This document shows positions 1-64,000 of a stretch of DNA of 64,000 nucleotides, piece by piece. This stretch comes from an uncultured Litoreibacter sp. (GTDB taxonomy: Bacteria > Pseudomonadota > Alphaproteobacteria > Rhodobacterales > Rhodobacteraceae). The stretch covers positions 389,103 through 453,102 of the forward strand of contig NZ_CANKWO010000003.1 of assembly GCF_947487515.1 (NCBI RefSeq), written 5' to 3'. The notes beneath the pieces are model-generated. The model made no database searches. It saw nothing but the letters and a program-made list of their open reading frames with translations, and was not told the DNA's origin. Position numbers and translations under genes: made by a program. Numbering within the stretch: position 1 is the stretch's first letter; every line of letters begins with the position of its first letter.

Positions 1-751
1 CAACGGTATCGAAGAAGCCGCGCGCTTTTTTGACTTCGATCCAATTGTTTACGTAGTTGATCCAAACCTGATCGGCCTGCGGCAGCAGCATCGCAATAGG
101 CGAGGGCGCGCGCGCTTCGGCGCCATTCACGCGCATGATCGGGAATTTGTCGTCCAATGTGGAGCCTTCAATGTTAGAGGTGATGAACACATCCGCACGC
201 CCCGCAATCACTTCTTGATACCCGCGCGCCGGGGCTTCTACCACTTTGATGGTTGCGTTCGGGAACCATTCTTTGGCCAAGCTTTCAAACGTCGTGCCCA
301 GCGTGGTGGCAACGGTGACTTCTGGCTTGTTGATGCTGTCATAGCCGTCAAATTTGTCGGCGTTTTCCTTCAGGGTGAAGGGAAAGATTTCAACCGCGAT
401 GTAGCTGTCCGAAAAACCTGCAACCTTCATGCGCGCAGGTGAGATCGAGGCGGAGCCAGTCATGTGATAGCTGCCTGCGGTCACGCCATTCACCAGCGTT
501 TTCCAGTCGGTCGGCACAAATTCGACCTCGACGCCAAGGTCTTTGGCCAATTCTGTCATGATGTCGATGTCGTACCCTTTATAGCTGTTGGTGGCGGGGT
601 CGCGCACGGACATTGGGTTCCAGTCACCGGTGGTACCGACTTTCATCACACCGCCGTCCAGTATTTCGTTCAAGGCGGATTGGGCGATTGCGGCCGTGCT
701 CATGGCTGCGCCAAAGGCCAGTGCCACGAGGGCGTTTGCGAATTGTTTCAT
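1..751 (-). CDS. Amino-acid ABC transporter solute-binding protein (3' end cut off)
   Basis: This is a periplasmic type-3 solute-binding protein, the capture component of a polar amino-acid uptake system. It starts with ATG at 751 and runs off the window, so the C-terminus is missing. The first about 23 residues form a Sec signal peptide (basic start, hydrophobic core, Ala-rich end with AIAQ). The mature part shows the family's opening pattern: GDWNPMS, then GYDIDIM, then a TDWKTLVNG stretch followed by SISPARM, as in cyclohexadienyl dehydratase-like and cystine/glutamate binding proteins. The ATPase and permease genes are divergent from it, starting about 100 bp away. The exact ligand cannot be read from the sequence. 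Confidence 0.9.
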   Translation of the reverse strand, partial: MKQFANALVALAFGAAMSTAAIAQSALNEILDGGVMKVGTTGDWNPMSVRDPATNSYKGYDIDIMTELAKDLGVEVEFVPTDWKTLVNGVTAGSYHMTGSASISPARMKVAGFSDSYIAVEIFPFTLKENADKFDGYDSINKPEVTVATTLGTTFESLAKEWFPNATIKVVEAPARGYQEVIAGRADVFITSNIEGSTLDDKFPIMRVNGAEARAPSPIAMLLPQADQVWINYVNNWIEVKKARGFFDTV

Positions 752-855
752 AGCGGGAGTGTCTCCGGTGTTGAGAAAGTGATCGTGGCTTGAAGTTTCG
801 GCCACATGGCCCGTAACCTCAAGCTGTATGATGAATTGGCCGGAAGGGCGCGGAT

Positions 856-1596
856 GTGACGCAAAATGCGATCGAGATGGTCAATGTAGACAAGTGGTTT
901 GGCGACTTTCAGGTGCTTAAGGGCATTAATCTTAACGTCCAATCCGGTGAGCGGGTTGTTATCTGCGGGCCATCTGGATCGGGGAAATCGACGGTCGTGC
1001 GCTGTATCAACCGGCTTGAGGCTCATCAAAAAGGCGTGATCAAGATCGGTGGTGTGGTGCAAGATGGCAGCGCAGCGGCGCTTGAGGCGATCCGGTCCGA
1101 GGTCGGAATGGTCTTTCAGCAGTTCAATTTGTTCCCACATCTTAGCGTCATGGAAAACCTTGTTTTGGGGCCAATGAAGGCACGCGGAATGTCGCGTCAG
1201 CAAGCGGAAGAGCGTGCCATGGAATATTTGGAACGTGTGCGTATCCCCGAGCAAGCCTTCAAGCGCCCGAGCCAGCTATCAGGTGGCCAGCAGCAACGCG
1301 TCGCCATCGCGCGAAGCCTGTGTATGGAACCAAAAGTGATGCTGTTCGACGAGCCAACATCAGCCCTGGATCCCGAGATGATCTCGGAGGTGTTGGATGT
1401 GATCGTTGAACTGGCGGAGGAAGGGATGACCATGGTTGTTGTCACCCATGAGATGGGGTTTGCCCGAAAGGTCGCGGATAAAATGGTGTTCATGGATGCG
1501 GGCGAAATTATTGAAACCGGCACCGCTGGAGATTTCTTTTCCGCACCGAAGTCCGAACGCACTCAGGCGTTTCTTCAGCAAATTTTGCAGCACTGA
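856..1596 (+). CDS. Amino-acid ABC transporter ATP-binding protein
   Basis: This is the cytoplasmic ATPase of a polar amino-acid (GlnQ/HisP-type) importer, 246 aa, the normal length for the family. All motifs are present: Walker [10 protein letters not shown] (about 38-46), Q-loop at about 88, signature LSGGQQQ (from 141), Walker B VMLFDEP (161-167) and the switch His at about 198. The start is a GTG at 856. An in-frame ATG eight codons later (MVNVDKWFG) is an alternative start. The permease gene begins 1 bp after its stop, so the two are co-transcribed. The solute-binding protein is encoded divergently just upstream. Confidence 0.95.
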
Positions 1597-1597
1597 T

Positions 1598-2356
1598 ATG
1601 CGCGTGGTCCTGTTCCTTTTCGGGGTGCTGCTGCTGTCCAGCTGCGGGTCGTCGGACACATGGGGGTGGTATGTCGTCAATCCGATGACGCCCTCCGGCT
1701 GGGTCAACATCAGGTTCTTGATCAATGGCATGGGGGCCACGGTTTTGCTGTCGGTAATCGCAGCATCGATCTCCATCGTGTTGGGGTTGCTGGTGGCCCT
1801 TCCAGCCTTGTCAGAGCATCGCGGCATACGCGCGATCAACCGCGTCTACGTTGAGGTTATCCGCGCGATTCCGCTGCTTCCAATGCTGTTTTGGGTCTTC
1901 TACGGGTTGCCGATTGTGTTCAAATCAATGGGGCTTAACATCCAGATTGATCCCTTCTGGGGCGCGATTATTACCCTTGCTTTATCCGACAGCGCATTCA
2001 CCGCAGAGATATATCGCGCAGGGATACAAAGCATCGCAAAAGGGCAGTCAGAAGCCGCGAAAACGGTGGGTTTGAATTACCTGCAAACCATGCGCTACGT
2101 GATTTTACCGCAAGCCATTCGACGTATCCTGCCGCCCTTGGCGAACCAATTTATCTATATCGTAAAAATGTCAGCCTTCGCCTCGGTGATCGGCATGCAG
2201 GAGCTGACCCGCCGCGCCAATGAACTGGTGGTAACGGAGTACCGCCCGTTGGAAATCTATTCGCTACTGATCGTCGAGTATTTGGTGCTGGTGCTGATCA
2301 TTAGCGCAGCTGTGCGCTGGCTAGAGCGCAAAATGGGATCGGATGAGAGAGGATGA
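1598..2356 (+). CDS. Amino-acid ABC transporter permease with lipoprotein-like N-terminus
   Basis: This is the inner-membrane permease of the amino-acid importer (HisM/GlnP family), 252 aa. The EAA loop that docks to the ATPase is visible at about residues 149-180 (SEAAKTVGLNYLQTMRYVIL). The ATG at 1598 follows the ATPase stop by 1 bp. A longer in-frame reading upstream lies inside the ATPase gene and is not credible. The first 20 residues end in LLLSSCGSS, a good lipobox, which is odd for a permease whose first membrane span follows only at about residue 45. It may be a cleaved lipid-anchored segment or simply an extra membrane span. Confidence 0.92.
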   Translation: MRVVLFLFGVLLLSSCGSSDTWGWYVVNPMTPSGWVNIRFLINGMGATVLLSVIAASISIVLGLLVALPALSEHRGIRAINRVYVEVIRAIPLLPMLFWVFYGLPIVFKSMGLNIQIDPFWGAIITLALSDSAFTAEIYRAGIQSIAKGQSEAAKTVGLNYLQTMRYVILPQAIRRILPPLANQFIYIVKMSAFASVIGMQELTRRANELVVTEYRPLEIYSLLIVEYLVLVLIISAAVRWLERKMGSDERG

Positions 2357-2694
2357 ACGAAATGGACTGGACTGAATTTATGAACGAGACCGCCGAAAAT
2401 ATCGGTGTCTTGGCCAAGGAGATGCCGGATACGGCAAAAGCGTTTAACGCGATGGGGACCGCGGCTAAAAAGTCTGGCGCTCTGGATGAGAAAACCAAAG
2501 AGATAATGGCCTTGGGAATCGCAATTGCCACCCGTTGCGACAGCTGTATCGGGTTTCACATTAAGTCGTTGATCCGTTTGAACATTACGCGCGACGAGTT
2601 GGTCGAAGCCCTTGCTATGGCCACATATATGGGAGGCGGCCCGTCATATGCGTATTCAGCCAAGGCGTTGAAGGCGTTTGAAGAGTTTTCTTGA
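2353..2694 (+). CDS. Carboxymuconolactone decarboxylase / AhpD-like protein
   Basis: This is a 113-aa protein of the CMD/AhpD fold. It carries the peroxidase-type redox motif C62-D-S-C65 followed by His69, the CxxC-xxx-H arrangement used by AhpD and related thiol disulfide reductases. It overlaps the permease stop by 4 bp (ATGA), so it is translationally coupled to the amino-acid importer. Members of this family typically form oligomers in the cytoplasm and reduce disulfides or hydroperoxides. The link to amino-acid uptake is unexplained, and the substrate is unknown. Confidence 0.85.
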   Translation: MNEMDWTEFMNETAENIGVLAKEMPDTAKAFNAMGTAAKKSGALDEKTKEIMALGIAIATRCDSCIGFHIKSLIRLNITRDELVEALAMATYMGGGPSYAYSAKALKAFEEFS

Positions 2695-2703
2695 GGCTGT
2701 GGG

Positions 2704-2892
2704 TTACGAGCTAATGTCAGCGGGGCCGACGCGATCCGCCAACAAGATCAGCCACGAAAGCGTTTCGCGTGTTTCCTCGCTCAGGGTCGAGTCCTCGCTG
2801 AGGGCGTGCATGGACCCCCGAAGAGACGGCCAACGATCGTAAAAATCGAGCAAGTCTGCGATAGGCTCTGGCCCCTTCTTCAGCGGCATCAT
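2704..2892 (-). CDS. Small hypothetical protein, 62 aa
   Basis: I do not recognise this protein. It is an acidic, probably helical 62-aa reading frame with a clear GGAG ribosome-binding site 6 bp before the tandem ATG ATG start, which is why I keep it. It faces the AhpD-like gene tail to tail with 9 bp between the stops. No membrane span or signal peptide is seen. Confidence 0.5.
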   Translation of the reverse strand: MMPLKKGPEPIADLLDFYDRWPSLRGSMHALSEDSTLSEETRETLSWLILLADRVGPADISS

Positions 2893-2978
2893 AGGTGGCT
2901 CCGGTATGTTGAATGGATGCGAATGTATTTAGGGTATCAACGCATTACTTCCTCCACATGTGAAAAAAGTGTGAAGGA

Positions 2979-3001
2979 GTTGGAGAATTTTAGTTTAGAT
3001 T
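2979..3001. promoter_or_regulatory. Imperfect inverted repeat upstream of the 3.0-8.0 kb unit
   Basis: A TAGTTTAG arm and a TTAAACTT-type arm face each other around a short centre, about 40 bp before the regulator's GTG start. The region is AT-rich compared with its surroundings. It could be an operator or promoter element for the three-gene unit. This is weak evidence resting on symmetry and position only. Confidence 0.3.
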
Positions 3002-3036
3002 GTTAAACTTACCTCTAGGGAAGGCGTGAGATAACA

Positions 3037-4683
3037 GTGACCACTAAACTTAACATATCGTTGTTCGGGTCCTGTGTGGTGCGTGTTGATGGTGCGGCCG
3101 GAGTTGAGGTTAAAGGCGCCAAGCATAGGGCGCTATTCGCGCTATTGGCGACTGCACCCTTGGGACGGCGGACCCGTTCCTACCTTCAGCGCACCTTGTG
3201 GGGGTCGTCTTGCTATGACGGCGGGCGGCAGAACTTGCGCCGTGCCCTGTCTGACCTGCGGTCTTTGCTAGGGCCGGACTTCGACAGATTTATCAAATGC
3301 ACCAACAGCGACGTAGAATTGGATTTATCTTTGGTGAGCTTCTTGGGGGCCCCGGGAACCGGTGTCTTTATGGAAGGCATAGGTATTCGCGATCGCGGCT
3401 TTGAGGAATGGGTCGCGGCGATGCGGGCTGACGATAGTCAGATTGCTGCTTTGTATCGCACGACGCCGCGCACCCAGCTTGGGCGACCTCTGCCGCGTAT
3501 CACCGCATTGCCATTTAAGCGCGTCATGGGCGGCCAGCAGTTGGGCGTTCTTGGGGATTGGCTGGCCGAAGAAGTCTGCCGGTCTCTGTCACGTTCAAAT
3601 TTGTTGTCGGTTATCTCGCATCTATCAAGTCGCGCGCTGGCTGCACGGTCCACCAATATTTTGGATGTCCGCCGAGAGCTGGATGTCGATTACTTTGTGA
3701 CGGGGTCCATCCGCGAAATGGGCGGGCGCATCATTGTCGACATGGATTTTGTCGATGCACGGGATGGCAGCATTTTGTGGACGCGGCAGCTTGCGGGTCC
3801 GGAATCCAGTTTTTGGGATGATGTCGGCAGCGGCTTAGAGGGGGCAGTGCGCGCCATTGGGCGCTCCATTGCGGATGAGGCGATTGCCTACGTCAATGAC
3901 CGCCCCGTGCCGGAGTTGGACGACCATCATCTTGTGATTGGCGGTGTCTCATTGATGCATCGGCCGACTTTCCGCGACTTTGCGAAATCGCGCCCCTTGT
4001 TGGAAGAAGCCGTGTCGCGCGCGCCAATGGTGGCAGAAACGCATGCGTGGCTGGCTAAATGGTATGTGTTGAGCGTATTTAACGGCTGGACGACCGACAA
4101 GCAGGGCGACACCCAACGCGCATTGGATTCCTCTTCTCGGGCGTTGGACATCAACCCAGATAGCTCCTTCTCTTTGGTGATTGACGGCTTCGCGCATAAC
4201 AACCTTTTGCAAAGGATGGACGTGGCCAGCGGACGGTACGACTTGGCCATCGATATCAACCCCAACGAAAGCCTGTCATGGCTGCTTCGCGGTGCGTTAC
4301 TGGCGTTTCAAGACGAAGGTGCCGATGCCATCGAAGCCGCGAGTCAGGCGTGCAGCCTGTCCCCGATAGATCCGTTCGGCTACTTTTATGACAGCCTGTC
4401 CAGCACTGCGCATTTGGCCGCTGAGGACTACCAGAAGGCCCTCGAATTCGCCGAACGCTCCTTGGAGGTCAACGACCGCCATCTGTCTACATTGCGCGCA
4501 AAGATCATTGCGCTGCATTTCTTGGATCGCGGGGACGAATCCCGCGCGGCGGCATCGGACCTGATGCGCCGTCAACCTGACTTTAGACTTAACGATTATG
4601 CCAAAGCTCATCCTTCTTCGGGGCGGGCGATTGGGCAACGAGCGTTGGTGGCCTTAAAGGCGGCGGGCGTTCCCTTAACCTAG
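3037..4683 (+). CDS. SARP/BTAD-type winged-helix regulator with TolB-like domain and TPRs
   Basis: This 548-aa cytoplasmic protein is built like the transcriptional regulators often mis-called adenylate cyclases. Residues 1-105 form an OmpR/SARP-like winged helix; the stretch RQNLRRALSDLRSLLG is typical. Residues about 150-260 form a TolB/FlgO-like domain (LPF at the start, then DVDYFVTGSIRE and a GSILWTRQL segment). The C-terminal half (about 290-530) is TPR-like helical repeats with the usual A/P spacing (AEDYQKALEFAERSLEVN). No cyclase catalytic domain is present. The start is GTG. It precedes the PAP2-like gene by 12 bp and probably controls its own operon. Confidence 0.8.
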   Translation: MTTKLNISLFGSCVVRVDGAAGVEVKGAKHRALFALLATAPLGRRTRSYLQRTLWGSSCYDGGRQNLRRALSDLRSLLGPDFDRFIKCTNSDVELDLSLVSFLGAPGTGVFMEGIGIRDRGFEEWVAAMRADDSQIAALYRTTPRTQLGRPLPRITALPFKRVMGGQQLGVLGDWLAEEVCRSLSRSNLLSVISHLSSRALAARSTNILDVRRELDVDYFVTGSIREMGGRIIVDMDFVDARDGSILWTRQLAGPESSFWDDVGSGLEGAVRAIGRSIADEAIAYVNDRPVPELDDHHLVIGGVSLMHRPTFRDFAKSRPLLEEAVSRAPMVAETHAWLAKWYVLSVFNGWTTDKQGDTQRALDSSSRALDINPDSSFSLVIDGFAHNNLLQRMDVASGRYDLAIDINPNESLSWLLRGALLAFQDEGADAIEAASQACSLSPIDPFGYFYDSLSSTAHLAAEDYQKALEFAERSLEVNDRHLSTLRAKIIALHFLDRGDESRAAASDLMRRQPDFRLNDYAKAHPSSGRAIGQRALVALKAAGVPLT

Positions 4684-4695
4684 GAACAAAGCGAC

Positions 4696-5814
4696 ATGGC
4701 GAGATACGGTGGAATTGGTGGCATTGGCGGAATTGGTGGCATCGGTGGCATTGGAGGGATTGGCGGCATCGGTGGAATTGCTGGTGGCGCCGGACTTGGT
4801 GACTTCCTTGGAGGAGGGGCCGCAGCCGCATATGGACCTGCGTTAACGACGGGGCTTCAAACCACTGCAGAGGCGATTATTCACTCCATAGGTGACGGGC
4901 CCGCGCCCATCCCCACACAGCTGCCCGAGAATTCGACCGACAATCTGAATCAAGCCGCCGACTGGGTGCGCGGGTCTCTTTACCTTACGGATTTCATCAA
5001 AGACGTTGGGTCTTCGGTTGCAGGAGATCAGGTCGCACTCACCTTTGAGGGGCAGGATCTGCTGTCTGTCCAGCGCCCTTCAGCCGAGTTGCTTTCGCAG
5101 CAATGTAGCATCGTGCGCGACTACAGTGACTTGCGCGCCGATCGCGCGGCCGAGATCACCAGCCAACTGGGGTTCCCCACAGACTACTTCGCGATGATCC
5201 TCGCACTGCATCCGGCACATAACCGGTTCACGCTGGAGCTGATCACTGTCACGCAGTTGATGTGTTCGCATATTGCGATGATGGCAAAATACGCTTTGGC
5301 GGTACGGCGCCCCGACCAAGTGGATACGCGCATCATGCCGATGATTGCGACCCCGGGGCATGGTAGTTTTCCCTCTGCTCACGCAACGGAAGCCTATGGT
5401 GTGGCCACCGTTATGTTGGGGTTGATGGATGCGTGGCAAAGCTTTGCCGACAGCGCCGATCGCCGAGAGCTGTTGCGGCAATTGGCCAATCGGATTGCCG
5501 TCAACCGGACGGTTGCAGGCGTTCACTACCCGATAGACACTTGGGCCGGTGCCTCTTTGGGGCAAGCCATTGGCGGGGCCGTGCTGGGGCGCTGCGGGAT
5601 CGCGCAAAGCAGTAAATCAGTGGGTTACGAGCCGCAGAACACGGATTTTGTCGGCCATGATTTTGTGACGTTGATGGAGGGGGGAACAACGGCTCAAAAC
5701 TACGGCATATCGGTCGGAGAGGATGTTCAGTCCTCCACATCGCCGTTGTTCGAATGGCTTTGGCGTAAGGCCGTCGCTGAGGCGCATACGGGCGATTCTG
5801 GGGCGATGGTGTAA
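4696..5814 (+). CDS. PAP2/vanadium-haloperoxidase-fold protein with (GGI)8 leader
   Basis: This 372-aa protein has all three motifs of the acid phosphatase/vanadium haloperoxidase active site: K198-x6-R205-P206, P226-S-A-H229 (the usual SGH is SAH here), and R271-x5-H277-x3-D281. Either phosphatase or haloperoxidase activity is possible. Before this domain lies a striking leader of eight perfect Gly-Gly-Ile units (residues 5-28) followed by a Gly/Ala-rich linker to about residue 46. No Sec signal peptide is seen. Twelve base pairs separate it from the regulator gene, and the protease gene begins directly after its stop codon. The role of the leader is unknown. Confidence 0.85.
   Translation: MARYGGIGGIGGIGGIGGIGGIGGIGGIAGGAGLGDFLGGGAAAAYGPALTTGLQTTAEAIIHSIGDGPAPIPTQLPENSTDNLNQAADWVRGSLYLTDFIKDVGSSVAGDQVALTFEGQDLLSVQRPSAELLSQQCSIVRDYSDLRADRAAEITSQLGFPTDYFAMILALHPAHNRFTLELITVTQLMCSHIAMMAKYALAVRRPDQVDTRIMPMIATPGHGSFPSAHATEAYGVATVMLGLMDAWQSFADSADRRELLRQLANRIAVNRTVAGVHYPIDTWAGASLGQAIGGAVLGRCGIAQSSKSVGYEPQNTDFVGHDFVTLMEGGTTAQNYGISVGEDVQSSTSPLFEWLWRKAVAEAHTGDSGAMV
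4708..4779 (+). repeat. Eight tandem 9-bp units encoding Gly-Gly-Ile
   Basis: Eight in-frame 9-bp units follow each other without interruption right after the fourth codon of the PAP2-like gene. The third codon positions vary between units (GGT/GGC/GGA/GGG and ATT/ATC) while the peptide stays exact. This suggests selection on the protein repeat and not recent slippage of DNA. Confidence 0.95.
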
Positions 5815-7950
5815 ATGGCACCGCGTGTCCGGCAGTACACCGGCCCCTATGAACGTTGGGTGTTCGGTCAAAACCTAGGCCGCCCCTTTAGTTTCCCTGC
5901 AATCCGAGACTGGAGCTCGCGGTACTTCGCGGCCCTAATGGACAGCTCGGGGCCGTTACCTGATGTGTCTCGGGTAAAGTTCAAGCCAGAGCCAGGGGCC
6001 GACGCGGAACGCGTGGATATTCGCTACCCTCCCCTGTGGAACAATGGTCAGGGGCTAAGTGTTCGCCCGTTTTGTTTCTATAATCCCGAAAGTACCAGCT
6101 CCACGCTTTCGGAAGACTTGGGCGACAGGATCGACCGCCTGCTGGAAACTTTTGACCAAGTTACCGAAGTAAGCGACGAATTGACCGGCCGGAAAACCCG
6201 CGCGCGTTACCGCGTGAATTTTCCGATCAACCCGCTGTCATGGACCCAAGAATATGACGCGTCAGCAGAGGTCGCAGGATATCAGCCGCAGGCGACCCCT
6301 CCCAAGGCGATCATCGCGGTCATTGATGATGGCATCCCATTTGCAAACTGCACCTATTTGAACGCATCGGGTAGAACACGCGTAAGCCACTGCTGGTTGC
6401 AGGCCGCGCGCAGCAATGGGCCCGCGCCCGTGCCGTTTGGCCGCGAAGTGAGCAATGGCGAAATAGACACCCTGCGCCTGACCCACGGGCGCGAGGAAGA
6501 GGCGTTGTACCGTGCAGCGGGGGCGATTGATACGGGGCTCCCCGAGATCGGCAACTACCTGCGCCGCGAGACCACCCATGGGGCGCATACTCTGTCGATG
6601 GCGGCGGGAAAACGTCTAGGGGTGCCGGTGGACCCGTCGCTGGACGATATAGAGATTATTGCGGTGCAGCTGCCAAATTCCATTTCGTGGGACACGTCGG
6701 GTTTCGGCAAGGAGATGTATATGCTCTCGGCGTTGCACTACGTGTTTGATCGCGCCAAGTGCATCGCGCAAGCGCATGGCCTGACACAAGAGCTGCCCTT
6801 GGTGGTGAATTTCTCCTACGGCTGGTCATCGGGGCGCCACGATGGGGCGTCTGAAATGGACAGCGCCATCCAAGAGTTGCTGACATCGCGCCGCGCCCTT
6901 GCCCCGAGTTTTCTGGTCATGCCAAGTGGCAATACCTTTGAAGACGAAATGCATGCGAACTTCCAAGAAGACGCCTTCAAGGATGGTGAAATCAGCATCG
7001 GTTGGCAGGTTCAGCCCGACGATAGCACCTCTAGCTATGTGGAAATGTGGCTGCCCGAGGGATTGGACCCCGACGGCTACACCTTTGAAGTGACCCCGCC
7101 CCGCGGCCTGACCTGTGATACCCCGCCGTCTTTGGCCGTTCAGGGAGCCCCGCGCTTTCTTCGCGGAGACCCGAGGGATTTCGTAAATCTCAGTATTGAT
7201 GGTGCAGTGGTGGGGCAAATCTCCGTCGACAAAAATCGCGGAACACGGTGGAGGGCGATGGTTGCACTTGCCCCAAGCACACCGATCAATATGACGGACA
7301 ACGAGCCGCCCCGTTGGGCCGCTGCGGGGCGCTGGGTGTTAACGCTGAAGCGGACCGCAACATCAGAGCCATTGCCACCGGACGGGTTTATCAATGTCTG
7401 GGTTCAGCGCGACGACGACCCATCGGAACTTCGCACCGGTGGCCGGCAAAGCTATTTGGTCGAGTTGGACAAGCCGCCACATATGAAACCCGCCCTGCCA
7501 GAATACACCCAGCCCCTTGATCCCCTACGCGGATTTGGCAGCATGAACGGCGTGGCCAATGCCGAGCTGGTCACACGTGTCGGGGGCTTTGTGCAGTCCA
7601 GCGGAACACCTGCGCGTTATTCCTCTGCGGGGGGGCTGCTGAACACCACAACGGATGCGCCCGCTACTTGGGGCGTGCAGGTGGCAATAAGCGGGGTGTC
7701 GGATCGCAGTCAAACGTTGCCGGGAACTGTGGGGCAGGGCGTCTACTCTGGTGCGAGATCAATATTGATCGGAACCAGCGGTGCGGCCCCTCAGGTTGCG
7801 CGGGCAATGGTGCGCGCTTTGGCGGCTAATCTGGATCCTGTGTCGGGCATGACACCTCAACAGTATGACGCCCCCAATCCGGTCAAGAATGTGCAGCTGA
7901 AGGCACGTCTTGGGACCTATAAAACACCGCATCTTTGGGCGGGAGGATAA
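5815..7950 (+). CDS. Leaderless subtilisin-like (S8) serine protease
   Basis: This is a 711-aa serine peptidase of the subtilase family. The triad is complete: Asp171 in AVIDDGI, His255 in TTHGAHT and Ser655 in IGTSGAAPQVAR. The oxyanion Asn373 lies in MPSGN. A long insert of about 280 residues, rich in beta-type sequence, separates Asn and Ser, and an N-terminal domain of about 160 residues precedes the catalytic part. No signal peptide is visible, so it is cytoplasmic or uses another export route. Its ATG immediately follows the TAA of the PAP2-like gene, so the two are certainly co-translated. I know no named gene for this arrangement. Confidence 0.85.
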   Translation: MAPRVRQYTGPYERWVFGQNLGRPFSFPAIRDWSSRYFAALMDSSGPLPDVSRVKFKPEPGADAERVDIRYPPLWNNGQGLSVRPFCFYNPESTSSTLSEDLGDRIDRLLETFDQVTEVSDELTGRKTRARYRVNFPINPLSWTQEYDASAEVAGYQPQATPPKAIIAVIDDGIPFANCTYLNASGRTRVSHCWLQAARSNGPAPVPFGREVSNGEIDTLRLTHGREEEALYRAAGAIDTGLPEIGNYLRRETTHGAHTLSMAAGKRLGVPVDPSLDDIEIIAVQLPNSISWDTSGFGKEMYMLSALHYVFDRAKCIAQAHGLTQELPLVVNFSYGWSSGRHDGASEMDSAIQELLTSRRALAPSFLVMPSGNTFEDEMHANFQEDAFKDGEISIGWQVQPDDSTSSYVEMWLPEGLDPDGYTFEVTPPRGLTCDTPPSLAVQGAPRFLRGDPRDFVNLSIDGAVVGQISVDKNRGTRWRAMVALAPSTPINMTDNEPPRWAAAGRWVLTLKRTATSEPLPPDGFINVWVQRDDDPSELRTGGRQSYLVELDKPPHMKPALPEYTQPLDPLRGFGSMNGVANAELVTRVGGFVQSSGTPARYSSAGGLLNTTTDAPATWGVQVAISGVSDRSQTLPGTVGQGVYSGARSILIGTSGAAPQVARAMVRALAANLDPVSGMTPQQYDAPNPVKNVQLKARLGTYKTPHLWAGG

Positions 7951-8105
7951 ATATGGTCACGGAAAATTAACGAAGAGCCGTCACCTATAGGGCCATGCGG
8001 GGTCACCCCCGTGTGAGGGAGGGAGCTCAACGAAATTGTGCTGAGTTTGCGACAGCTTTTGGCGAGGTTGTGCGCGCGTTTTTTGAGTAGCGTTGGGTGC
8101 CCTCT
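7951..8105. other. Intergenic, no gene seen
   Basis: This is a 155-bp gap between the convergent protease and metallopeptidase genes. I see no convincing terminator hairpin or coding potential. Confidence 0.5.
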
Positions 8106-8792
8106 TTAGAACTGGTAGTGATGCAGGCCGCCGCCATGTACTCGCAACCATTTACGCGGGGCTTCATAGTCGGGCATCAGGCCAGCCACCTCGGCCCAAA
8201 ATGCGGGGCTGTGGTTCATTTCCGCCAAATGCGCGACCTCATGAGCCGCAACATAGTCAAGCACCTGCTTAGGGGCGAGAATCAACCGCCAAGAGTACAT
8301 TAAATTCCCATCCGACGTGCATGACCCCCAACGCGACCGCGTATCGCGAATGCTGATCTTCGCATAAGGGCGACCAAGCACGGCGGAGTACCGCGCGCTG
8401 GCCTCCGCCAAACGATCCCGTGCGAGAACCTTCAAGAAAGCGCGTACGCGGGCCCCAGCTTTGTCGGCGCCCTCTGGGATCAGCAAATGGTCGTCCATCA
8501 ACTTGACACTGCGGGTGCGCGTTTCTGCGATCAGGCGGGAATGGCCCTCGATAGGAATCGCCACACCCGGGGCAATGATCGTGGCCTCGGGGCGTTGGCT
8601 GAGATGTTTGCGAATCCAGTCTTCTTTCGCGTGCAAGAATTCTTGTGCTTCGCGCATGGAGGCCCGCTTTGGCAGCGTCAGAGACACACGTCCGTCCACG
8701 CCGGATACCCGCAATGACAACCGCCGTGCGCGCGCCGAATGCTTCAATGTGACGTCAATCGGGGGGTGCCCCAGATGAATCGTATCTGCCAT
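8106..8792 (-). CDS. YgjP-like (DUF45) zinc metallopeptidase
   Basis: This 228-aa cytoplasmic protein belongs to the YgjP/M48-like family. The zinc motif HEVAH lies at 184-188 with a further His at 194 (MNHSPAFW), preceded by the family hallmark TRSRWGSCTS (151-160) and the DYVAAHE approach. Length and order match the family. It reads towards the subtilase and away from the TIGR02300-type gene. Its cellular substrate is not known from the sequence. Confidence 0.88.
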   Translation of the reverse strand: MADTIHLGHPPIDVTLKHSARARRLSLRVSGVDGRVSLTLPKRASMREAQEFLHAKEDWIRKHLSQRPEATIIAPGVAIPIEGHSRLIAETRTRSVKLMDDHLLIPEGADKAGARVRAFLKVLARDRLAEASARYSAVLGRPYAKISIRDTRSRWGSCTSDGNLMYSWRLILAPKQVLDYVAAHEVAHLAEMNHSPAFWAEVAGLMPDYEAPRKWLRVHGGGLHHYQF

Positions 8793-8969
8793 CGCTTGAT
8801 TGCCCGCAATTCCCTGCTTATGTCCGAAGGTAGCGCGGCCATTCCGCCATGGAAAGCTTCAAAAAGGGGAAAGCCTTTGACACGCCTTTCCCCATGTGGC
8901 AACTGGCTGCAATTCAGAGATTCAACCGCATGTGCGCATTCTTAGACGCACCGACGAAAGAGGACGATT

Positions 8970-9302
8970 ATGCCCAAGGAAGAATGGGGCGTTAAACGCG
9001 TTTGCCCAAGCTGCCAAGTTCGTTTCTACGACCTGCAGAAAGACCCGCTGACTTGCCCGTCTTGCGAGCACGAGTTCACCCTTGAAAGTGTGACAGGCAA
9101 TAAATCCCGCACGATGCAGGCCGATAAGCCTGACGCGCAAAACAAAGACAACGTTGTCGACGACGCTGAAGAAGTGATCCTTGAGGACGACGAAGAGGAC
9201 AACGACGCCGACTTGGGCGACGATGTTCTGGAAGATGACGACGAGGATACCGTAAGCCTCGACGAGCTGGCCGATGTGGCCTCGGAAGACGACGACAATT
9301 AA
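8970..9302 (+). CDS. TIGR02300 family zinc-ribbon protein with acidic tail
   Basis: This is a short alphaproteobacterial protein (110 aa). A zinc ribbon is formed by C12-PS-C15 and C29-PS-C32 with the FYDLQKDP signature between them. Residues about 55-110 are almost entirely Asp/Glu and probably disordered. The family is widespread in alphaproteobacteria without a firm function. The gene ends 83 bp before tRNA-Ala. Confidence 0.88.
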   Translation: MPKEEWGVKRVCPSCQVRFYDLQKDPLTCPSCEHEFTLESVTGNKSRTMQADKPDAQNKDNVVDDAEEVILEDDEEDNDADLGDDVLEDDDEDTVSLDELADVASEDDDN

Positions 9303-9364
9303 TTAGTGGGGCGCGGTGGATTTTTCGCTTGAACTGATCCCCGCGCCCTTCTAGACACCACCTC

Positions 9365-9380
9365 GCAACCCTAGGGTTGC
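9365..9380. promoter_or_regulatory. Perfect 16-bp palindrome just upstream of tRNA-Ala
   Basis: GCAACCCTAGGGTTGC reads the same on both strands and ends 5 bp before the first base of the tRNA. It could be an operator, a processing hairpin in the tRNA leader, or part of the terminator of the preceding gene. Confidence 0.5.
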
Positions 9381-9385
9381 AGTTT

Positions 9386-9461
9386 GGGGCCTTAGCTCAG
9401 CTGGGAGAGCGCCTGCATGGCATGCAGGAGGTCAGCGGTTCGATCCCGCTAGGCTCCACCA
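9386..9461 (+). tRNA. tRNA-Ala, anticodon GGC
   Basis: A full cloverleaf is visible: acceptor GGGGCCT pairing with AGGCTCC, D arm GCTC-GAGC, anticodon stem CCTGC/GCAGG with loop ATGGCAT (anticodon GGC), and T arm AGCGG-TTCGATC-CCGCT. The 3' CCA is encoded. It reads GCC and GCT alanine codons. Confidence 0.97.
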
Positions 9462-9553
9462 AACACCCTTTGAGAAATATCAAGATGCGCGGAAGTTCTG
9501 CGCTGCGCACCCGAAAAGTAATGCGCTAGTTTGAGCCGTGGGCGGGGGCCCGT

Positions 9554-10855
9554 CTAATCCACAGGCAACCCGCTGGGAACGCGCTTGGGGACGCCAAAAG
9601 GTGGTGTCTGTACAGTGCTGCCGGTCAATGCGCCTAAGAAGGCCACGATATCTTCAATCTGCCGGTCGCTTAACGCGGGACTACTTGGCGAAAGTACCCG
9701 CTTTTGCCGCGATATCTCTGCGCGATCCTGCCAGATCAAAAAGTCCGAGTTTTGCAGCCATGGGGCATTCGGCAGCTGGGCAGAACTAGGCGCCCAAGTC
9801 TCGAATGTCTTTTGCGGATCAATATGCTGGCGGATCATCGCCTCAAGGGTACTATGTGCCCCATTGTGCCCATAGGGGGCTGTAAGCGCTATATTGCGCA
9901 ACATCGGTGTGCGAAACTTATAGGCGTCCTCCAGCACATCACTTTCCCCCAAACGCCCGACATCGCGCGCGATCAGGTCAAAGCGGCGGGTGCGGCCTGG
10001 CCCAAAAGGCGGCAGCCCGATGGCATGAAACTTTTGATCAGACATCAACGGTCCACTGTGGCAACGCGCGCAGGCAGCCTCACCGTAGAACAAATCCATC
10101 CCGCGTTTTTGTGCCGGAGCAAGCGCTACTTCCTCTCCCGCGAGGTATTGATCGAAGGGGCTGTCGATACTTTGGAACTCTACCGACTGGAATGCTGCCA
10201 ATGCGTTGGCGATCTCGACAATGGTAACCTGATCTGCCGCCGTGATGTGATGAAACGCCTCGACAAATTTTTCGCCATACTCGGGGAGTGTGCGAACCCG
10301 TTTGGCCACGATGGGCCAGCCCTTGTCGATCCGGTCGGTCACGGCGCCGGACACTTCATTTTCGCCTGTGCCGCCGGCCATTTCGGTTTCTGAGGTCAGG
10401 GGGAAGAACGCCTGCGCGGCGAGCACGCTGTCAATCCCGTCGGGCAACCATTCCTCTGCGGGGGTGTTAAACATGTTGCCATAGGTGTCAGCTGCACTGA
10501 TGCGCCCGTCATGCATCAAGGTATGAACCTCGCGCGCCCCTAAGTTCCACAGCGCAGGGGCATTGCGAGGCACGCGCCGTTCGATCCGTGAGTGGCCCGT
10601 GCCCGCGGTGCGATCTGTGCCCAATCCGACACCGCCCTCGCCGATCCCCAAGGACAACCCGTCGGAGCTGCCGAACTTCGGGTGGTGACAAGTGCCGCAG
10701 CTGATATTCTTGTTTCCCGACAGGATTTTGTCGTAGAATAGAAGCTGACCTAAGGCGGCCTGTTTGCGGTCCACCGGCAAGAAATTTGCGGGTGTTAAGG
10801 CGGCTGGCAACGGCTCGGCGAACGCGATCGCCGGTGCCATCCCTGCGACCAACAA
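9554..10855 (-). CDS. MauG-like di-haem cytochrome c peroxidase (copy 1)
   Basis: This is a periplasmic di-haem enzyme of the CcpA/MauG group. Two c-type haem sites are visible, CGTCHH with PKFG after it, and CARCHSGP. A short signal-like segment (LLVAGMAPAIAFA) precedes the mature part, whose PAALGQLLFYDKILSGN-type opening is typical. The start is uncertain: I take TTG at 10855, which gives about 433 aa; an ATG at 10840 leaves too short a signal, and longer readings run into the divergent Sel1 gene. A second copy lies at about 28.1-29.5 kb. Such enzymes reduce hydrogen peroxide or oxidise protein side chains. Confidence 0.85.
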   Translation of the reverse strand: MLVAGMAPAIAFAEPLPAALTPANFLPVDRKQAALGQLLFYDKILSGNKNISCGTCHHPKFGSSDGLSLGIGEGGVGLGTDRTAGTGHSRIERRVPRNAPALWNLGAREVHTLMHDGRISAADTYGNMFNTPAEEWLPDGIDSVLAAQAFFPLTSETEMAGGTGENEVSGAVTDRIDKGWPIVAKRVRTLPEYGEKFVEAFHHITAADQVTIVEIANALAAFQSVEFQSIDSPFDQYLAGEEVALAPAQKRGMDLFYGEAACARCHSGPLMSDQKFHAIGLPPFGPGRTRRFDLIARDVGRLGESDVLEDAYKFRTPMLRNIALTAPYGHNGAHSTLEAMIRQHIDPQKTFETWAPSSAQLPNAPWLQNSDFLIWQDRAEISRQKRVLSPSSPALSDRQIEDIVAFLGALTGSTVQTPPFGVPKRVPSGLPVD

Positions 10856-10870
10856 AGAGGCCCACGACCG

Positions 10871-11338
10871 ATGCGAATTCTGATAGCCCTGTTGTTGAGC
10901 ACCACCGCCGGTTTTGCAGATATTGAAAATGCCCGTGATCTTATGGAAAGCGACAAGTTTGAGCAGGCCTATGCCGAACTTGTCCCCGCCGCGAAAGCCG
11001 GAAACGCAGATGCGGAAGAACTGATTGGCATCATGTACGCGATGGGCTTGGGCGTCGAGCGCGACGACATGCGCGCGTTTGAGTGGTATCTTAGAAGCTC
11101 TATGAAGGGGCATCCGGGCTCTCAATCGGCTGTGGGCTGGTACTATGAAGTCGGTCGCGGCATGCCCTCACCTGACCTTACCCGCGCGTATATGTGGTAC
11201 ACATTGTCGGCCATCGGGGGCGACCCTGACGCGGCGATCAGCCTTGAGGAAGTGGTCAAGAAAATGACGCCTGAGATGATCGATAAAGCGCATGTGCTTG
11301 TCACCGACTACAAAGGTTGGATGTATCCGTTCAAATAG
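10871..11338 (+). CDS. Sel1-repeat periplasmic protein
   Basis: This 155-aa protein has a signal peptide (MRILIALLLSTTAGFA) and about three Sel1-like helical repeats, e.g. ADAEELIGIMYAMGLGVERDD and the SQSAVGWYYEVGRG segment. Such repeats serve as protein-interaction scaffolds. It is divergent from the cytochrome c peroxidase gene, with almost no space between the two starts, so promoters must overlap coding sequence. Function unknown. Confidence 0.8.
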   Translation: MRILIALLLSTTAGFADIENARDLMESDKFEQAYAELVPAAKAGNADAEELIGIMYAMGLGVERDDMRAFEWYLRSSMKGHPGSQSAVGWYYEVGRGMPSPDLTRAYMWYTLSAIGGDPDAAISLEEVVKKMTPEMIDKAHVLVTDYKGWMYPFK

Positions 11339-11390
11339 ATTTGAACCGGAGAAAAGGCAGCGCAATTTGTATGCGCTGCCTCAGTGGGAC

Positions 11391-12446
11391 TTAGTTCAGG
11401 TCTTTTGCGTAATCTGCCGCCAGACCGGCTTCGGCCTCGCCAACAGCGGCAACCAATGCGTCCAGAATTTCGCCGCCGCCGTCTACGTTGCTACGGAACC
11501 AGTCTTGAACCGGCATCGCGGCTTTCGCGAAGGCCGCTTTCTCGTCCGGAGTTGGCACATAAAGGTCGCCGCCGCCTTCAACGAAGGCTTGGTATGCCTC
11601 AATCGATTTGCGCTTTGGTGACGCGAATGTGGCCTGCTGCAGCTGGCTGAAGCCATCCACAACCACGCGGCGCATATCTTCCGGCAGTGCTTGGAAGTTG
11701 GCGTTGGACATCCACCACAGCGCCCCCATGTAGGCGTGACCGTCGAGGGTCACATATTGCAGGCCCGCATCAGGGAATTTCATGCCCATGATGTCGGTGA
11801 TGCCATTCTTGGACCCTTCGACCACACCGGTTTGGAAGGATGTGAACAGCTCTGGCCACGGGATCGGCGTCGGGGAGGCCCCAAGGGCTTTGACCAGCTC
11901 TTGCGGCAGGTCTGCAACCACGGTGCGAATTTTCAAGCCTTCCATGTCGGATGGTGCCGCCACGCGGCGCTTGGTGTTGGCGAAGTTGCGCCAGCCGCCT
12001 GTGTTGCCGATGGTCATCAAGCGGATCGCCCCGTCAGAGGTCTCCAAGGCCATGTCGCGCATTTTGCGGGTGAAGTCGCCGGTCAGCACTTCCTCTGCCA
12101 CGCGGTCGTTGGCCATCAGATATGGCAGATCCAGAACCTGCACATAGGGGAAGATGCCCGCCGCACCACCGGAGGTGGAGATATAGACATCAATCGAGCC
12201 CTCGGCCACGCCCTCAAGGCATTCTGCCCCAGTTGCGCACAGCTGGGTGCCGATGAACAGCTCCACAGCGATGCGACCGTTCGAGGCGGATTCAACGTAG
12301 TTTTTGAAGACAACGAGGCCGTCATAATCTTCGTCGTTTTCATTGGAGTTTGCCGTCGCACGGATGGTGAAATCCGCAGCCCAACCGGCGACGGGGGTCG
12401 CCAGAAGTGCGGCCGTTAAGGCGGCTTTGGTTAGTGTTTTAAACAT
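11391..12446 (-). CDS. TRAP transporter solute-binding protein (DctP family)
   Basis: This is a periplasmic extracytoplasmic receptor of a TRAP transporter, 351 aa, with a Sec signal peptide ending AGWAAD. The family's ligand-anchoring region is visible (GLKIRTV with Arg, then the PTPIPWPELFTSFQTGVVEG stretch). It is the last of three co-directed genes (small permease, large permease, receptor) and has its own GGGAGG ribosome-binding site. The ligand is probably an organic anion; the adjacent flavin-monooxygenase genes suggest a sulfonate (inference). Confidence 0.92.
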   Translation of the reverse strand: MFKTLTKAALTAALLATPVAGWAADFTIRATANSNENDEDYDGLVVFKNYVESASNGRIAVELFIGTQLCATGAECLEGVAEGSIDVYISTSGGAAGIFPYVQVLDLPYLMANDRVAEEVLTGDFTRKMRDMALETSDGAIRLMTIGNTGGWRNFANTKRRVAAPSDMEGLKIRTVVADLPQELVKALGASPTPIPWPELFTSFQTGVVEGSKNGITDIMGMKFPDAGLQYVTLDGHAYMGALWWMSNANFQALPEDMRRVVVDGFSQLQQATFASPKRKSIEAYQAFVEGGGDLYVPTPDEKAAFAKAAMPVQDWFRSNVDGGGEILDALVAAVGEAEAGLAADYAKDLN

Positions 12447-12499
12447 AGTATCCTCCCTGTGGATTCTGTTTGGGCGCTTGAAGAGGCCCTTATGGTTAC

Positions 12500-12515
12500 C
12501 ACCGTGGTCACGGTG
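12500..12515 (-). other. Intercistronic hairpin before the TRAP receptor gene
   Basis: CACCGTG and CACGGTG form a perfect 7-bp stem with a 2-base gap, overlapping the stop codon of the large permease gene. Hairpins at this spot often give the binding-protein message a different stability from the permease message. Confidence 0.4.
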
Positions 12516-14037
12516 ATGGGCTTATGCAAGCCGCGAAACCGACGTCCGGGCCGCAACCCAAGAAACCGGCAAGATATGGCACCGTCATCGAGATGGCGGG
12601 GACATAGGTGATGAGGAAGATCACGAAGACCTCCACTGCAAGAAATGGCAAAATGGCCCGTGAGATGGTCTCGACCTTCTCGCCGGATACCGATGAGGCC
12701 ACGAATAGCACCAGCCCCATGGGCGGTGTCGCAAGGCCCACCGTCAGGTTCACCGACATGATGATCGCGAAGTGCACAGGGTGCACGCCAAGGTCGACAA
12801 AGATCGGCCCCAAGATCGGCCCGAGAATGATAATCGCGGGACCTGCGTCCAGAAACATGCCGACGATGAACAAAAGGATGTTGATCAAGAACAGCAGAAC
12901 CAGCGGATTTTCCGACAGCGACAAGATGTAATCCGACAGAATCTGCGGCGCGTAGGACAGCGACACAACCGTCTTGAACGACACGGCGGCCCCCACGAGT
13001 AATAGCACCGCGGATGTGGAAACTGCAGATCGGGTCAGAACCTCAACCAAGTCGCGGCTGTTCATGGAACGCAGCACAAAGAAGCTGATGATCAACGCAT
13101 AGGCCACCGCAACGGCGGAGGCCTCAGTCGGGGTGAAGACCCCAATCAAGATGCCGCCCAGAATGATGATCGGTGTTTGCAGCGGGGCGACGGCTTTCTT
13201 GCACACCAGCCGGAAGTCATTGGACACCCGTGCTTTGGTCGCCTGCGCAACCGCATGGGCGATCGGAAGGGCGATTAGGAAAATCATCCAACCGCTGATT
13301 TGCATCGGCAAAACCCAAGTCACCAAACCCGACACCGCATAAAGAATACCCGCGATATTGATGCGGATCAGCGCAAAGCTGACGGCAGATTCCAAGGGGG
13401 TTATGGTCTGGTCCTTGCGCACGATACGTTCGGCCTTGGGCAGATCGTATTTATCCGCCATGAGGCGAACCATGACCATCAGGCCAACCCCGACCAAAAC
13501 ACCCGGCACGATGCCTGCAAGGAACAAGGCCGCCACGCTTTCGCCCATGACATAGGCATAGATGATCATGATGCCGGAGGGCGGAATGATCGGCCCGATC
13601 ACAGAGCTTGCCGCCGTAATGGCCGCTGCAAATTTACGGGTGTAGCCGTTCTTCTCCATCGCGGGGATCAACGTGGACCCAAGCGCCGAGGTGTCCGCCA
13701 CCGCAGAACCCGAAAGCCCCGCAAACAGGATCGACGCCAGAATATTCACATGCGCCAAGCCACCGCGTAGGTGACCCATGAAAGCCTGCGAAAACTCGAC
13801 CAACCGCAATGTGATCCCACCACGGTTCATGATCTCGCCGGCCAGCATGAAGAACGGCAGCGCCATCAGCGGGAAGCTGTCCATGCCGTTGTAAAGGTTG
13901 CGGTAAAGGCCCGCGACGACATTGCGCTGGTCGCCTTCCAGCATGATAAGCGCGATGGGCGACGCCAGAAGCGCAAAGACCACCGGAAGGCCGATCATGA
14001 TCAACAGCAAGAATATCGGTAGGAACCAAAGCAGCAT
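12508..14037 (-). CDS. TRAP transporter large permease (DctM family)
   Basis: This is the inner-membrane ion-coupled translocator of the TRAP system, 509 aa and hydrophobic throughout with a dozen or more spans. Family signatures are visible: MALPFFMLAGEIMNRGG near residue 55-75, GLSGSAVADTSALGS near 105-120, and ITAASSVIGPIIPPSG around 140. It is somewhat longer than the usual about 425-450 aa because of an extra hydrophobic stretch near residues 220-260. Its ATG shares one base with the stop of the small permease gene (TGATG), so translation is coupled. Confidence 0.93.
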   Translation of the reverse strand: MLLWFLPIFLLLIMIGLPVVFALLASPIALIMLEGDQRNVVAGLYRNLYNGMDSFPLMALPFFMLAGEIMNRGGITLRLVEFSQAFMGHLRGGLAHVNILASILFAGLSGSAVADTSALGSTLIPAMEKNGYTRKFAAAITAASSVIGPIIPPSGIMIIYAYVMGESVAALFLAGIVPGVLVGVGLMVMVRLMADKYDLPKAERIVRKDQTITPLESAVSFALIRINIAGILYAVSGLVTWVLPMQISGWMIFLIALPIAHAVAQATKARVSNDFRLVCKKAVAPLQTPIIILGGILIGVFTPTEASAVAVAYALIISFFVLRSMNSRDLVEVLTRSAVSTSAVLLLVGAAVSFKTVVSLSYAPQILSDYILSLSENPLVLLFLINILLFIVGMFLDAGPAIIILGPILGPIFVDLGVHPVHFAIIMSVNLTVGLATPPMGLVLFVASSVSGEKVETISRAILPFLAVEVFVIFLITYVPAISMTVPYLAGFLGCGPDVGFAACISPSP

Positions 14038-14633
14038 CAGTCAGCCCCCGCCAATGTCGTGTTGTTGATCGCAGGAAGCTGGTCGGCGCGGCCAAACAGG
14101 GTCACCACTTGGCGAATGATCAGCTCAAGGTTCACAAGGATCAGCAAGTTCACCCCAACCCAAAGCGCGGAATATTGGTAGTTATTCTGGAACTTGGCGC
14201 CGCATTTTCCGATCTCGATCCCAAAGGGCCAGCGCAAGGAAGACGAACAGCCGCGCCCAGACAAGGTATCCACGTGGTTGTTCAACCCACGGTCCCACGC
14301 AATCATCAGCACCCACAAGGAAATGCCCAACAGCAAAATGCCCAGTAGCCCCGCCAGAAGTTTGGGCAGGGCTTCCTCCAGCATATCAATCGCGACAAAG
14401 CCGCCCATCCGGTAGGCCAGAGGCGCAACCAGACCGGTCATCCAAAGCATGCCAAACCGCGCACCTTCTTCCGTCCAATTGGGGGCATCGTTCAATGCAT
14501 ACCGGAAAAAGACCTGCCCCAAGATAAGGCAGACCATGATCGCCAAAGCGGAGATCCCAATCCATCGGCCAACCGTCAAAACACGGCTGTTGATCCAATG
14601 CAGCAAGCCAGCGGCCGCTATCAGTATCTGCAT
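14037..14633 (-). CDS. TRAP transporter small permease (DctQ family)
   Basis: This is the four-helix inner-membrane DctQ subunit, 198 aa. The family pattern NWTEEGARFGMLWMTGLVAP is visible at about residues 52-72. An extended cysteine-containing segment (SGRGCSSSLRWPFGIEIGKCG) lies before the last span. A GGAGGA ribosome-binding site precedes the ATG. It heads the transporter operon, directly downstream of the flavin reductase gene. Confidence 0.88.
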   Translation of the reverse strand: MQILIAAAGLLHWINSRVLTVGRWIGISALAIMVCLILGQVFFRYALNDAPNWTEEGARFGMLWMTGLVAPLAYRMGGFVAIDMLEEALPKLLAGLLGILLLGISLWVLMIAWDRGLNNHVDTLSGRGCSSSLRWPFGIEIGKCGAKFQNNYQYSALWVGVNLLILVNLELIIRQVVTLFGRADQLPAINNTTLAGAD

Positions 14634-14649
14634 GTCATCCTCCCCCGAG

Positions 14650-14677
14650 CGCGGCGCGTCCTCCTCGACGCGCTGCG
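14650..14677 (-). other. Strong intercistronic hairpin between flavin reductase and TRAP genes
   Basis: An 11-bp GC-rich stem (14650-14660 with 14667-14677, one G-T pair) closes a 6-base loop. There is no T run, so it looks like a processing or attenuation hairpin separating enzyme and transporter messages and not a full terminator. Confidence 0.5.
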
Positions 14678-14678
14678 G

Positions 14679-15197
14679 TCAGTGTGCTGTGAAACTCCCC
14701 ACCTGTCCTCTAAAGAACGCGAGCGGATCGCCTTCTTCGCGCATTTCTGCACGGTTCACTTGGCCAAGCATAATAACGTGATCGCCGCCCTCGTAGACGG
14801 CAGTTTTTGTGCATTCAAAGCGCGCAAGGCAGTTTTCCAACACCGGTACGCCTTCCGCATTCAGCTGCAAATCGTGATCATTTAACGCATGAACGTCCTT
14901 CGCCACGGCCCAGCACAAATCATTCTGATCTGTCGCAAGAACGTGAACCGCGTAATGCGTGGCACTGGCAAAATGCGCGAACCTGCGCGAGTTCTTATCC
15001 GGTGACCAAAGCACCAGCGGCGGTGTCAGTGATACAGATGAGAAACTATTCGCCGTGATTGCTGCCACCCCGTCGTCGGTCGCGGCTGTGACAATGGTCA
15101 CGCCTGTCGCAAACCGCCCGAATGCATCACGCAACAGACGCGTGTTCGTCTCGTCCGGCACGAATGCATTGGAAGACGGGCTGGCGTGAAGCGACAT
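14679..15197 (-). CDS. Flavin reductase family protein (SmoA/SsuE-role partner)
   Basis: This is an NAD(P)H:flavin oxidoreductase of the split-barrel DIM6/NTAB family, 172 aa. The family opening LRDAFGRFATGVTIVTA and the FMN-binding ITANSFSSVSLTPPLVLWS segment are clear. Such proteins supply reduced FMN to a two-component monooxygenase, and an SsuD-like monooxygenase is encoded two genes upstream in the same operon. Its ATG overlaps the stop of the aldo/keto reductase gene by one base (TAATG). Confidence 0.88.
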   Translation of the reverse strand: MSLHASPSSNAFVPDETNTRLLRDAFGRFATGVTIVTAATDDGVAAITANSFSSVSLTPPLVLWSPDKNSRRFAHFASATHYAVHVLATDQNDLCWAVAKDVHALNDHDLQLNAEGVPVLENCLARFECTKTAVYEGGDHVIMLGQVNRAEMREEGDPLAFFRGQVGSFTAH

Positions 15198-16087
15198 TAG
15201 GCGACCTCCCGCCCCAAGGCTGCCTCATAAAGCGAGAACCAAGTCGGGCGATCAAGATTGACCTTCAACGCATCGGAGATCTTTGCAATGCGTTCCAGAT
15301 TGTTGGTCCCCAGAACGGGCAGGATTTTCGAGGGGTGGCGCAGCAGGAAGGCGACAGCCACGGCGGCGCGATCCACCCCTTGCTCTGCCGCGATTTCATC
15401 CAGCCGGTCAGCCACATCGCCTTTGCCGGTCATCAACTCACCACCACCCAAAGGTGACCAAGCCATCATCGCGTGATCTTGGCGTTGGTGGAAGGCAATG
15501 TCGCCATTGGTGAACGGGGTAACTTCGCCTAGCGAGATTTCGATCTGATTTGTCGCAAGCATGGTTTTCATACCTGACTGGAGCAAATCCCAGTCATAGG
15601 GCCGGAAGTTAGAGACCCCCACCGCGCGCAGCTTGCCGCTTTGCACCAGATCATCCAGCACGGCCCCTGTTTCTTGATGATCCATCAAGGGATCGGGGCG
15701 GTGGATCAGCAGCATATCGATGTGATCAACCCCCATGTCGCGCAAGGAACAGTCGACCGAGTGCTCAATATGCTTGCGTGAGGTGTCGTAGTATTTGACC
15801 TTGGCATCTGCATAGCGACCGACAGGCGCGACGATATCGCATTTCGTAACAATCTCCATACGGTTGCGCAAAGACGGGTTCGCCTTCAGCGCGCCGCCCA
15901 ATACAGCCTCGGCCACATAGCCGCCGTAGATGTCTGCTTGATCGAAGGTCGTGATGCCTTGATCCAGACAGGTTTGAATTTTCGCCTCGACGTGGGCAGG
16001 GGAGGTGTCGGCATCGTCAGCCACGCGCCACATGCCGTAGACAAGACGGCTGAATGAAAGGTCGGAAGTAAGCGAGATGCGGTCCAT
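15197..16087 (-). CDS. Aldo/keto reductase (SmoB-like candidate)
   Basis: This is a 296-aa NADPH-dependent aldo/keto reductase of the YdhF type. The catalytic tetrad is visible: Asp49 (TTFDQADIYGG), Tyr54, Lys82 (TKCD) and His129 (LIHR). The GSNR-type C-terminal cofactor segment appears as VLGTNNLERI. It lies between the flavin reductase and monooxygenase genes with overlapping ends. In the described sulfoquinovose monooxygenase pathway an enzyme of this family (SmoB) reduces 6-oxo-glucose to glucose. That role here is inferred from order, not shown. Confidence 0.85.
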   Translation of the reverse strand: MDRISLTSDLSFSRLVYGMWRVADDADTSPAHVEAKIQTCLDQGITTFDQADIYGGYVAEAVLGGALKANPSLRNRMEIVTKCDIVAPVGRYADAKVKYYDTSRKHIEHSVDCSLRDMGVDHIDMLLIHRPDPLMDHQETGAVLDDLVQSGKLRAVGVSNFRPYDWDLLQSGMKTMLATNQIEISLGEVTPFTNGDIAFHQRQDHAMMAWSPLGGGELMTGKGDVADRLDEIAAEQGVDRAAVAVAFLLRHPSKILPVLGTNNLERIAKISDALKVNLDRPTWFSLYEAALGREVA

Positions 16088-17241
16088 TAGCGGCGGACTC
16101 CTGCGGCAAGTGGGGTTGCGGGGGGCTGCGCGGGGACGCGGCCATAAACTTCAGGCAAGGAACAGGTTTTCATCTGCGGCAGCACACGGGCGCCGAAATG
16201 CTTGGCCTCGTCGATATGTGGGTAGCCTGATAGGATAAACGCGCGAATGCCCATCTTCTGATAGGCCTCAAGTTTGCTCAGCACCTGATCGGTAGACCCC
16301 ACAATCGCGGCCCCACACCCAGAGCGCGCGCGGCCCACTCCTGTCCACATATGCGGCTCGATGTAGCCATGATCATCCGCCACATCGCGGTTCTTGGCTT
16401 GGTGACTAACACCCAAAGACTTGGCATCCAGCGCACGATCGCGAATGGCCGTGCCTTGCTCGTCATCCAGTTTGGAGACGATATATTCGGCGTATTCTTT
16501 GGCCTCGGCTTCGGTATCGCGCACGATGACATGGGTGCGCAGGCCGTAATCCAACGTACGGTTGTGACGTGCGGCGGCCTCATTGGCGGCTTTCATTCGG
16601 CCTTCAAGGTCTTCGACCTTTTCCGGCCACATAAGATAGACGTCACAGTATTCGCCGCATAACTCCAGCGCATCGGGGGAGTAACCACCGAAATACAGCA
16701 TTGGTCCGCCGGACTGATACGGGCGCACCGGATCGGTCGTCAGGCCCTTGAAGTCGTAGATGTCGCCTGTGTGGTTAATTTCGTCCTGCGTCCACGCCTG
16801 CTTGAGGATTTGAACAACCTCGCGGGAGCGTTGGTAGCGGTAAGGGCTCGGCTCTTTTTGGCCCGGAAAGTCGGAGGAGATGATGTTGACCGTCAGGCGG
16901 CCTTCCAACATGTGATCCAATGTGGCCAAGGTGCGCGCCAGCATGATCGGTTGCATCTCGCCGCAGCGCACTGCGGCCAGCAGGTTGATCTTGGAGGTGA
17001 TCGGCGCGCAGCCTGCAACGAAGCTTAGGGTATCTTGCCCGACCTGATAGGACGACGGGCATAAGATGTTGCGAAAACCCTGATCTTCAGCAGTTTTCAC
17101 AATGTCGGAGCAATGCGCCCAAGAAGAACGTAAGTCGCCATCAGGTACGCCCAAAAACTGATAGTCATCCGAGCAAAGCGCCGAAAACCAAGACACCTCT
17201 GTCGCGTCCAGAGTTGGTGATGTCACTGGGACAACTGTCAT
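16087..17241 (-). CDS. SsuD-like LLM-class flavin monooxygenase (SmoC-like candidate)
   Basis: This is a 384-aa FMNH2-dependent luciferase-like monooxygenase. It carries SsuD-type features: WFSALCSDDYQFLGVPD near the start, VNIISSDFPG in the middle, YFGGYSPDALELCGEYCDVYLMWPE, and a SGYPHIDEAK segment near the end. SsuD relatives cleave the C-S bond of organosulfonates. I chose the ATG at 17241 because a GGGGAGG ribosome-binding site lies 5-6 bp upstream; a GTG at 17262 would place that site inside the gene. Together with the reductases it forms a complete oxidative desulfonation set. The substrate is inferred. Confidence 0.85.
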   Translation of the reverse strand: MTVVPVTSPTLDATEVSWFSALCSDDYQFLGVPDGDLRSSWAHCSDIVKTAEDQGFRNILCPSSYQVGQDTLSFVAGCAPITSKINLLAAVRCGEMQPIMLARTLATLDHMLEGRLTVNIISSDFPGQKEPSPYRYQRSREVVQILKQAWTQDEINHTGDIYDFKGLTTDPVRPYQSGGPMLYFGGYSPDALELCGEYCDVYLMWPEKVEDLEGRMKAANEAAARHNRTLDYGLRTHVIVRDTEAEAKEYAEYIVSKLDDEQGTAIRDRALDAKSLGVSHQAKNRDVADDHGYIEPHMWTGVGRARSGCGAAIVGSTDQVLSKLEAYQKMGIRAFILSGYPHIDEAKHFGARVLPQMKTCSLPEVYGRVPAQPPATPLAAGVRR

Positions 17242-17314
17242 CTGATTCCTCCCCAAAGCCACGTCGCAATTTCTTCTTGCGTAGCCCCGTCTATGATGTA
17301 GATCAATGGGGTAT

Positions 17315-17324
17315 CAATTAATTG
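17315..17324. promoter_or_regulatory. Palindrome CAATTAATTG in divergent promoter
   Basis: This perfect 10-bp palindrome sits between the monooxygenase gene (minus) and the GntR regulator gene (plus), 17 bp before the regulator's start. It is a natural candidate for the operator of that regulator, but AT-rich palindromes of this length also occur by chance. Confidence 0.35.
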
Positions 17325-17341
17325 TCGTCGGGGGCTGGAAT

Positions 17342-18052
17342 ATGTATGAACGTCATGACGGCCCCGCCGCGCTGCCAATATATGCACAAGTCAGCGAAGT
17401 ACTGATCCGAGAGATTGCCGCGGGGCGATTGGCGGACGGGCAACGTTTGCCGCCCGAACGCCAGCTCGCAGCGGCTCATCAGGTGACGGTTCGTACCCTG
17501 CGTAAGTCGCTGAAAATTCTTGAGGAAAAAGGAATGCTCGAACGGGTGCAAGGGTCGGGCAACTACGTTAAGTCCAATCCCGCCGCGCAAAGCGCCTACT
17601 CGATGTTCCGGATCGAGCTGCTGTCTGGTGGCGGGCTTCCAACAGCCAGATTTCTTGATATCAAAGAGCTTGAAAAGCCAAGCGACCTGCCCGAATTCGG
17701 AACGTCAAATCGGGGAACTCGGATCAGACGATTGCGGTTTTTGAACAAAGTGCCCGCCGCTGTCGAGGAAATCTGGCTCGACGCTGACAGCGGCACAGTT
17801 ATGCCGGAACATGCGTCGGATTCTCTATATCGATACTACCAAGTGAAGTTGGGCTTCTGGATCGCGCGCGCGGAGGATTACGTCAGCATCGCGCAAGTGC
17901 CGCAATGGGCCCCGCCGGAGTTTGGAAAAGCCGCCCCAGCAATCACGGGGTTCATCGAGCGACTGAGCTGGGAGAAAAAGCCGCATCCCGTCGAATATTC
18001 CCGCACATGGTTTGACACTGATACCGCACGATATGTGCAACGTTTGAAATAG
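17342..18052 (+). CDS. GntR-family regulator with UTRA domain
   Basis: This 236-aa transcription factor has a GntR winged helix at about residues 8-75 (LPIYAQVSEVLIREIAAG then LPPERQLAAAHQVTVRTLRKSL) and a HutC-type UTRA effector domain behind it (RIRRLRFLNKVPAAVEEIWLD). UTRA domains of this group often bind sugar or sugar-phosphate ligands. I prefer the ATG at 17342 (MYERHD), with GGGGGCTGGA upstream, over one 36 bp earlier. It is divergent from the monooxygenase operon and 10 bp before the oxidoreductase gene, and likely controls both. Confidence 0.88.
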   Translation: MYERHDGPAALPIYAQVSEVLIREIAAGRLADGQRLPPERQLAAAHQVTVRTLRKSLKILEEKGMLERVQGSGNYVKSNPAAQSAYSMFRIELLSGGGLPTARFLDIKELEKPSDLPEFGTSNRGTRIRRLRFLNKVPAAVEEIWLDADSGTVMPEHASDSLYRYYQVKLGFWIARAEDYVSIAQVPQWAPPEFGKAAPAITGFIERLSWEKKPHPVEYSRTWFDTDTARYVQRLK

Positions 18053-18062
18053 GAACCACGAC

Positions 18063-19172
18063 ATGGCGAAACAGGTCAACTACGGCATCATCGGATGCGG
18101 CATGATGGGGCAGGAGCACCTTCGGAACATCGCGCTTTTGCCGGACACCTCGGCCTTCGCGATCTTTGAGCCAGACAAGGAAATGGCGCAAGCGGCCTTG
18201 GCTTTCGCACCGAATGCACTTTTGGTGGACAGCGTCGAGGCCTTGCTGGATGTGGCGGAGTTGGACTGCATTTTGATTGCCAGCCCGAACTTCCGGCATG
18301 TGGAGCAACTCGAAGCTTTGGCGGCCAAACGCCCCTTGCCGGTGTTGGTGGAGAAACCCCTGTTTACCGACCCAAATGACGTTGCTCGCATGGTGGCGTT
18401 TCGCGATACCTATCCTGCGCCGGTCTGGGTGGCGATGGAGTACCGCTACATGCCACCAATCGCGACCTTTCTGACAGAGGCCGCAGCGGCAACCGGCGGC
18501 GTTAAAATGCTGACGATCCGCGAACACCGCTTTCCGTTTTTGCCCAAAGTTGGGGACTGGAACCGTTTCAATCAGAAGACCGGCGGCACTTTCGTCGAGA
18601 AATGCTGTCACTTCTTTGACCTGATGCGCCTTGTGATGCAGTCAGAGCCGGTTCGCGTCATGGCCTCGGGAGGACGGGATGTGAACCATTTGGACGAAAC
18701 ATATGATGGGGCAACACCGGACATCCTCGACAATGGCTACGTGATTGTCGACTTCGCGTCGGGGGCACGGGCCGTGCTGGAACTATGTATGTTTGCGGAA
18801 GGTGCGCGTTACCAAGAAGAGGTTTCAGCCGTCGGCCCCGAAGGGAAGATCGAAGCCTTGGTGCCGGGGCCTGGGCGGTTCTGGCCTGAACATCTGGGCA
18901 CGCCCCCCGTGCCACAAGTCATCGTCAGCCCGCGTGATCCAAAAGGGCCCTTCGCGCGCGATGTTCCTGTGGACCCAACAATTCTGGAGGCGGGCGACCA
19001 CAACGGATCAACCTTCTATCAGCATCAAGGTTTTGTTGAATTGGTGCGCGGAGAGCGCGAGCGAGCGCAGGTTGATGTCAAAGACGGAATGAAATCCGTG
19101 GTTATGGGCATGGCCGCGCAGCTGTCGATGACAGAGCACCGCGCGGTGCGGATTGATGAGTTCTTGACGTAA
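18063..19172 (+). CDS. Gfo/Idh/MocA family protein (candidate NAD-dependent sulfoquinovosidase)
   Basis: This 369-aa NAD(P)-binding protein has the Rossmann motif GCGMMG at 11-16 and the family Lys in EKP (97-99). The usual His region appears as FVEKCCHFFDLMR (His183). It is co-directed with the GntR gene and opposite to the monooxygenase operon. Most relatives are sugar or inositol dehydrogenases. From what I know, one branch (GH188) acts as an NAD-dependent sulfoquinovosidase and is found in clusters with flavin-dependent sulfonate monooxygenases but no GH31 enzyme, which is the situation here. That assignment is inference. Confidence 0.8.
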   Translation: MAKQVNYGIIGCGMMGQEHLRNIALLPDTSAFAIFEPDKEMAQAALAFAPNALLVDSVEALLDVAELDCILIASPNFRHVEQLEALAAKRPLPVLVEKPLFTDPNDVARMVAFRDTYPAPVWVAMEYRYMPPIATFLTEAAAATGGVKMLTIREHRFPFLPKVGDWNRFNQKTGGTFVEKCCHFFDLMRLVMQSEPVRVMASGGRDVNHLDETYDGATPDILDNGYVIVDFASGARAVLELCMFAEGARYQEEVSAVGPEGKIEALVPGPGRFWPEHLGTPPVPQVIVSPRDPKGPFARDVPVDPTILEAGDHNGSTFYQHQGFVELVRGERERAQVDVKDGMKSVVMGMAAQLSMTEHRAVRIDEFLT

Positions 19173-19175
19173 CTG

Positions 19176-19212
19176 GTCGCCCCGCCCGCGCGTTTCCCGC
19201 AGGTGGGGCGAC
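19176..19212. terminator. Hairpin between convergent genes
   Basis: GTCGCCCC and GGGGCGAC pair across a 21-base loop between the ends of the oxidoreductase gene and xylA. There is no clear T run on either strand. It probably serves both directions. Confidence 0.45.
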
Positions 19213-19217
19213 ACCGG

Positions 19218-20519
19218 CTACAAGTAGCGGTTCACAAGATTTTCAAGTCGCTCTTGGCGGCCCGAACGAGGCTCCGGATTTATGTCTTCAGCCACAACGC
19301 GGTCGTGAATGCTGCTCAAGTCGCCTGACAGCAAGGCCGCCCCTTCGGCCGTGTCCCATCCCGAATAGCGGTCATCGCGCGCGACCTCCAACGTGCCAGC
19401 TTCCAACATTGCCGCTGCTGCCTTGAATCCGGCGGCGCAGGCATCCATACCGCCGACATGCGCCAAGATCAGATCTTCGGCATCCAGAGACTGGCGGCGC
19501 AACTTGGCATCAAAGTTTGTACCACCCGTCGTGAAACCACCCGCACGCAGGACCTCGTAATAGGCCAGCGCCATTTCCGGCACATTGTTCGGGAACTGGT
19601 CGGTGTCCCAGCCAGACTGGTAGTCATTGCGGTTCATATCGATGGAGCCGAAGATGCCCAATTCGCGGGCGAGGGCCAGTTCATGCTCAAACGAATGCCC
19701 TGCCAAGATTGCGTGGCCTTGCTCGATGTTGACCTGAACCTCACCTTCCAGCCCGAAGTCCTTCAAGAAGCCGTAAACAGTGGCCACATCGTAGTCATAT
19801 TGGTGTTTGGTCGGCTCCTGCGGCTTTGGCTCGATCAGGATCGCCCCTTTGAAGCCCATCTTGTGTTTGTAGTCGACGACCATTTGCAGCATCCGGCCGG
19901 CTTGCTGACGCTCGCGGCCCATGTCGGTGTTCAGCAATGTCTCGTAGCCTTCCCGCCCGCCCCAAAGGACGTAGTTTTCGCCGCCCAGTTTGATTGTGGC
20001 GTCCATGCAGGTTTTGATCGTGGCCGCAGAAAACGCAAAGACGTCTGGGTCGGGGTTCGTGGCGGCTCCTGCCATGAAGCGGCGGTGCGAAAACAGGTTG
20101 GCGGTGCCCCACAACAGCTTGACGCCCGTGTCGTCCATCTTCTGCGCGAAATAGTCGACCACGGCGTCCAAGTTGCGGGTGTTCTCGGCAAAATTCGCAC
20201 CCTCAGGGCGCACGTCGGCATCATGGAAGCAGAAGTAAGGCACATCCAAAATTTGGAACATCTCAAAGGCAACATCCGCTTTCATTTTGGCCAACTCTAG
20301 CGTGTTGCCAAACCAAGGGCGGTCAAACGTCTGCCCGCCAAAGGGATCTCCACCTGGCCACGCAAAGGAATGCCAATAGGCTGCGCCAAAGCGCAGGTGG
20401 TCCTTCATCGTCTTCCCCATGATAACTTCGTCCGGATTGTAGTGGCGGAATGCAAAGTCGTTGTTGCTGTCTGGACCCTCAAACTTGATGTCTGGGATGC
20501 CTTTGAAGAAGTCGGTCAT
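19218..20519 (-). CDS. xylA: Xylose isomerase
   Basis: This enzyme interconverts D-xylose and D-xylulose in the cytoplasm, 433 aa, the normal length for the long class II form. Metal and substrate regions are visible: [13 protein letters not shown] (catalytic His), [34 protein letters not shown] and the GSIDMNRND segment. The ATG at 20519 is 1 bp after the xylulokinase stop. Longer in-frame readings upstream fall inside xylB. It is the last gene of the xylFHGBA run. Confidence 0.97.
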
Positions 20520-20520
20520 T

Positions 20521-21960
20521 TCATAGATCCTTAAGAACGGTATATGCGGCGCGGTAGCGGTCATGCGCTTGCGCGAAGGCGGGTTGCAGGGCGGCATTGG
20601 GATCGATTGTTTTGGCAATCGGCGGCATGCTGGCGATCTCAAGGCCTGCGGGTGTTGTGGCCATCATCGCGAGACGGGCGGCCCCAAAGGCTGCTCCGAA
20701 GTCACCGGTTTGTGGCACGATCAAGGGAATGCCCAGCGTGGTCGCGATGGCACTGAGCCAATAGTCCGACTTGGCCCCGCCCCCAATCGCCAAGGCGCGG
20801 GTGATCTGGGTTCCGGTTGACGTCAAGGCGTGCTGGCAGTCGCCAAAGGCGAAAGCCACGCCTTCCAATACCGCACGCGCCGCCTGCCGCGCGTCGGTGG
20901 AATGCTCCAGATGTAAGAACTGCCCACGAATATCGGCATTGTTGAGCGGTGTGCGCTCGCCGCCAAGATAGGGCAGGAACAGCGTGGGAGACGGGGCCTG
21001 AAGATCGCCCAAGTCGCGGGTTAACTCCGCGGCGGATTGGCCGGTGAGCTGGCTGAGCCATTGCAAAGCGTCGGTTGCCGCAAGGATCACCCCCATCTGG
21101 TGCCACGTGTTTGGCACCGCGTGGCAAAAAGTATGCACCGCTGTTGCCGCATCGGGTTGATAGGCGTCACAGGCCGCGAACAACACGCCCGAGGTTCCCA
21201 AGGACACGAAGGCATCCCCCTTTTTGACCACACCGGCACCGATGGCGCTTGCGGCATTGTCGCCGCCTCCGCCCGCAACGATGACGCCTTTGGGAAGCCC
21301 CCATTCCTCCGCCAATGTATCGCGCAAGACGCCCGAGGCCTCTGAGCCTTCGACAAGGCGCGGCATTTGGGATCGTGTCAGGCCAGTTTTGGCCAGAAGC
21401 TCATCTGCCCAGTCGCGCTTTTCTACGTCCAGCCAGCTGGTGCCCGCGGCGTCAGACATCTCTGCTACGTGCTCTCCGGTGAGGACCAGTCGAAGGTAGT
21501 CTTTGGGCAGTAAGACTTTGGTGGTTCGGTCAAAATGCTCCGGTTCATGGGCACGCACCCATGCCAGCTTTGGGGCAGTGAAACCTGGGAAGACGATATT
21601 GCCAGTCAGCGCGCGAAACTGCGGATCGGCGTCCAGCGCCGCCGCCTCTTTGGCGGAGCGCGTGTCGTTCCATAAGATGCACGCCCGTAGCACCTTGTCG
21701 GACGCATCCAGCAATGTTGCCCCATGCATGTGCCCTGCCAATCCAATGCCGCGCAGGCCTGAGACATCCGCCGCCGCCGCAATCGCCTTGATGGCCGTAT
21801 GCAGGGCATCGACCCAGTGCTGCGGGTCTTGCTCGGACCAGCCAGCCTGTGGCCGAGAGACGCTCAGCGCAACAGAATGCTCCGCCAACATGCGTTGCTC
21901 ATCGTCCACCAAGATGGCCTTCAGGGACGACGTCCCGAGGTCCAAACCCAGATAGGTCAT
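20521..21960 (-). CDS. xylB: Xylulokinase
   Basis: This is a 479-aa FGGY-family carbohydrate kinase that phosphorylates D-xylulose to xylulose 5-phosphate. Features are the N-terminal [14 protein letters not shown] phosphate loop, [13 protein letters not shown] (xylulokinase MHG motif), and the C-terminal [16 protein letters not shown]-binding motif. The ATG overlaps the xylG stop by 4 bp. Confidence 0.97.
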
Positions 21961-22706
21961 GCCGCCGACTTCGGGTTTTTGCCCAAGATGATCATCGACA
22001 GTATGTCATCCTCGGTCACATCCTCAACGCGCTCGGTTCCGATCATCTTGCCGTTCTTCATGACCGACACGCGGTCGCATAGCTCCATCATTTCGCGGGT
22101 GTCGTGGCTGATCAAGAAAATGCCCAACCCTTGCTTCTTCAGCTCCCCGATCAATTCGGCAACCATGGCCGTTTCATGGACGCCCAAAGCGGCTGTAGGT
22201 TCATCCATGATCAGGATTTTGGCGTTGAAATACACGGCACGGGCAATCGCGACCGATTGACGTTGACCCCCTGATAGCGCGGATACTGGCTCTTTCAACT
22301 TTTTGAAGTTGGGGTTCAGCCGTGCCATAATCTTACGCGTCTCGGCTTCCATGGTGCTGTCATCGACAAACCCCAAAGGGGTCGTCAACTCGCGCCCCAA
22401 AAACAGGTTGGACGCCGCATCTAGGTTATCTGCCAAGGCAAGGGTCTGATAAATCGTCTCGATGTTGTAATCACGACTGTCGCGCGGAGAGTTGATCGTG
22501 GCACGATTGCCCTCGATCCATATCTCGCCGGAATCCATTTTATAGGCTCCCGACAACATTTTGATCAGCGTCGACTTGCCCGCCCCATTGTGCCCGAGCA
22601 GCCCCACAACCTCGCCGGCGTGCAGCTCGATGCTGACATCATCCACGGCACGGACGCCACCAAATGCAATGGACACATTCTTCATTTCAACCAGTGGAGT
22701 ACTCAT
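21957..22706 (-). CDS. xylG: Xylose ABC transporter ATP-binding protein, single domain
   Basis: This 249-aa ATPase drives xylose uptake. Walker A GHNGAGKST, signature LSGGQRQ, Walker B ILIMDEPTAALG and the switch region ISHDTREMM are visible. It has one nucleotide-binding domain, unlike the E. coli enzyme with two fused domains, so two copies must assemble per transporter. It overlaps xylB and xylH by 4 bp on each side, so the whole block is translationally coupled. Confidence 0.93.
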   Translation of the reverse strand: MSTPLVEMKNVSIAFGGVRAVDDVSIELHAGEVVGLLGHNGAGKSTLIKMLSGAYKMDSGEIWIEGNRATINSPRDSRDYNIETIYQTLALADNLDAASNLFLGRELTTPLGFVDDSTMEAETRKIMARLNPNFKKLKEPVSALSGGQRQSVAIARAVYFNAKILIMDEPTAALGVHETAMVAELIGELKKQGLGIFLISHDTREMMELCDRVSVMKNGKMIGTERVEDVTEDDILSMIILGKNPKSAA

Positions 22707-23998
22707 GATTTTGCTCCCACGCGCTTACGGTATTGGATGTCGATCCAAACGGCGGCGACCAGAACTGCGCCGACAACAATGTTCTGATAAGGGGCGTCCA
22801 CCCCCACCATAGCCATGCCGGATTGCAAGGATTGCATGATCAGCGCTCCGATGATTGCGCCGTAGATGGTGCCCACGCCACCCGATAATGCGGTGCCGCC
22901 GATCACCGCCGCTGCGATGACGCGCAGCTCGTCCAGCGTGCCGATATCATTGGTGTGATACCCCAAACGCGCAGAGGCCACGATGCCAGCAAGCGCCGAC
23001 AAAACACCGACCATCGCGAAGATTTTCACGGTTAGCAGGCGGGTGTTGATGCCCGATAGCTCTGCCGCATCGGGATTGCCTCCCGTGGCAAATATGTAGC
23101 GCCCCAGACGTGTGCGCAGGGCAATGACAGTCATCACAATCGCAACAGTGATGAGGACAAGAACGGAATAAGGCAGGCCGTAAGCGGCGACGCAGCCGTC
23201 TGCAGTCTCGCAGCCGAAAAGGCCAGGGTCGCGCGCAATCACCCGTGAGGGGACAGTGTAGGAGTTCAAAACCGCCACGAAGCCAAGTATGGCGGCGACC
23301 ACCACCCCCATGATCGATAGCTCTGCCCACATAGGTTTCACGGGAAAACCGTGCTTCGTTTTGGTGCTGCGACCGGACCATATGGCCAGCAGGCAAGCGA
23401 CCGTAGCAGCTGCGCCGATGATCCAACTCCAAAACGCACCCAAAGTGCCGCTAATGCCGCCAAATAACACGAAGGTCTGGTCAAGCGGGCCAATAGTGGC
23501 CCCGTCAGTCAACCACCAGCCAACATTGCGCCAAACCAGCAGTCCACCAAGGGTGACGATAAAGGCAGGGATGGCCTGATAGCCGATCAACCAACCTTGA
23601 GCAGCCCCGATCACGGCCCCCGTGCACAGCCCCACCGCAATGGTGATCCAAGGGATCATCGGGTGGCCAAGCTCTAGCCCCATAAGGTTTGGCAGCCATT
23701 GGGTTTGTGTCATCCCCATTACCGCGGTGCAGGTGGCGAGCAGGGCTCCCACGGACAGATCGATATGGCGCGTGACAATGACGAAGACCATGCCCGTTGC
23801 CATGATTGCGACCGACACCGTTTGAATGGTTAGGTTGAAAATGTTGCGTGGGGTTAAGAAGCGCCCGTCAGTCAGAATATTGAATATGATACAAACGACG
23901 AAGAAGGCGCCGATCATACCCAATAGGCGGGTGTCGACTTCAAGCGATTGCAGGAAATTGCGCTTTGGCGGCGGCGTGGGGGCGCTTTGGTCAGACAT
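22703..23998 (-). CDS. xylH: Xylose ABC transporter permease
   Basis: This 431-aa inner-membrane protein of the RbsC/XylH family has the signature region NPDAAELSGINTRLLTVKIFA and then ALSGGVGTIYGAIIGALIM near the C-terminus. I chose the ATG at 23998 because GGAG lies 7 bp upstream; an earlier TTG start would swallow that site. It is separated from xylF by about 150 bp that contain a strong hairpin. Confidence 0.93.
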   Translation of the reverse strand: MSDQSAPTPPPKRNFLQSLEVDTRLLGMIGAFFVVCIIFNILTDGRFLTPRNIFNLTIQTVSVAIMATGMVFVIVTRHIDLSVGALLATCTAVMGMTQTQWLPNLMGLELGHPMIPWITIAVGLCTGAVIGAAQGWLIGYQAIPAFIVTLGGLLVWRNVGWWLTDGATIGPLDQTFVLFGGISGTLGAFWSWIIGAAATVACLLAIWSGRSTKTKHGFPVKPMWAELSIMGVVVAAILGFVAVLNSYTVPSRVIARDPGLFGCETADGCVAAYGLPYSVLVLITVAIVMTVIALRTRLGRYIFATGGNPDAAELSGINTRLLTVKIFAMVGVLSALAGIVASARLGYHTNDIGTLDELRVIAAAVIGGTALSGGVGTIYGAIIGALIMQSLQSGMAMVGVDAPYQNIVVGAVLVAAVWIDIQYRKRVGAKS

Positions 23999-24091
23999 GG
24001 TCTGTCTCCATAACAACAGGTGCGATATCCCAGATGGCTCCGATCAACGGGCCAGAGGCTGTGGCTTAGGGATGTCTTGAATTTGAGAAAA

Positions 24092-24118
24092 GGGTCCGCC
24101 CGCGAGGAAGGCGGACCC
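24092..24118 (-). terminator. Intrinsic terminator/attenuator between xylF and xylH
   Basis: A perfect 9-bp stem (24092-24100 with 24110-24118) is followed on the minus strand by TTTTCTC. It sits right after xylF in the direction of transcription and probably stops most transcripts there, giving far more binding protein than permease and enzymes. Confidence 0.8.
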
Positions 24119-24150
24119 GTAAGTCGGGCAGGGTCGTATCTGCCGCAAAC

Positions 24151-25179
24151 TTAATTACAAGGCGCGGGGCCGTCTGTGACGCCTTGGCACAGCGACTCAA
24201 CGGTGATCCATCCTGCGTCAGTCACAACGGTCAGGTTGTCCGCAGTAATCGGGACAGGGGCCAAGAACATGGAAGTGATTTCCGTCCCTGCTGGGGAGGT
24301 CCATTTGGCCGATCCGTCAACCATGGAGGCCGCGTCGCCCGCCAAAGTTGCCGCGATAGTGCCTGCGGCCTTGCCCAATTCACGGGCGTCCTTCCACACA
24401 GAAACGGTTTGAGTGCCCAAGGCAACGCGGTTCAGCGCCGCGTGGTCACCGTCTTGGCCGGACACTGGAAGCCCTTCCATGCCTTGCGCCGTCAAAGCCG
24501 CAACAACGCCGCCCGCAGTGCCGTCATTAGAGGCCACAACCGCATCCACCTTGTTGTCTTTGGCGGTTAGGATCTGCTCCATGTTGCGCTGCGCATTGGC
24601 GGGCAACCAGCCGTCTGTGTAGGCTTCGTCAACGATGGTGATTGCACCGCTATCGATTGCGGCTTGCAGGATTTCTTGCTGGCCGCCACGCAGGAAGTCT
24701 GCATTTGGATCAGTCGGAGACCCTTTGATCATGACGTAGTTGCCGGTTGGCTGAGCCGAAAATACGGCGCGGGCCTGCATGCGGCCAACCTCGACGTTGT
24801 CAAAGGTCAGGTAGAAGGCGCGGCTGTCTTCGATCAGGCGGTCATAGGCCACAACAGGGATGCCTTCTGCGTCGGCGGCGTCAACTGCCGGCCCGATTGC
24901 TGCAGAATCCTGAGCCAAGATGATCAGGGCGTCTACGCCCTGAGCAATCAGGCTTTCGACGTCGGATAGCTGCTTGGCCGACGAAGACTGCGCATCGGCG
25001 GATACATATTTGGCACCTGCGGCTTCAAGCGCGGCCTTGATGGCGGCTTCATCCGTCTTCCAGCGCTCTTCTTGAAAGTTTGACCAGCTTACGCCGACGG
25101 TCACAGCATGGCCGTCAGCAAAGGCTGCAGAACCAAAGCCAGAGGCCGCAACTGCGGCTGCGATGATATATTTATTCAT
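24151..25179 (-). CDS. xylF: D-xylose ABC transporter substrate-binding protein
   Basis: This is a periplasmic sugar-binding protein of the type-1 (ribose/xylose) family, 342 aa, with a signal peptide ending SAAFADG. The XylF pattern is clear: [16 protein letters not shown] near the mature N-terminus, [11 protein letters not shown] in the hinge area and [26 protein letters not shown] later. It is the first gene of the xyl operon and is divergent from the ROK regulator gene. Confidence 0.97.
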
Positions 25180-25220
25180 GTTGTTCCTCCCTAGTGGTTC
25201 CCCTGTAATGGATCAGGGGG

Positions 25221-25236
25221 CGAGTCAGGCGACTCG
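25221..25236. other. Short hairpin in the xylF leader
   Basis: CGAGTC and GACTCG pair around AGGC about 40 bp upstream of the xylF start. It contains two GANTC sites, the recognition sequence of the CcrM methylase of alphaproteobacteria. No function can be assigned from this alone. Confidence 0.3.
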
Positions 25237-25262
25237 GGGAACAGAGTGCATCTATTTAATTC

Positions 25263-25280
25263 AGTTTGCAAAATAATAAA
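25263..25280 (+). promoter_or_regulatory. Candidate ROK-regulator box near xylF
   Basis: AGTTTGCAAAATAATAAA matches a second box at 25385-25402 in 13 of 18 positions. It lies in the divergent xylF/regulator promoter, about 85 bp before the xylF start. AGTTT-type half sites are usual for ROK xylose regulators, but the assignment is inferred. Confidence 0.35.
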
Positions 25281-25384
25281 TCGCAACTTGAGCGATATTG
25301 CTGCGAATTTCGTGATATCTACCTCCACTCTTGTCGAAAAGGGGGGCGTTATTATGGGTGGACGTATCGTGCAGAGGGGTATTA

Positions 25385-25402
25385 AGTTTACAAGATGAAT
25401 AA
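25385..25402 (+). promoter_or_regulatory. Candidate ROK-regulator box over the regulator's own start
   Basis: AGTTTACAAGATGAATAA overlaps the ATG of the ROK gene at 25395. Binding here would block the gene's own transcription or translation start, as expected for autoregulation. Confidence 0.35.
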
Positions 25403-26666
25403 TATTGATGTTGATGGTAAAAAGACCGATCAGCCCACGGGATGCGGGCCGCTATTGTCTCGCAGCCAGGCAAGTGATGCCCCTTTGCGGCAACAGATAT
25501 TTCAACATGTGCGGGCCAATGGTCACGCGGCTCGGTCGGATATAACCCGTGCGTTGGACATCAGCGCGGGAAGTGCCACTACCTTGACTGCCGATCTGAT
25601 CGCCTGCGGGCTGTTGCGTGAAGTGGATAGCCCCATGCGTGACACTGGCCGAGGGCGTCCTCCCGTTGCTTTGGAAGTTGTCTCCGAGGCTGCCTATGTG
25701 ATCGGAGTTAAACTGTCCTTCCGGCAACATTCGGCAGTCTTGTCAGATTTTGCCGGAAATGTGGTGGCAACTGCGGTGCTGCCTGCCTCCGGAAAACGCG
25801 GCACAGTTGCTCAGTTGATGAATGAGGTCTCGGGCCTTATCGATATGGTGATCAGGGCCGCTGGCAAGGTCGAAAGCGACATCAAAGCTGTGGGCATTGG
25901 GTTGCCTGGAATTGTGGATTTCGCCTCTGGCATGGTGCGGTGGTCGTCGCTGCTGCAAGACCCGAATGAGGATCTGCGCACCTCCTTTGCGCAGCGCTAC
26001 GATATGCCGTTGTTTTTGGACAATGACACCAACATGTTGACCCTTGCGGAGCTATGGTTCGGGGTCGGACGAGACATGACTGATTTTGCCATTGTCACGA
26101 TTGAGAATGGGGTCGGCATGGGGCTTGTGGTGAACAACCGGCTTTACCGTGGGACCCACGGCATGGGGCTGGAGCTTGGGCACACGAAGGTTCAGCTGGA
26201 TGGAGCCTTGTGCCGCTGCGGTCAACGGGGGTGTTTGGAAGCCTATATCGCGGATTACGCCCTCACGCGCGAGGCCGCTACGGCGCTGGACCAAGACATC
26301 GCAACCCCGCGCGACCCCGAAGCCCTGTTGGATTTGCTGTTCCGTCAGGCCAACGCGGGTCACTCGGCGGCGCAGACGATCTTTCGGCGGGCAGGGCGGT
26401 ATCTGTCAGCGGGGTTGTCAAATGTCATTCAATTGTTTGATCCCCCGTTGATCATATTGTCCGGAGAGCGGATGCAGAACGACTATCTCTATGCCAAGGA
26501 CGTGTTTGAGGAAATGCATCAACTGACCCTGTCGGACGGGCGGCAACCCTGCCAAATCGAAATTCATCCATGGGATGACTTGGTCTGGGCAAGGGGGGCC
26601 ACCGCGCCCGCGTTGTCGGCGCTGACGGATGTTCTGGTCGGCGGGCTTGAGGTGCAAAAACTTTGA
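25395..26666 (+). CDS. xylR: ROK-family xylose regulator
   Basis: This 423-aa repressor has a winged helix at about residues 30-85 (LRQQIFQHVRANGHAARSDITRALDIS) and a ROK sugar-binding domain. The ROK zinc motif is intact (LCRCGQRGCLEAYI), as is the ELGHTKV His. It is divergent from xylF and most likely represses the xyl operon until xylose binds. The next gene, a CRTAC1 protein, overlaps its stop codon. Confidence 0.88.
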   Translation: MNNIDVDGKKTDQPTGCGPLLSRSQASDAPLRQQIFQHVRANGHAARSDITRALDISAGSATTLTADLIACGLLREVDSPMRDTGRGRPPVALEVVSEAAYVIGVKLSFRQHSAVLSDFAGNVVATAVLPASGKRGTVAQLMNEVSGLIDMVIRAAGKVESDIKAVGIGLPGIVDFASGMVRWSSLLQDPNEDLRTSFAQRYDMPLFLDNDTNMLTLAELWFGVGRDMTDFAIVTIENGVGMGLVVNNRLYRGTHGMGLELGHTKVQLDGALCRCGQRGCLEAYIADYALTREAATALDQDIATPRDPEALLDLLFRQANAGHSAAQTIFRRAGRYLSAGLSNVIQLFDPPLIILSGERMQNDYLYAKDVFEEMHQLTLSDGRQPCQIEIHPWDDLVWARGATAPALSALTDVLVGGLEVQKL

Positions 26667-28147
26667 AGTATGTGGCTCTCATGGCCTTATGCGTGAGCCA
26701 GCAAGCGTGGGCAGAGCCACATTTCAGCGACCGCTCCGCAGAGCTTCCACACCATGTCTACGGCGGCGGCTGGGAGCATTTCGTCGGCGGAGGTCTTGCG
26801 GTATTTGACTGCAACGCAGACGCCTTGCCCGACGTCTTCGCAGCCGGTGGCGAAAATCCCGCGGCAATGATCCGCAATGAGGGCGAGTTCTCTTTCTCGC
26901 AAGTGGATATTCCGACCCTGACGGGGGTAACGGGCGCATATCCGATTGATCTGGATGCGGATGGGTACATGGACTTGTTCGTTCTGCGCGTCGGCAGCAA
27001 CCGCGTGCTAAAGGGCGGGGCTGAGTGTCGCTTCACGGATGCAACGGCCGAGTTCGGTTTGCCAGTAGACGATGCATGGTCCACCGCCTTCACCGCGTGG
27101 TGGGAAAGTGACCTGTCACGGCCGGTTCTGGCCATTGGAAACTACGTGGACCGCGCGGATCCCAACGGGCCGTTTGAGGCCTGTGATGACAACGCGATTT
27201 TGCGTCCCACCGAAGACGGCTATGCCCGATATGCTTTGACCCCGGGGTTTTGCCCTTTGTCCATTCTAGCAGCCAAGGACGCCCGAGGTCGCCCGACTTT
27301 GCGCCTGTCAAACGATCGGCATTACTATGTGTCCGGCGGGCATGAGCAGATGTGGGACATTCATGACCGGCGCTACTTGGGGCAGGAAGACGGCTGGCAG
27401 AATGTGTCGCTCTGGGGCATGGGGATCGCCAGCCGTGATCTAAACGCAGATGGTTTGGATGAGGTCATGCTGACCTCTATGGGGGACCAATTGTTGCAAT
27501 TCGCAATGCCCGATGGCGCCTATCAGGCGGCGGATTATGCCATCGGCACCTATGCGCAGCGACCGCATACAGGCGGGGACGGGCGCCCCTCTACCGGTTG
27601 GCACGCTGAGTTCGGGGATGTCGACAATGACGGTCGTGCGGATTTGTTTATCGCGAAGGGCAATGTGGATCAGATGCCTGGTATGGCGACACGCGACCCC
27701 AACAATCTGCTGATACAGGCCCTTGATGGCACTTTCTTGGAGGTGGCGGCACAGGCGGGGATTGCGACGCTGGACCGTTCTCGCGGAGCCGCCTTGGCAG
27801 ATTTCGACTTGGACGGGCGGCTTGACCTCATTGTGTCGAACCGCCGCGCGCCGCTGGAACTATATCGCAACGAGACAGCCAACACGGGCAATTGGCTTGG
27901 CGTGTCCTTGTGGCAATCTGGCGGCAATCGTCATGCTGTCGGGGCGACAATCGAGGTTGAAACGTCAATGGGGTCTCAGACCATTCAGCAAACCATCGGT
28001 GGCGGGCATGCAGGCGGTCAACATTTGCCGCGTCATTTTGGGCTGGGCGAGCAGAACACCGCCACGATACACGTGCATTGGCCCGATGGCAGCACGTCGC
28101 AACATCGGTCGGACGCGGGGCGAAACATTGTGCTGACGAAGCCTTAA
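26663..28147 (+). CDS. Secreted CRTAC1-type protein (FG-GAP/VCBS repeats plus ASPIC/UnbV)
   Basis: This 494-aa exported protein has a signal peptide (KYVALMALCVSQQAWA) if it starts at the TTG at 26663, which overlaps the regulator's TGA. It carries FG-GAP/VCBS-type calcium-binding repeats (FDCNADALPDVF, DLDADGYMDLFV, DLNADGLDEVML, DVDNDGRADLFI, DFDLDGRLDLIV), forming a beta-propeller, and a C-terminal ASPIC/UnbV-like part (GATIEVET to HVHWPDGSTSQ). Function unknown. It is convergent with a di-haem peroxidase gene, and the two stop codons overlap. Confidence 0.85.
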   Translation: MKYVALMALCVSQQAWAEPHFSDRSAELPHHVYGGGWEHFVGGGLAVFDCNADALPDVFAAGGENPAAMIRNEGEFSFSQVDIPTLTGVTGAYPIDLDADGYMDLFVLRVGSNRVLKGGAECRFTDATAEFGLPVDDAWSTAFTAWWESDLSRPVLAIGNYVDRADPNGPFEACDDNAILRPTEDGYARYALTPGFCPLSILAAKDARGRPTLRLSNDRHYYVSGGHEQMWDIHDRRYLGQEDGWQNVSLWGMGIASRDLNADGLDEVMLTSMGDQLLQFAMPDGAYQAADYAIGTYAQRPHTGGDGRPSTGWHAEFGDVDNDGRADLFIAKGNVDQMPGMATRDPNNLLIQALDGTFLEVAAQAGIATLDRSRGAALADFDLDGRLDLIVSNRRAPLELYRNETANTGNWLGVSLWQSGGNRHAVGATIEVETSMGSQTIQQTIGGGHAGGQHLPRHFGLGEQNTATIHVHWPDGSTSQHRSDAGRNIVLTKP

Positions 28148-29475
28148 TCGCCCGTTGGCACCTTTAGCCCGCTGGGGAGGTTTGTAGGAATGCCCAAGCG
28201 TCCGGTGACGCTGATCGGGTCGGTCAAGCTGTCCAGAAACGCGATCAAATCTGACAGGTTCTCTTGGGTCAACTGCACAGGCCTTGCCTGAACCGCATCC
28301 GCAATGGCCTGCAACTGGTGCAGGTCATCCATCACCGCAAAGTCGAGTGCCTCATAGGGCGGCAAAACCGCTTGTGATCTGTCGTAGTGAAACAAGGCCC
28401 GCGCAGGATCGGCGTGATCCAGAATGAACTGATCGAGGTCTTTATGGGCCCCTGCGTGGCCGTAGGGGCCGGTCAGCGCCACATTCCGCAAGGATGGAGT
28501 GCGGAACGCATATAAGTCCTCAGGCCGCCCCGTCACCCGAAAACGCCCCTCGTCCTTGTGGTGGGTTTCGAAGCTGGCAGCCTTTCCGGGCCCGATTTGT
28601 GGGGCAGCCATGGCGTGAAACTTGTGATCGGTTAGGAAAGGGCCGCTGTGGCATTCAGCACAACCGGCCGCCCCGTAGAAAAGCTGCGCACCGCGGTGCG
28701 CCGGACCTGTGGGATGGCGATCGCCGCGCAAAACCGCGTCGAAGGGCGCGCTGTCAGACCGCCACTCATGCGCCATGAAGACCGCAATGGCGTTGGAAAT
28801 GTCGGTGAAGGCGATGTCATCAGCGGTGTTAATATGCGGGTAAACTGTCGAAAATTGCGCCGCGTAGGCGTCAATGCCCGCGACGCGGCGTGCAAGCCGG
28901 TCCCATGCCCCGCCATCGCCGGTTATGATGCCTTGGCGAATGAGGCGGGCGATATCATTTTCCCCATGAGAGCCCGCCATTTCGTCGCGACTGAGAACGG
29001 GGAACATCGTCTGAGCAGAAAGAACCGAAGCAAACCCGAGCGACATATCCGCATCCATCGGGCTGCGCAGACCATTCGGTTGCGCAGGGTCGGCTTCGAG
29101 GCGACCGTCATGGAACAGGCTGGTGAACTCTTTGGCCCCAAGGTTGAACAAAGCGGGTGAATTTCGCGGGATACGTTCCTCTGGGAGGTTTTCGGCATTG
29201 GCGCGGCGATGTTGCCCGAAGCCGGTGCCACCATCCCCAAATGACAACGAGACACCATCTGACGTGCCAAAGCGCGGGTGATGGCACGTCGCACAGGCAA
29301 CTTCTTTGTTGCCCGACAAAATGGGGTCGTAAAACAAGAGCTGGCCTAATTTGGCTTCTTGCAAATCTATGGCCTCATAGGCGTCCTCGGTAATCGGGGA
29401 AGGATAGGCCACTTGTGCTGCGCAGAAGGACGAAGTTGCCAAAAGGCAGAAGGTTGCAAAGGCGATGACATGCAT
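28144..29475 (-). CDS. MauG-like di-haem cytochrome c peroxidase (copy 2)
   Basis: This is a periplasmic di-haem enzyme of about 443 aa. The two haem sites are CATCHH (PRFG after it) and CAECHSGPF. The first ATG that leaves a proper signal peptide is at 29475 (MHVIAFATFCLLATSSFCAA). It is clearly paralogous to the gene at 9.6-10.9 kb, sharing the LGQLLFYDPILSGN opening and the HNGAH/GHAGAH-type region. It ends inside the stop codon of the CRTAC1 gene. Likely roles are peroxide reduction or oxidation of a partner protein. Confidence 0.88.
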   Translation of the reverse strand: MHVIAFATFCLLATSSFCAAQVAYPSPITEDAYEAIDLQEAKLGQLLFYDPILSGNKEVACATCHHPRFGTSDGVSLSFGDGGTGFGQHRRANAENLPEERIPRNSPALFNLGAKEFTSLFHDGRLEADPAQPNGLRSPMDADMSLGFASVLSAQTMFPVLSRDEMAGSHGENDIARLIRQGIITGDGGAWDRLARRVAGIDAYAAQFSTVYPHINTADDIAFTDISNAIAVFMAHEWRSDSAPFDAVLRGDRHPTGPAHRGAQLFYGAAGCAECHSGPFLTDHKFHAMAAPQIGPGKAASFETHHKDEGRFRVTGRPEDLYAFRTPSLRNVALTGPYGHAGAHKDLDQFILDHADPARALFHYDRSQAVLPPYEALDFAVMDDLHQLQAIADAVQARPVQLTQENLSDLIAFLDSLTDPISVTGRLGIPTNLPSGLKVPTGD

Positions 29476-29596
29476 GTGCTTTACTCGGATGTGGGACATA
29501 GCTGTGGAGCTGCAGTTATACAGTTCCTCCAATATGGGTTGCCTGCAAGACAAAACGTCTCATCTATGGTGGTGCTCCCTTGACCGTGGCCAATTA

Positions 29597-29606
29597 TGTG
29601 ATCACA
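29597..29606. promoter_or_regulatory. TGTGATCACA palindrome at the GntR/FCD gene
   Basis: This perfect palindrome ends 9 bp before the ATG of the GntR/FCD gene. The same sequence occurs in pairs upstream of sucC and sdhC. It is the obvious candidate for an autoregulatory operator. Confidence 0.7.
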
Positions 29607-29615
29607 GTTTGCGAC

Positions 29616-30266
29616 ATGCTTATAAATTCTGCCAAACCAGAGCCCAGCGGCGCGACCAATGAGTTGATTTATCGACGTTTGCGCGCGCAAGTCATGCATG
29701 GCGAGCTTCTGCCGGGGTCCGCCAAAACCCTGCGCGGCATCGGAGCGGAGTTTGGCGCGTCGATGACCCCCGCGCGCGAGGCAATGCGGCGCTTGGTGGC
29801 GGAAGGCGCATTTACATTGTCGTCCTCGGGGCGAATATCGACGCCTGAATTGTCAAACGACCGGATAGAAGAATTGGCAGCCCTGCGCGCGCTACTGGAG
29901 CCGGAGTTGGCCGCCCGCGCATTGCCACGCGCACATCTGGCGCTGATCGACCGGCTGCAATCCATCAATGGCTCGATTGCTCAGGCCATCACCCGCCAAG
30001 ACCCCGTTGGCTACATCCGCACCAATCTGGAGTTTCACCGCACTTTGTACTTGCGTGCGCAAGCTCCGGCGATGTTGGCGATGGCGGAAACAGTATGGCT
30101 GCAGATGGGCCCGACAATGCGTAGCCTTTATGAGAAGTTGCGACGCTCGGAGTTGCCGCAACACCACCGGCTCATCGTCGCGGCCCTGAAAGCCGGAGAT
30201 GAACCGGGGCTAAGATTGGCGGTGCGTGCGGATGTAACTCAAGGGCTAAGGATGCTTGCGCAGTAG
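29616..30266 (+). CDS. GntR-family regulator with FCD domain (candidate TCA-cycle regulator)
   Basis: This 216-aa transcription factor has a GntR winged helix at about residues 8-70 (NELIYRRLRAQVMHGELLPG, then the LRGIGAEFGASMTPAREAMRRL recognition part) and an all-helical FCD domain with the expected His residues (NLEFHRTLY and HHRLIVAAL). FCD regulators sense organic acids, often with a metal. I chose the ATG at 29616; a TTG 36 bp earlier would read through the operator. It lies next to the lpd end of the suc operon. Shared operators point to control of suc and sdh operons. Confidence 0.85.
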   Translation: MLINSAKPEPSGATNELIYRRLRAQVMHGELLPGSAKTLRGIGAEFGASMTPAREAMRRLVAEGAFTLSSSGRISTPELSNDRIEELAALRALLEPELAARALPRAHLALIDRLQSINGSIAQAITRQDPVGYIRTNLEFHRTLYLRAQAPAMLAMAETVWLQMGPTMRSLYEKLRRSELPQHHRLIVAALKAGDEPGLRLAVRADVTQGLRMLAQ

Positions 30267-30269
30267 CGC

Positions 30270-30297
30270 CTTGGGCGGACCTTGCGGCCCGCCCAAG
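30270..30297. terminator. Terminator-like hairpin
   Basis: CTTGGGCGG and CCGCCCAAG form a 9-bp stem between the convergent GntR/FCD and lpd genes. No T run follows on the plus strand. Confidence 0.55.
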
Positions 30298-30305
30298 AAT
30301 TGAAT

Positions 30306-30322
30306 GTGGGGCGCTGCCCCAC
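30306..30322. repeat. Short GTGGGGC-GCT-GCCCCAC hairpin, probable dispersed element
   Basis: This 7-bp perfect stem with a 3-base loop is followed by a CCCCGAGGTATTTT stretch. From memory, closely similar hairpins recur between genes in many Rhodobacteraceae genomes. I see only this copy in the window. Confidence 0.45.
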
Positions 30323-30363
30323 GCCCCGAGGTATTTTCGAAGCAATGATGGGGCAGCAAGCGT

Positions 30364-31752
30364 TTAGCTGTGAATAGGGCCGTCACCGCAAGCCAAGGCT
30401 GCTTCACGCACGGCTTCCGAATAGGTCGGATGTGCGTGGCATGTGCGGGCAAGATCTTCGGCGGCGGCACCAAATTCCATCGCAACACAGATTTCATGGA
30501 TCAAATCCCCCGCCATTGGGCCAATGATGTGAGCCCCCAATATGCGGTCCGTATCTTTGTCTGCGAGGATTTTTACGAAGCCCTCGCCGGCGAAATTGGC
30601 CTTGGCGCGACCATTGCCCATGAAAGAAAACTTGCCGACCTTATAGGCGTGACCTGCGTCTTTCAATTGTTCCTCGGTGAGGCCAACATTGGCGACTTCG
30701 GGATGGGTATAAATCACTCCGGGGATGACGTTGTAATTCACATGGCCCTTTTGACCCGCGAGAACCTCTGCAACACCCATGCCTTCATCTTCGGCTTTAT
30801 GTGCCAGCATCGGACCCGAAATTGCATCGCCAATGGCATAAATGCCTTTTACTGACGTCGCCCAATGTGCGTCGGTTTTGATTTGGCCGCGCGGTTCTAG
30901 CTCGACGCCCAATTCGGTCAGCCCAAGGCCGTCTGTGAAGGGTTTGCGGCCAGTGGCAACCAGAACGACATCTGCATCTTCCACGTGCTCGCTGTCGTCT
31001 TTTCGCAGCTTATAAGTGACCTTGGCCTTGTTGTTTTTAACCTCAACCCCTTGCACGGCGGCCCCTAGTTGAAACTCTAGACCTTGCTTTTTCAAAGTGC
31101 GCTGGAAGGTTTTGGCAAGATCAGCATCCATGCCCGGGGTGATGGCATCGAGAAATTCTATGACCTTCACTTCCGCGCCCAAGCGTTTGTAAACAGATCC
31201 CAGCTCCAACCCGATAACGCCAGCGCCAATGACCACCAGTTTCTTCGGGATTTTGCCCAGTTCTAACGCGCCGGTAGAGGACACGACAACTTTTTCATCG
31301 ATATCCACGCCGGGCAAAGTGGACACTTCGGAGCCGCTGGCGATCACGATGTTTTTGGCCTCGTGGACCTCGTCGCCAACTTTGACCTGACCGGCAGCGG
31401 GGATGGACGCCCAGCCTTTGATCCAGTCGATTTTGTTCTTCTTCATCAAGAATTCGACGCCTTTGGTGTTGGTATCGATCACGTCATCTTTGTAGGCGAG
31501 CATCTGCTTCCAATCGACGGAAGGTGCTTTGCCCTTCAGGCCCATTTTGGCGAAGTTGTGCTCTGCTTCGTGCAACTGATGCGATGCGTGAAGCAAGGCT
31601 TTGGACGGGATGCAGCCGACGTTCAAGCAGGTCCCGCCGAGGGTCTCGCGACCTTCCACAATGGCGGTTTTCAGGCCAAGTTGAGCACAGCGAATGGCGC
31701 AGACATAGCCGCCGGGGCCGGAGCCGATGATGATGACGTCGTAGCTAGACAT
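30364..31752 (-). CDS. lpd: Dihydrolipoyl dehydrogenase (E3)
   Basis: This 462-aa flavoprotein reoxidises the lipoyl groups of OdhB with NAD. The FAD motif GSGPGGY (10-16), the redox disulfide C42-LNVG-C47, the NAD motif [15 protein letters not shown] and the C-terminal [10 protein letters not shown] catalytic His-Glu pair are all visible. It is the last gene of the sucC-to-lpd operon, so it serves the 2-oxoglutarate dehydrogenase complex first of all. Confidence 0.97.
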
Positions 31753-31814
31753 TGAGGTATCTCCTTACCTGTATGAGGCGAAATTGGGTGTCGGCATTTT
31801 GTTGAGGCGGCTTT

Positions 31815-32204
31815 TCATATCAAAGCCGCGATGAGCATGGTGATGGTTGCGAAGAAGCCTACCGTCCAGACGACCGAGCGCCAAGGCGACAGACCGTACG
31901 CATAGGCGGGGACGTATAGCACCCGCGCGATGAGGTAGAGGTAGGCGCATGTTTCGGTCACAGGAGAACTTTGCTTGCCCAATGTGACGACGACCACGGA
32001 GAGGGTGAATAGGATCAGTCCCTCGAAGTGGTTGTTCAAGGCGCGTTGCAAGCGACCGGCGATCCCCGACAGCTCCGGCTTGATGTCACGCGGGCCAAGG
32101 CTGACTTTGGTGCCAACCTGTCTCGTTGCGGCGACCGAGTAGAGGCAGAACTGAACCGCTTGGAGAAGGCCTGCGAGGGCGAGGATGGTGAGTTCAGTAG
32201 TCAC
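31815..32204 (-). CDS. MAPEG family membrane protein
   Basis: This 129-aa protein with four predicted membrane spans matches the MAPEG fold: RALNNHFEGLILFTLSVV and YLIARVLYVPAYAYGLSPWR are the typical glutathione-binding helices of the family. It starts with GTG overlapping the stop of the next upstream gene by 4 bp. It is one of several membrane genes riding in the suc-lpd operon. Substrate unknown. Confidence 0.82.
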   Translation of the reverse strand: MTTELTILALAGLLQAVQFCLYSVAATRQVGTKVSLGPRDIKPELSGIAGRLQRALNNHFEGLILFTLSVVVVTLGKQSSPVTETCAYLYLIARVLYVPAYAYGLSPWRSVVWTVGFFATITMLIAALI

Positions 32205-32707
32205 CTTAGAACACCTTTACTGCGGAGGCGCCAGAGTATGGGGGTTGGCAACGCTACGATCAAAAGAACCACTAGTGTGGCGAGAATGGTTTTCATACGA
32301 TTGCCCCAAAACCCCGCTTCGGTTGGTTTGAGGAGTGCGCGAAGGGGGCTAGCCCCACGGCTCGCGACGTCTTGTTCGGACGCAAAACCTGCGGCGGGCA
32401 GGTTCGGGTTGAGGGAATAGTCAATGAGCGACACGATATTGGAAGGAACAATTGCGACCAACACCACCAGTGCGGGCCAGAAAGCCCAGCGGCGTCTTTG
32501 CCGCGTTCCTTCAAGAAGCATGATAGCCGCAAGGAAAGTTGCCGCTGTCGGGACCAAGCCCAAAACCAACGCCATGTCAAAGCTGTAGGCGCGCATCAAA
32601 GTTTGAAACAGCCCCACTGCAGTAACAAAACAAATGCCCGCAGCCACCAGATAGACGGTCCATATTGCCATTCGCTGGCTGGTAGATAGGGGAGGGTTCA
32701 CGGACAT
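32201..32707 (-). CDS. Hypothetical inner-membrane protein, 168 aa
   Basis: I do not recognise this protein. It has four likely membrane spans (about residues 14-36, 44-64, 74-94 and 138-158) and a polar loop of about 40 residues between spans three and four. It is co-directed and overlapping with its neighbours in the suc-lpd operon. Confidence 0.7.
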   Translation of the reverse strand: MSVNPPLSTSQRMAIWTVYLVAAGICFVTAVGLFQTLMRAYSFDMALVLGLVPTAATFLAAIMLLEGTRQRRRWAFWPALVVLVAIVPSNIVSLIDYSLNPNLPAAGFASEQDVASRGASPLRALLKPTEAGFWGNRMKTILATLVVLLIVALPTPILWRLRSKGVLR

Positions 32708-32953
32708 TTAACTATCTGACGCCTTCTTGCCTGCTTTGTTGGCCCAGACAATAGTGCCATCATTCGGGCAGCGTAATGTTCCATCTCTGGAGCCATCCTC
32801 ATTGGTGCCTTTGAGAAATCCACCCGCGCCTTGGAAACGCCGATAAGGCGTATCACCTTTGCCCGAGTTCGGGCCAACACCTACCACGATGCGGATTTCA
32901 TCTGTGAAATCGCATTTTGGGCAGGTGAGGGATGTGGGTGAGAGGTAGGCCAT
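32708..32953 (-). CDS. Zinc-ribbon hypothetical protein, 81 aa
   Basis: This small protein has a CPKC motif near the start (TSLTCPKCDFTDE) and a single later Cys in LRCPNDGTIVW, so the zinc site may be incomplete or intermolecular. The ATG at 32953 has AAGGA 5 bp upstream, better than a longer upstream reading. It lies in the suc-lpd operon. Function unknown. Confidence 0.65.
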   Translation of the reverse strand: MAYLSPTSLTCPKCDFTDEIRIVVGVGPNSGKGDTPYRRFQGAGGFLKGTNEDGSRDGTLRCPNDGTIVWANKAGKKASDS

Positions 32954-32981
32954 TGGGGTCCTTAAAGAGGGCTGGGTGAGC

Positions 32982-33389
32982 TCAATCACGGGATTGTTCG
33001 GCGAAATCAAATTGAGAGGACTTCAAAGCCCAAACAACGAAGCCCCAACCCAACAGGTCAGGCAACGACAATATGACAGCCGCAAGCAATGGATCTAGAA
33101 TAGTATCGCCAGGGCGGAGTGGTGCACGAAAAACTCCAACTGCATATACAAACAGGGTTGCGGTCAATCCGAGCGTCGCCAACCAAACCTGTCTGGAAGT
33201 ATCACGAAAGATGTCGATTAGTAGCCATAGTGCTATAACAGGAACGATGAAACCGAGGGCCCTCAAAGCAAGCGGGAAGCGCTCTGGAAATAAACCTTGA
33301 TCCAGAACATCAAACACGACCAAAGCTAGAAATAGGCCGACAAACAGTGCAGCGGCCCATACTCGTTTTCTCCTAAAGCGCAGTTGCAC
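32982..33389 (-). CDS. Hypothetical inner-membrane protein, 135 aa
   Basis: I do not recognise this protein. It starts with GTG 2 bp after the odhB stop and has an Arg-rich N-terminus (RFRRKR) followed by four hydrophobic segments, so it is an inner-membrane protein. It is the first of four small genes between odhB and lpd. Confidence 0.65.
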   Translation of the reverse strand: MQLRFRRKRVWAAALFVGLFLALVVFDVLDQGLFPERFPLALRALGFIVPVIALWLLIDIFRDTSRQVWLATLGLTATLFVYAVGVFRAPLRPGDTILDPLLAAVILSLPDLLGWGFVVWALKSSQFDFAEQSRD

Positions 33390-33391
33390 TT

Positions 33392-34885
33392 TTACAAATC
33401 CATTAGCAACCGACGTGGATCCTCAAGCGCCTCTTTCACGCGAACCAAGAATGTCACGGCACCTTTGCCGTCGACGATGCGGTGGTCATAGGACAGCGCC
33501 AGATACATCATCGGGCGGATCACCACTTGACCATTGATCGCCATCGGGCGGTCTTGGATTTTGTGCATGCCAAGGATGCCGGACTGTGGCGGGTTCAGGA
33601 TCGGCGAGGACATCAGCGAGCCGTAAACGCCACCGTTAGAGATGGTGAAGCTGCCGCCCTGCATTTCTGCCATGCTGAGTTTGCCGTCACGTGCGCGTGC
33701 GCCTTTCTCGGCGATGGCCTTCTCGATATCCGCAAAGGACATCTGGTCGGCGTCGCGGATAACCGGAACAACCAGACCTGTAGGTGTGCCCGCAGCGATG
33801 CCCATGTGGACGTAGTTTTTGTAAACCACATCGGTGCCATCGATTTCGGCGTTCACATCCGGCACTTCTTTCAGCGCGTGAACACAGGCCTTGGTGAAGA
33901 AGGACATGAAGCCAAGTTTTACGCCGTGCTTCTTGAGGAACAGGTCTTTGTACTCGTTGCGAAGCGCCATCACCTCGGTCATGTCGACCTCGTTGTAGGT
34001 GGTGAGCATCGCGGCGGTGTTTTGGCTTTCCTTCAGGCGGCGCGCAATGGTCTGGCGCAGGCGGGTCATCTTCACCCGCTCTTCACGAGAGGCATCATCG
34101 GCAGAGACCGGAGCGCGCGGTGCAGAGGCAGCCGGAGCCGGAGCGGCAGGGGCCACGACTGCTTTCAGCGCATCTTCCTTCATCACGCGACCATCGCGGC
34201 CAGTGCCTTGGACGGTTGCAGGATCAATCCCTTTTTCGGCCATGATCTTATTGGCGCTTGGGGCGTTCTCGACGTCTTTTGCGCCACTTGCAGCAGGCGC
34301 AGAAGCGGTGGTTGCGGACGCCGCAGGTGCCGCGGCAACAGCCGCACCACCGGAAGACGACAGAACCGCCAGTTTCGCGGTCGCGTCTACGGTCGCACCT
34401 TCACCCGCAAGGATTTCCACGATGGTGCCTGCGGCTGGGGCCGGAACCTCAACAGAAACCTTGTCGGTTTCCAGCTCGCACAGCATTTCGTCCTGCGCGA
34501 CAGTGTCGCCTACTGCTTTGAACCAAGTGGAAACGGTGGCCTCTGAAACTGACTCGCCCAGTGTCGGGACCATCACGTCGACCGTGTCACCACCTGCAGC
34601 AGGTGCAGGGGCAACTTCAGCGGTTGCTGGGGCTGCGGCGGGGGCAGCGTCGCCCTCGGAGACTTGCGCCAACAGGGCGTCAACGCCAACGGTTTCGCCT
34701 TCGGCGGCGACAATTTCTGACAAGGTGCCAGCGACGGGCGATGGGACTTCGACGGTCACTTTGTCGGTTTCCAGCTCGCAGAGCATTTCATCGACGGCAA
34801 CAGTATCACCAGGTTTTTTGAACCAAGTTGCTACAGTGGCTTCAGTGACACTTTCGCCAAGGGTTGGGACGCGGATCTCGGACAT
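33392..34885 (-). CDS. odhB: Dihydrolipoyllysine succinyltransferase (E2) with two lipoyl domains
   Basis: This 497-aa core of the 2-oxoglutarate dehydrogenase complex has two lipoyl domains in a row, with the target lysines at 42 and 142 (both ELETDKV). Ala/Pro-rich linkers follow, then a peripheral subunit-binding domain ([16 protein letters not shown]) and the catalytic domain ending with [12 protein letters not shown]. The E. coli enzyme has one lipoyl domain. It lies 1 bp after sucA. Confidence 0.97.
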
Positions 34886-34886
34886 A

Positions 34887-37841
34887 TTAGTTTCCTTTGA
34901 CTGTCAGCGCATCGTTCACGAGTGCTGCTTGTTGTGCTTTGTGTTGGCTGGCCAGACCGGTCGCAGGCGAGGCAGCGGCGGCGCGACCAGCGTAAACCGG
35001 ACGCGAGTGTTTCGCATTAATTCGGGTCAAAACCCATTCGATGTTTGGCTCCATGAAGGACCATGCACCTTGGTTTTTCGGTTCTTCCTGACACCAGATC
35101 ATTTCGGCCTGCGGGAAGCGTTCCAATTCCTTCACCGCCGAGATGGCAGGGAACGGATAAAACTGCTCAAACCGCAGAAGGTAGACGTCGTCAATGCCGC
35201 GCGCGTCGCGCTCTTCCAGCAGGTCGTAATAGACTTTGCCGGAACACATAACGACGCGCTTGATCTTGTCATCAGCCTTCAACGTCGTATCGGAATTGCC
35301 CTGCTGGGCATCATCCCAAAGCACGCGGTGGAAGCTGGAGCCATCGGTGAATTCTTCCGCCTTGGACACGGCCAATTTGTGGCGCAGCAAGGATTTCGGC
35401 GTCATCAGGATCAATGGCTTGCGGAAATCGCGGTGAATCTGGCGGCGCAGAATGTGGAAGTAGTTGGCGGGCGTTGTACAGTTGGCCACGATCCAGTTGT
35501 CGCCGCCACACATGGTTAAGAAGCGCTCAAGACGTGCAGAGGAGTGCTCTGGGCCTTGGCCCTCATAGCCATGCGGCAACAGACACACGAGGCCGGACAT
35601 ACGCAACCATTTGCTTTCACCGGAACTGATGAACTGGTCGAACATGATCTGCGCGCCGTTGGCGAAGTCACCGAATTGGGCCTCCCATAGGGTCAGCGCG
35701 TTTGGTTCAGCCAGCGAATAGCCATACTCAAACCCCAAGACCGCGTATTCGGACAGCATGGAGTCGATGACTTCATACTGTGATTGCCCCGCGCGAATGT
35801 TGTTGAGCGGGTAGTAGCGTTCCTCGGTGTCTTGGTTGATCAGGCCCGAATGGCGGTGGCTAAATGTGCCGCGTGTGCAGTCCTGACCGGACAGACGCAC
35901 AGGATACCCTTCCGTCAACAAAGAGCCGAACGCCAAGGCTTCGCCCGTCGCCCAGTCGATGTTTTCGCCGGTGTCAAACATTTTGGCCTTAGATTCCAGC
36001 AAGCGCCCGATCGTTTTGTGCAAGGGGAAGCCGTCTGGCGCGGTGGACAAGCCACGACCGACCTCCTGAAACGTATCGTTCGAGATAGAGGTTTGCCCGC
36101 GCTGGTAGTTTTCAGCATCGCGCTTGTCCAGATGCGACCACTTTCCATCCAGCCAATCGGCTTTGTTTGGCTTGTAGTCTTTGCCGGCTTCGAATTCGTC
36201 GTTCAGATAAGACTGGAAGGAGGCTTTCATATCCTCGATCTCGCCCTCTGGGATCAATCCATCGCGCACCAAACGTTCGGTATAGAGCGTCAGCGTGGTC
36301 TTTTGCTTCTTGATCTTTTTGTACATCAACGGGTTGGTGAACATGGGCTCGTCGCCCTCGTTGTGTCCGAAGCGGCGGTAGCAAATGATGTCGATCACCA
36401 CGTCTTTGTGGAACTTCTGGCGGAACTCCGTGGCGACTTTGGCCGCATGAACCACCGCTTCCGGATCATCGCCGTTCACGTGAAAGATCGGGGCTTCCAC
36501 CATAAGCGCGATATCCGTCGGGTATGGCGAGGAGCGCGAGAAATGCGGCGCGGTGGTGAAGCCGATTTGGTTGTTGACCACGATGTGCATGGTGCCGCCG
36601 GTCTTGTGGCCTTTCAGGCCCGACAGACCGAAGCCTTCGGCCACAACGCCTTGGCCCGCAAAGGCCGCGTCGCCGTGCAACAGGATCGGCATGCAAGTGA
36701 TGCGGTCTTCGTCGTTGTTCTGGTCTTGCTTGGCACGCGATTTCCCCAACACAACAGGGTTCACCGCCTCTAGGTGTGACGGGTTGGCGGTCAGCGAAAG
36801 GTGGACGTTGTTGCCGTCAAATTCGCGGTCGGATGATGCACCAAGGTGGTATTTCACGTCGCCGGAGCCATCGACATCCTCGGGCTTGAAAGAGCCACCT
36901 TGGAATTCATTGAAGATCGCTTTGTAGGGTTTGCTCATCACATTGGCGAGCACCGACAGGCGGCCGCGGTGGGGCATGCCGATGACGATGTCTTTGACGC
37001 CCAAGCTGCCGCCGCGTTTGATGATCTGCTCCATCGCGGGTACGAGGCTTTCGCCGCCATCAAGGCCGAAGCGCTTGGTGCCCATATATTTGACGTGCAG
37101 GAATTTCTCGAAGCCCTCGGCCTCGACCAGCTTGTTCAGGATCGCTTTGCGGCCCTCGCGGCTAAAGGTGATTTCCTTGTCCCAGCCTTCGATGCGCTCT
37201 TTCAGCCAGCCCGCTTCTTCGGGGTTGGAGATATGCATGTACTGCAGCGCAAAGGTGCCACAGTATGTCCGCTTCAGGATCGACACGATTTCGCGCATCG
37301 AGGCTGTTTCTAACCCCAGCACATTGTCGATAAAAATAGGGCGGTCCATGTCGGCTTCGGTGAAGCCGTAGTTCTTTGGCTCCAGCTCGGGATGGGGTTC
37401 CGGCTCTTTCATGCCCAGCGGATCAAGATTCGCGGCAAGGTGGCCACGGATACGGTAGGCGCGGATGATCATGATCGCACGAATACTGTCGAGCACGGCC
37501 TGTTTGACCTGCTCGTCCGAGACGGCCACACCTCTTTCGGCCGCTTTGCCTTTGATCTTCTCGGCGGCTTTTTCCGGTTCGGCCCATTGGCCGTCCAACG
37601 CTTGGGTCAGGTCATCGCTGGGTTGTGGTGGCCAGTCAGCGCGCGCCCAAGATGGCCCTGCGGCTTCTTGCTTCACGTCCAGATCGGCGTCACCCAAGGC
37701 CTTGAAGAAATCCCGCCAGCCCTCATCGACTGCATTCGGATCGTTGGCGTAGCGCGCATATAGCTGTTCCAGATACTCGGCGTTGTGCCCTTGCATGAAG
37801 GAAGACGCGTGAAACTGGTCGTTCGAGGAGTGCTCGGTCAT
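34887..37841 (-). CDS. sucA: 2-oxoglutarate dehydrogenase E1
   Basis: This 984-aa thiamine-diphosphate enzyme decarboxylates 2-oxoglutarate. Visible features are the N-terminal [17 protein letters not shown]2-binding segment, [12 protein letters not shown], the TPP-binding [13 protein letters not shown] and NNQIGFTT stretch, and [11 protein letters not shown]. Its ATG overlaps the stop of the DUF805 gene (ATGA). It is in the middle of the sucC-to-lpd operon. Confidence 0.98.
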
Positions 37842-38332
37842 GTTGGGACCTCGTTAGGGTTGGGACCGTAGTGATTGGGGGCGGGTGTGGAGGGGAGGAT
37901 CATTTGCCCGATCAGTGGGCCCATGATCACAAAGGGGATAATCGCGCACACGGCCAAAACGGCGATGGCGATGAGTGTGAAAATTATCGTGCCAAAGGGA
38001 AAAAAGGCCGCGAGCGGGCTGAATGGTAGCACAAACAATAACGGTAATGCTGAGAGCCACAACAATGGCCAAAGCACTTGTGACCCGGGCTCGTCCGTGT
38101 CCTGAAGCCGTCTGGAGGTCGCAGACCAAATTGGAAGACTGATTGCGAGACACAAGAGAGTTTTATGAGGAATTGAATTCGTTACAACGTCTGCGGCGAT
38201 GATTTTTTCCGTCAAAAATGCTGTCGCGAAAGCCCAGACTGGTGCAAACCACCAGAACTCTGAACGCGAAGCACGACCAGTGAAAACCGGAAACTTGAGT
38301 AGACCGTTGAGTACAGCTTGAACGGGGCCCAT
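37838..38332 (-). CDS. DUF805 family membrane protein
   Basis: This 164-aa protein has the DUF805 start (LLKFPVFTGRASRSEFWWF) and four hydrophobic segments, including LPIWSATSRRLQDTDEPG in the loop typical of the family. The ATG at 38332 overlaps the preceding stop (TGATG). It lies between sucD and sucA. The family has no clear function. Confidence 0.82.
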   Translation of the reverse strand: MGPVQAVLNGLLKFPVFTGRASRSEFWWFAPVWAFATAFLTEKIIAADVVTNSIPHKTLLCLAISLPIWSATSRRLQDTDEPGSQVLWPLLWLSALPLLFVLPFSPLAAFFPFGTIIFTLIAIAVLAVCAIIPFVIMGPLIGQMILPSTPAPNHYGPNPNEVPT

Positions 38333-38967
38333 CAGTTGCCCTCCGAAGCGAAGTTCGCTTGCGTTTGAACGATGCCACTTACGGTAACAGGGGCATTGAT
38401 TTTCGCGGCAAGGCTGTCGGCGTTCAGGACGGTGGTCGTCCAAATCCCGCCCTTTTCGGCTTTGGTTGTCACGGGCGAGCCGAAATCCTTGGAGCCTTGT
38501 CCGGTGACGCTGGCGGACGACAGCGCGAAGCGGCAGATGATGTTGACGGTAGAAGGAGTTGGTTGGAGCCATTGTACCAAAACAGCCTCAGCATCCGCGC
38601 CGATTTGGCGGGTCAGGATGCGGGTCTTACTTTGGGGGATGTCTTTCTTCTTTGCAAAGCCAGCGACGGTTTTGCGCTGCAGGTCGACAATTGCTTTGAG
38701 CTGCTCACCACCGGTGTCGCCATTGGCGTAGAAGGCCACTTGGGGCCAGATCAACAGCTCGATGGTGTCTGAGGATAGGTCGCCCTCGGGGACCAGAACC
38801 CAGCCTTGCTGCGCTAAGACGTCAACGGTATCGCTAACATTTGCGTGCGGCAAGTGGCATGCTTCGATGGAGGCAGACATTTCGGTGAGGGTCTGGGCGC
38901 TGGCCACAAGGGAAGTGGCCGCCAAAGCGGTGCTTGCGCACGCTGCCATGGCGACCGCTTTGATCAT
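38332..38967 (-). CDS. Hypothetical exported protein, 211 aa
   Basis: I do not recognise the family. There is a signal peptide ([24 protein letters not shown]) and a soluble mature part of about 187 residues with two Cys that could pair. It overlaps the sucD stop by 4 bp (ATGA) and the DUF805 start by 1 bp, so it is translated together with the suc genes. Confidence 0.7.
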
Positions 38968-39848
38968 TTTGCGATCGCTGCCAGAACGGCTTCGCCCAAG
39001 CCTGCGGGGCTTTCAGCCACAACGATACCAGCGGATTTCATCGCTTCGATCTTGCTTTCCGCGTCGCCTTTGCCGCCAGCGACGATCGCGCCCGCGTGAC
39101 CCATGCGACGGCCAGGAGGGGCCGTGCGACCAGCGATGAAACCAGCTGTTGGTTTCCAACGGCCTTTTTTCTTCTCGTCAGCCAAGAACTGCGCGGCTTC
39201 TTCCTCGGCGGAGCCACCGATCTCGCCGATCATGATGATCGACTGAGTTTCGTCATCTGCAAGGAACATTTCCAGCACGTCGATATGCTCTGTGCCCTTG
39301 ATGGGGTCGCCACCGATGCCAACAGCTGTGGACTGGCCCAGACCGGAGTCTGTGGTTTGTTTCACAGCTTCATAAGTCAGCGTGCCGGAGCGCGAAACAA
39401 CACCAACAGAGCCGCGCTTGTGGATGTGACCCGGCATAATGCCGATTTTGCAGGCGTCAGGTGTGATAACGCCCGGGCAGTTCGGCCCGATCAGGCGGGA
39501 GGAAGAGCCTTCCAGCGCGCGCTTCACTTTCATCATGTCGAGAACTGGAATGCCCTCGGTGATGCAGCAGATGAACGGGATTTCCGCGTCGATGGCTTCC
39601 AGAATGGAATCCGCCGCGAAGGGGGGGGGGACGTAGATCACGGTCGCATCCGCGCCAGTGCGCTCCACGGCTTCGTGGCAGCTGTCGAAGACAGGCAGGT
39701 TCAGGTGGGTTTGACCGCCTTTGCCGGGTGTTACGCCGCCAACCATTTGTGTGCCGTAAGCAATTGCTTGTTCGGAGTGGAAAGTGCCCTGAGAGCCGGT
39801 AAAGCCCTGACAGATTACCTTGGTGTTTTCGTCAATGAGAATGGCCAT
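38964..39848 (-). CDS. sucD: Succinyl-CoA ligase subunit alpha
   Basis: This 294-aa subunit binds CoA and carries the phosphorylated His. Visible are [31 protein letters not shown], the [20 protein letters not shown] stretch and the active-site [11 protein letters not shown]. Together with SucC it makes succinate and ATP/GTP from succinyl-CoA. A run of nine G near 39621-39629 codes for a Pro-Pro-Pro segment and may be slippery for sequencing. Confidence 0.98.
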
Positions 39849-39857
39849 GTGGGCCTC

Positions 39858-40265
39858 CTAGTTTAACTCGGTTGTCGCGGCGACGTAGCCGTCTTCGCGA
39901 ATATTTGTTTTGATGCCCGGTTTCATGGCGCGGAGTTGGTTCAGTATACGAATTTTGGATGCGCGGCTTGCTTCGACGCGTGGGTCTGACAGTTTACCAT
40001 TGGGTTCTTCCAGCATCGCCACCATCGAACAAGATTTTCCACTGATGCTAAACTGTAGATCAAAGTTGCTATGGCGATACGTATCGTTACCTAACTCCAC
40101 AAAGGGGAACACAAGGCGCTTTTCAGGAGCATCTGACAGGCAAACATGTCTGAAAAGACCTGTAACTTCGGGTGCGGGGACCAGCGTTTTACCTTTCGGC
40201 ACAGTTGGTTGGCAGCCAATCATGACTGCCAATGTACTGATCAAGATAATTTCGCGGCCGAACAT
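39858..40265 (-). CDS. Hypothetical lipoprotein between sucC and sucD
   Basis: This is a 135-aa protein with a short hydrophobic leader ending in VMIGC, a fair lipobox, so it is probably lipid-anchored. I prefer the ATG at 40265 because AAGGGG lies 5 bp upstream; a GTG 3 bp earlier touches the sucC stop. I do not recognise the family. Confidence 0.65.
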
Positions 40266-40267
40266 CA

Positions 40268-41461
40268 CTACCCCTTAACCGCTTTCACGATTTTCTCGGC
40301 GCCGTCCTTCAAATCGTCGGCTGCGATGATGTCCACGTCGGAGCCGTTGATGATGGCTTTGCCCTCTTCAACGTTAGTTCCTTCGAGACGCACAACCAAT
40401 GGCACCTTCAGGCCCACTTCTTTCACCGCGGCGACAACGCCCTCGGCGATGACATCGCAGCGCATGATGCCGCCGAAGATGTTCACGAGGATGCCTTTGA
40501 CGTTTGGATCGGAGGTGATGATCTTGAACGCTTCGGTCACTTTCTCTTTGGTCGCACCGCCACCTACGTCGAGGAAGTTGGCAGGTTCAGCACCGTAGAG
40601 TTTGATGATGTCCATTGTGGCCATTGCCAGACCAGCACCGTTCACCATGCAGCCGATTTCACCGTCCAAAGCGATGTAGTTCAGGTCGTATTTCGACGCT
40701 GCAAGCTCTTTGGGGTCTTCTTCGGTTTCGTCGCGCAGCTCCGCGATGTCGGCGTGGCGGTAGATTGCGTTGCCGTCAAAGCCCATCTTGGCATCGAGGC
40801 ATTTCAAGTCACCCTTGTCGGACACGATCAGCGGGTTGATTTCCAGCATTTCCATGTCTTTTTCGACGAACAATTTGTAAAGCGTGCCCATCAGTTGAAC
40901 GCACTGCTTGATCTGCCCGCCTTTGAGGCCCAGCTCAAACGCGATGCGACGGCCGTGGAAGGCTTGGTAGCCTGTTGCCGGATCAACAGAGAAGGACAGG
41001 ATTTTGTCAGGGGTGGATGCTGCGACTTCTTCGATGTCCATGCCGCCCTCGGTGGAGCAAACAAAGGATACTTGGCTTGTTTGGCGATCAACCAACAAAG
41101 CGAGGTACAATTCGGTTTCAATGCCGGAGCCGTCTTCGATGTAGATGCGGTTCACTTGCTTGCCAGCAGGGCCGGACTGATGCGTGACCAAAGTGCGGCC
41201 CAACATTTTCTTGGCCTCATTGGCCGCTTCTTCAACGGATTTGCAAAGACGCACACCGCCAGCTTCACCAGCGTCAGCTTCCTTGAAGGAGCCTTTGCCG
41301 CGGCCACCAGCGTGGATCTGAGCTTTGACAACCCAAAGCGGGCCGTCCAACTCACCAGCTGCGGTTTTCGCGTTTTCAGCGGCGAGGACGACACGGCCAT
41401 CGGAGACCGGTGCGCCATAGGAGCGAAGCAGGGCTTTCGCTTGATATTCGTGGATGTTCAA
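40268..41461 (-). CDS. sucC: Succinyl-CoA ligase subunit beta
   Basis: This 397-aa ATP-grasp subunit opens with [18 protein letters not shown] and has the nucleotide-binding [15 protein letters not shown] and metal-binding EINPLIV motifs. It is the first gene of the operon that continues to lpd. A pair of TGTGATCACA sites lies about 100-130 bp upstream. Confidence 0.98.
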
Positions 41462-41557
41462 AACTCTCTCCTTGAGTCAGGGGGTTCTAGACTTTGATAC
41501 ATGTGAAAACCTTAATACAAACGTCGAAATTGACCTCAAGGCCAGAAAAGCGACATT

Positions 41558-41588
41558 TGTGATCACAGTTTGAAAACGTGTGATCACA
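41558..41588. promoter_or_regulatory. Paired TGTGATCACA sites upstream of sucC
   Basis: Two identical perfect palindromes occupy 41558-41567 and 41579-41588, with starts 21 bp apart (two helical turns). A further half site TGTGAT begins at 41595. The same pair with the same spacing precedes sdhC. This is the likely operator region of the suc operon. Confidence 0.8.
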
Positions 41589-41686
41589 AAATGATGTGAT
41601 AAGGCGAATCGCGTTAGGCATTGACGTCATTGGCGCACGCTGGGACTTATAAAATATGAACAACCGAACATAGGACAGCCTGTATC

Positions 41687-42700
41687 ATGCCTGCACCTAC
41701 TTGGGGCGTCGTCGGGACGATGGACGAACCTCCGGAACTTGTCGCGGCCTATGCCGCCCATCACCTGTGGTCGGGGGCCTCGGCGGTACATATCTATCTG
41801 GATCGCGACAACCCTGAAACGCGGGCATTACTGGAGCCGCTAAAGGCAGTGCATGTGACTGTTGCGGATGCAAACTACTGGCGTTCGGAGCTTGATATAA
41901 AGGTTCCCAAAACCCACCAACGTCGCCAGACACTCAACGCAACTCTCGCCTACAACCGGACGAATGTGGATTACCTTGTCCATCTGGATGCTGACGAGTT
42001 CATTCATCAGGTCGAGCCGCTGGAGCACGAATTGGCCCGACTGCAACGCATGCGCCCAGGCCACTACCTCAGCATTCCGAATGTGGAACGGGTTTGGCTG
42101 CAGGGCGAGGCCGACATCGGCATGTTTAGCCAGAACTTTCGTGTCTCTACCAAGAAAGCTGAGGGAAACTACGATCACCTGACGCTAGACGACGAGGGGC
42201 TCACGCGTTTCGGCCTAACTGGGCATAGTGAGGGAAAGGCCTGTTCCCCGACTGGCTACAACTATGTTTTGGGCATCCATCGCCCGCATCACGACACTGA
42301 CCGCCCTTGGACATTTCCTGGGATGAAGCGCTCTCGGTCTTCGGTGATCCTGCACTTCGACGGGATGACGCGGTTGCATTGGGTGTTCAAACGCCTGCGG
42401 AAGGCGCTGTTTCGGAACCTTCAGGTGGGTCAGCCGATCACCGAACAGATGCAGGCGCAAATCGATGCGATTGAAGATGGTGGCGGGGACTTGGCAGCCG
42501 CAAATGCGCTGCATGACCGGATCAAGGTGCTAGATGTTTTGGCAGAGACATTGCAGCAGGAGAACCTGTTGATGAACATTCCCTTTGATGTCACGCGCGG
42601 GTTGAAGGCCCTGCTGCCCCATGAAAATCTGGACCTGTCCGCTGCGACGTTTGATGCATGGCTGAGGCGCGAGAAGGCGGAGTTCTTCGATCAGCTCTGA
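41687..42700 (+). CDS. Glycosyltransferase family 2-like protein
   Basis: This 337-aa protein has the core HLDADEFIH (metal-binding DxDEF at 101-105) seen in Glyco_tranf_2_4-type transferases, preceded by an N-terminal nucleotide-sugar fold (VVGTMDEPPELVAAYAAHHL). No membrane span is obvious. It is divergent from sucC. The acceptor is unknown; cell-surface polysaccharide work is a fair guess. Confidence 0.8.
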   Translation: MPAPTWGVVGTMDEPPELVAAYAAHHLWSGASAVHIYLDRDNPETRALLEPLKAVHVTVADANYWRSELDIKVPKTHQRRQTLNATLAYNRTNVDYLVHLDADEFIHQVEPLEHELARLQRMRPGHYLSIPNVERVWLQGEADIGMFSQNFRVSTKKAEGNYDHLTLDDEGLTRFGLTGHSEGKACSPTGYNYVLGIHRPHHDTDRPWTFPGMKRSRSSVILHFDGMTRLHWVFKRLRKALFRNLQVGQPITEQMQAQIDAIEDGGGDLAAANALHDRIKVLDVLAETLQQENLLMNIPFDVTRGLKALLPHENLDLSAATFDAWLRREKAEFFDQL

Positions 42701-42830
42701 GGGTGTATAGGGCACGCAAAGGATATGGTTTGATCAAGAAACGGGTCGCTCTTTTGATGTGGTTCAGCGATGCTCACTGCACCACGCCCTCAGACGGATA
42801 CCTCACGTGCAGTTAAAACAGCCGCCCTCA

Positions 42831-43739
42831 ATGGACATGAAAACCATAGCAATGCTGCTGCTTCTTGCGGCTGTTTGGGGAGGGTCGTTCTTCTTTGCGG
42901 AAGTTGCACTGCGCGAGGTTCCACCGCTGACCATAACACTTCATCGTGTGTTCTGGGCGATACCTGTTTTGGCCTTTGTTGTTTGGTTTCGCAAAATTCC
43001 CGTCCCTTGCTCGTTCCGCGTTTGGGGGAGCTATTTGGGTATGGGGGCGCTCAATAACGCCATTCCGTTTTCGCTGATTTTCTGGGGGCAAACCCAAATC
43101 GACAGTGGCCTTGCCTCAATTCTAAACGCCACCACCGCAATGTTTGGGGCTGTGGTGGCCGGAGTTCTTCTTGTGGATGAACCGCTAACCCAGAAGAAAA
43201 TCATTGGTGCGGGCTTGGGGGTTTTGGGGGTGGCCTGCATCATGGGGCCAGAAGTGATTACCGGATTTAGCCTTGGGAATATGGCCCAACTCGCGGTGAT
43301 CGGCGCGGCGCTGTCTTATGCTTTTGCGGGTGTTTGGGGGAAGCTGCTGCTTGCGGAACAACCGCCGCTAATGAATGCATTGGGGATGCTGATCGGCAGT
43401 ACTGTGCTGATGATCCCGATTGTCGTGGCCATCGATGGCCCGCCGAATATGGATTTGTCGCTGGGTGTTTGGGGCGCGCTGTTGGGGTTGGCGACCGTGT
43501 CCACTGTAGTGGCCTATGTTTTGTATTTCGCCATTCTGGCTAAGTCGGGTGCTGCCAATTTGATGCTAGTGACGTTGCTCATTCCACCGTTCGCCATTGG
43601 ACTTGGCGTTTTGTTCTTGGGAGAGCGAATGGAGCTGCAAGCGTGGGTCGGCTTCGCCGTTATCGCCTTGGGGTTTGCGGTGACAGACGGGCGGGTGTTT
43701 GCTCGGTTTTCCCAAAAGGAACATGACAGCGCCCAATAA
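42831..43739 (+). CDS. EamA/DMT family transporter
   Basis: This is a 302-aa inner-membrane protein with ten likely spans in two repeats. The EamA opening AAVWGGSFFFAEVAL and the repeat end motifs (ALNNAIPFSLIFWGQTQI; LFLGERMELQAWVGFAVIALG) are clear. The start is ATG 42831; a second ATG lies 6 bp on. The family exports metabolites such as amino acids or nucleosides. It ends at a bidirectional terminator shared with mdh. Confidence 0.9.
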   Translation: MDMKTIAMLLLLAAVWGGSFFFAEVALREVPPLTITLHRVFWAIPVLAFVVWFRKIPVPCSFRVWGSYLGMGALNNAIPFSLIFWGQTQIDSGLASILNATTAMFGAVVAGVLLVDEPLTQKKIIGAGLGVLGVACIMGPEVITGFSLGNMAQLAVIGAALSYAFAGVWGKLLLAEQPPLMNALGMLIGSTVLMIPIVVAIDGPPNMDLSLGVWGALLGLATVSTVVAYVLYFAILAKSGAANLMLVTLLIPPFAIGLGVLFLGERMELQAWVGFAVIALGFAVTDGRVFARFSQKEHDSAQ

Positions 43740-43740
43740 A

Positions 43741-43770
43741 AAAGGCCCGCTGTGTGACAAGCGGGCCTTT
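43741..43770. terminator. Bidirectional terminator between the EamA gene and mdh
   Basis: An 11-bp perfect stem (43741-43751 with 43760-43770) has an 8-base loop. On the minus strand it is followed by a run of six T (three in the stem, three after), so it ends mdh well. It also follows the EamA gene directly. Confidence 0.9.
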
Positions 43771-43793
43771 GTAATGTGGTCTTGAGCGATGGC

Positions 43794-44852
<1,059 letters not shown>

Positions 44853-44920
44853 CTATCTGGGCGGAACTCATTTGCCGTTAGCTGTTGAACTTAAGGCCTT
44901 TTCCGCCATAGCTGTGGCAT

Positions 44921-45673
44921 ATGGAACTTGATGCCACCTTTTTTGCACTGGCCTTGCCGGCAGCCTTCATATCAGGCGTCGCCAAAGGAGGATTCGGGGG
45001 CGGGGCGGCCTTTGTGGCAACGGCGATTCTGGCGTTGTTCCTACCTCCTGCGACTGCATTGGGGATCATGTTGCCATTGCTCATGATTGCGGATGTCGCG
45101 ACTTTGCGCCCGTTTTGGGGGGAATGGCACTGGCCAAGCGCCAAGGCTTTGATCATCGGCGGATTCCCTGGCGTCATCTTGGGGGCCTTGTTGTATAAAG
45201 CCACCAACCCCGATGTGCTACGTGTGTTGATCGGTGCAATTTCCCTTGGGTTCGTGGCGTTCCAGATAGCGCGCGCACGCGGGTGGGTGATTAAAGCGCA
45301 GTCGCAATTCAACGGGCGCGTCGGAGTGATCGCTGGGGTGGTCTCTGGTTTCACCAGTTTCGTAAGCCACGCCGGTGGTCCGCCTGCGGCCATGTTTTTG
45401 CTGTCTCAAGGGATGAACAAGACGACCTATCAGGCAACGACAGTTATTTCCTTTTGGGCCATCAACGCAATGAAGGCCGTGCCCTACGCCTTTTTGGGCG
45501 TATTCAGCTGGGAGACCTTTCTGGCCGATCTTTACATGTTACCCCCGTTGTTGGTCGGCGTGGTGATGGGGGTCTACGCACACCGGGCGATGCCGGAGCG
45601 CTATTTCTTTTTGCTCACTTATGCGCTGCTTTTAGGCGCAGGCAGCAAGCTGATCTTTGATGGTTTGACCTAG
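44921..45673 (+). CDS. TauE/SafE family permease
   Basis: This 250-aa membrane protein with about eight spans belongs to the sulfite-exporter-like TauE/SafE family: SGVAKGGFGGGAAFVATAIL at the start and GFTSFVSHAGGPPAAMFLL in the second half are the two family motifs. Relatives export sulfite or organosulfonates. It is monocistronic here and lies about 26 kb from the possible desulfonation cluster, so no direct link is claimed. Confidence 0.9.
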   Translation: MELDATFFALALPAAFISGVAKGGFGGGAAFVATAILALFLPPATALGIMLPLLMIADVATLRPFWGEWHWPSAKALIIGGFPGVILGALLYKATNPDVLRVLIGAISLGFVAFQIARARGWVIKAQSQFNGRVGVIAGVVSGFTSFVSHAGGPPAAMFLLSQGMNKTTYQATTVISFWAINAMKAVPYAFLGVFSWETFLADLYMLPPLLVGVVMGVYAHRAMPERYFFLLTYALLLGAGSKLIFDGLT

Positions 45674-45691
45674 CTCACGATGGCCTAGGTC
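45667..45691. terminator. Short hairpin over both stop codons
   Basis: GACCTAG and CTAGGTC pair around the region where the TauE/SafE gene and the facing small gene end. Each arm contains the stop codon of one gene. Confidence 0.5.
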
Positions 45692-46005
45692 GGCGCGCCA
45701 AGGGACGCGGGAAGTTCATCTTCTACCATTTCAAAGGAGTTTCCTGCGGCCACCAGACATGTGATGCCATTGGGATGAGTGACGGTTATGGTCCATGATC
45801 CTGTGTCGTCGGAAGCGTGCAATTCCACAATCCCGCTATTCGTAGCCAGCCCCATAGATCGGCGGGTTTCCCCGAATTTTGTGACCAGTTTTTGCATCAC
45901 CGCACTGCGATCCGCGCACATGTTTCTGGGTTGCGCCGAGGAGATGCTGGTGGCCAATAAAAATGCCACAAGTCCAAAGGAGAGCCCAAAGAGGTATTTC
46001 GTCAT
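45685..46005 (-). CDS. Hypothetical exported protein, 106 aa
   Basis: This protein has a signal peptide (MTKYLFGLSFGLVAFLLATSISSA) and a mature part of about 82 residues with two Cys. I chose the ATG at 46005 since AAGGA precedes it and a longer reading has no such site. I do not recognise the family by name. Confidence 0.7.
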   Translation of the reverse strand: MTKYLFGLSFGLVAFLLATSISSAQPRNMCADRSAVMQKLVTKFGETRRSMGLATNSGIVELHASDDTGSWTITVTHPNGITCLVAAGNSFEMVEDELPASLGAPT

Positions 46006-46309
46006 TTCAACGGTCCTTTCGTTGGGGATCGCGCAAATTTCGGACGCGATCGGAAACGCAGCGCGAACGATGTTTGCCTTTTGGCCAATGGCACCGTTCG
46101 CTGCAGGAGTAGAATTGCGAATATCCAAGAATATCTGGTTAAAGGACCGCGCGTTGCTGGCGAATTTTCGCGCTAAATAGTGAAAACTTGAAGAAACTTA
46201 AGTGTAGAGTGACGGATGTACGGAAAATTCTGCACTGCGGCAAATCACCTGTTGCAGAGACTGCCGGGTTGTGGTGAGTAATAATATGTCAAAACAGGAG
46301 TGCAATTTG
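46006..46309. other. Divergent intergenic region, 304 bp
   Basis: This region separates the small exported protein (minus) from malyl-CoA thioesterase (plus). It should contain both promoters. I see an AT-rich stretch around 46170-46210 and no hairpin, RNA gene or credible small reading frame. Confidence 0.5.
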
Positions 46310-47161
46310 ATGCAAAACGTCGCGCAGCCTTATCGTTCGGTGCTCTACATACCGGGCTCCAAAACCCGTGCGCTAGAGAAAGCTCAGTCCCTTCCCGTCG
46401 ATGCGATCATCTTTGATCTGGAGGATGCTGTCTCGCCGGATGAAAAAATTGCCGCTCGTGAATTGCTGGCGCAAACTTTGCGCGACACTGACTATGGACC
46501 GCGCAAATGTATCGTGCGCGTGAATGGTGGCGATACGCAATGGGGCGCGGAGGATCTGGCGACCTTTGTCGAAGTGGCACCTGATGCGATCTTGCTACCC
46601 AAAGTCGAAGATCCGAAAGTGGTGTCTGACCTTGCCAAACGGTTGAAGGGCAACACGACGATTTGGGCGATGATGGAAACGCCTCGCGGCATTCTGAACG
46701 CGGCAACAATCGCCGCTGCTCCGAAGGTCGAGGGGTTTGTGATGGGAACCAATGATTTGGCCAAAGACCTTGGTTCGCGGGGCCGTGATGCTATGAGAAC
46801 CAGCCTGCAGATGTGCCTGCTTGCGGCCCGCGCAGAAGGGCTGGTGTGTGTGGATGGCGTTTACAATGCGTTTAAGGATGAAGATGGCCTGCGTGTTGAA
46901 TGCGAAGAAGGCCGCGACATGGGGTTTGATGGAAAAACCCTGATCCATCCGGCGCAGATTGGCACGGCCAACACTGTATTTGCCCCCTCCGAGGACGATC
47001 TGGATCTGGCGCGCCGACAGGTTGCCGCCTTTGAGCAAGCCAAGGCCGAAGGGCAAGGTGTTGCGGTTGTGGATGGTAAAATCGTAGAAAACCTGCATGT
47101 TGAGACAGCGACGCGGCTATTGGCCAAAGCAAACGCTATCAACCTGCTGGAGGGTGCATGA
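46310..47161 (+). CDS. mcl2: (3S)-malyl-CoA thioesterase (CitE family)
   Basis: This 283-aa TIM-barrel enzyme of the HpcH/CitE family opens with YRSVLYIPGSKTRALEKA, and shows DLEDAVSPDEK and the FDGKTLIHPAQ motif. Its length fits the malyl-CoA thioesterase of the ethylmalonyl-CoA pathway better than the longer malyl-CoA lyase (about 318 aa). I take the ATG at 46310 with AGGAG 9 bp upstream; earlier starts at 46286 and 46271 are possible. The mesaconyl-CoA hydratase gene follows two genes later, which supports the role. Confidence 0.85.
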   Translation: MQNVAQPYRSVLYIPGSKTRALEKAQSLPVDAIIFDLEDAVSPDEKIAARELLAQTLRDTDYGPRKCIVRVNGGDTQWGAEDLATFVEVAPDAILLPKVEDPKVVSDLAKRLKGNTTIWAMMETPRGILNAATIAAAPKVEGFVMGTNDLAKDLGSRGRDAMRTSLQMCLLAARAEGLVCVDGVYNAFKDEDGLRVECEEGRDMGFDGKTLIHPAQIGTANTVFAPSEDDLDLARRQVAAFEQAKAEGQGVAVVDGKIVENLHVETATRLLAKANAINLLEGA

Positions 47162-47730
47162 CGCTACTAACACTTGGGGTTCTGTTGTGGGCCTTTGCTC
47201 ATTGGATAAAGCGGCTGGCGCCGGATTTTCGCGGTGCAATGACCGACAAAATGGGCGAGGCGTCAAAGGGCGTAATCACCGCCGCGCTGGTCTTGGCGTT
47301 GGTGTTTATGGTCATGGGCTACCGCAACGCGGAGTTCATTCCTATTTGGTCGCCGCCTAGTTTTTTCGGGCATATCAATAATCTGCTGATGCTGTTGGCG
47401 TTTTATGTTTTTGGTGCTTCTGCGGCGAAGCCTGCCATGGTTTGGCTGGGTACGAAAATTCGCCACCCTATGCTGGGGGCGGTGAAGATTTGGGCTTTTG
47501 CGCATTTGCTGGCCAATGGCGATTTGGCTTCGGTGATCCTGTTTGGCGGAATGTTGGCGTGGGCGATCATTTCTATGATCCTGATTAACCGAGCCGAAGG
47601 CCCATGGACACCACCGGAACAGGCGCCGGCGAAGAAGGAAATCGTTTTGGTTGTTGTCACATTGGTGCTGTTCAGCATTGTGGCTGGCATCCACACATTT
47701 TTGGGCTACAGCCCGTTCGGAGGCCTGTGA
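47158..47730 (+). CDS. NnrU family membrane protein
   Basis: This 190-aa protein with about five membrane spans shows the NnrU pattern: FGHINNLLMLLAFYVFGA and RHPMLGAVKIWAFAHLLANGD. NnrU was first linked to nitric oxide and nitrite metabolism, but many relatives sit in carbon metabolism loci. It overlaps mcl2 by 4 bp. Confidence 0.85.
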   Translation: MTLLTLGVLLWAFAHWIKRLAPDFRGAMTDKMGEASKGVITAALVLALVFMVMGYRNAEFIPIWSPPSFFGHINNLLMLLAFYVFGASAAKPAMVWLGTKIRHPMLGAVKIWAFAHLLANGDLASVILFGGMLAWAIISMILINRAEGPWTPPEQAPAKKEIVLVVVTLVLFSIVAGIHTFLGYSPFGGL

Positions 47731-47933
47731 TGAAAATCTACCGACTGCTCACCGAAGACGACACTTCGGCATTTTGCCACAAGGTGTCAGAGGCGCTCTC
47801 GAAGGGCTGGGAATTATACGGTGACCCGACCTATGCATTTGACGCGTCAAATGGCGTTATGCGTTGTGGTCAGGCCGTCACGAAAGAGATCGCGGGAAAC
47901 TACACCCCCGACATGAAGCTAGGACAGCAATAA
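47730..47933 (+). CDS. DUF1737 family small protein
   Basis: This is a 67-aa soluble protein with KIYRLLTEDDTSAFCHKVSEAL and the GWELYGDPTYAFD motif of the DUF1737 family. It shares one base with the stop of the NnrU-like gene and one with the start of the hydratase gene. No function is known to me. Confidence 0.85.
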   Translation: MKIYRLLTEDDTSAFCHKVSEALSKGWELYGDPTYAFDASNGVMRCGQAVTKEIAGNYTPDMKLGQQ

Positions 47934-48964
47934 TGAGCAAGACGAATGCAGGCCGTTTCTTCGAGGATTACACCGTCGGAGAGGTGATAGAACACGCCGT
48001 CCCGCGCACGCTATCCGGTGGTGAGCGGGCAATGTATCACGCGCTGTATCCAGCACGCCACGCCTTCTACTCGTCGGATGAATTCGCCCGAGATTGCGGC
48101 TTGCACGAAGCCCCACTGGACGATTTGATCGCCTTTCACACGGTTTTTGGCAAAACGGTTCCCGATATTTCGCTGAATGCAGTGGCCAATCTGGGCTATG
48201 CCGAAGGTCGGTTCTTGAAGCCCGTGCATATGGGCGACACCATCAGTTCTCGGTCAGAAGTGATCGGTGTGAAGCAAAACTCCAACGGTAAAACCGGCGT
48301 TGTTTGGGTGCGCACCACGGGTTCAAACCAGCTGGGTGAAGATGTTCTTAGCTATGTGCGCTGGGTGATGGTGCGTAAGGGCAATATCGATGCGCCCGCA
48401 CCGCAGACAGTGGTGCCGGAGCTGGCGCCGACAGTCGATGTCAGCAACCTGATCGTGCCTGAGGGGCTGAGTTTCGAAAACTACAACTTTGCCCAAGCAG
48501 GCGAGCCGCACCGGCTGGGTGACTATACTGTCGGCGAAAAGATCGACCACGTGGACGGTGTGACGATCGAGGAGGCCGAGCATATGCTGGCCACACGTCT
48601 GTGGCAGAATACCGCGAAAGTGCATTTTGACGCCACTGCGCGCGACGGCGGACGGCTGATCTATGGCGGGCATGTTATCTCTTTGGCGCGGGCCTTGTCG
48701 TTCAACGGCTTGGCCAATGCGCAGATCATCGTGGGCCTGAACTCGGGCGCGCATGCCAACCCATGTGGGGCAGGGGACACGGTCAAGGCGTGGTCCGAGG
48801 TGCTGGACATCCAAGAGACGGGCGAGCCTGGCGTCGGGGCAATCCGCCTGCGCCTTGTTGCGCAAAAGGCAGAGGCGGCGCCCTTCTCGTTGAAGGGCGA
48901 AGACGGCAAGTACCTTCCGGGCGTGCTGCTTGATCTGGACTACTGGGCCTTGATGCCGGTTTAG
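47933..48964 (+). CDS. mch: Mesaconyl-CoA hydratase (MaoC family)
   Basis: This 343-aa protein has two MaoC/hotdog halves (GRFFEDYTVGEVIEH early; GGRLIYGGHVISLARAL in the second half). Its length and neighbourhood match the beta-methylmalyl-CoA/mesaconyl-CoA hydratase of the ethylmalonyl-CoA pathway. I chose the ATG at 47933 overlapping the previous stop (TAATG). It is co-transcribed with mcl2. Confidence 0.9.
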   Translation: MSKTNAGRFFEDYTVGEVIEHAVPRTLSGGERAMYHALYPARHAFYSSDEFARDCGLHEAPLDDLIAFHTVFGKTVPDISLNAVANLGYAEGRFLKPVHMGDTISSRSEVIGVKQNSNGKTGVVWVRTTGSNQLGEDVLSYVRWVMVRKGNIDAPAPQTVVPELAPTVDVSNLIVPEGLSFENYNFAQAGEPHRLGDYTVGEKIDHVDGVTIEEAEHMLATRLWQNTAKVHFDATARDGGRLIYGGHVISLARALSFNGLANAQIIVGLNSGAHANPCGAGDTVKAWSEVLDIQETGEPGVGAIRLRLVAQKAEAAPFSLKGEDGKYLPGVLLDLDYWALMPV

Positions 48965-48968
48965 ACAC

Positions 48969-50114
48969 TTGAGCGGATCATATCTTGCGAGGTGGACCGC
49001 CAAAGCGCACAAGCGCCTAGGCGCGGCGGTTCGAGACGCTGCCATGCGCGATGTTTTGGCGGGGCAGGTGGGCCAAGTATCCATGAGCACCCGCATCGCG
49101 CAGGGGCTCTCGGGCATTATGCTGATCGTGCCTTTCGTTTTGATGATCGGTGGAGTGGTGCTTTGCGTTCTGGGGTTCCCTAATCCGTTGCTGCTGTTCT
49201 TCGGCGGATTGATCGTGGCTGTCGGCTTTTATGTCCGCCCAAGACGTCCGACAATTGAGGGGCAGTTTTTCACGCGCGACGACCTGCCAGAGCTGTTCTC
49301 CCTAACAGATCAGATCGCAGAGCGGCTGGGCGGCCAGCCTATAACCAAGGTGCAATTCGGCGCTGAGTTCAACGCGCATTCAGTTGAACGCGTCGGGGAG
49401 CGCGTGTTGGGGATAGGCTTTGCTCTGTGGCAAATCCTGAGCGCGGAAGAACGCGTTGCCCTTATCGCGCATGAGATTTCGCATCAGGTGAATGGCGACC
49501 AAGCGCGCACCGGCATCTTGCAAGCGGGGCTGCATTCCGTTGCTGAATGGCATGCTTTGTGCGGGTCTTCGCGGCTTGTCGACCAAGAAGGATACTACCT
49601 ACGCGAGTCAGAAGCAGAGGATATCTTCGGGCGCGGCATCATGTGGATTTTCGCGGCGGCGTTCTCGCAGCTTTGGGTGCTGCTGACGCGGCTTAGCTTT
49701 CTTGACAGCCAACGGGCCGAATATTTCGCTGATGCTATCGCGACGCGCGCGGCTGGGCGTGAGGCGGTGATAGGGACGTTGCGCAAGCTCAGCTATATGC
49801 CACTGCTTCATGAAGGGTATTTGGAAATGGCACCTTCATTGCTGCCGCATGGGACGGCGTATTTTGACCAGCTTTGCCGCCACGCCATGACCCCGTCAGA
49901 GCAGGTGCGCGCTGAGTTGGGGGTGCAGATGGCCGAGGAGGCGCATTGCGTTGACATGAGCCACCCGCCGACTGTGGAGCGGATAAATTTTCTGGAAAAC
50001 CTGACGGACCCGCAGGGGACACCAATCCCCTACCGAGCGGGGATCGACGCGGAGCTTAAGCCGATCATCGAGATGGAAGGCGTGAAAATGCTACAAATGT
50101 TAGAGGTTCAGTAG
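48969..50114 (+). CDS. M48 family membrane metallopeptidase
   Basis: This 381-aa protein has two adjacent N-terminal membrane spans (about 45-90) and the zinc motif HEISH (168-172) with NGD nearby, as in HtpX/Ste24-like peptidases. Additional hydrophobic stretches lie at about 215-235. It starts with a TTG at 48969, 4 bp after mch; a later ATG at 49044 would still keep the spans. Likely role is membrane-protein quality control. Confidence 0.85.
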   Translation: MSGSYLARWTAKAHKRLGAAVRDAAMRDVLAGQVGQVSMSTRIAQGLSGIMLIVPFVLMIGGVVLCVLGFPNPLLLFFGGLIVAVGFYVRPRRPTIEGQFFTRDDLPELFSLTDQIAERLGGQPITKVQFGAEFNAHSVERVGERVLGIGFALWQILSAEERVALIAHEISHQVNGDQARTGILQAGLHSVAEWHALCGSSRLVDQEGYYLRESEAEDIFGRGIMWIFAAAFSQLWVLLTRLSFLDSQRAEYFADAIATRAAGREAVIGTLRKLSYMPLLHEGYLEMAPSLLPHGTAYFDQLCRHAMTPSEQVRAELGVQMAEEAHCVDMSHPPTVERINFLENLTDPQGTPIPYRAGIDAELKPIIEMEGVKMLQMLEVQ

Positions 50115-50127
50115 CATACTGATTGGG

Positions 50128-50790
50128 ATGCGACTTTCTGCGATCTTTCTGAGCACATGGATGAGCTGCGCCTCCGCGCAAGCTTGCGAGCTGGCCTTGG
50201 TGCTGGCGGTCGATGTGTCTGGGTCGGTAAATCCACATGAATATCAAGTGCAGATGAAAGGCCTAGGGGCTGCACTGGCCGACGGCGCTGTGTCGGAGGC
50301 ACTTGTGGTCGCGCAAGCAAAAGTGATGTTGATCCAATGGACCGGATCGTCGCGCCAGATCGTATCCGTACCATGGACGCAGGTCACCGATTTTGACGCC
50401 GCTGATGCATTGGCCGCCCGCGTTGGGGGGGCGACGCGGGAATGGCGCAGTTTCTCGACAGCCATAGGCGAGGCAGTCGGTTTCTCGTTGCAGCAATTTG
50501 TCCAAGTTCCAGAGTGCGGGCGGCGGGTCATCGATGTGTCCGGTGATGGGGTGTCAAACGAGGGTGTGCCACCTCAAGAACTGAAAGCCAGCGCCCTGCG
50601 AGATGGGGTAACAATCAACGGATTGGCAATTGAGGCCTCCGACACCGGATTGGTTGAATACTACCGCAGATTTCTCATCTCGGGACCCGGGAGTTTCGCA
50701 ATGCAGGCGTCCAACTTCGAAGAGTATCCAGACCGAATCCGGCAGAAGTTATTGCGTGAAATCACCAAACAAGTGGCCTTAGTGAAGTAG
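50128..50790 (+). CDS. DUF1194 (von Willebrand A-like) exported protein
   Basis: This 220-aa protein has a signal peptide (ending CASAQA) and a vWA domain with the metal-binding D29-V-S31-G-S33, the later ATREWRSFSTAI Thr region and DVSGDGVSNEG. DUF1194 proteins are common in Rhodobacteraceae without known function. It ends just before the sdh operator region. Confidence 0.88.
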   Translation: MRLSAIFLSTWMSCASAQACELALVLAVDVSGSVNPHEYQVQMKGLGAALADGAVSEALVVAQAKVMLIQWTGSSRQIVSVPWTQVTDFDAADALAARVGGATREWRSFSTAIGEAVGFSLQQFVQVPECGRRVIDVSGDGVSNEGVPPQELKASALRDGVTINGLAIEASDTGLVEYYRRFLISGPGSFAMQASNFEEYPDRIRQKLLREITKQVALVK

Positions 50791-50808
50791 ATGCTTCGTT
50801 TCGATTTT

Positions 50809-50839
50809 TGTGATCACTAAATTATTTGCTGTGATCACA
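50809..50839. promoter_or_regulatory. Paired TGTGATCAC sites upstream of sdhC
   Basis: The sites are TGTGATCACT (50809-50818) and TGTGATCACA (50830-50839), again with starts exactly 21 bp apart as upstream of sucC. They lie about 120-150 bp before the sdhC start. This is the likely operator of the succinate dehydrogenase operon. Confidence 0.8.
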
Positions 50840-50961
50840 AAGGTCAAAATATCAAGAAATTGCTACATTTCATCGCGCATTTCGGGCCGTATGGGGCGTG
50901 ACTCATGTTGTTAATAGTCTAATGATAGCACTCAAACATTGTAGCAAATGAAGGACGCGCC

Positions 50962-51345
50962 ATGGCTGACGTCAATCGGGGAAACAGACCGCTTTCCCCC
51001 CATATCATGATCTATCGCCCGCAAATGACATCCATCTCCTCTATTATGGTGCGTATCACGGGCATTGCATTGCTGTTTGCAACGATCCTAGTGGTTTGGT
51101 GGCTGATCGCTGCCGCTAGCTCGGAAAGCGCATTCGCATTTATTGACGGGCTGTGGAGCAGCTGGATTGGCAAGCTGGTTCAGCTGTTGGCGGTCTGGGC
51201 GCTGTTTTATCACGCGTTGGGTCGGCTCCGGCACGTGATCTGGGATTTGGGCTATTTGGTCGAGGTGGAAGCCTCCGAGAAAATGGCGATCGGCATGTTC
51301 GTTCTGGCGACTGTCTTCACCTTCATTTCGTTCATTTGTTTGTAG
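50962..51345 (+). CDS. sdhC: Succinate dehydrogenase cytochrome b556 subunit
   Basis: This is a 127-aa membrane anchor with three spans. RPLSPHIMIYRPQMTSISSIMVRITG is split here as RPLSPHIMIY followed by the SISSIMVRITG quinone-site segment; the haem-ligand His lies in FYHALGRLRH. AAGGA sits 6 bp before the ATG. First gene of the sdh operon. Confidence 0.97.
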   Translation: MADVNRGNRPLSPHIMIYRPQMTSISSIMVRITGIALLFATILVVWWLIAAASSESAFAFIDGLWSSWIGKLVQLLAVWALFYHALGRLRHVIWDLGYLVEVEASEKMAIGMFVLATVFTFISFICL

Positions 51346-51354
51346 GGGCAGGAT

Positions 51355-51726
51355 ATGACGTACCTAACGGATAGAAAACGCGCTCAGGGTATGGGATCGG
51401 GTCGCCAAGGCACTACCCACCACTGGCATATGATGATCAGCTCGGTTGCGCTCATTGTTATGACGCCAATCTTCGTGTGCACCTTCGGCTACGGGTTCAG
51501 CGGCAGCTATGAAGAGGTTCTGGCCTACTTCGGGCGCCCGTTCCCCGCTATTGTCAGTGGCCTTATGCTGGTTGCGGCCGTCATGCATTTTACCTTTGAG
51601 GCCAAAGAAGCCGTTGAAGACTACGTGCATGGCACAGCCCAAAAGTTGACGCTGATCGCCCTAACCGGCCTTTGCTACACGCTGATTGCGGTCGGCCTTT
51701 TCGCGCTTGCGCGCATCGCACTTTAA
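51355..51726 (+). CDS. sdhD: Succinate dehydrogenase membrane anchor subunit
   Basis: This is a 123-aa protein with three membrane spans and a start rich in basic residues (DRKRAQGMGSGRQGTTHHW). The second haem/quinone region (HFTFEAKEAVEDYVHG) is present. It pairs with SdhC to anchor the dehydrogenase and reduce ubiquinone. Confidence 0.96.
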   Translation: MTYLTDRKRAQGMGSGRQGTTHHWHMMISSVALIVMTPIFVCTFGYGFSGSYEEVLAYFGRPFPAIVSGLMLVAAVMHFTFEAKEAVEDYVHGTAQKLTLIALTGLCYTLIAVGLFALARIAL

Positions 51727-51744
51727 TCGGAAGGCCCTGAACTG

Positions 51745-53550
51745 ATGGCTGCTTACGAATACGAAACTCACGAATATGATGTTGTAGTGGTTGGCGCTGG
51801 CGGCGCTGGCCTGCGCGCGACGCTGGGCATGGCCGAGCAAGGCCTGCGCACTGCCTGTGTGACCAAGGTTTTCCCAACGCGGTCCCACACGGTGGCAGCA
51901 CAGGGCGGCATCGCCGCGTCGCTGTCGAACATGGGGCCGGACAATTGGCAGTGGCACATGTATGACACCGTCAAGGGGTCGGACTGGTTGGGCGACACGG
52001 ACGCGATGGAATATCTGGCGCGCGAAGCCCCTAAGGCCGTGTACGAGCTGGAGCACTACGGCGTGCCGTTCTCGCGGACCGAAGAAGGCAAAATCTACCA
52101 GCGCCCATTCGGCGGCCACACCACCGAATTTGGCGAAGGCCCACCTGTGCAGCGCACTTGTGCAGCGGCCGACCGCACCGGCCACGCCATTTTGCACACG
52201 CTCTATGGCCAGTCTTTGAAGAACAACGCGGAATTCTACATTGAATACTTCGCGATTGACCTGATCATGTCGGACGACGGCGTGTGTCAGGGCGTTCTGT
52301 GCTGGAAGCTGGATGACGGCACGATGCATCTGTTCAGCGCCAAGATGGTTGTGCTGGCAACGGGTGGCTACGGGCGTGCCTACTTTAGCGCGACATCTGC
52401 CCACACCTGCACAGGTGACGGCGGTGGCATGGCGGCGCGGGCAGGTCTTCCACTGCAGGATATGGAATTCGTGCAATTCCACCCAACGGGCATTTACGGC
52501 TCGGGCTGCTTGATCACCGAAGGGGCACGCGGCGAAGGCGGCTACCTGACCAACTCGGAGGGCGAGCGGTTCATGGAACGCTATGCCCCGACCTATAAAG
52601 ACCTTGCGCCGCGCGATTACGTTTCGCGCTGCATGACGATGGAAATCCGCGAAGGGCGCGGCGTTGGCGAAGGTGGGGACCACATCCACCTGAACCTGAA
52701 CCACCTGCCCAAAGAAGCGCTGGCGGAACGCCTGCCGGGCATTTCCGAAAGCGCCAAGATTTTTGCAGGCGTCGATGTGAACAAAGAGCCGATCCCCGTT
52801 CTGCCAACGGTGCACTACAACATGGGCGGCATTCCCACGAACTACTTTGGCGAGGTGCTGAACCCCACCGCCAAAGACCCGAACGCCGTTGTGCCGGGTC
52901 TGATGGCCGTGGGCGAAGCAGGCTGTGCGTCCGTGCATGGCGCGAACCGTCTTGGGTCGAACTCGCTGATTGACCTTGTGGTCTTTGGGCGTGCGGCGGC
53001 GATCCGTGCGGGTGAAGTCGTGGATCGTGCGGCTGCCATTCCTGCGGCCAACAGCGCATCCCTGGCCAAGGCGTTTGATCGCTTTGACAATGTCCGCCAT
53101 GCAAATGGCGCCGAGCCAACGGCTGAACTGCGTTTGGACATGCAAAAGGCGATGCAAGCAGACGCGGCGGTGTTCCGTACAGATAAAACGCTGAAAGAAG
53201 GCGTCGACAAAATGACTGCCATCGCGGGGCGGATGGATGACATCCAAGTCACCGATCGCAGCCTTGTGTGGAACTCGGACCTGATGGAAACGCTTGAGCT
53301 GGACAACCTGATGCCCAACGCATTGGCCACCATTGTCGGGGCCGAAGCGCGCAAAGAATCCCGTGGGGCCCACGCGCATGAGGATTATTCCACCCGCGAT
53401 GATAAGAACTGGCGCGTTCACACGATTAGCCGGATTGAGGGCGCGAAGGTTGAGTTGTCTCACCGTCCAGTCATCACCGAACCGCTGAGCAAGGAAAGCG
53501 AAGGCGGGATCAGCCTGAAAAAGATCGCGCCAAAAGAACGTACGTTCTAA
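51745..53550 (+). CDS. sdhA: Succinate dehydrogenase flavoprotein subunit
   Basis: This 601-aa subunit binds FAD covalently and oxidises succinate. Visible are the dinucleotide motif [14 protein letters not shown], the flavinylation His in [33 protein letters not shown] and the catalytic Arg region in the second half, plus the C-terminal [13 protein letters not shown]. The following small gene overlaps its stop (TAATG). Confidence 0.98.
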
Positions 53551-53864
53551 TGCGCCTTGGCTTGCCCGTCATAGCCGTTGGATGTGCAGCAGTGTTCTGC
53601 ACCGCCTGCGCGCCTGTTCCGGTTTCACCGGAGCGGGCGGCGGAGCTCTGCCGCGAAGAAGTGGGGCTGGCCGATGGCGTGCAGGGGCGCGTCGGCGTCG
53701 GTGTTGGAACCGGTGGCGGGAAAGCCAAAGGGTCGATTACCGTGACGGATAAAGTGTTTCGCCCACAATCACCTGATGAGGCCTTTGCGGAATGCATTGA
53801 CCGACGTGTGAGCGGCAAGCCGCAACCCACAACATTTGGAATTACCATTGGAGCCTCGACATGA
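53550..53864 (+). CDS. Hypothetical lipoprotein-like protein in the sdh operon
   Basis: This is a 104-aa protein with a leader ending FCTAC, a possible lipobox. A Gly/Val-rich middle (GRVGVGVGTGGGK) looks beta-type. I do not recognise the family. It is coupled to sdhA by one shared base and to the next gene by 4 bp. Confidence 0.65.
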   Translation: MRLGLPVIAVGCAAVFCTACAPVPVSPERAAELCREEVGLADGVQGRVGVGVGTGGGKAKGSITVTDKVFRPQSPDEAFAECIDRRVSGKPQPTTFGITIGAST

Positions 53865-54157
53865 AGAAATTTGCAGTTTTGATGGCATTGGCCGCCTGTG
53901 GTGCCCCCACACTGGATGAGCCAACGCAAGCTCAAGAACAAAGCATCGCGCAGTTTATTGCGGATGTCTCCCCGGAGCTATCTGCCGAAGCGCAAGCCGC
54001 CGCCGCAAACTGTGGGGCGCAAAACACATCAACCGAAGAGCTCCAGCTTCTGGCGGGTGTTGAGACACTTGACGCCGCCACAACAGGTTTAATTTCTGAA
54101 ATCATGACCCGCGAAGGCACTTTGGCCTGCATGGCATCCAATGGGGTATCGCTCTGA
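53861..54157 (+). CDS. Small lipoprotein A in the sdh operon
   Basis: This is a 98-aa protein with a clear lipobox (ALAAC). Its C-terminal half (EELQLLAGVE, then ISEIMTREGTLACM) resembles the same region of the lipoprotein encoded at 54852-55175, so the two look paralogous. Probable envelope location; function unknown. Confidence 0.7.
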   Translation: MKKFAVLMALAACGAPTLDEPTQAQEQSIAQFIADVSPELSAEAQAAAANCGAQNTSTEELQLLAGVETLDAATTGLISEIMTREGTLACMASNGVSL

Positions 54158-54855
54158 GCAATGTCGCCGACATACGCCGCGCGGCGCGGGAGGAAGGCTT
54201 TGCGCTTCACCCGATCAAGACGCGCCCGCCTTACCTGAAGGCCTATGAGTTCGCGCCTGATTGCGTGATCGATGTGGGCGTGCATGACGGCACGCCGTGG
54301 CTGTACCGTAGCTTCCCGAATGCGCATTTCGTGCTGGTTGATCCGCAAGCGGAATGCGAAGCGGCGGTGAAGGCTGGCGTGTCGCCCAAAAGTTTTGACT
54401 TTCGCGCGGTGGCCCTTGGGGCCGAGCAGGGCAAAGCGATGCTGTCCGTGCCAGAAACCGAACCGGGCAAAGGCGGGGCCATGGCCAGCCTCAAGACGCG
54501 CACAGACAATCTGGTGCGCAGCTTTTCCGATGTCGCCAAACGCGAGGTTCCCGTGATCACGCTGGACATGTTGGCTGCGGATTTGACGGGCAAGCTTGGC
54601 CTAAAGATTGACACTGAGGGCTTTGAATTTGAAGTGCTCAGGGGCGGGGCCGAGACATTGAAACGGTGCGAATTCGTAATCCTAGAGATGTCGGTCACGC
54701 AGCGTTTTGAAGGGGTGGCGCCGCCCTCTGCGGTGATCAATGAACTGGCGAAGGCCGGATTAGAATTTCGCGATGTGCTGGCCACGGCCGCGCACGCAGG
54801 AAAGAAGGCGCAACCGCGCCATATGGATGTTTTGTTCACAAGGTGGAACGCATGA
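54154..54855 (+). CDS. FkbM family methyltransferase, start uncertain
   Basis: This is an S-adenosylmethionine-dependent methyltransferase of the FkbM type: VIDVGVHDGTPWLYRSFP, then FVLVDPQAECEAA, and later LKIDTEGFEFEVLRGG and EMSVTQRFE. The conserved-looking part begins before any normal start: no ATG, GTG or TTG occurs in frame between the upstream stop and a GTG at 54265 (inside the motif I region). I give the CTG at 54154, which overlaps the previous stop, as the likely start (233 aa). The target molecule is unknown. Confidence 0.75.
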   Translation: MSNVADIRRAAREEGFALHPIKTRPPYLKAYEFAPDCVIDVGVHDGTPWLYRSFPNAHFVLVDPQAECEAAVKAGVSPKSFDFRAVALGAEQGKAMLSVPETEPGKGGAMASLKTRTDNLVRSFSDVAKREVPVITLDMLAADLTGKLGLKIDTEGFEFEVLRGGAETLKRCEFVILEMSVTQRFEGVAPPSAVINELAKAGLEFRDVLATAAHAGKKAQPRHMDVLFTRWNA

Positions 54856-55175
54856 ATAAACTAGTGATACCCGCGCTTGCGGCGTTGATGGGCCTGTCGG
54901 CTTGCGGCGACGATGGCTTGGCCGATCAGTTGGCGCGCAAGGAAGCGAAAGACGCGGTGCGCCCCGTTCTGACGGAACGCTTCCCCGGAGTGCCGCTGGA
55001 ACCTGCCACAGATTGCGTGATCGACAACGCATCCGCGGTGGAAATTTTGCAACTGGCGAAAGCCGGTGTCACGGGTCTTGGCCCTGAAGAAACGCAACTG
55101 GTGGTGGAAATCGCCACCCGTCCCGACACACTTGAATGTCTTTTGAAAAACGGCCTTCCGGCCCTTTTGCAATAG
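54852..55175 (+). CDS. Small lipoprotein B in the sdh operon
   Basis: This is a 107-aa protein with a lipobox (GLSAC). The C-terminal half (VEILQLAKAGV, VVEIATRPDTLECLLKNG) matches lipoprotein A. The start is ATG 54852 overlapping the methyltransferase stop (ATGA); a GTG 9 bp earlier is possible. sdhB follows after 9 bp. Confidence 0.72.
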   Translation: MNKLVIPALAALMGLSACGDDGLADQLARKEAKDAVRPVLTERFPGVPLEPATDCVIDNASAVEILQLAKAGVTGLGPEETQLVVEIATRPDTLECLLKNGLPALLQ

Positions 55176-55184
55176 GAGAGCGAC

Positions 55185-55964
55185 ATGGTTCAACTGACCC
55201 TTCCTAAGAACTCGAAAATTATGGGTGGCAAAACATGGCCCAAACCCGAAGGTGCGAACAACGTGCGCAAATTCCAGATTTACCGCTGGAACCCTGATGA
55301 TGGCAAAAACCCGTCTGTAGATACCTATTTTGTCGACATGGACAAATGTGGCCCGATGGTGCTGGACGCACTGATCAAGATCAAAAACGAGATTGACCCG
55401 ACGTTGACGTTCCGCCGCTCTTGTCGCGAGGGCATCTGTGGGTCTTGCGCGATGAACATCGACGGGATCAACACGCTGGCCTGCATCTACGGTATGGATG
55501 AGATCAAGGGCGACGTGAAAATCTATCCGTTGCCGCATCTGTCTGTGGTGAAGGATTTGATCCCCGACCTGACGCATTTCTATGCACAACACGCGTCTAT
55601 CATGCCGTGGCTGGAGACGAAAACGAACCGTCCGAAGAAAGAGTGGCGCCAGTCCATTGAGGACCGCAAGAAGCTGGATGGCCTGTATGAATGCGTGATG
55701 TGCGCGTCATGCTCGACCTCTTGCCCATCTTACTGGTGGAACGGTGATCGCTATCTTGGGCCAGCAGCCTTGCTGCACGCCTACCGCTGGATCATCGACA
55801 GCCGTGATGAAGCAACGGGGGAGCGTTTGGACGAATTGGAAGATCCGTTCAAGCTGTACCGGTGCCACACCATCATGAACTGCGCGAAGACCTGCCCCAA
55901 AGGGTTGAACCCCGCGAAGGCCATCGCAGAAATCAAGAACATGATGGTAGAGCGTCAGGTCTAA
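55185..55964 (+). CDS. sdhB: Succinate dehydrogenase iron-sulfur subunit
   Basis: This 259-aa subunit has the three cluster motifs: CREGICGSC for the 2Fe-2[13 protein letters not shown] for the 4Fe-4S and a final [17 protein letters not shown] for the 3Fe-4S/4Fe-4S region. It passes electrons from SdhA to quinone. The operon ends here at a strong hairpin. Confidence 0.98.
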
Positions 55965-55987
55965 CGGGCCGCTACCTTGACACATTT

Positions 55988-56017
55988 AACGGGGCGTTGC
56001 GGAAGCAGCGCCCCGTT
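55988..56017. terminator. Strong hairpin after sdhB
   Basis: A 13-bp stem with one G-T pair (55988-56000 with 56005-56017) closes a GGAA tetraloop between convergent sdhB and the aldo/keto reductase gene. The T run is poor, so it may act as a message stabiliser as much as a terminator. Confidence 0.75.
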
Positions 56018-56023
56018 CGCGCT

Positions 56024-57010
56024 TTAGCAGTAGCGTTCTATCCCAAACATCTGGCTGTCCGAATAGCGATCCCCATGCGCCCAACCAACAGGCAAAATAC
56101 GGGCAATTTCGGCGCGCGTCTCAGCGGTTAAGGTAATTGCGTCGCCCTCCACAAGTTGCTGCAAATGCGCGCGGCTTCGGGTGCCTGGGATCGGGATCAA
56201 ATGCCCGCCTTGATCTAGGGTCCACGCAATGGCCGTCGCTGCCGGACTCCATCCTTGAGAAGCACAAAATGCGCCAAATTGTTTTAAGATCGCCGAGTTG
56301 GCGGCGAAGTTCTCACCGATAAAGCGCGGCTGCTCCTTGCGAAAATCACCATCTTTGAAGGCGCGCGGGTCAGGCAGTATATCGGCAAACATCCCGCGTG
56401 CGACCGGAGAGAACGGCACGAAGGTGACCCCCAACTCTGCACAGGTTTGTATCATGCCCATTTCCGGCTGTCGGGCCCAAAGGGAATATTCGCTTTGGAC
56501 TGCCATGACTGGGTGCACCGCATGGGCGCGGCGCAGGGAAGATGGCGCGATTTCGGAAAATCCGATACCGCCTATTTTGCCCTCCGCGACGAATTTTGCC
56601 AATGTTTGGGTGACGTCTTCGATCGGGCGTTCGGCCTCGCGGCGGTGAATGTAGTATAGGTCCACATAGTCCACGCCCAACCGTTTCAACGAGCTTTCCA
56701 ATGCGCGACGCAGGCTGGCTTCGGAGTTGTCGAAATGGCGGGTAGGTTGGGTTTCGATCCCGCCCTTGGTCGCGATTTTGAACCCGTGATTGGGATTGGC
56801 CTTGAGGTAGCTGCCGATGATCTCTTCGGATTTTCCCATGCCGTAAATCAATGCGGTGTCCAAAAAATCGACGCCAAAGTCGCGGGCCGCATCCAACGTG
56901 TCATAGGAGGTCTGCAAATCGGTGTCGCCGTAGAATCCGGCAAAACTCATGCAGCCCAGTCCGACGGCCCCGACGCGGGGACCGTCCTTTCCCAACAATC
57001 GTTGTTTCAT
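56024..57010 (-). CDS. Aldo/keto reductase
   Basis: This 328-aa enzyme of the YakC/AKR13-type group shows [10 protein letters not shown] (Asp, Tyr), TKGG (Lys), YYIHR (His) and the cofactor segment [15 protein letters not shown]. The substrate is unknown. It overlaps the purine nucleoside phosphorylase gene by 4 bp (ATGA). Confidence 0.9.
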
Positions 57011-57711
57011 GCGAAAGCCGCCTCGAGGGCGATTTCCACCATGTCGCCGAAGCTTTTTTCGCGGTCCTCACTTGGCAAGGCTTCGCCGGTGATCAGGTGA
57101 TCAGACACGGTCAACACCGCCAAGGCGCGACGGTCATAGCGGGCCGCAAGCGTGTAGAGTTCCGCGGCCTCCATCTCGACGCCCAAGATCCCATGACGGG
57201 TCATCAATTCGTTCAGGTCTGGGCGTTCGTCGTAGAATACATCGGCAGAGTAGATGCCGCCGACATGAGTGGGCACCTTGCGGGCCTCAGCAGCGTGATA
57301 GGCTTTGTGCAGAAGGTCGAAATCGCAAGTTGGCGCGAACTGCAGTTCTTTGAAGATACCACGGGACGGGGTCGAAATGGTCGTGGTGGCCGTTGCCAAA
57401 ATCACATCACGCACGCCGACCTTATCCTGCATGCCGCCACAAGAGCCGATACGGATCAGGGTTTGTGCATTATATTCTTTGATCAGTTCATTCACATAGA
57501 TGGACAGCGACGGCATTCCCATGCCCGACCCTTGTATGGTGACGCGGTTGCCCTTCCAGCTGCCTGTATATCCCAGCATGCCGCGCACTTCATTGACGAG
57601 TTTGACGTCATCTAGAAAGGTTTCTGCCGCCCATTTGGCGCGATATGGATCGCCAGGAAGCAGGACGGTTTCTGCAATATCGCCGAGCTTGGCACCGATA
57701 TGAATGGTCAT
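57007..57711 (-). CDS. deoD: Purine nucleoside phosphorylase, DeoD type
   Basis: This 234-aa enzyme splits purine nucleosides with phosphate. The DeoD start [25 protein letters not shown], the phosphate-site RIGSCGG and the EMEAAELY motif are visible. It sits with an aldo/keto reductase gene in a two-gene operon. Confidence 0.96.
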
Positions 57712-57787
57712 GGGGCAGGTTCCTTTTGGACTAATACACGGGCGAGTGTATCAGCGCCAAAAGGCAGGCGCGAGACCTACTGTCGCG

Positions 57788-59767
57788 CTATTCTGCGGCG
57801 ATGCCTGCGGGATCCACCAGTGTTACCAAGTCATCCATGATACGGTTCAGTTCGAAGTCTTTAGGAGTGTAGACCTTCGCCACGCCCATCGCACGCAGAC
57901 GCTGCGCGTCATCCTCAGGTATGATGCCGCCAACCACGACCGGAATATGGCCGATTCCTGCTGCTTTCATTCTGGAAATCATGTCCTCTATCAGCGGAAT
58001 ATGAGATCCCGACAGGATCGACAGGCCGACAACATGGGCCTCGTCCTTCAACGCCGCCTCAACGAGCTCCTCTGGAGTGAGGCGGATTCCCTCATAGCTG
58101 ATGTCCATGCCGCAATCACGGGCGCGGGCTGCGATTTGCTCCGCCCCGTTTGAGTGCCCGTCGAGACCAGGTTTGCCGACAAGGAACTTCAGGCGACGCC
58201 CCAGTTTGGTTGACACAGCGTCCACGCGGTTGCGAATGTCCTCAAGGCCTTCCGTCCGGTTGGAAGGATTGCGTGACACGCCGGTCGGGCCACGATATTG
58301 CCCAAAGGCTTGGCGGATCACGTCGCCCCATTCGCCTGTGGTTGCGCCCGCTTTGGCGGCTTCAATGGTGGGGATCATGATGTTGGTGCCGTCTTGTGCG
58401 GCAAGGCGCACTTTAGCAAGGGCTGCCTCTACCGCGTCATTGTCACGCGAGGCGCGCCAAGCGTCCAGTCGCGCAATTTGGTCGGCCTCGGCGTCTTTGT
58501 CGGACACCATGATCGCCTCGTCGCCTGCAGTCAGAGGGCTTTCTTCGTGCTGTTGGAACTTGTTCACGCCGACAACGGTGGTATCGCCTGTCTCGATCCC
58601 GCCCAAGCGTTCGGAATTGGCCTCGACGAGCCGTGACTTCATGTATTCGATGGCCTCATTGGCCCCACCCATGCTGTCGATGGTCGCCAATTCCGCGCGC
58701 GCGCCTTCTTTCAAGGCCTCAACTTTGCGGTCGACCGCGGGATTGCCGTCGAACAAATCGTCGTATTCCAACAAGTCGGTTTCAAACGCCATGATCTGTT
58801 GCATACGCAGGGACCACTGCTGGTCCCACGGTCGGGGCAGGCCAAGGGCTTCGTTCCACGCGGGCAGTTGCACGGCGCGCGCACGGGCGTTCTTGGACAA
58901 GGTTACCGCCAGCATTTCGATCAGAATGCGGTAGACGTTGTTTTCAGGTTGCTGTTCCGTCAGGCCCAGAGAATTCACCTGCACGCCGTAGCGAAAGCGG
59001 CGGAATTTGGGGTCCTCGACGCCGTAGCGCTCGCGGCAAATTTCATCCCACAGGTCCACGAAGGCGCGCATTTTGCACATCTCGGTGACGAAGCGGATGC
59101 CCGCGTTCACGAAGAAGGATATGCGGCCCACCATGGCGGGGAAATGCTCGGCCGGGACTTTGCCCTTCAGGTCATCAAGGACTGCGGTTGCTGTGGCAAG
59201 GGCGAAGGCCAACTCTTGCTCCGGCGTCGCTCCGGCTTCTTGCAAGTGGTATGAACAAACATTCATCGGGTTCCACTTGGGAAGGTGCTGGCGGGTATAA
59301 GCTGCCACGTCGGTGATCATGCGCAACGATGGTTTTGGGGGGCAGATGTAGGTGCCGCGGGACAGATATTCCTTGATCAGGTCATTTTGAACGGTGCCTT
59401 GGAGGGCGGAAATGTCTGCGCCTTGCTCTTCGGCTGCGGCAATATAGAGCGCTAGCAACCATGGGGCGGTCGCGTTGATCGTCATGGAGGTGTTCATCTT
59501 TTCCAACGGAATGTCGTTGAACAGGCTGCGCATATCACCCAAATGCGCCACGGGCACGCCGACCTTTCCGACCTCGCCCTTGGACAGAATGTGATCACTG
59601 TCGTATCCGGTTTGGGTTGGCAGATCGAAGGCAACCGACAGGCCCGTTTGCCCCTTGGCCAAGTTCCCGCGGTACAGCTCATTCGAGGCCTTGGCGGTAG
59701 AGTGGCCCGCATAGGTGCGGAACAGCCAAGGGCGATCTTTTTGCGGCGTGTTGGGCTGGTCGGACAT
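57788..59767 (-). CDS. ecm: Ethylmalonyl-CoA mutase
   Basis: This 659-aa B12-dependent mutase converts ethylmalonyl-CoA to methylsuccinyl-CoA. The catalytic barrel opens with RPWLFRTYAGHSTAKASN, and the C-terminal cobalamin domain has the LDGHSNGAE motif (DxHxxG) and ILSGSH. I chose the ATG at 59767 (MSDQPNT). The reading frame continues far upstream but without family match. It is divergent from the acyltransferase gene. Confidence 0.96.
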   Translation of the reverse strand: MSDQPNTPQKDRPWLFRTYAGHSTAKASNELYRGNLAKGQTGLSVAFDLPTQTGYDSDHILSKGEVGKVGVPVAHLGDMRSLFNDIPLEKMNTSMTINATAPWLLALYIAAAEEQGADISALQGTVQNDLIKEYLSRGTYICPPKPSLRMITDVAAYTRQHLPKWNPMNVCSYHLQEAGATPEQELAFALATATAVLDDLKGKVPAEHFPAMVGRISFFVNAGIRFVTEMCKMRAFVDLWDEICRERYGVEDPKFRRFRYGVQVNSLGLTEQQPENNVYRILIEMLAVTLSKNARARAVQLPAWNEALGLPRPWDQQWSLRMQQIMAFETDLLEYDDLFDGNPAVDRKVEALKEGARAELATIDSMGGANEAIEYMKSRLVEANSERLGGIETGDTTVVGVNKFQQHEESPLTAGDEAIMVSDKDAEADQIARLDAWRASRDNDAVEAALAKVRLAAQDGTNIMIPTIEAAKAGATTGEWGDVIRQAFGQYRGPTGVSRNPSNRTEGLEDIRNRVDAVSTKLGRRLKFLVGKPGLDGHSNGAEQIAARARDCGMDISYEGIRLTPEELVEAALKDEAHVVGLSILSGSHIPLIEDMISRMKAAGIGHIPVVVGGIIPEDDAQRLRAMGVAKVYTPKDFELNRIMDDLVTLVDPAGIAAE

Positions 59768-59841
59768 GGGGGCCTCGTGTGAATCGCTTGCAGCAACAAT
59801 CTTGCGTTGAGGGATTGATACTTGGAATTTTATGGCTTTGT

Positions 59842-59856
59842 CAACGCGCCGCGTTG
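59842..59856. promoter_or_regulatory. Palindrome CAACGCG-C-CGCGTTG in the ecm leader
   Basis: A perfect 7+1+7 palindrome lies about 75 bp upstream of ecm and 50 bp upstream of the divergent acyltransferase gene. TTGCAGCA occurs twice in the same region. It is a candidate operator; no regulator can be named. Confidence 0.4.
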
Positions 59857-59906
59857 CAGCATGACGGGATTTACCCCAAAGGCAAAGACTGCCACTGTCC
59901 TCGCAT

Positions 59907-61289
59907 ATGTTTAACACGGTGGAACTGCCCGTTTGGGCTTTGATTTTGATGGGGCTGTTGGCCGCGGTTACGGCCGCGTCACATTTCTTGTTTCCGTCTG
60001 TGCGCTGGTTCTTTCGCAGACGGGCGGAGCGGGTCGTGTCGAAGTTGAACGCCAAGCTGGCGCGACCGATACAGCCGTTCAAACTGGCCCGCCGACACGA
60101 CATGATCCAAAATGTCCTGTACGACCCAGACGTCATTCGCGCCGTGAACGACTATGCCGACACCATGGGGGTCCCTGACAACGTGGCCTTCGAGACCGCG
60201 GAACGCTATGCCCGCGAAATCGTGCCGTCATTTAGCGCTACGGTCTACTTCGGCTTGGGCACTAAGGCGGCAAAGTGGATGTCGCGCAGCCTATACCGTG
60301 TCAGGGTTGTGAATCCTCGCAGTGAAGCCATGGCCGCAATCGATCCCGACGCCACTGTGGTCTACATTATGAACCACCGCTCCAATATGGATTACATATT
60401 GGTGACCTATTTGGCCGCACGTGACAGCGCGCTTTCATATGCGGTGGGAGAATGGGCGCGGGTTTGGCCATTGCGCCCCCTGATCAAAATGATGGGCGGC
60501 TATTTCATTCGTCGCAAGAACCTGAACCCGCTGTATCGCCGTATCTTGGCGCGCTACGTGCAGCTGTCGACGAAAGAGGGAGTGGCGCAGGCGGTGTTTC
60601 CCGAAGGGGGGCTATCGCGGACAGGGGCGATAGGGACGCCCAAGTTGGGCCTGATCAGCTATATTGTGGATGGGTTTCATCCGGAAAACGCCCGCGACGT
60701 GGTGTTCGTACCCGTAGGCCTTAGCTATGATCGGGTGTTGGAGGACCGTGTTTTGGTTGCCGCCGCAGGCGATAAGTCTGCACGGTTCAAATTTCGTATC
60801 GGGCATCTGCTGCGCTATGTTGGTCGCCACCTTTGGCAACGGGTGACCGGAAAGTTTCACCGCTTGGGGTTCGCGGGCGTGGCCTTTGGGACGCCGGTTT
60901 CGTTAAAGCAGTTTGTGACGGAGCACCCCGAGAATACCACCGAATTGCTGGGTGCGGAGCTGATGCAGCGTGTGGGCTCTGTTGTGCCAGTGTTGCCGGT
61001 TCCCTTGACCTGCCGCCATATCGTCGCGGCAGGTGGGGTGATCGCGCGCTCCGATCTTGAGGCGCGATTTACGCAAGATATTGAAGAAGTTCGCAAGGCA
61101 GGCATGGAGCTTTGCATGCCCCGCGAGAACGGAAAGCTGCTTGAAGGGCGGGCCCTGAGTGAGGCTTTGAGGATGTTGGAAGTGCGCGAATTGATCAAAG
61201 TTTCGGGCACAACGATATCTGTAACCGATAAGGCGCCAGAGATTCTGGCCTATTACGCCTCCAGCATCGAAAATTTACCAACGACATAA
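59907..61289 (+). CDS. Glycerol-phosphate acyltransferase family protein
   Basis: This is a 460-aa membrane-associated acyltransferase. The catalytic block NHRSNMD (156-162) and the substrate block FPEGGLSRTG (231-240) are clear, and one N-terminal membrane span is present. The length and blocks are closer to PlsB-like than to short PlsC enzymes. It makes lysophosphatidate or phosphatidate for membrane lipids. It lies between ecm and ccr. Confidence 0.85.
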   Translation: MFNTVELPVWALILMGLLAAVTAASHFLFPSVRWFFRRRAERVVSKLNAKLARPIQPFKLARRHDMIQNVLYDPDVIRAVNDYADTMGVPDNVAFETAERYAREIVPSFSATVYFGLGTKAAKWMSRSLYRVRVVNPRSEAMAAIDPDATVVYIMNHRSNMDYILVTYLAARDSALSYAVGEWARVWPLRPLIKMMGGYFIRRKNLNPLYRRILARYVQLSTKEGVAQAVFPEGGLSRTGAIGTPKLGLISYIVDGFHPENARDVVFVPVGLSYDRVLEDRVLVAAAGDKSARFKFRIGHLLRYVGRHLWQRVTGKFHRLGFAGVAFGTPVSLKQFVTEHPENTTELLGAELMQRVGSVVPVLPVPLTCRHIVAAGGVIARSDLEARFTQDIEEVRKAGMELCMPRENGKLLEGRALSEALRMLEVRELIKVSGTTISVTDKAPEILAYYASSIENLPTT

Positions 61290-61409
61290 AATTTCAAAAA
61301 ACTATACTTTGGGGTTGTATTGTTACTTTGACGTTTGTATCTCTCCGTTATTGGCGGCGCAGCATTCGATTCTGCGTCGCGGCACTGACTAAGATGGGGA
61401 GCGCCTGAC

Positions 61410-62702
61410 ATGGCCCTTGATACGCAGGACGACAAATTGGATTACAGCGCAGAAAAGAAAGACCTCTATGAGGTTGGGGAAATTCCTCCGATGGGACATG
61501 TGCCCGCGCAAATGTATGCATGGGCCATCCGCCGCGAACGTCACGGCGAACCTGAAGACAGCTTCATGAACGAAGTTGTTGAAACGCCTTCGATCGACAG
61601 CAACGAAGTGCTGGTCTTGGTTATGGCTGCGGGCGTGAACTATAATGGAGTTTGGGCCGGCCTTGGTGTTCCGATCAGCCCGTTTGACGTGCATAAAGCT
61701 GAGTATCACATCGCGGGCTCTGATGCTGCAGGCATCGTTTGGGCCGTTGGCGACAAGGTGACCCGCTGGAAGGTGGGCGATGAAGTTGTGGTTCATTGCA
61801 ATCAAGACGACGGCGACGACGAAGAGTGCAACGGTGGGGATCCGATGTTCTCGAGCAGCCAGCGCATTTGGGGCTACGAAACCCCCGATGGCTCATTCGC
61901 GCAATTCACACGGGTTCAAGCGCAACAATTGATGCCGCGGCCTGCACATCTTAGCTGGGAAGAAAGCGCCTGCTATACACTGACATTGGCCACCGCATAT
62001 CGCATGTTGTTTGGCCACGCTCCGCATGAGTTGAAGCCTGGCCAAAACGTTTTGATCTGGGGCGCCTCTGGGGGGCTTGGTTCTTTCGCGGTGCAGCTGG
62101 CTAAAACGGCTGGGGCGAACGCAATTGGTGTGATCTCTGACGAAAGCAAGCGTGATTTCGTGATGGGACTGGGAGCCAAAGGTGTTCTGAACCGGAAGGA
62201 TTTCAACTGTTGGGGTCAAATGCCGACGGTGAACACGCCGGAATACAAAGAATGGTTCGGAGAAGTTCGCAAGTTTGGTAAGGCGATCTGGGACATCACC
62301 GGCAAAGGCAACAATGTCGACATGGTGTTCGAGCACCCCGGTGAGTCAACAATGCCAGTGTCTGTTTTTGTGGTTAAAAAGGGCGGCATGGTTGTCATCT
62401 GCGCTGGCACCACTGGCTATAACCTGACGATGGACGCACGTTATTTGTGGATGCACCAGAAACGCGTGCAGGGGTCTCACTTCGCACATCTGAAGCAGGC
62501 GTCAGCGGCAAACCAGTTGATGTGCGAGCGTCGCTTGGACCCTTGTATGTCCGAGGTGTTCCCTTGGAATGACATTCCACAGGCCCACACCAAGATGCTG
62601 CGCAATGAGCATAAGCCCGGAAATATGGCCGTTTTGGTGACGGCACCGCGCAACGGACTAACAACTTTCAAAGATACTTTGGCCGCTAGCCGAGAAGCTT
62701 GA
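61410..62702 (+). CDS. ccr: Crotonyl-CoA carboxylase/reductase
   Basis: This 430-aa medium-chain reductase carboxylates crotonyl-CoA to ethylmalonyl-CoA with NADPH. The start EVGEIPPMGHVPAQMYAW, the NADPH-binding GASGGLGSFAVQLAK and the DMVFEHPGESTMPVSV segment are typical. It is the committing step of the ethylmalonyl-CoA pathway. It ends at a clear terminator before the luxR region. Confidence 0.97.
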   Translation: MALDTQDDKLDYSAEKKDLYEVGEIPPMGHVPAQMYAWAIRRERHGEPEDSFMNEVVETPSIDSNEVLVLVMAAGVNYNGVWAGLGVPISPFDVHKAEYHIAGSDAAGIVWAVGDKVTRWKVGDEVVVHCNQDDGDDEECNGGDPMFSSSQRIWGYETPDGSFAQFTRVQAQQLMPRPAHLSWEESACYTLTLATAYRMLFGHAPHELKPGQNVLIWGASGGLGSFAVQLAKTAGANAIGVISDESKRDFVMGLGAKGVLNRKDFNCWGQMPTVNTPEYKEWFGEVRKFGKAIWDITGKGNNVDMVFEHPGESTMPVSVFVVKKGGMVVICAGTTGYNLTMDARYLWMHQKRVQGSHFAHLKQASAANQLMCERRLDPCMSEVFPWNDIPQAHTKMLRNEHKPGNMAVLVTAPRNGLTTFKDTLAASREA

Positions 62703-62728
62703 CCTTCTCAAACTAGTTCTCGAAATTG

Positions 62729-62757
62729 CCCGCGAATCTATCAGGTTCGCGGGTTTT
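62729..62757 (+). terminator. Intrinsic terminator after ccr
   Basis: CCCGCGAA and TTCGCGGG form a perfect 8-bp stem with a 9-base loop followed by TTTTCCTTTG. Confidence 0.9.
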
Positions 62758-62829
62758 CCTTTGTTTGGAAAACTCCATCTTAGCAAAAACAATAGGTTAC
62801 AAATCGTTGCCTCGCTATTTTTGGGGAGG

Positions 62830-62839
62830 ACCAATTGGT
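62830..62839. promoter_or_regulatory. Palindrome ACCAATTGGT upstream of the luxR region
   Basis: A perfect 10-bp palindrome lies about 75 bp before the small gene at 62913. It could be an operator; nothing else supports it. Confidence 0.3.
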
Positions 62840-62875
62840 GAATTTTATCGGCAATTTTCCGCTGCTAAGCTCTTG

Positions 62876-62890
62876 TTAACGGTTGGTTAA
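62876..62890 (+). promoter_or_regulatory. Full CtrA-type site TTAA-N7-TTAA
   Basis: TTAACGGTTGGTTAA fits the CtrA consensus exactly, including the C after each TTAA. It lies 23 bp before the ATG of the small gene that leads into luxR. A further TTAACC half site occurs upstream of luxI near 63831. Confidence 0.6.
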
Positions 62891-62912
62891 CCCTTTGGAG
62901 AGGATAGTGTAG

Positions 62913-63125
62913 ATGAAGAATGACTGGATTATCGACGTCTTAATGGATCTCAGAAAGTTCTCTGCCAAAAACGAGTTAAAGTATCTTGCAGAGCATCTTG
63001 ACGACACGATCATGGTTGCGACTTCCGAACTCGCAACACCGGTCCATTCCAGACGACGAATGACGGGTGCTTATGAACCGACTGGTAGATATGCAGGAAA
63101 TGCTTTCACAGGCGACAACGCTTGA
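62913..63125 (+). CDS. Small protein overlapping luxR, 70 aa
   Basis: This is a 70-aa reading frame with GGAG about 11 bp before its ATG. The first 40 residues look helical (DWIIDVLMDLRKFSAKNELKY). The last about 18 codons overlap luxR in another frame. I recall similar small genes before roseobacter luxR genes but cannot confirm that here. Function unknown. Confidence 0.6.
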   Translation: MKNDWIIDVLMDLRKFSAKNELKYLAEHLDDTIMVATSELATPVHSRRRMTGAYEPTGRYAGNAFTGDNA

Positions 63126-63783
63126 GGAACTGCAAACCTTTGTAGAGCAACTTAGGTCGACTTACGACCTAGAACATCTTGTCTATCATTCGGTGAACAG
63201 TACCGGCGATCAATATGCGGCCCTCACATATGACCCGAAGTGGGCAGAGCGCTATGTTGAAAAAGACTATGCCCGCATCGATCCGGTTGTTCAGGGCTGC
63301 TACCGGTTGTTTCACCCCATTGACTGGAAATCGCTAGACTGGTCCACTAAAACTGCGCGCTCCTTCATGGGGGAGGCAACGCAAGCGGGATTGGGAAATC
63401 AGGGATTTAGCGTGCCCATTCGCGGCCCCAGTGGTCAGTTCGCCTTGTTCTCGATAAACCATCGTTGCAGCGATGATACTTGGGCCACCTACACCAACGA
63501 GCGTGCAGCCGACCTTTTGCTTATTTCCCACTACATGAATGAGAAAGCGCTTCAGATCGAAGGGAACGCGAACCGTCCCGCCGCCCGCGCCCTTTCGCCC
63601 CGAGAAAGGGACACGCTAACTTTGTTGGCGACGGGGGCAAATCGCGCCAGCATTGCAGAAAGTTTAAACATTTCTGAGAGCACCTTGCGCGTCTACATCG
63701 AAAGCGCACGCCTGAAGCTTGGGGCTTCAAACACAACGCACGCAGTCGCTTTGGCCCTGTCACACGGTATGATCGTGGTTTGA
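63073..63783 (+). CDS. luxR: LuxR-family quorum-sensing regulator
   Basis: This 236-aa protein has an autoinducer-binding domain with the conserved pattern W-AERY-VEKDYARIDPVV (the Trp, Tyr, Asp and Pro of the family), DWKSLDW and GNQGFSVPIRG, and a C-terminal HTH (LSPRERDTLTLLATGANRAS). I prefer ATG 63073; a GTG 6 bp earlier is possible. It lies directly before luxI and downstream of ccr, an arrangement known in roseobacters. Confidence 0.92.
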   Translation: MNRLVDMQEMLSQATTLEELQTFVEQLRSTYDLEHLVYHSVNSTGDQYAALTYDPKWAERYVEKDYARIDPVVQGCYRLFHPIDWKSLDWSTKTARSFMGEATQAGLGNQGFSVPIRGPSGQFALFSINHRCSDDTWATYTNERAADLLLISHYMNEKALQIEGNANRPAARALSPRERDTLTLLATGANRASIAESLNISESTLRVYIESARLKLGASNTTHAVALALSHGMIVV

Positions 63784-63847
63784 AACCGTTGCCATCGGTC
63801 GCTTGCTGCGGTCGCTACTCTGAAAAATCATTAACCAAAACATGCGA

Positions 63848-63870
63848 CTTCTCTGTCTCCTACAGAATGG
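63848..63870. promoter_or_regulatory. Possible lux-type box before luxI
   Basis: CTGT (63853-63856) and ACAG (63862-63865) face each other across 5 bp, with imperfect extension on both sides (TTCT/AGAA). It lies just upstream of the luxI ribosome-binding site, so it would overlap the transcript start. Symmetry and place suit a LuxR site but the match is partial. Confidence 0.35.
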
Positions 63871-63878
63871 GGATTCAG

Positions 63879-64000
63879 ATGATCAGATATATCAGTGCAG
63901 TTGAGTTAGTGACCTACCCAAAGCTGTTTGACAGCATGCTGAGAGATCGCGCCATTCAGTTCCACCAACGGTTGAACTGGGACGTCTCGGTTGATGACAA
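63879..64000 (+). CDS. luxI: Acyl-homoserine-lactone synthase (5' part only)
   Basis: The first 40 codons are in the window and the rest is cut off. The N-terminus reads MIRYISAV, then MLRDRAIQFHQRLNWDVSVDD, which matches the LuxI opening R-x2-F-x6-W-x-V pattern. GGGGATTCAG precedes the ATG. It would make the signal sensed by the adjacent LuxR. Confidence 0.88.
   Translation, partial: MIRYISAVELVTYPKLFDSMLRDRAIQFHQRLNWDVSVDD

Follow-up and report, generated by a model that had tools for sequence, protein, structure and literature searches.

The window, by which we mean the whole stretch of 64,000 nucleotides of an uncultured Litoreibacter sp. that was analysed, carries a GntR/FCD regulator gene, the suc-lpd genes and the sdh genes, together with five copies of a short palindrome in the intergenic regions. 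The features are listed below, with the basis for each in brackets.

29580-29585, plus strand: TTGACC, likely -35 box of a predicted gntR promoter (TTGAC at fixed distance)
29597-29606: single predicted operator TGTGATCACA, putatively autoregulatory, before gntR (motif scan and ortholog upstream regions)
29616-30266, plus strand: gntR/FCD regulator gene of 216 aa, by sequence an AkgR ortholog (Pfam domains and 74% identity to the gene in genome G051)
30364-39848, minus strand: sucD, sucA, sucB and lpd with small ORFs between them (ORF list; order identical in G051)
40268-41461, minus strand: sucC with a TTG start, first of the sucC-sucD-sucA-sucB-lpd run (ORF list and relatives)
41558-41567: predicted sucC-proximal operator TGTGATCACA (scan and relatives' loci)
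41579-41588: predicted sucC-distal operator TGTGATCACA, 21 bp from the proximal one (scan and relatives' loci)
50809-50818: predicted sdhC-distal operator TGTGATCACT, its 8-bp core GTGATCAC intact (scan)
50830-50839: predicted sdhC-proximal operator TGTGATCACA, 21 bp from the distal one (scan and relatives' loci)
50898-50903, plus strand: GTGACT, likely -35-type box of a predicted sdhC promoter (conserved GTGAC[A/T])
50962-55964, plus strand: sdhC, sdhD and sdhA, then small ORFs, then sdhB (ORF list and relatives)

Two divergently transcribed genes flank the pair at 41558-41588: sucC (minus strand) and a glycosyltransferase-like ORF (plus strand). The sucC start codon at 41461 is TTG here, whereas it is ATG in 29 other sucC loci. 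Glycosyltransferase-like and DMT transporter-like genes on the plus strand (41687-43739) separate mdh from sucC in this genome. Genes that we take to be CitE/malyl-CoA lyase-like, MaoC-like hydratase, CoA mutase-like and crotonyl-CoA reductase-like occur at 46271-48964 and 57788-62702; these likely identities point to a location of much of the ethylmalonyl-CoA pathway around sdh.

Palindromic sites in the window and in the genome

Scanning the window placed perfect TGTGATCACA at 29597, 41558, 41579 and 50830 and TGTGATCACT at 50809, in agreement with the original prediction. The layout that had been described was likewise recovered: the suc and sdh pairs both measure 21 bp from start to start, and the copy at 29597 is followed after 9 bp by the ATG at 29616. 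All five sites have the exact core GTGATCAC, a motif named for AkgR (PMC6365646). With up to one mismatch, TGTGATCACA occurs eight times in the window compared with a mean of 2.21 in shuffled sequence, and none of 100 shuffles reached eight. The remaining three of these matches (13810, 27182 and 59590) lie inside ORFs. The one at 59590-59599 reads TGTGATCACT within the CoA mutase-like ORF and is probably a coding word.

The genome (3.34 Mb on 8 contigs) holds 12 perfect 10-mers, four in the window and eight outside. Seven of these eight fall in predicted ORFs, called by length only for this classification, and one is intergenic, a single site at C3:593456 (L096) with no recognised role. Genome-wide, suc and sdh are the only places where the 8-bp core is paired at 21 bp without mismatch; with two mismatches such a pair occurs at three further places. 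As for a wider regulon in this genome, the whole-genome scan returned no third perfect 21-bp pair.

The regulator and its R. sphaeroides counterpart

Both domains of the protein score above their cut-offs (GntR PF00392 at 39.4 bits with a cut-off of 27, FCD PF07729 at 75.9 bits with a cut-off of 24.3). A mechanically called alternative ORF from the TTG at 29580 would take in the 29597 site; we prefer the ATG at 29616 as start codon because 27 of the 30 listed relatives have an ATG at the residue where the alignment begins. The ortholog set consists of the best 80 of 539 relatives, at least 73% identical and titled as Rhodobacteraceae or Paracoccaceae, and among these the nearest four named orthologs are from Litoreibacter (88-94% identity). 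The FCD domain is very strongly kept, with YIRxNLEFHRxLYLRAQAPAMLA nearly throughout the 82 aligned rows. Compared with the usual pattern of FCD proteins, the metal-binding Asp and the last His seem to be Asn and Asp in this FCD domain.

We take G051 as an R. sphaeroides-type genome from its reaction-centre L sequence, which is 100% identical to the query, PDB chain 1aig_L, presumably from R. sphaeroides; 393 other genomes reach at most 85%. Its gene order is lpd-sucB-sucA-sucD-sucC, mdh, citE-like, sdhCDAB and regulator, with perfect 21-bp pairs ahead of both sucC and sdhC. The regulator gene is the single match at E <= 1e-40 (74% identity) and lies 0.75 kb beyond sdhB. We assume that RSP_0981 is AkgR. 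The source for this equation is reportedly Imam, Noguera and Donohue 2015 (mBio 6:e02461-14). In the passages of PMC4344238 on these genes, R. sphaeroides sucCD are numbered RSP_0967-6, the 2-oxoglutarate dehydrogenase genes RSP_0965-62 and sdh RSP_0974-6, and the GntR protein RSP_0981 was predicted in 2015 to control all three sets. Since the numbers run from sdh at RSP_0974-6 to RSP_0981, the G051 gene is placed where RSP_0981 is expected. Excerpts of a second account (PMC6365646) give GTGATCAC among the reported AkgR sites and term R. sphaeroides AkgR an activator. Judged by its sequence and by the place of the G051 gene, the regulator in the window is an ortholog of RSP_0981/AkgR.

Predicted operator pairs across the family

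A search for pairs with up to two mismatches in a family sample of 149 genomes, nearly one per genus, gave 30 loci that were read individually: 15 ahead of sucC, 13 ahead of sdhC, one ahead of a fumC-like gene (L140) and one in coding sequence (L147). The pair accompanies the suc genes in relatives. The divergent glycosyltransferase-like gene at 41687 is out as a target, the pair keeping to sucC in 15 relatives' loci whatever lies upstream. Nor is mdh supported as a target of the suc pair; it stands directly upstream of the pair and co-directional in 9 of the 15 sucC loci.

A motif-blind test relied on SucC and SdhA searches followed by inspection of the upstream regions of the 30 best loci each, a set that includes our own locus and leans to near genera. 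Every sucC locus (30/30) has a perfect pair, spaced at 21 bp in 27 and at 20 bp in three. Ahead of sdhC the pair was present in 29 of 29 loci (24 at 21 bp, four at 20 bp, one at 19 bp), a count that omits L273, which begins too near sdhA to include the promoter; L281 and L287 have one mismatch each and L284 two. The helical-phase spacing is thus kept at 19-21 bp in all 59 loci, own genome included (51 at 21, seven at 20, one at 19), and the claim of paired operators two helical turns apart extends to the relatives. In the sdhC loci the cores are nearly invariant, whereas the remainder of the intergenic sequence diverges. The composite operator is itself nearly symmetric, TTT-GTGATCAC ... GTGATCAC-AAA.

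Eight distant genomes bear the regulator (G001, G015, G040, G051, G090, G120 and G136) or, in G033, a 44% relative of it, and seven of them have the sucC pair. G136 has a perfect pair between mdh and sucA (L382, 4754-4934) and no sucC behind mdh; the pair stands there as if marking the head of the remaining suc operon. An sdhC pair occurs in G001, G015, G040 and G051 and was not found in G033, G090, G120 and G136. In a midpoint-rooted SucC+SdhA tree, which does not contain G136, G033, G090 and G120 are early branches among the regulator-bearing genomes. On these few observations the suc pair may be older than the sdh pair.

Some sites lie elsewhere. G042 has a perfect 21-bp pair ahead of the fumC-like gene (L140, 1501-1653), to which the regulon may extend. 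In G042 and G136, perfect cores occur at a spacing of 31 bp, roughly three turns (L209, 1513-1551; L210, 1543-1581), near genes with no clear link. Listed pairs at 18, 24 and 27 bp (L213, L221-L224) were discarded as regulon sites; they fall in predicted ORFs.

Promoter geometry and probable self-regulation

In 24 of the 30 loci the position of the sdhC start codon could be determined. Of these 24, 21 have a GTGAC[A/T] box at a distance of 65-68 bp to the proximal core, one has it at 79 bp and two lack it. This box is the best-scoring promoter in 18 sdhC loci, 17 of them with a 16-bp spacer. If it is part of the core promoter, the centres of the two sdh operators would fall some 98 and 119 bp ahead of the start point, which is an activator position. 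The distance from the suc pair to the sucC start codon is 104-121 bp in 30 of 30 loci; consensus scoring of the sucC loci did not find a uniform core promoter. The activator label given to AkgR fits this geometry because the pairs lie well upstream of the start codons.

The site before gntR is perfect in 60 of the 80 ortholog loci and has at most one mismatch in 68, whereas 300 random palindromes reach at most one and at most five loci, respectively. Of the 68 gntR loci with the operator, 56 have a TTGAC that starts exactly 17 bp ahead of it. A possible stop codon of an upstream gene overlaps this TTGAC in many relatives, though not in all, and in 37 of 60 an open frame of at least 60 codons ends there; in the window, where the gene upstream of gntR is divergent, there is no such overlap. 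A site between a -35 box and the start codon is in a repressor position, and its fixed distance behind the TTGAC box fits autorepression, which we consider likely from this arrangement. The putative autoregulatory site of the original prediction is common among the orthologs without being universal: in contrast to the Litoreibacter genome, the 200 bp ahead of gntR in G051 contain no site even when two mismatches are allowed.

A repressor-like site at its own gene also counts for a reading in which the AkgR-like protein binds as proposed but represses suc and sdh, relief coming from a TCA intermediate. Most FCD regulators are repressors. We nevertheless regard repression of suc and sdh as unlikely, given that all 30 suc pairs keep to 104-121 bp ahead of the start codon and the sdhC pairs lie upstream of the conserved GTGAC box. 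The activator label for R. sphaeroides AkgR in the excerpts of PMC6365646 points the same way.

Co-occurrence of the regulator and the pair

Matches to the regulator were found in 134 of the 149 family genomes at 1e-40 or better and in 131 at 1e-60, and a perfect-core pair in 133, counting any gap of 4-34 bp anywhere in the genome, coding places included. At 1e-60 the genomes divide into 129 with both, 14 with neither, two with the regulator only and four with the pair only. A perfect pair is thus present in 129 of 131 genomes with the regulator compared with 4 of 18 without it (Fisher p 2e-14, uncorrected for kinship). At 1e-40 the corresponding counts are 130, 12, four and three; for six of the 15 genomes lacking a match at this threshold, only 20 candidates each were scored.

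The exceptions were examined individually. Of the two regulator-only genomes, G040 does have both pairs, each carrying one mismatch, and in G147 (73% complete) the search found neither SucC nor SdhA. In the four pair-only genomes, G019, G033, G096 and G114, the pair was confirmed ahead of sucC or sdhC. G033 carries its 44% regulator relative on the same contig as sucC, and in G114 the contig ends inside sucC. G019 is 91% and G096 77% complete, and the assemblies of G019, G096 and G114 are fragmented; a regulator gene may have been overlooked in these three. All 12 regulator-less genomes that have both genes gave no pair with fewer than three mismatches in the 600 bp before sucC and the 1600 bp before sdhA, the latter stretches containing sdhC. 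Three-mismatch pairs near the usual place, at sucC in G017 and at sdhC in G101, could be remnants or chance. On the SucC+SdhA tree of 31 genomes the regulator state changes five times, three of these changes being forced by strongly supported branches. Losses of the regulator may therefore be few, and with only three to five changes the agreement between regulator and pair rests on few independent events.

The test covered the regulator at 29616-30266; the genome has eight other FCD genes. These genes, and the pair in four genomes without a close gntR match, leave some room for a different binder, either another FCD protein or one of the CRP/FNR type (TGTGA-TCACA half sites without a spacer), gntR then being merely one of its targets. 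The half sites do resemble CRP half sites. That pairs are mostly absent where gntR is absent makes a different binder very improbable in our view, as does the presence of GTGATCAC among the AkgR sites reported in the excerpts of PMC6365646.

In a sample of 385 genomes of the class, each of the five family members carries the regulator together with two pairs. Outside the family, two of 380 genomes have one pair (22 bp) and none has the regulator at 1e-45. Although predicted ORFs contain seven of the eight perfect copies outside the window, a functionless origin of the palindromes as chance or coding-type GTG-ATC-AC words was rejected as having virtually no probability: the pair is rare genome-wide and outside the family, the five window copies fall between genes, and relatives preserve position and spacing even though the flanks diverge.

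Discussion

The sites are almost certainly landing sites of AkgR and belong to a regulon known from another genus, which the original prediction had missed. Its proposal of a small TCA regulon of suc and sdh under the GntR/FCD protein is upheld on both counts by gene position, by co-occurrence in 149 genomes and by the published statements on R. sphaeroides AkgR, and the regulon is further supported by the conserved spacing. With high confidence, though from sequence comparison, we propose that the AkgR ortholog encoded at 29616-30266 uses these sites as its operators, the pairs probably serving to activate suc and sdh and the single site probably mediating self-repression. Each tandem pair of palindromes would hold two AkgR dimers on the same face of the helix, probably through cooperative binding, and from this position ahead of the core promoters of suc and sdh the dimers would activate transcription. 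The steps from 2-oxoglutarate to fumarate would then be raised jointly as a unit. At its own gene, where the single site lies between the -35 box and the start codon, a lone dimer would turn the promoter off. An organic acid is a plausible signal for the FCD domain. A fuller model is put forward tentatively and may well need revision: AkgR as a two-mode switch based on one 10-bp palindrome, in which a rigid composite operator, its two palindromes spaced at 20-21 bp, takes up two dimers that activate suc and sdh at a fixed distance and a single palindrome serves self-repression, the suc pair being older and the sdh pair a later addition.

By sequence the best solved relative of the regulator is McbR of E. 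coli (PDB 4p9f, E 4.3e-23). The relation is one of the protein only; McbR presumably has different targets in its E. coli host. NanR of E. coli, which we take to be of the FCD class, is a repressor with three close repeats, in contrast to the two palindromes two turns apart found here. The AkgR regulon of R. sphaeroides has in common with the present one the orthologous regulator (74%), the targets sucCD, 2-oxoglutarate dehydrogenase genes and sdh, and the core GTGATCAC. It differs in that the regulator gene adjoins lpd here and lies beyond sdhB in the R. sphaeroides-type genome. The Pseudomonas simiae GntR protein PS417_07240 acts in a different pathway, deoxyribonate catabolism, and has a conserved palindrome, GTGATCAC, before its gene; it is reported to be 32% identical to AkgR, and the parts of that account that deal with it do not mention a tandem pair (PMC6365646). 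Among the literature found on AkgR, RSP_0981 and tandem operators, as far as its accessible parts go, the 21-bp pair goes unnamed, and Imam et al. 2015 may name it.

The regulon is already published in R. sphaeroides, and the circuit is well conserved but ordinary; it explains nothing fundamentally new. The present analysis adds that the paired layout is rigid and widely conserved across the family, and that self-repression is likely. The published regulator of one laboratory species is thereby tied to most of the sampled genera of the Rhodobacteraceae. As a genome signature, the pair at 20-21 bp allows control of suc and sdh to be read from a genome, along with a possible extension, as at the fumC-like gene of one genome, or the absence of this control.
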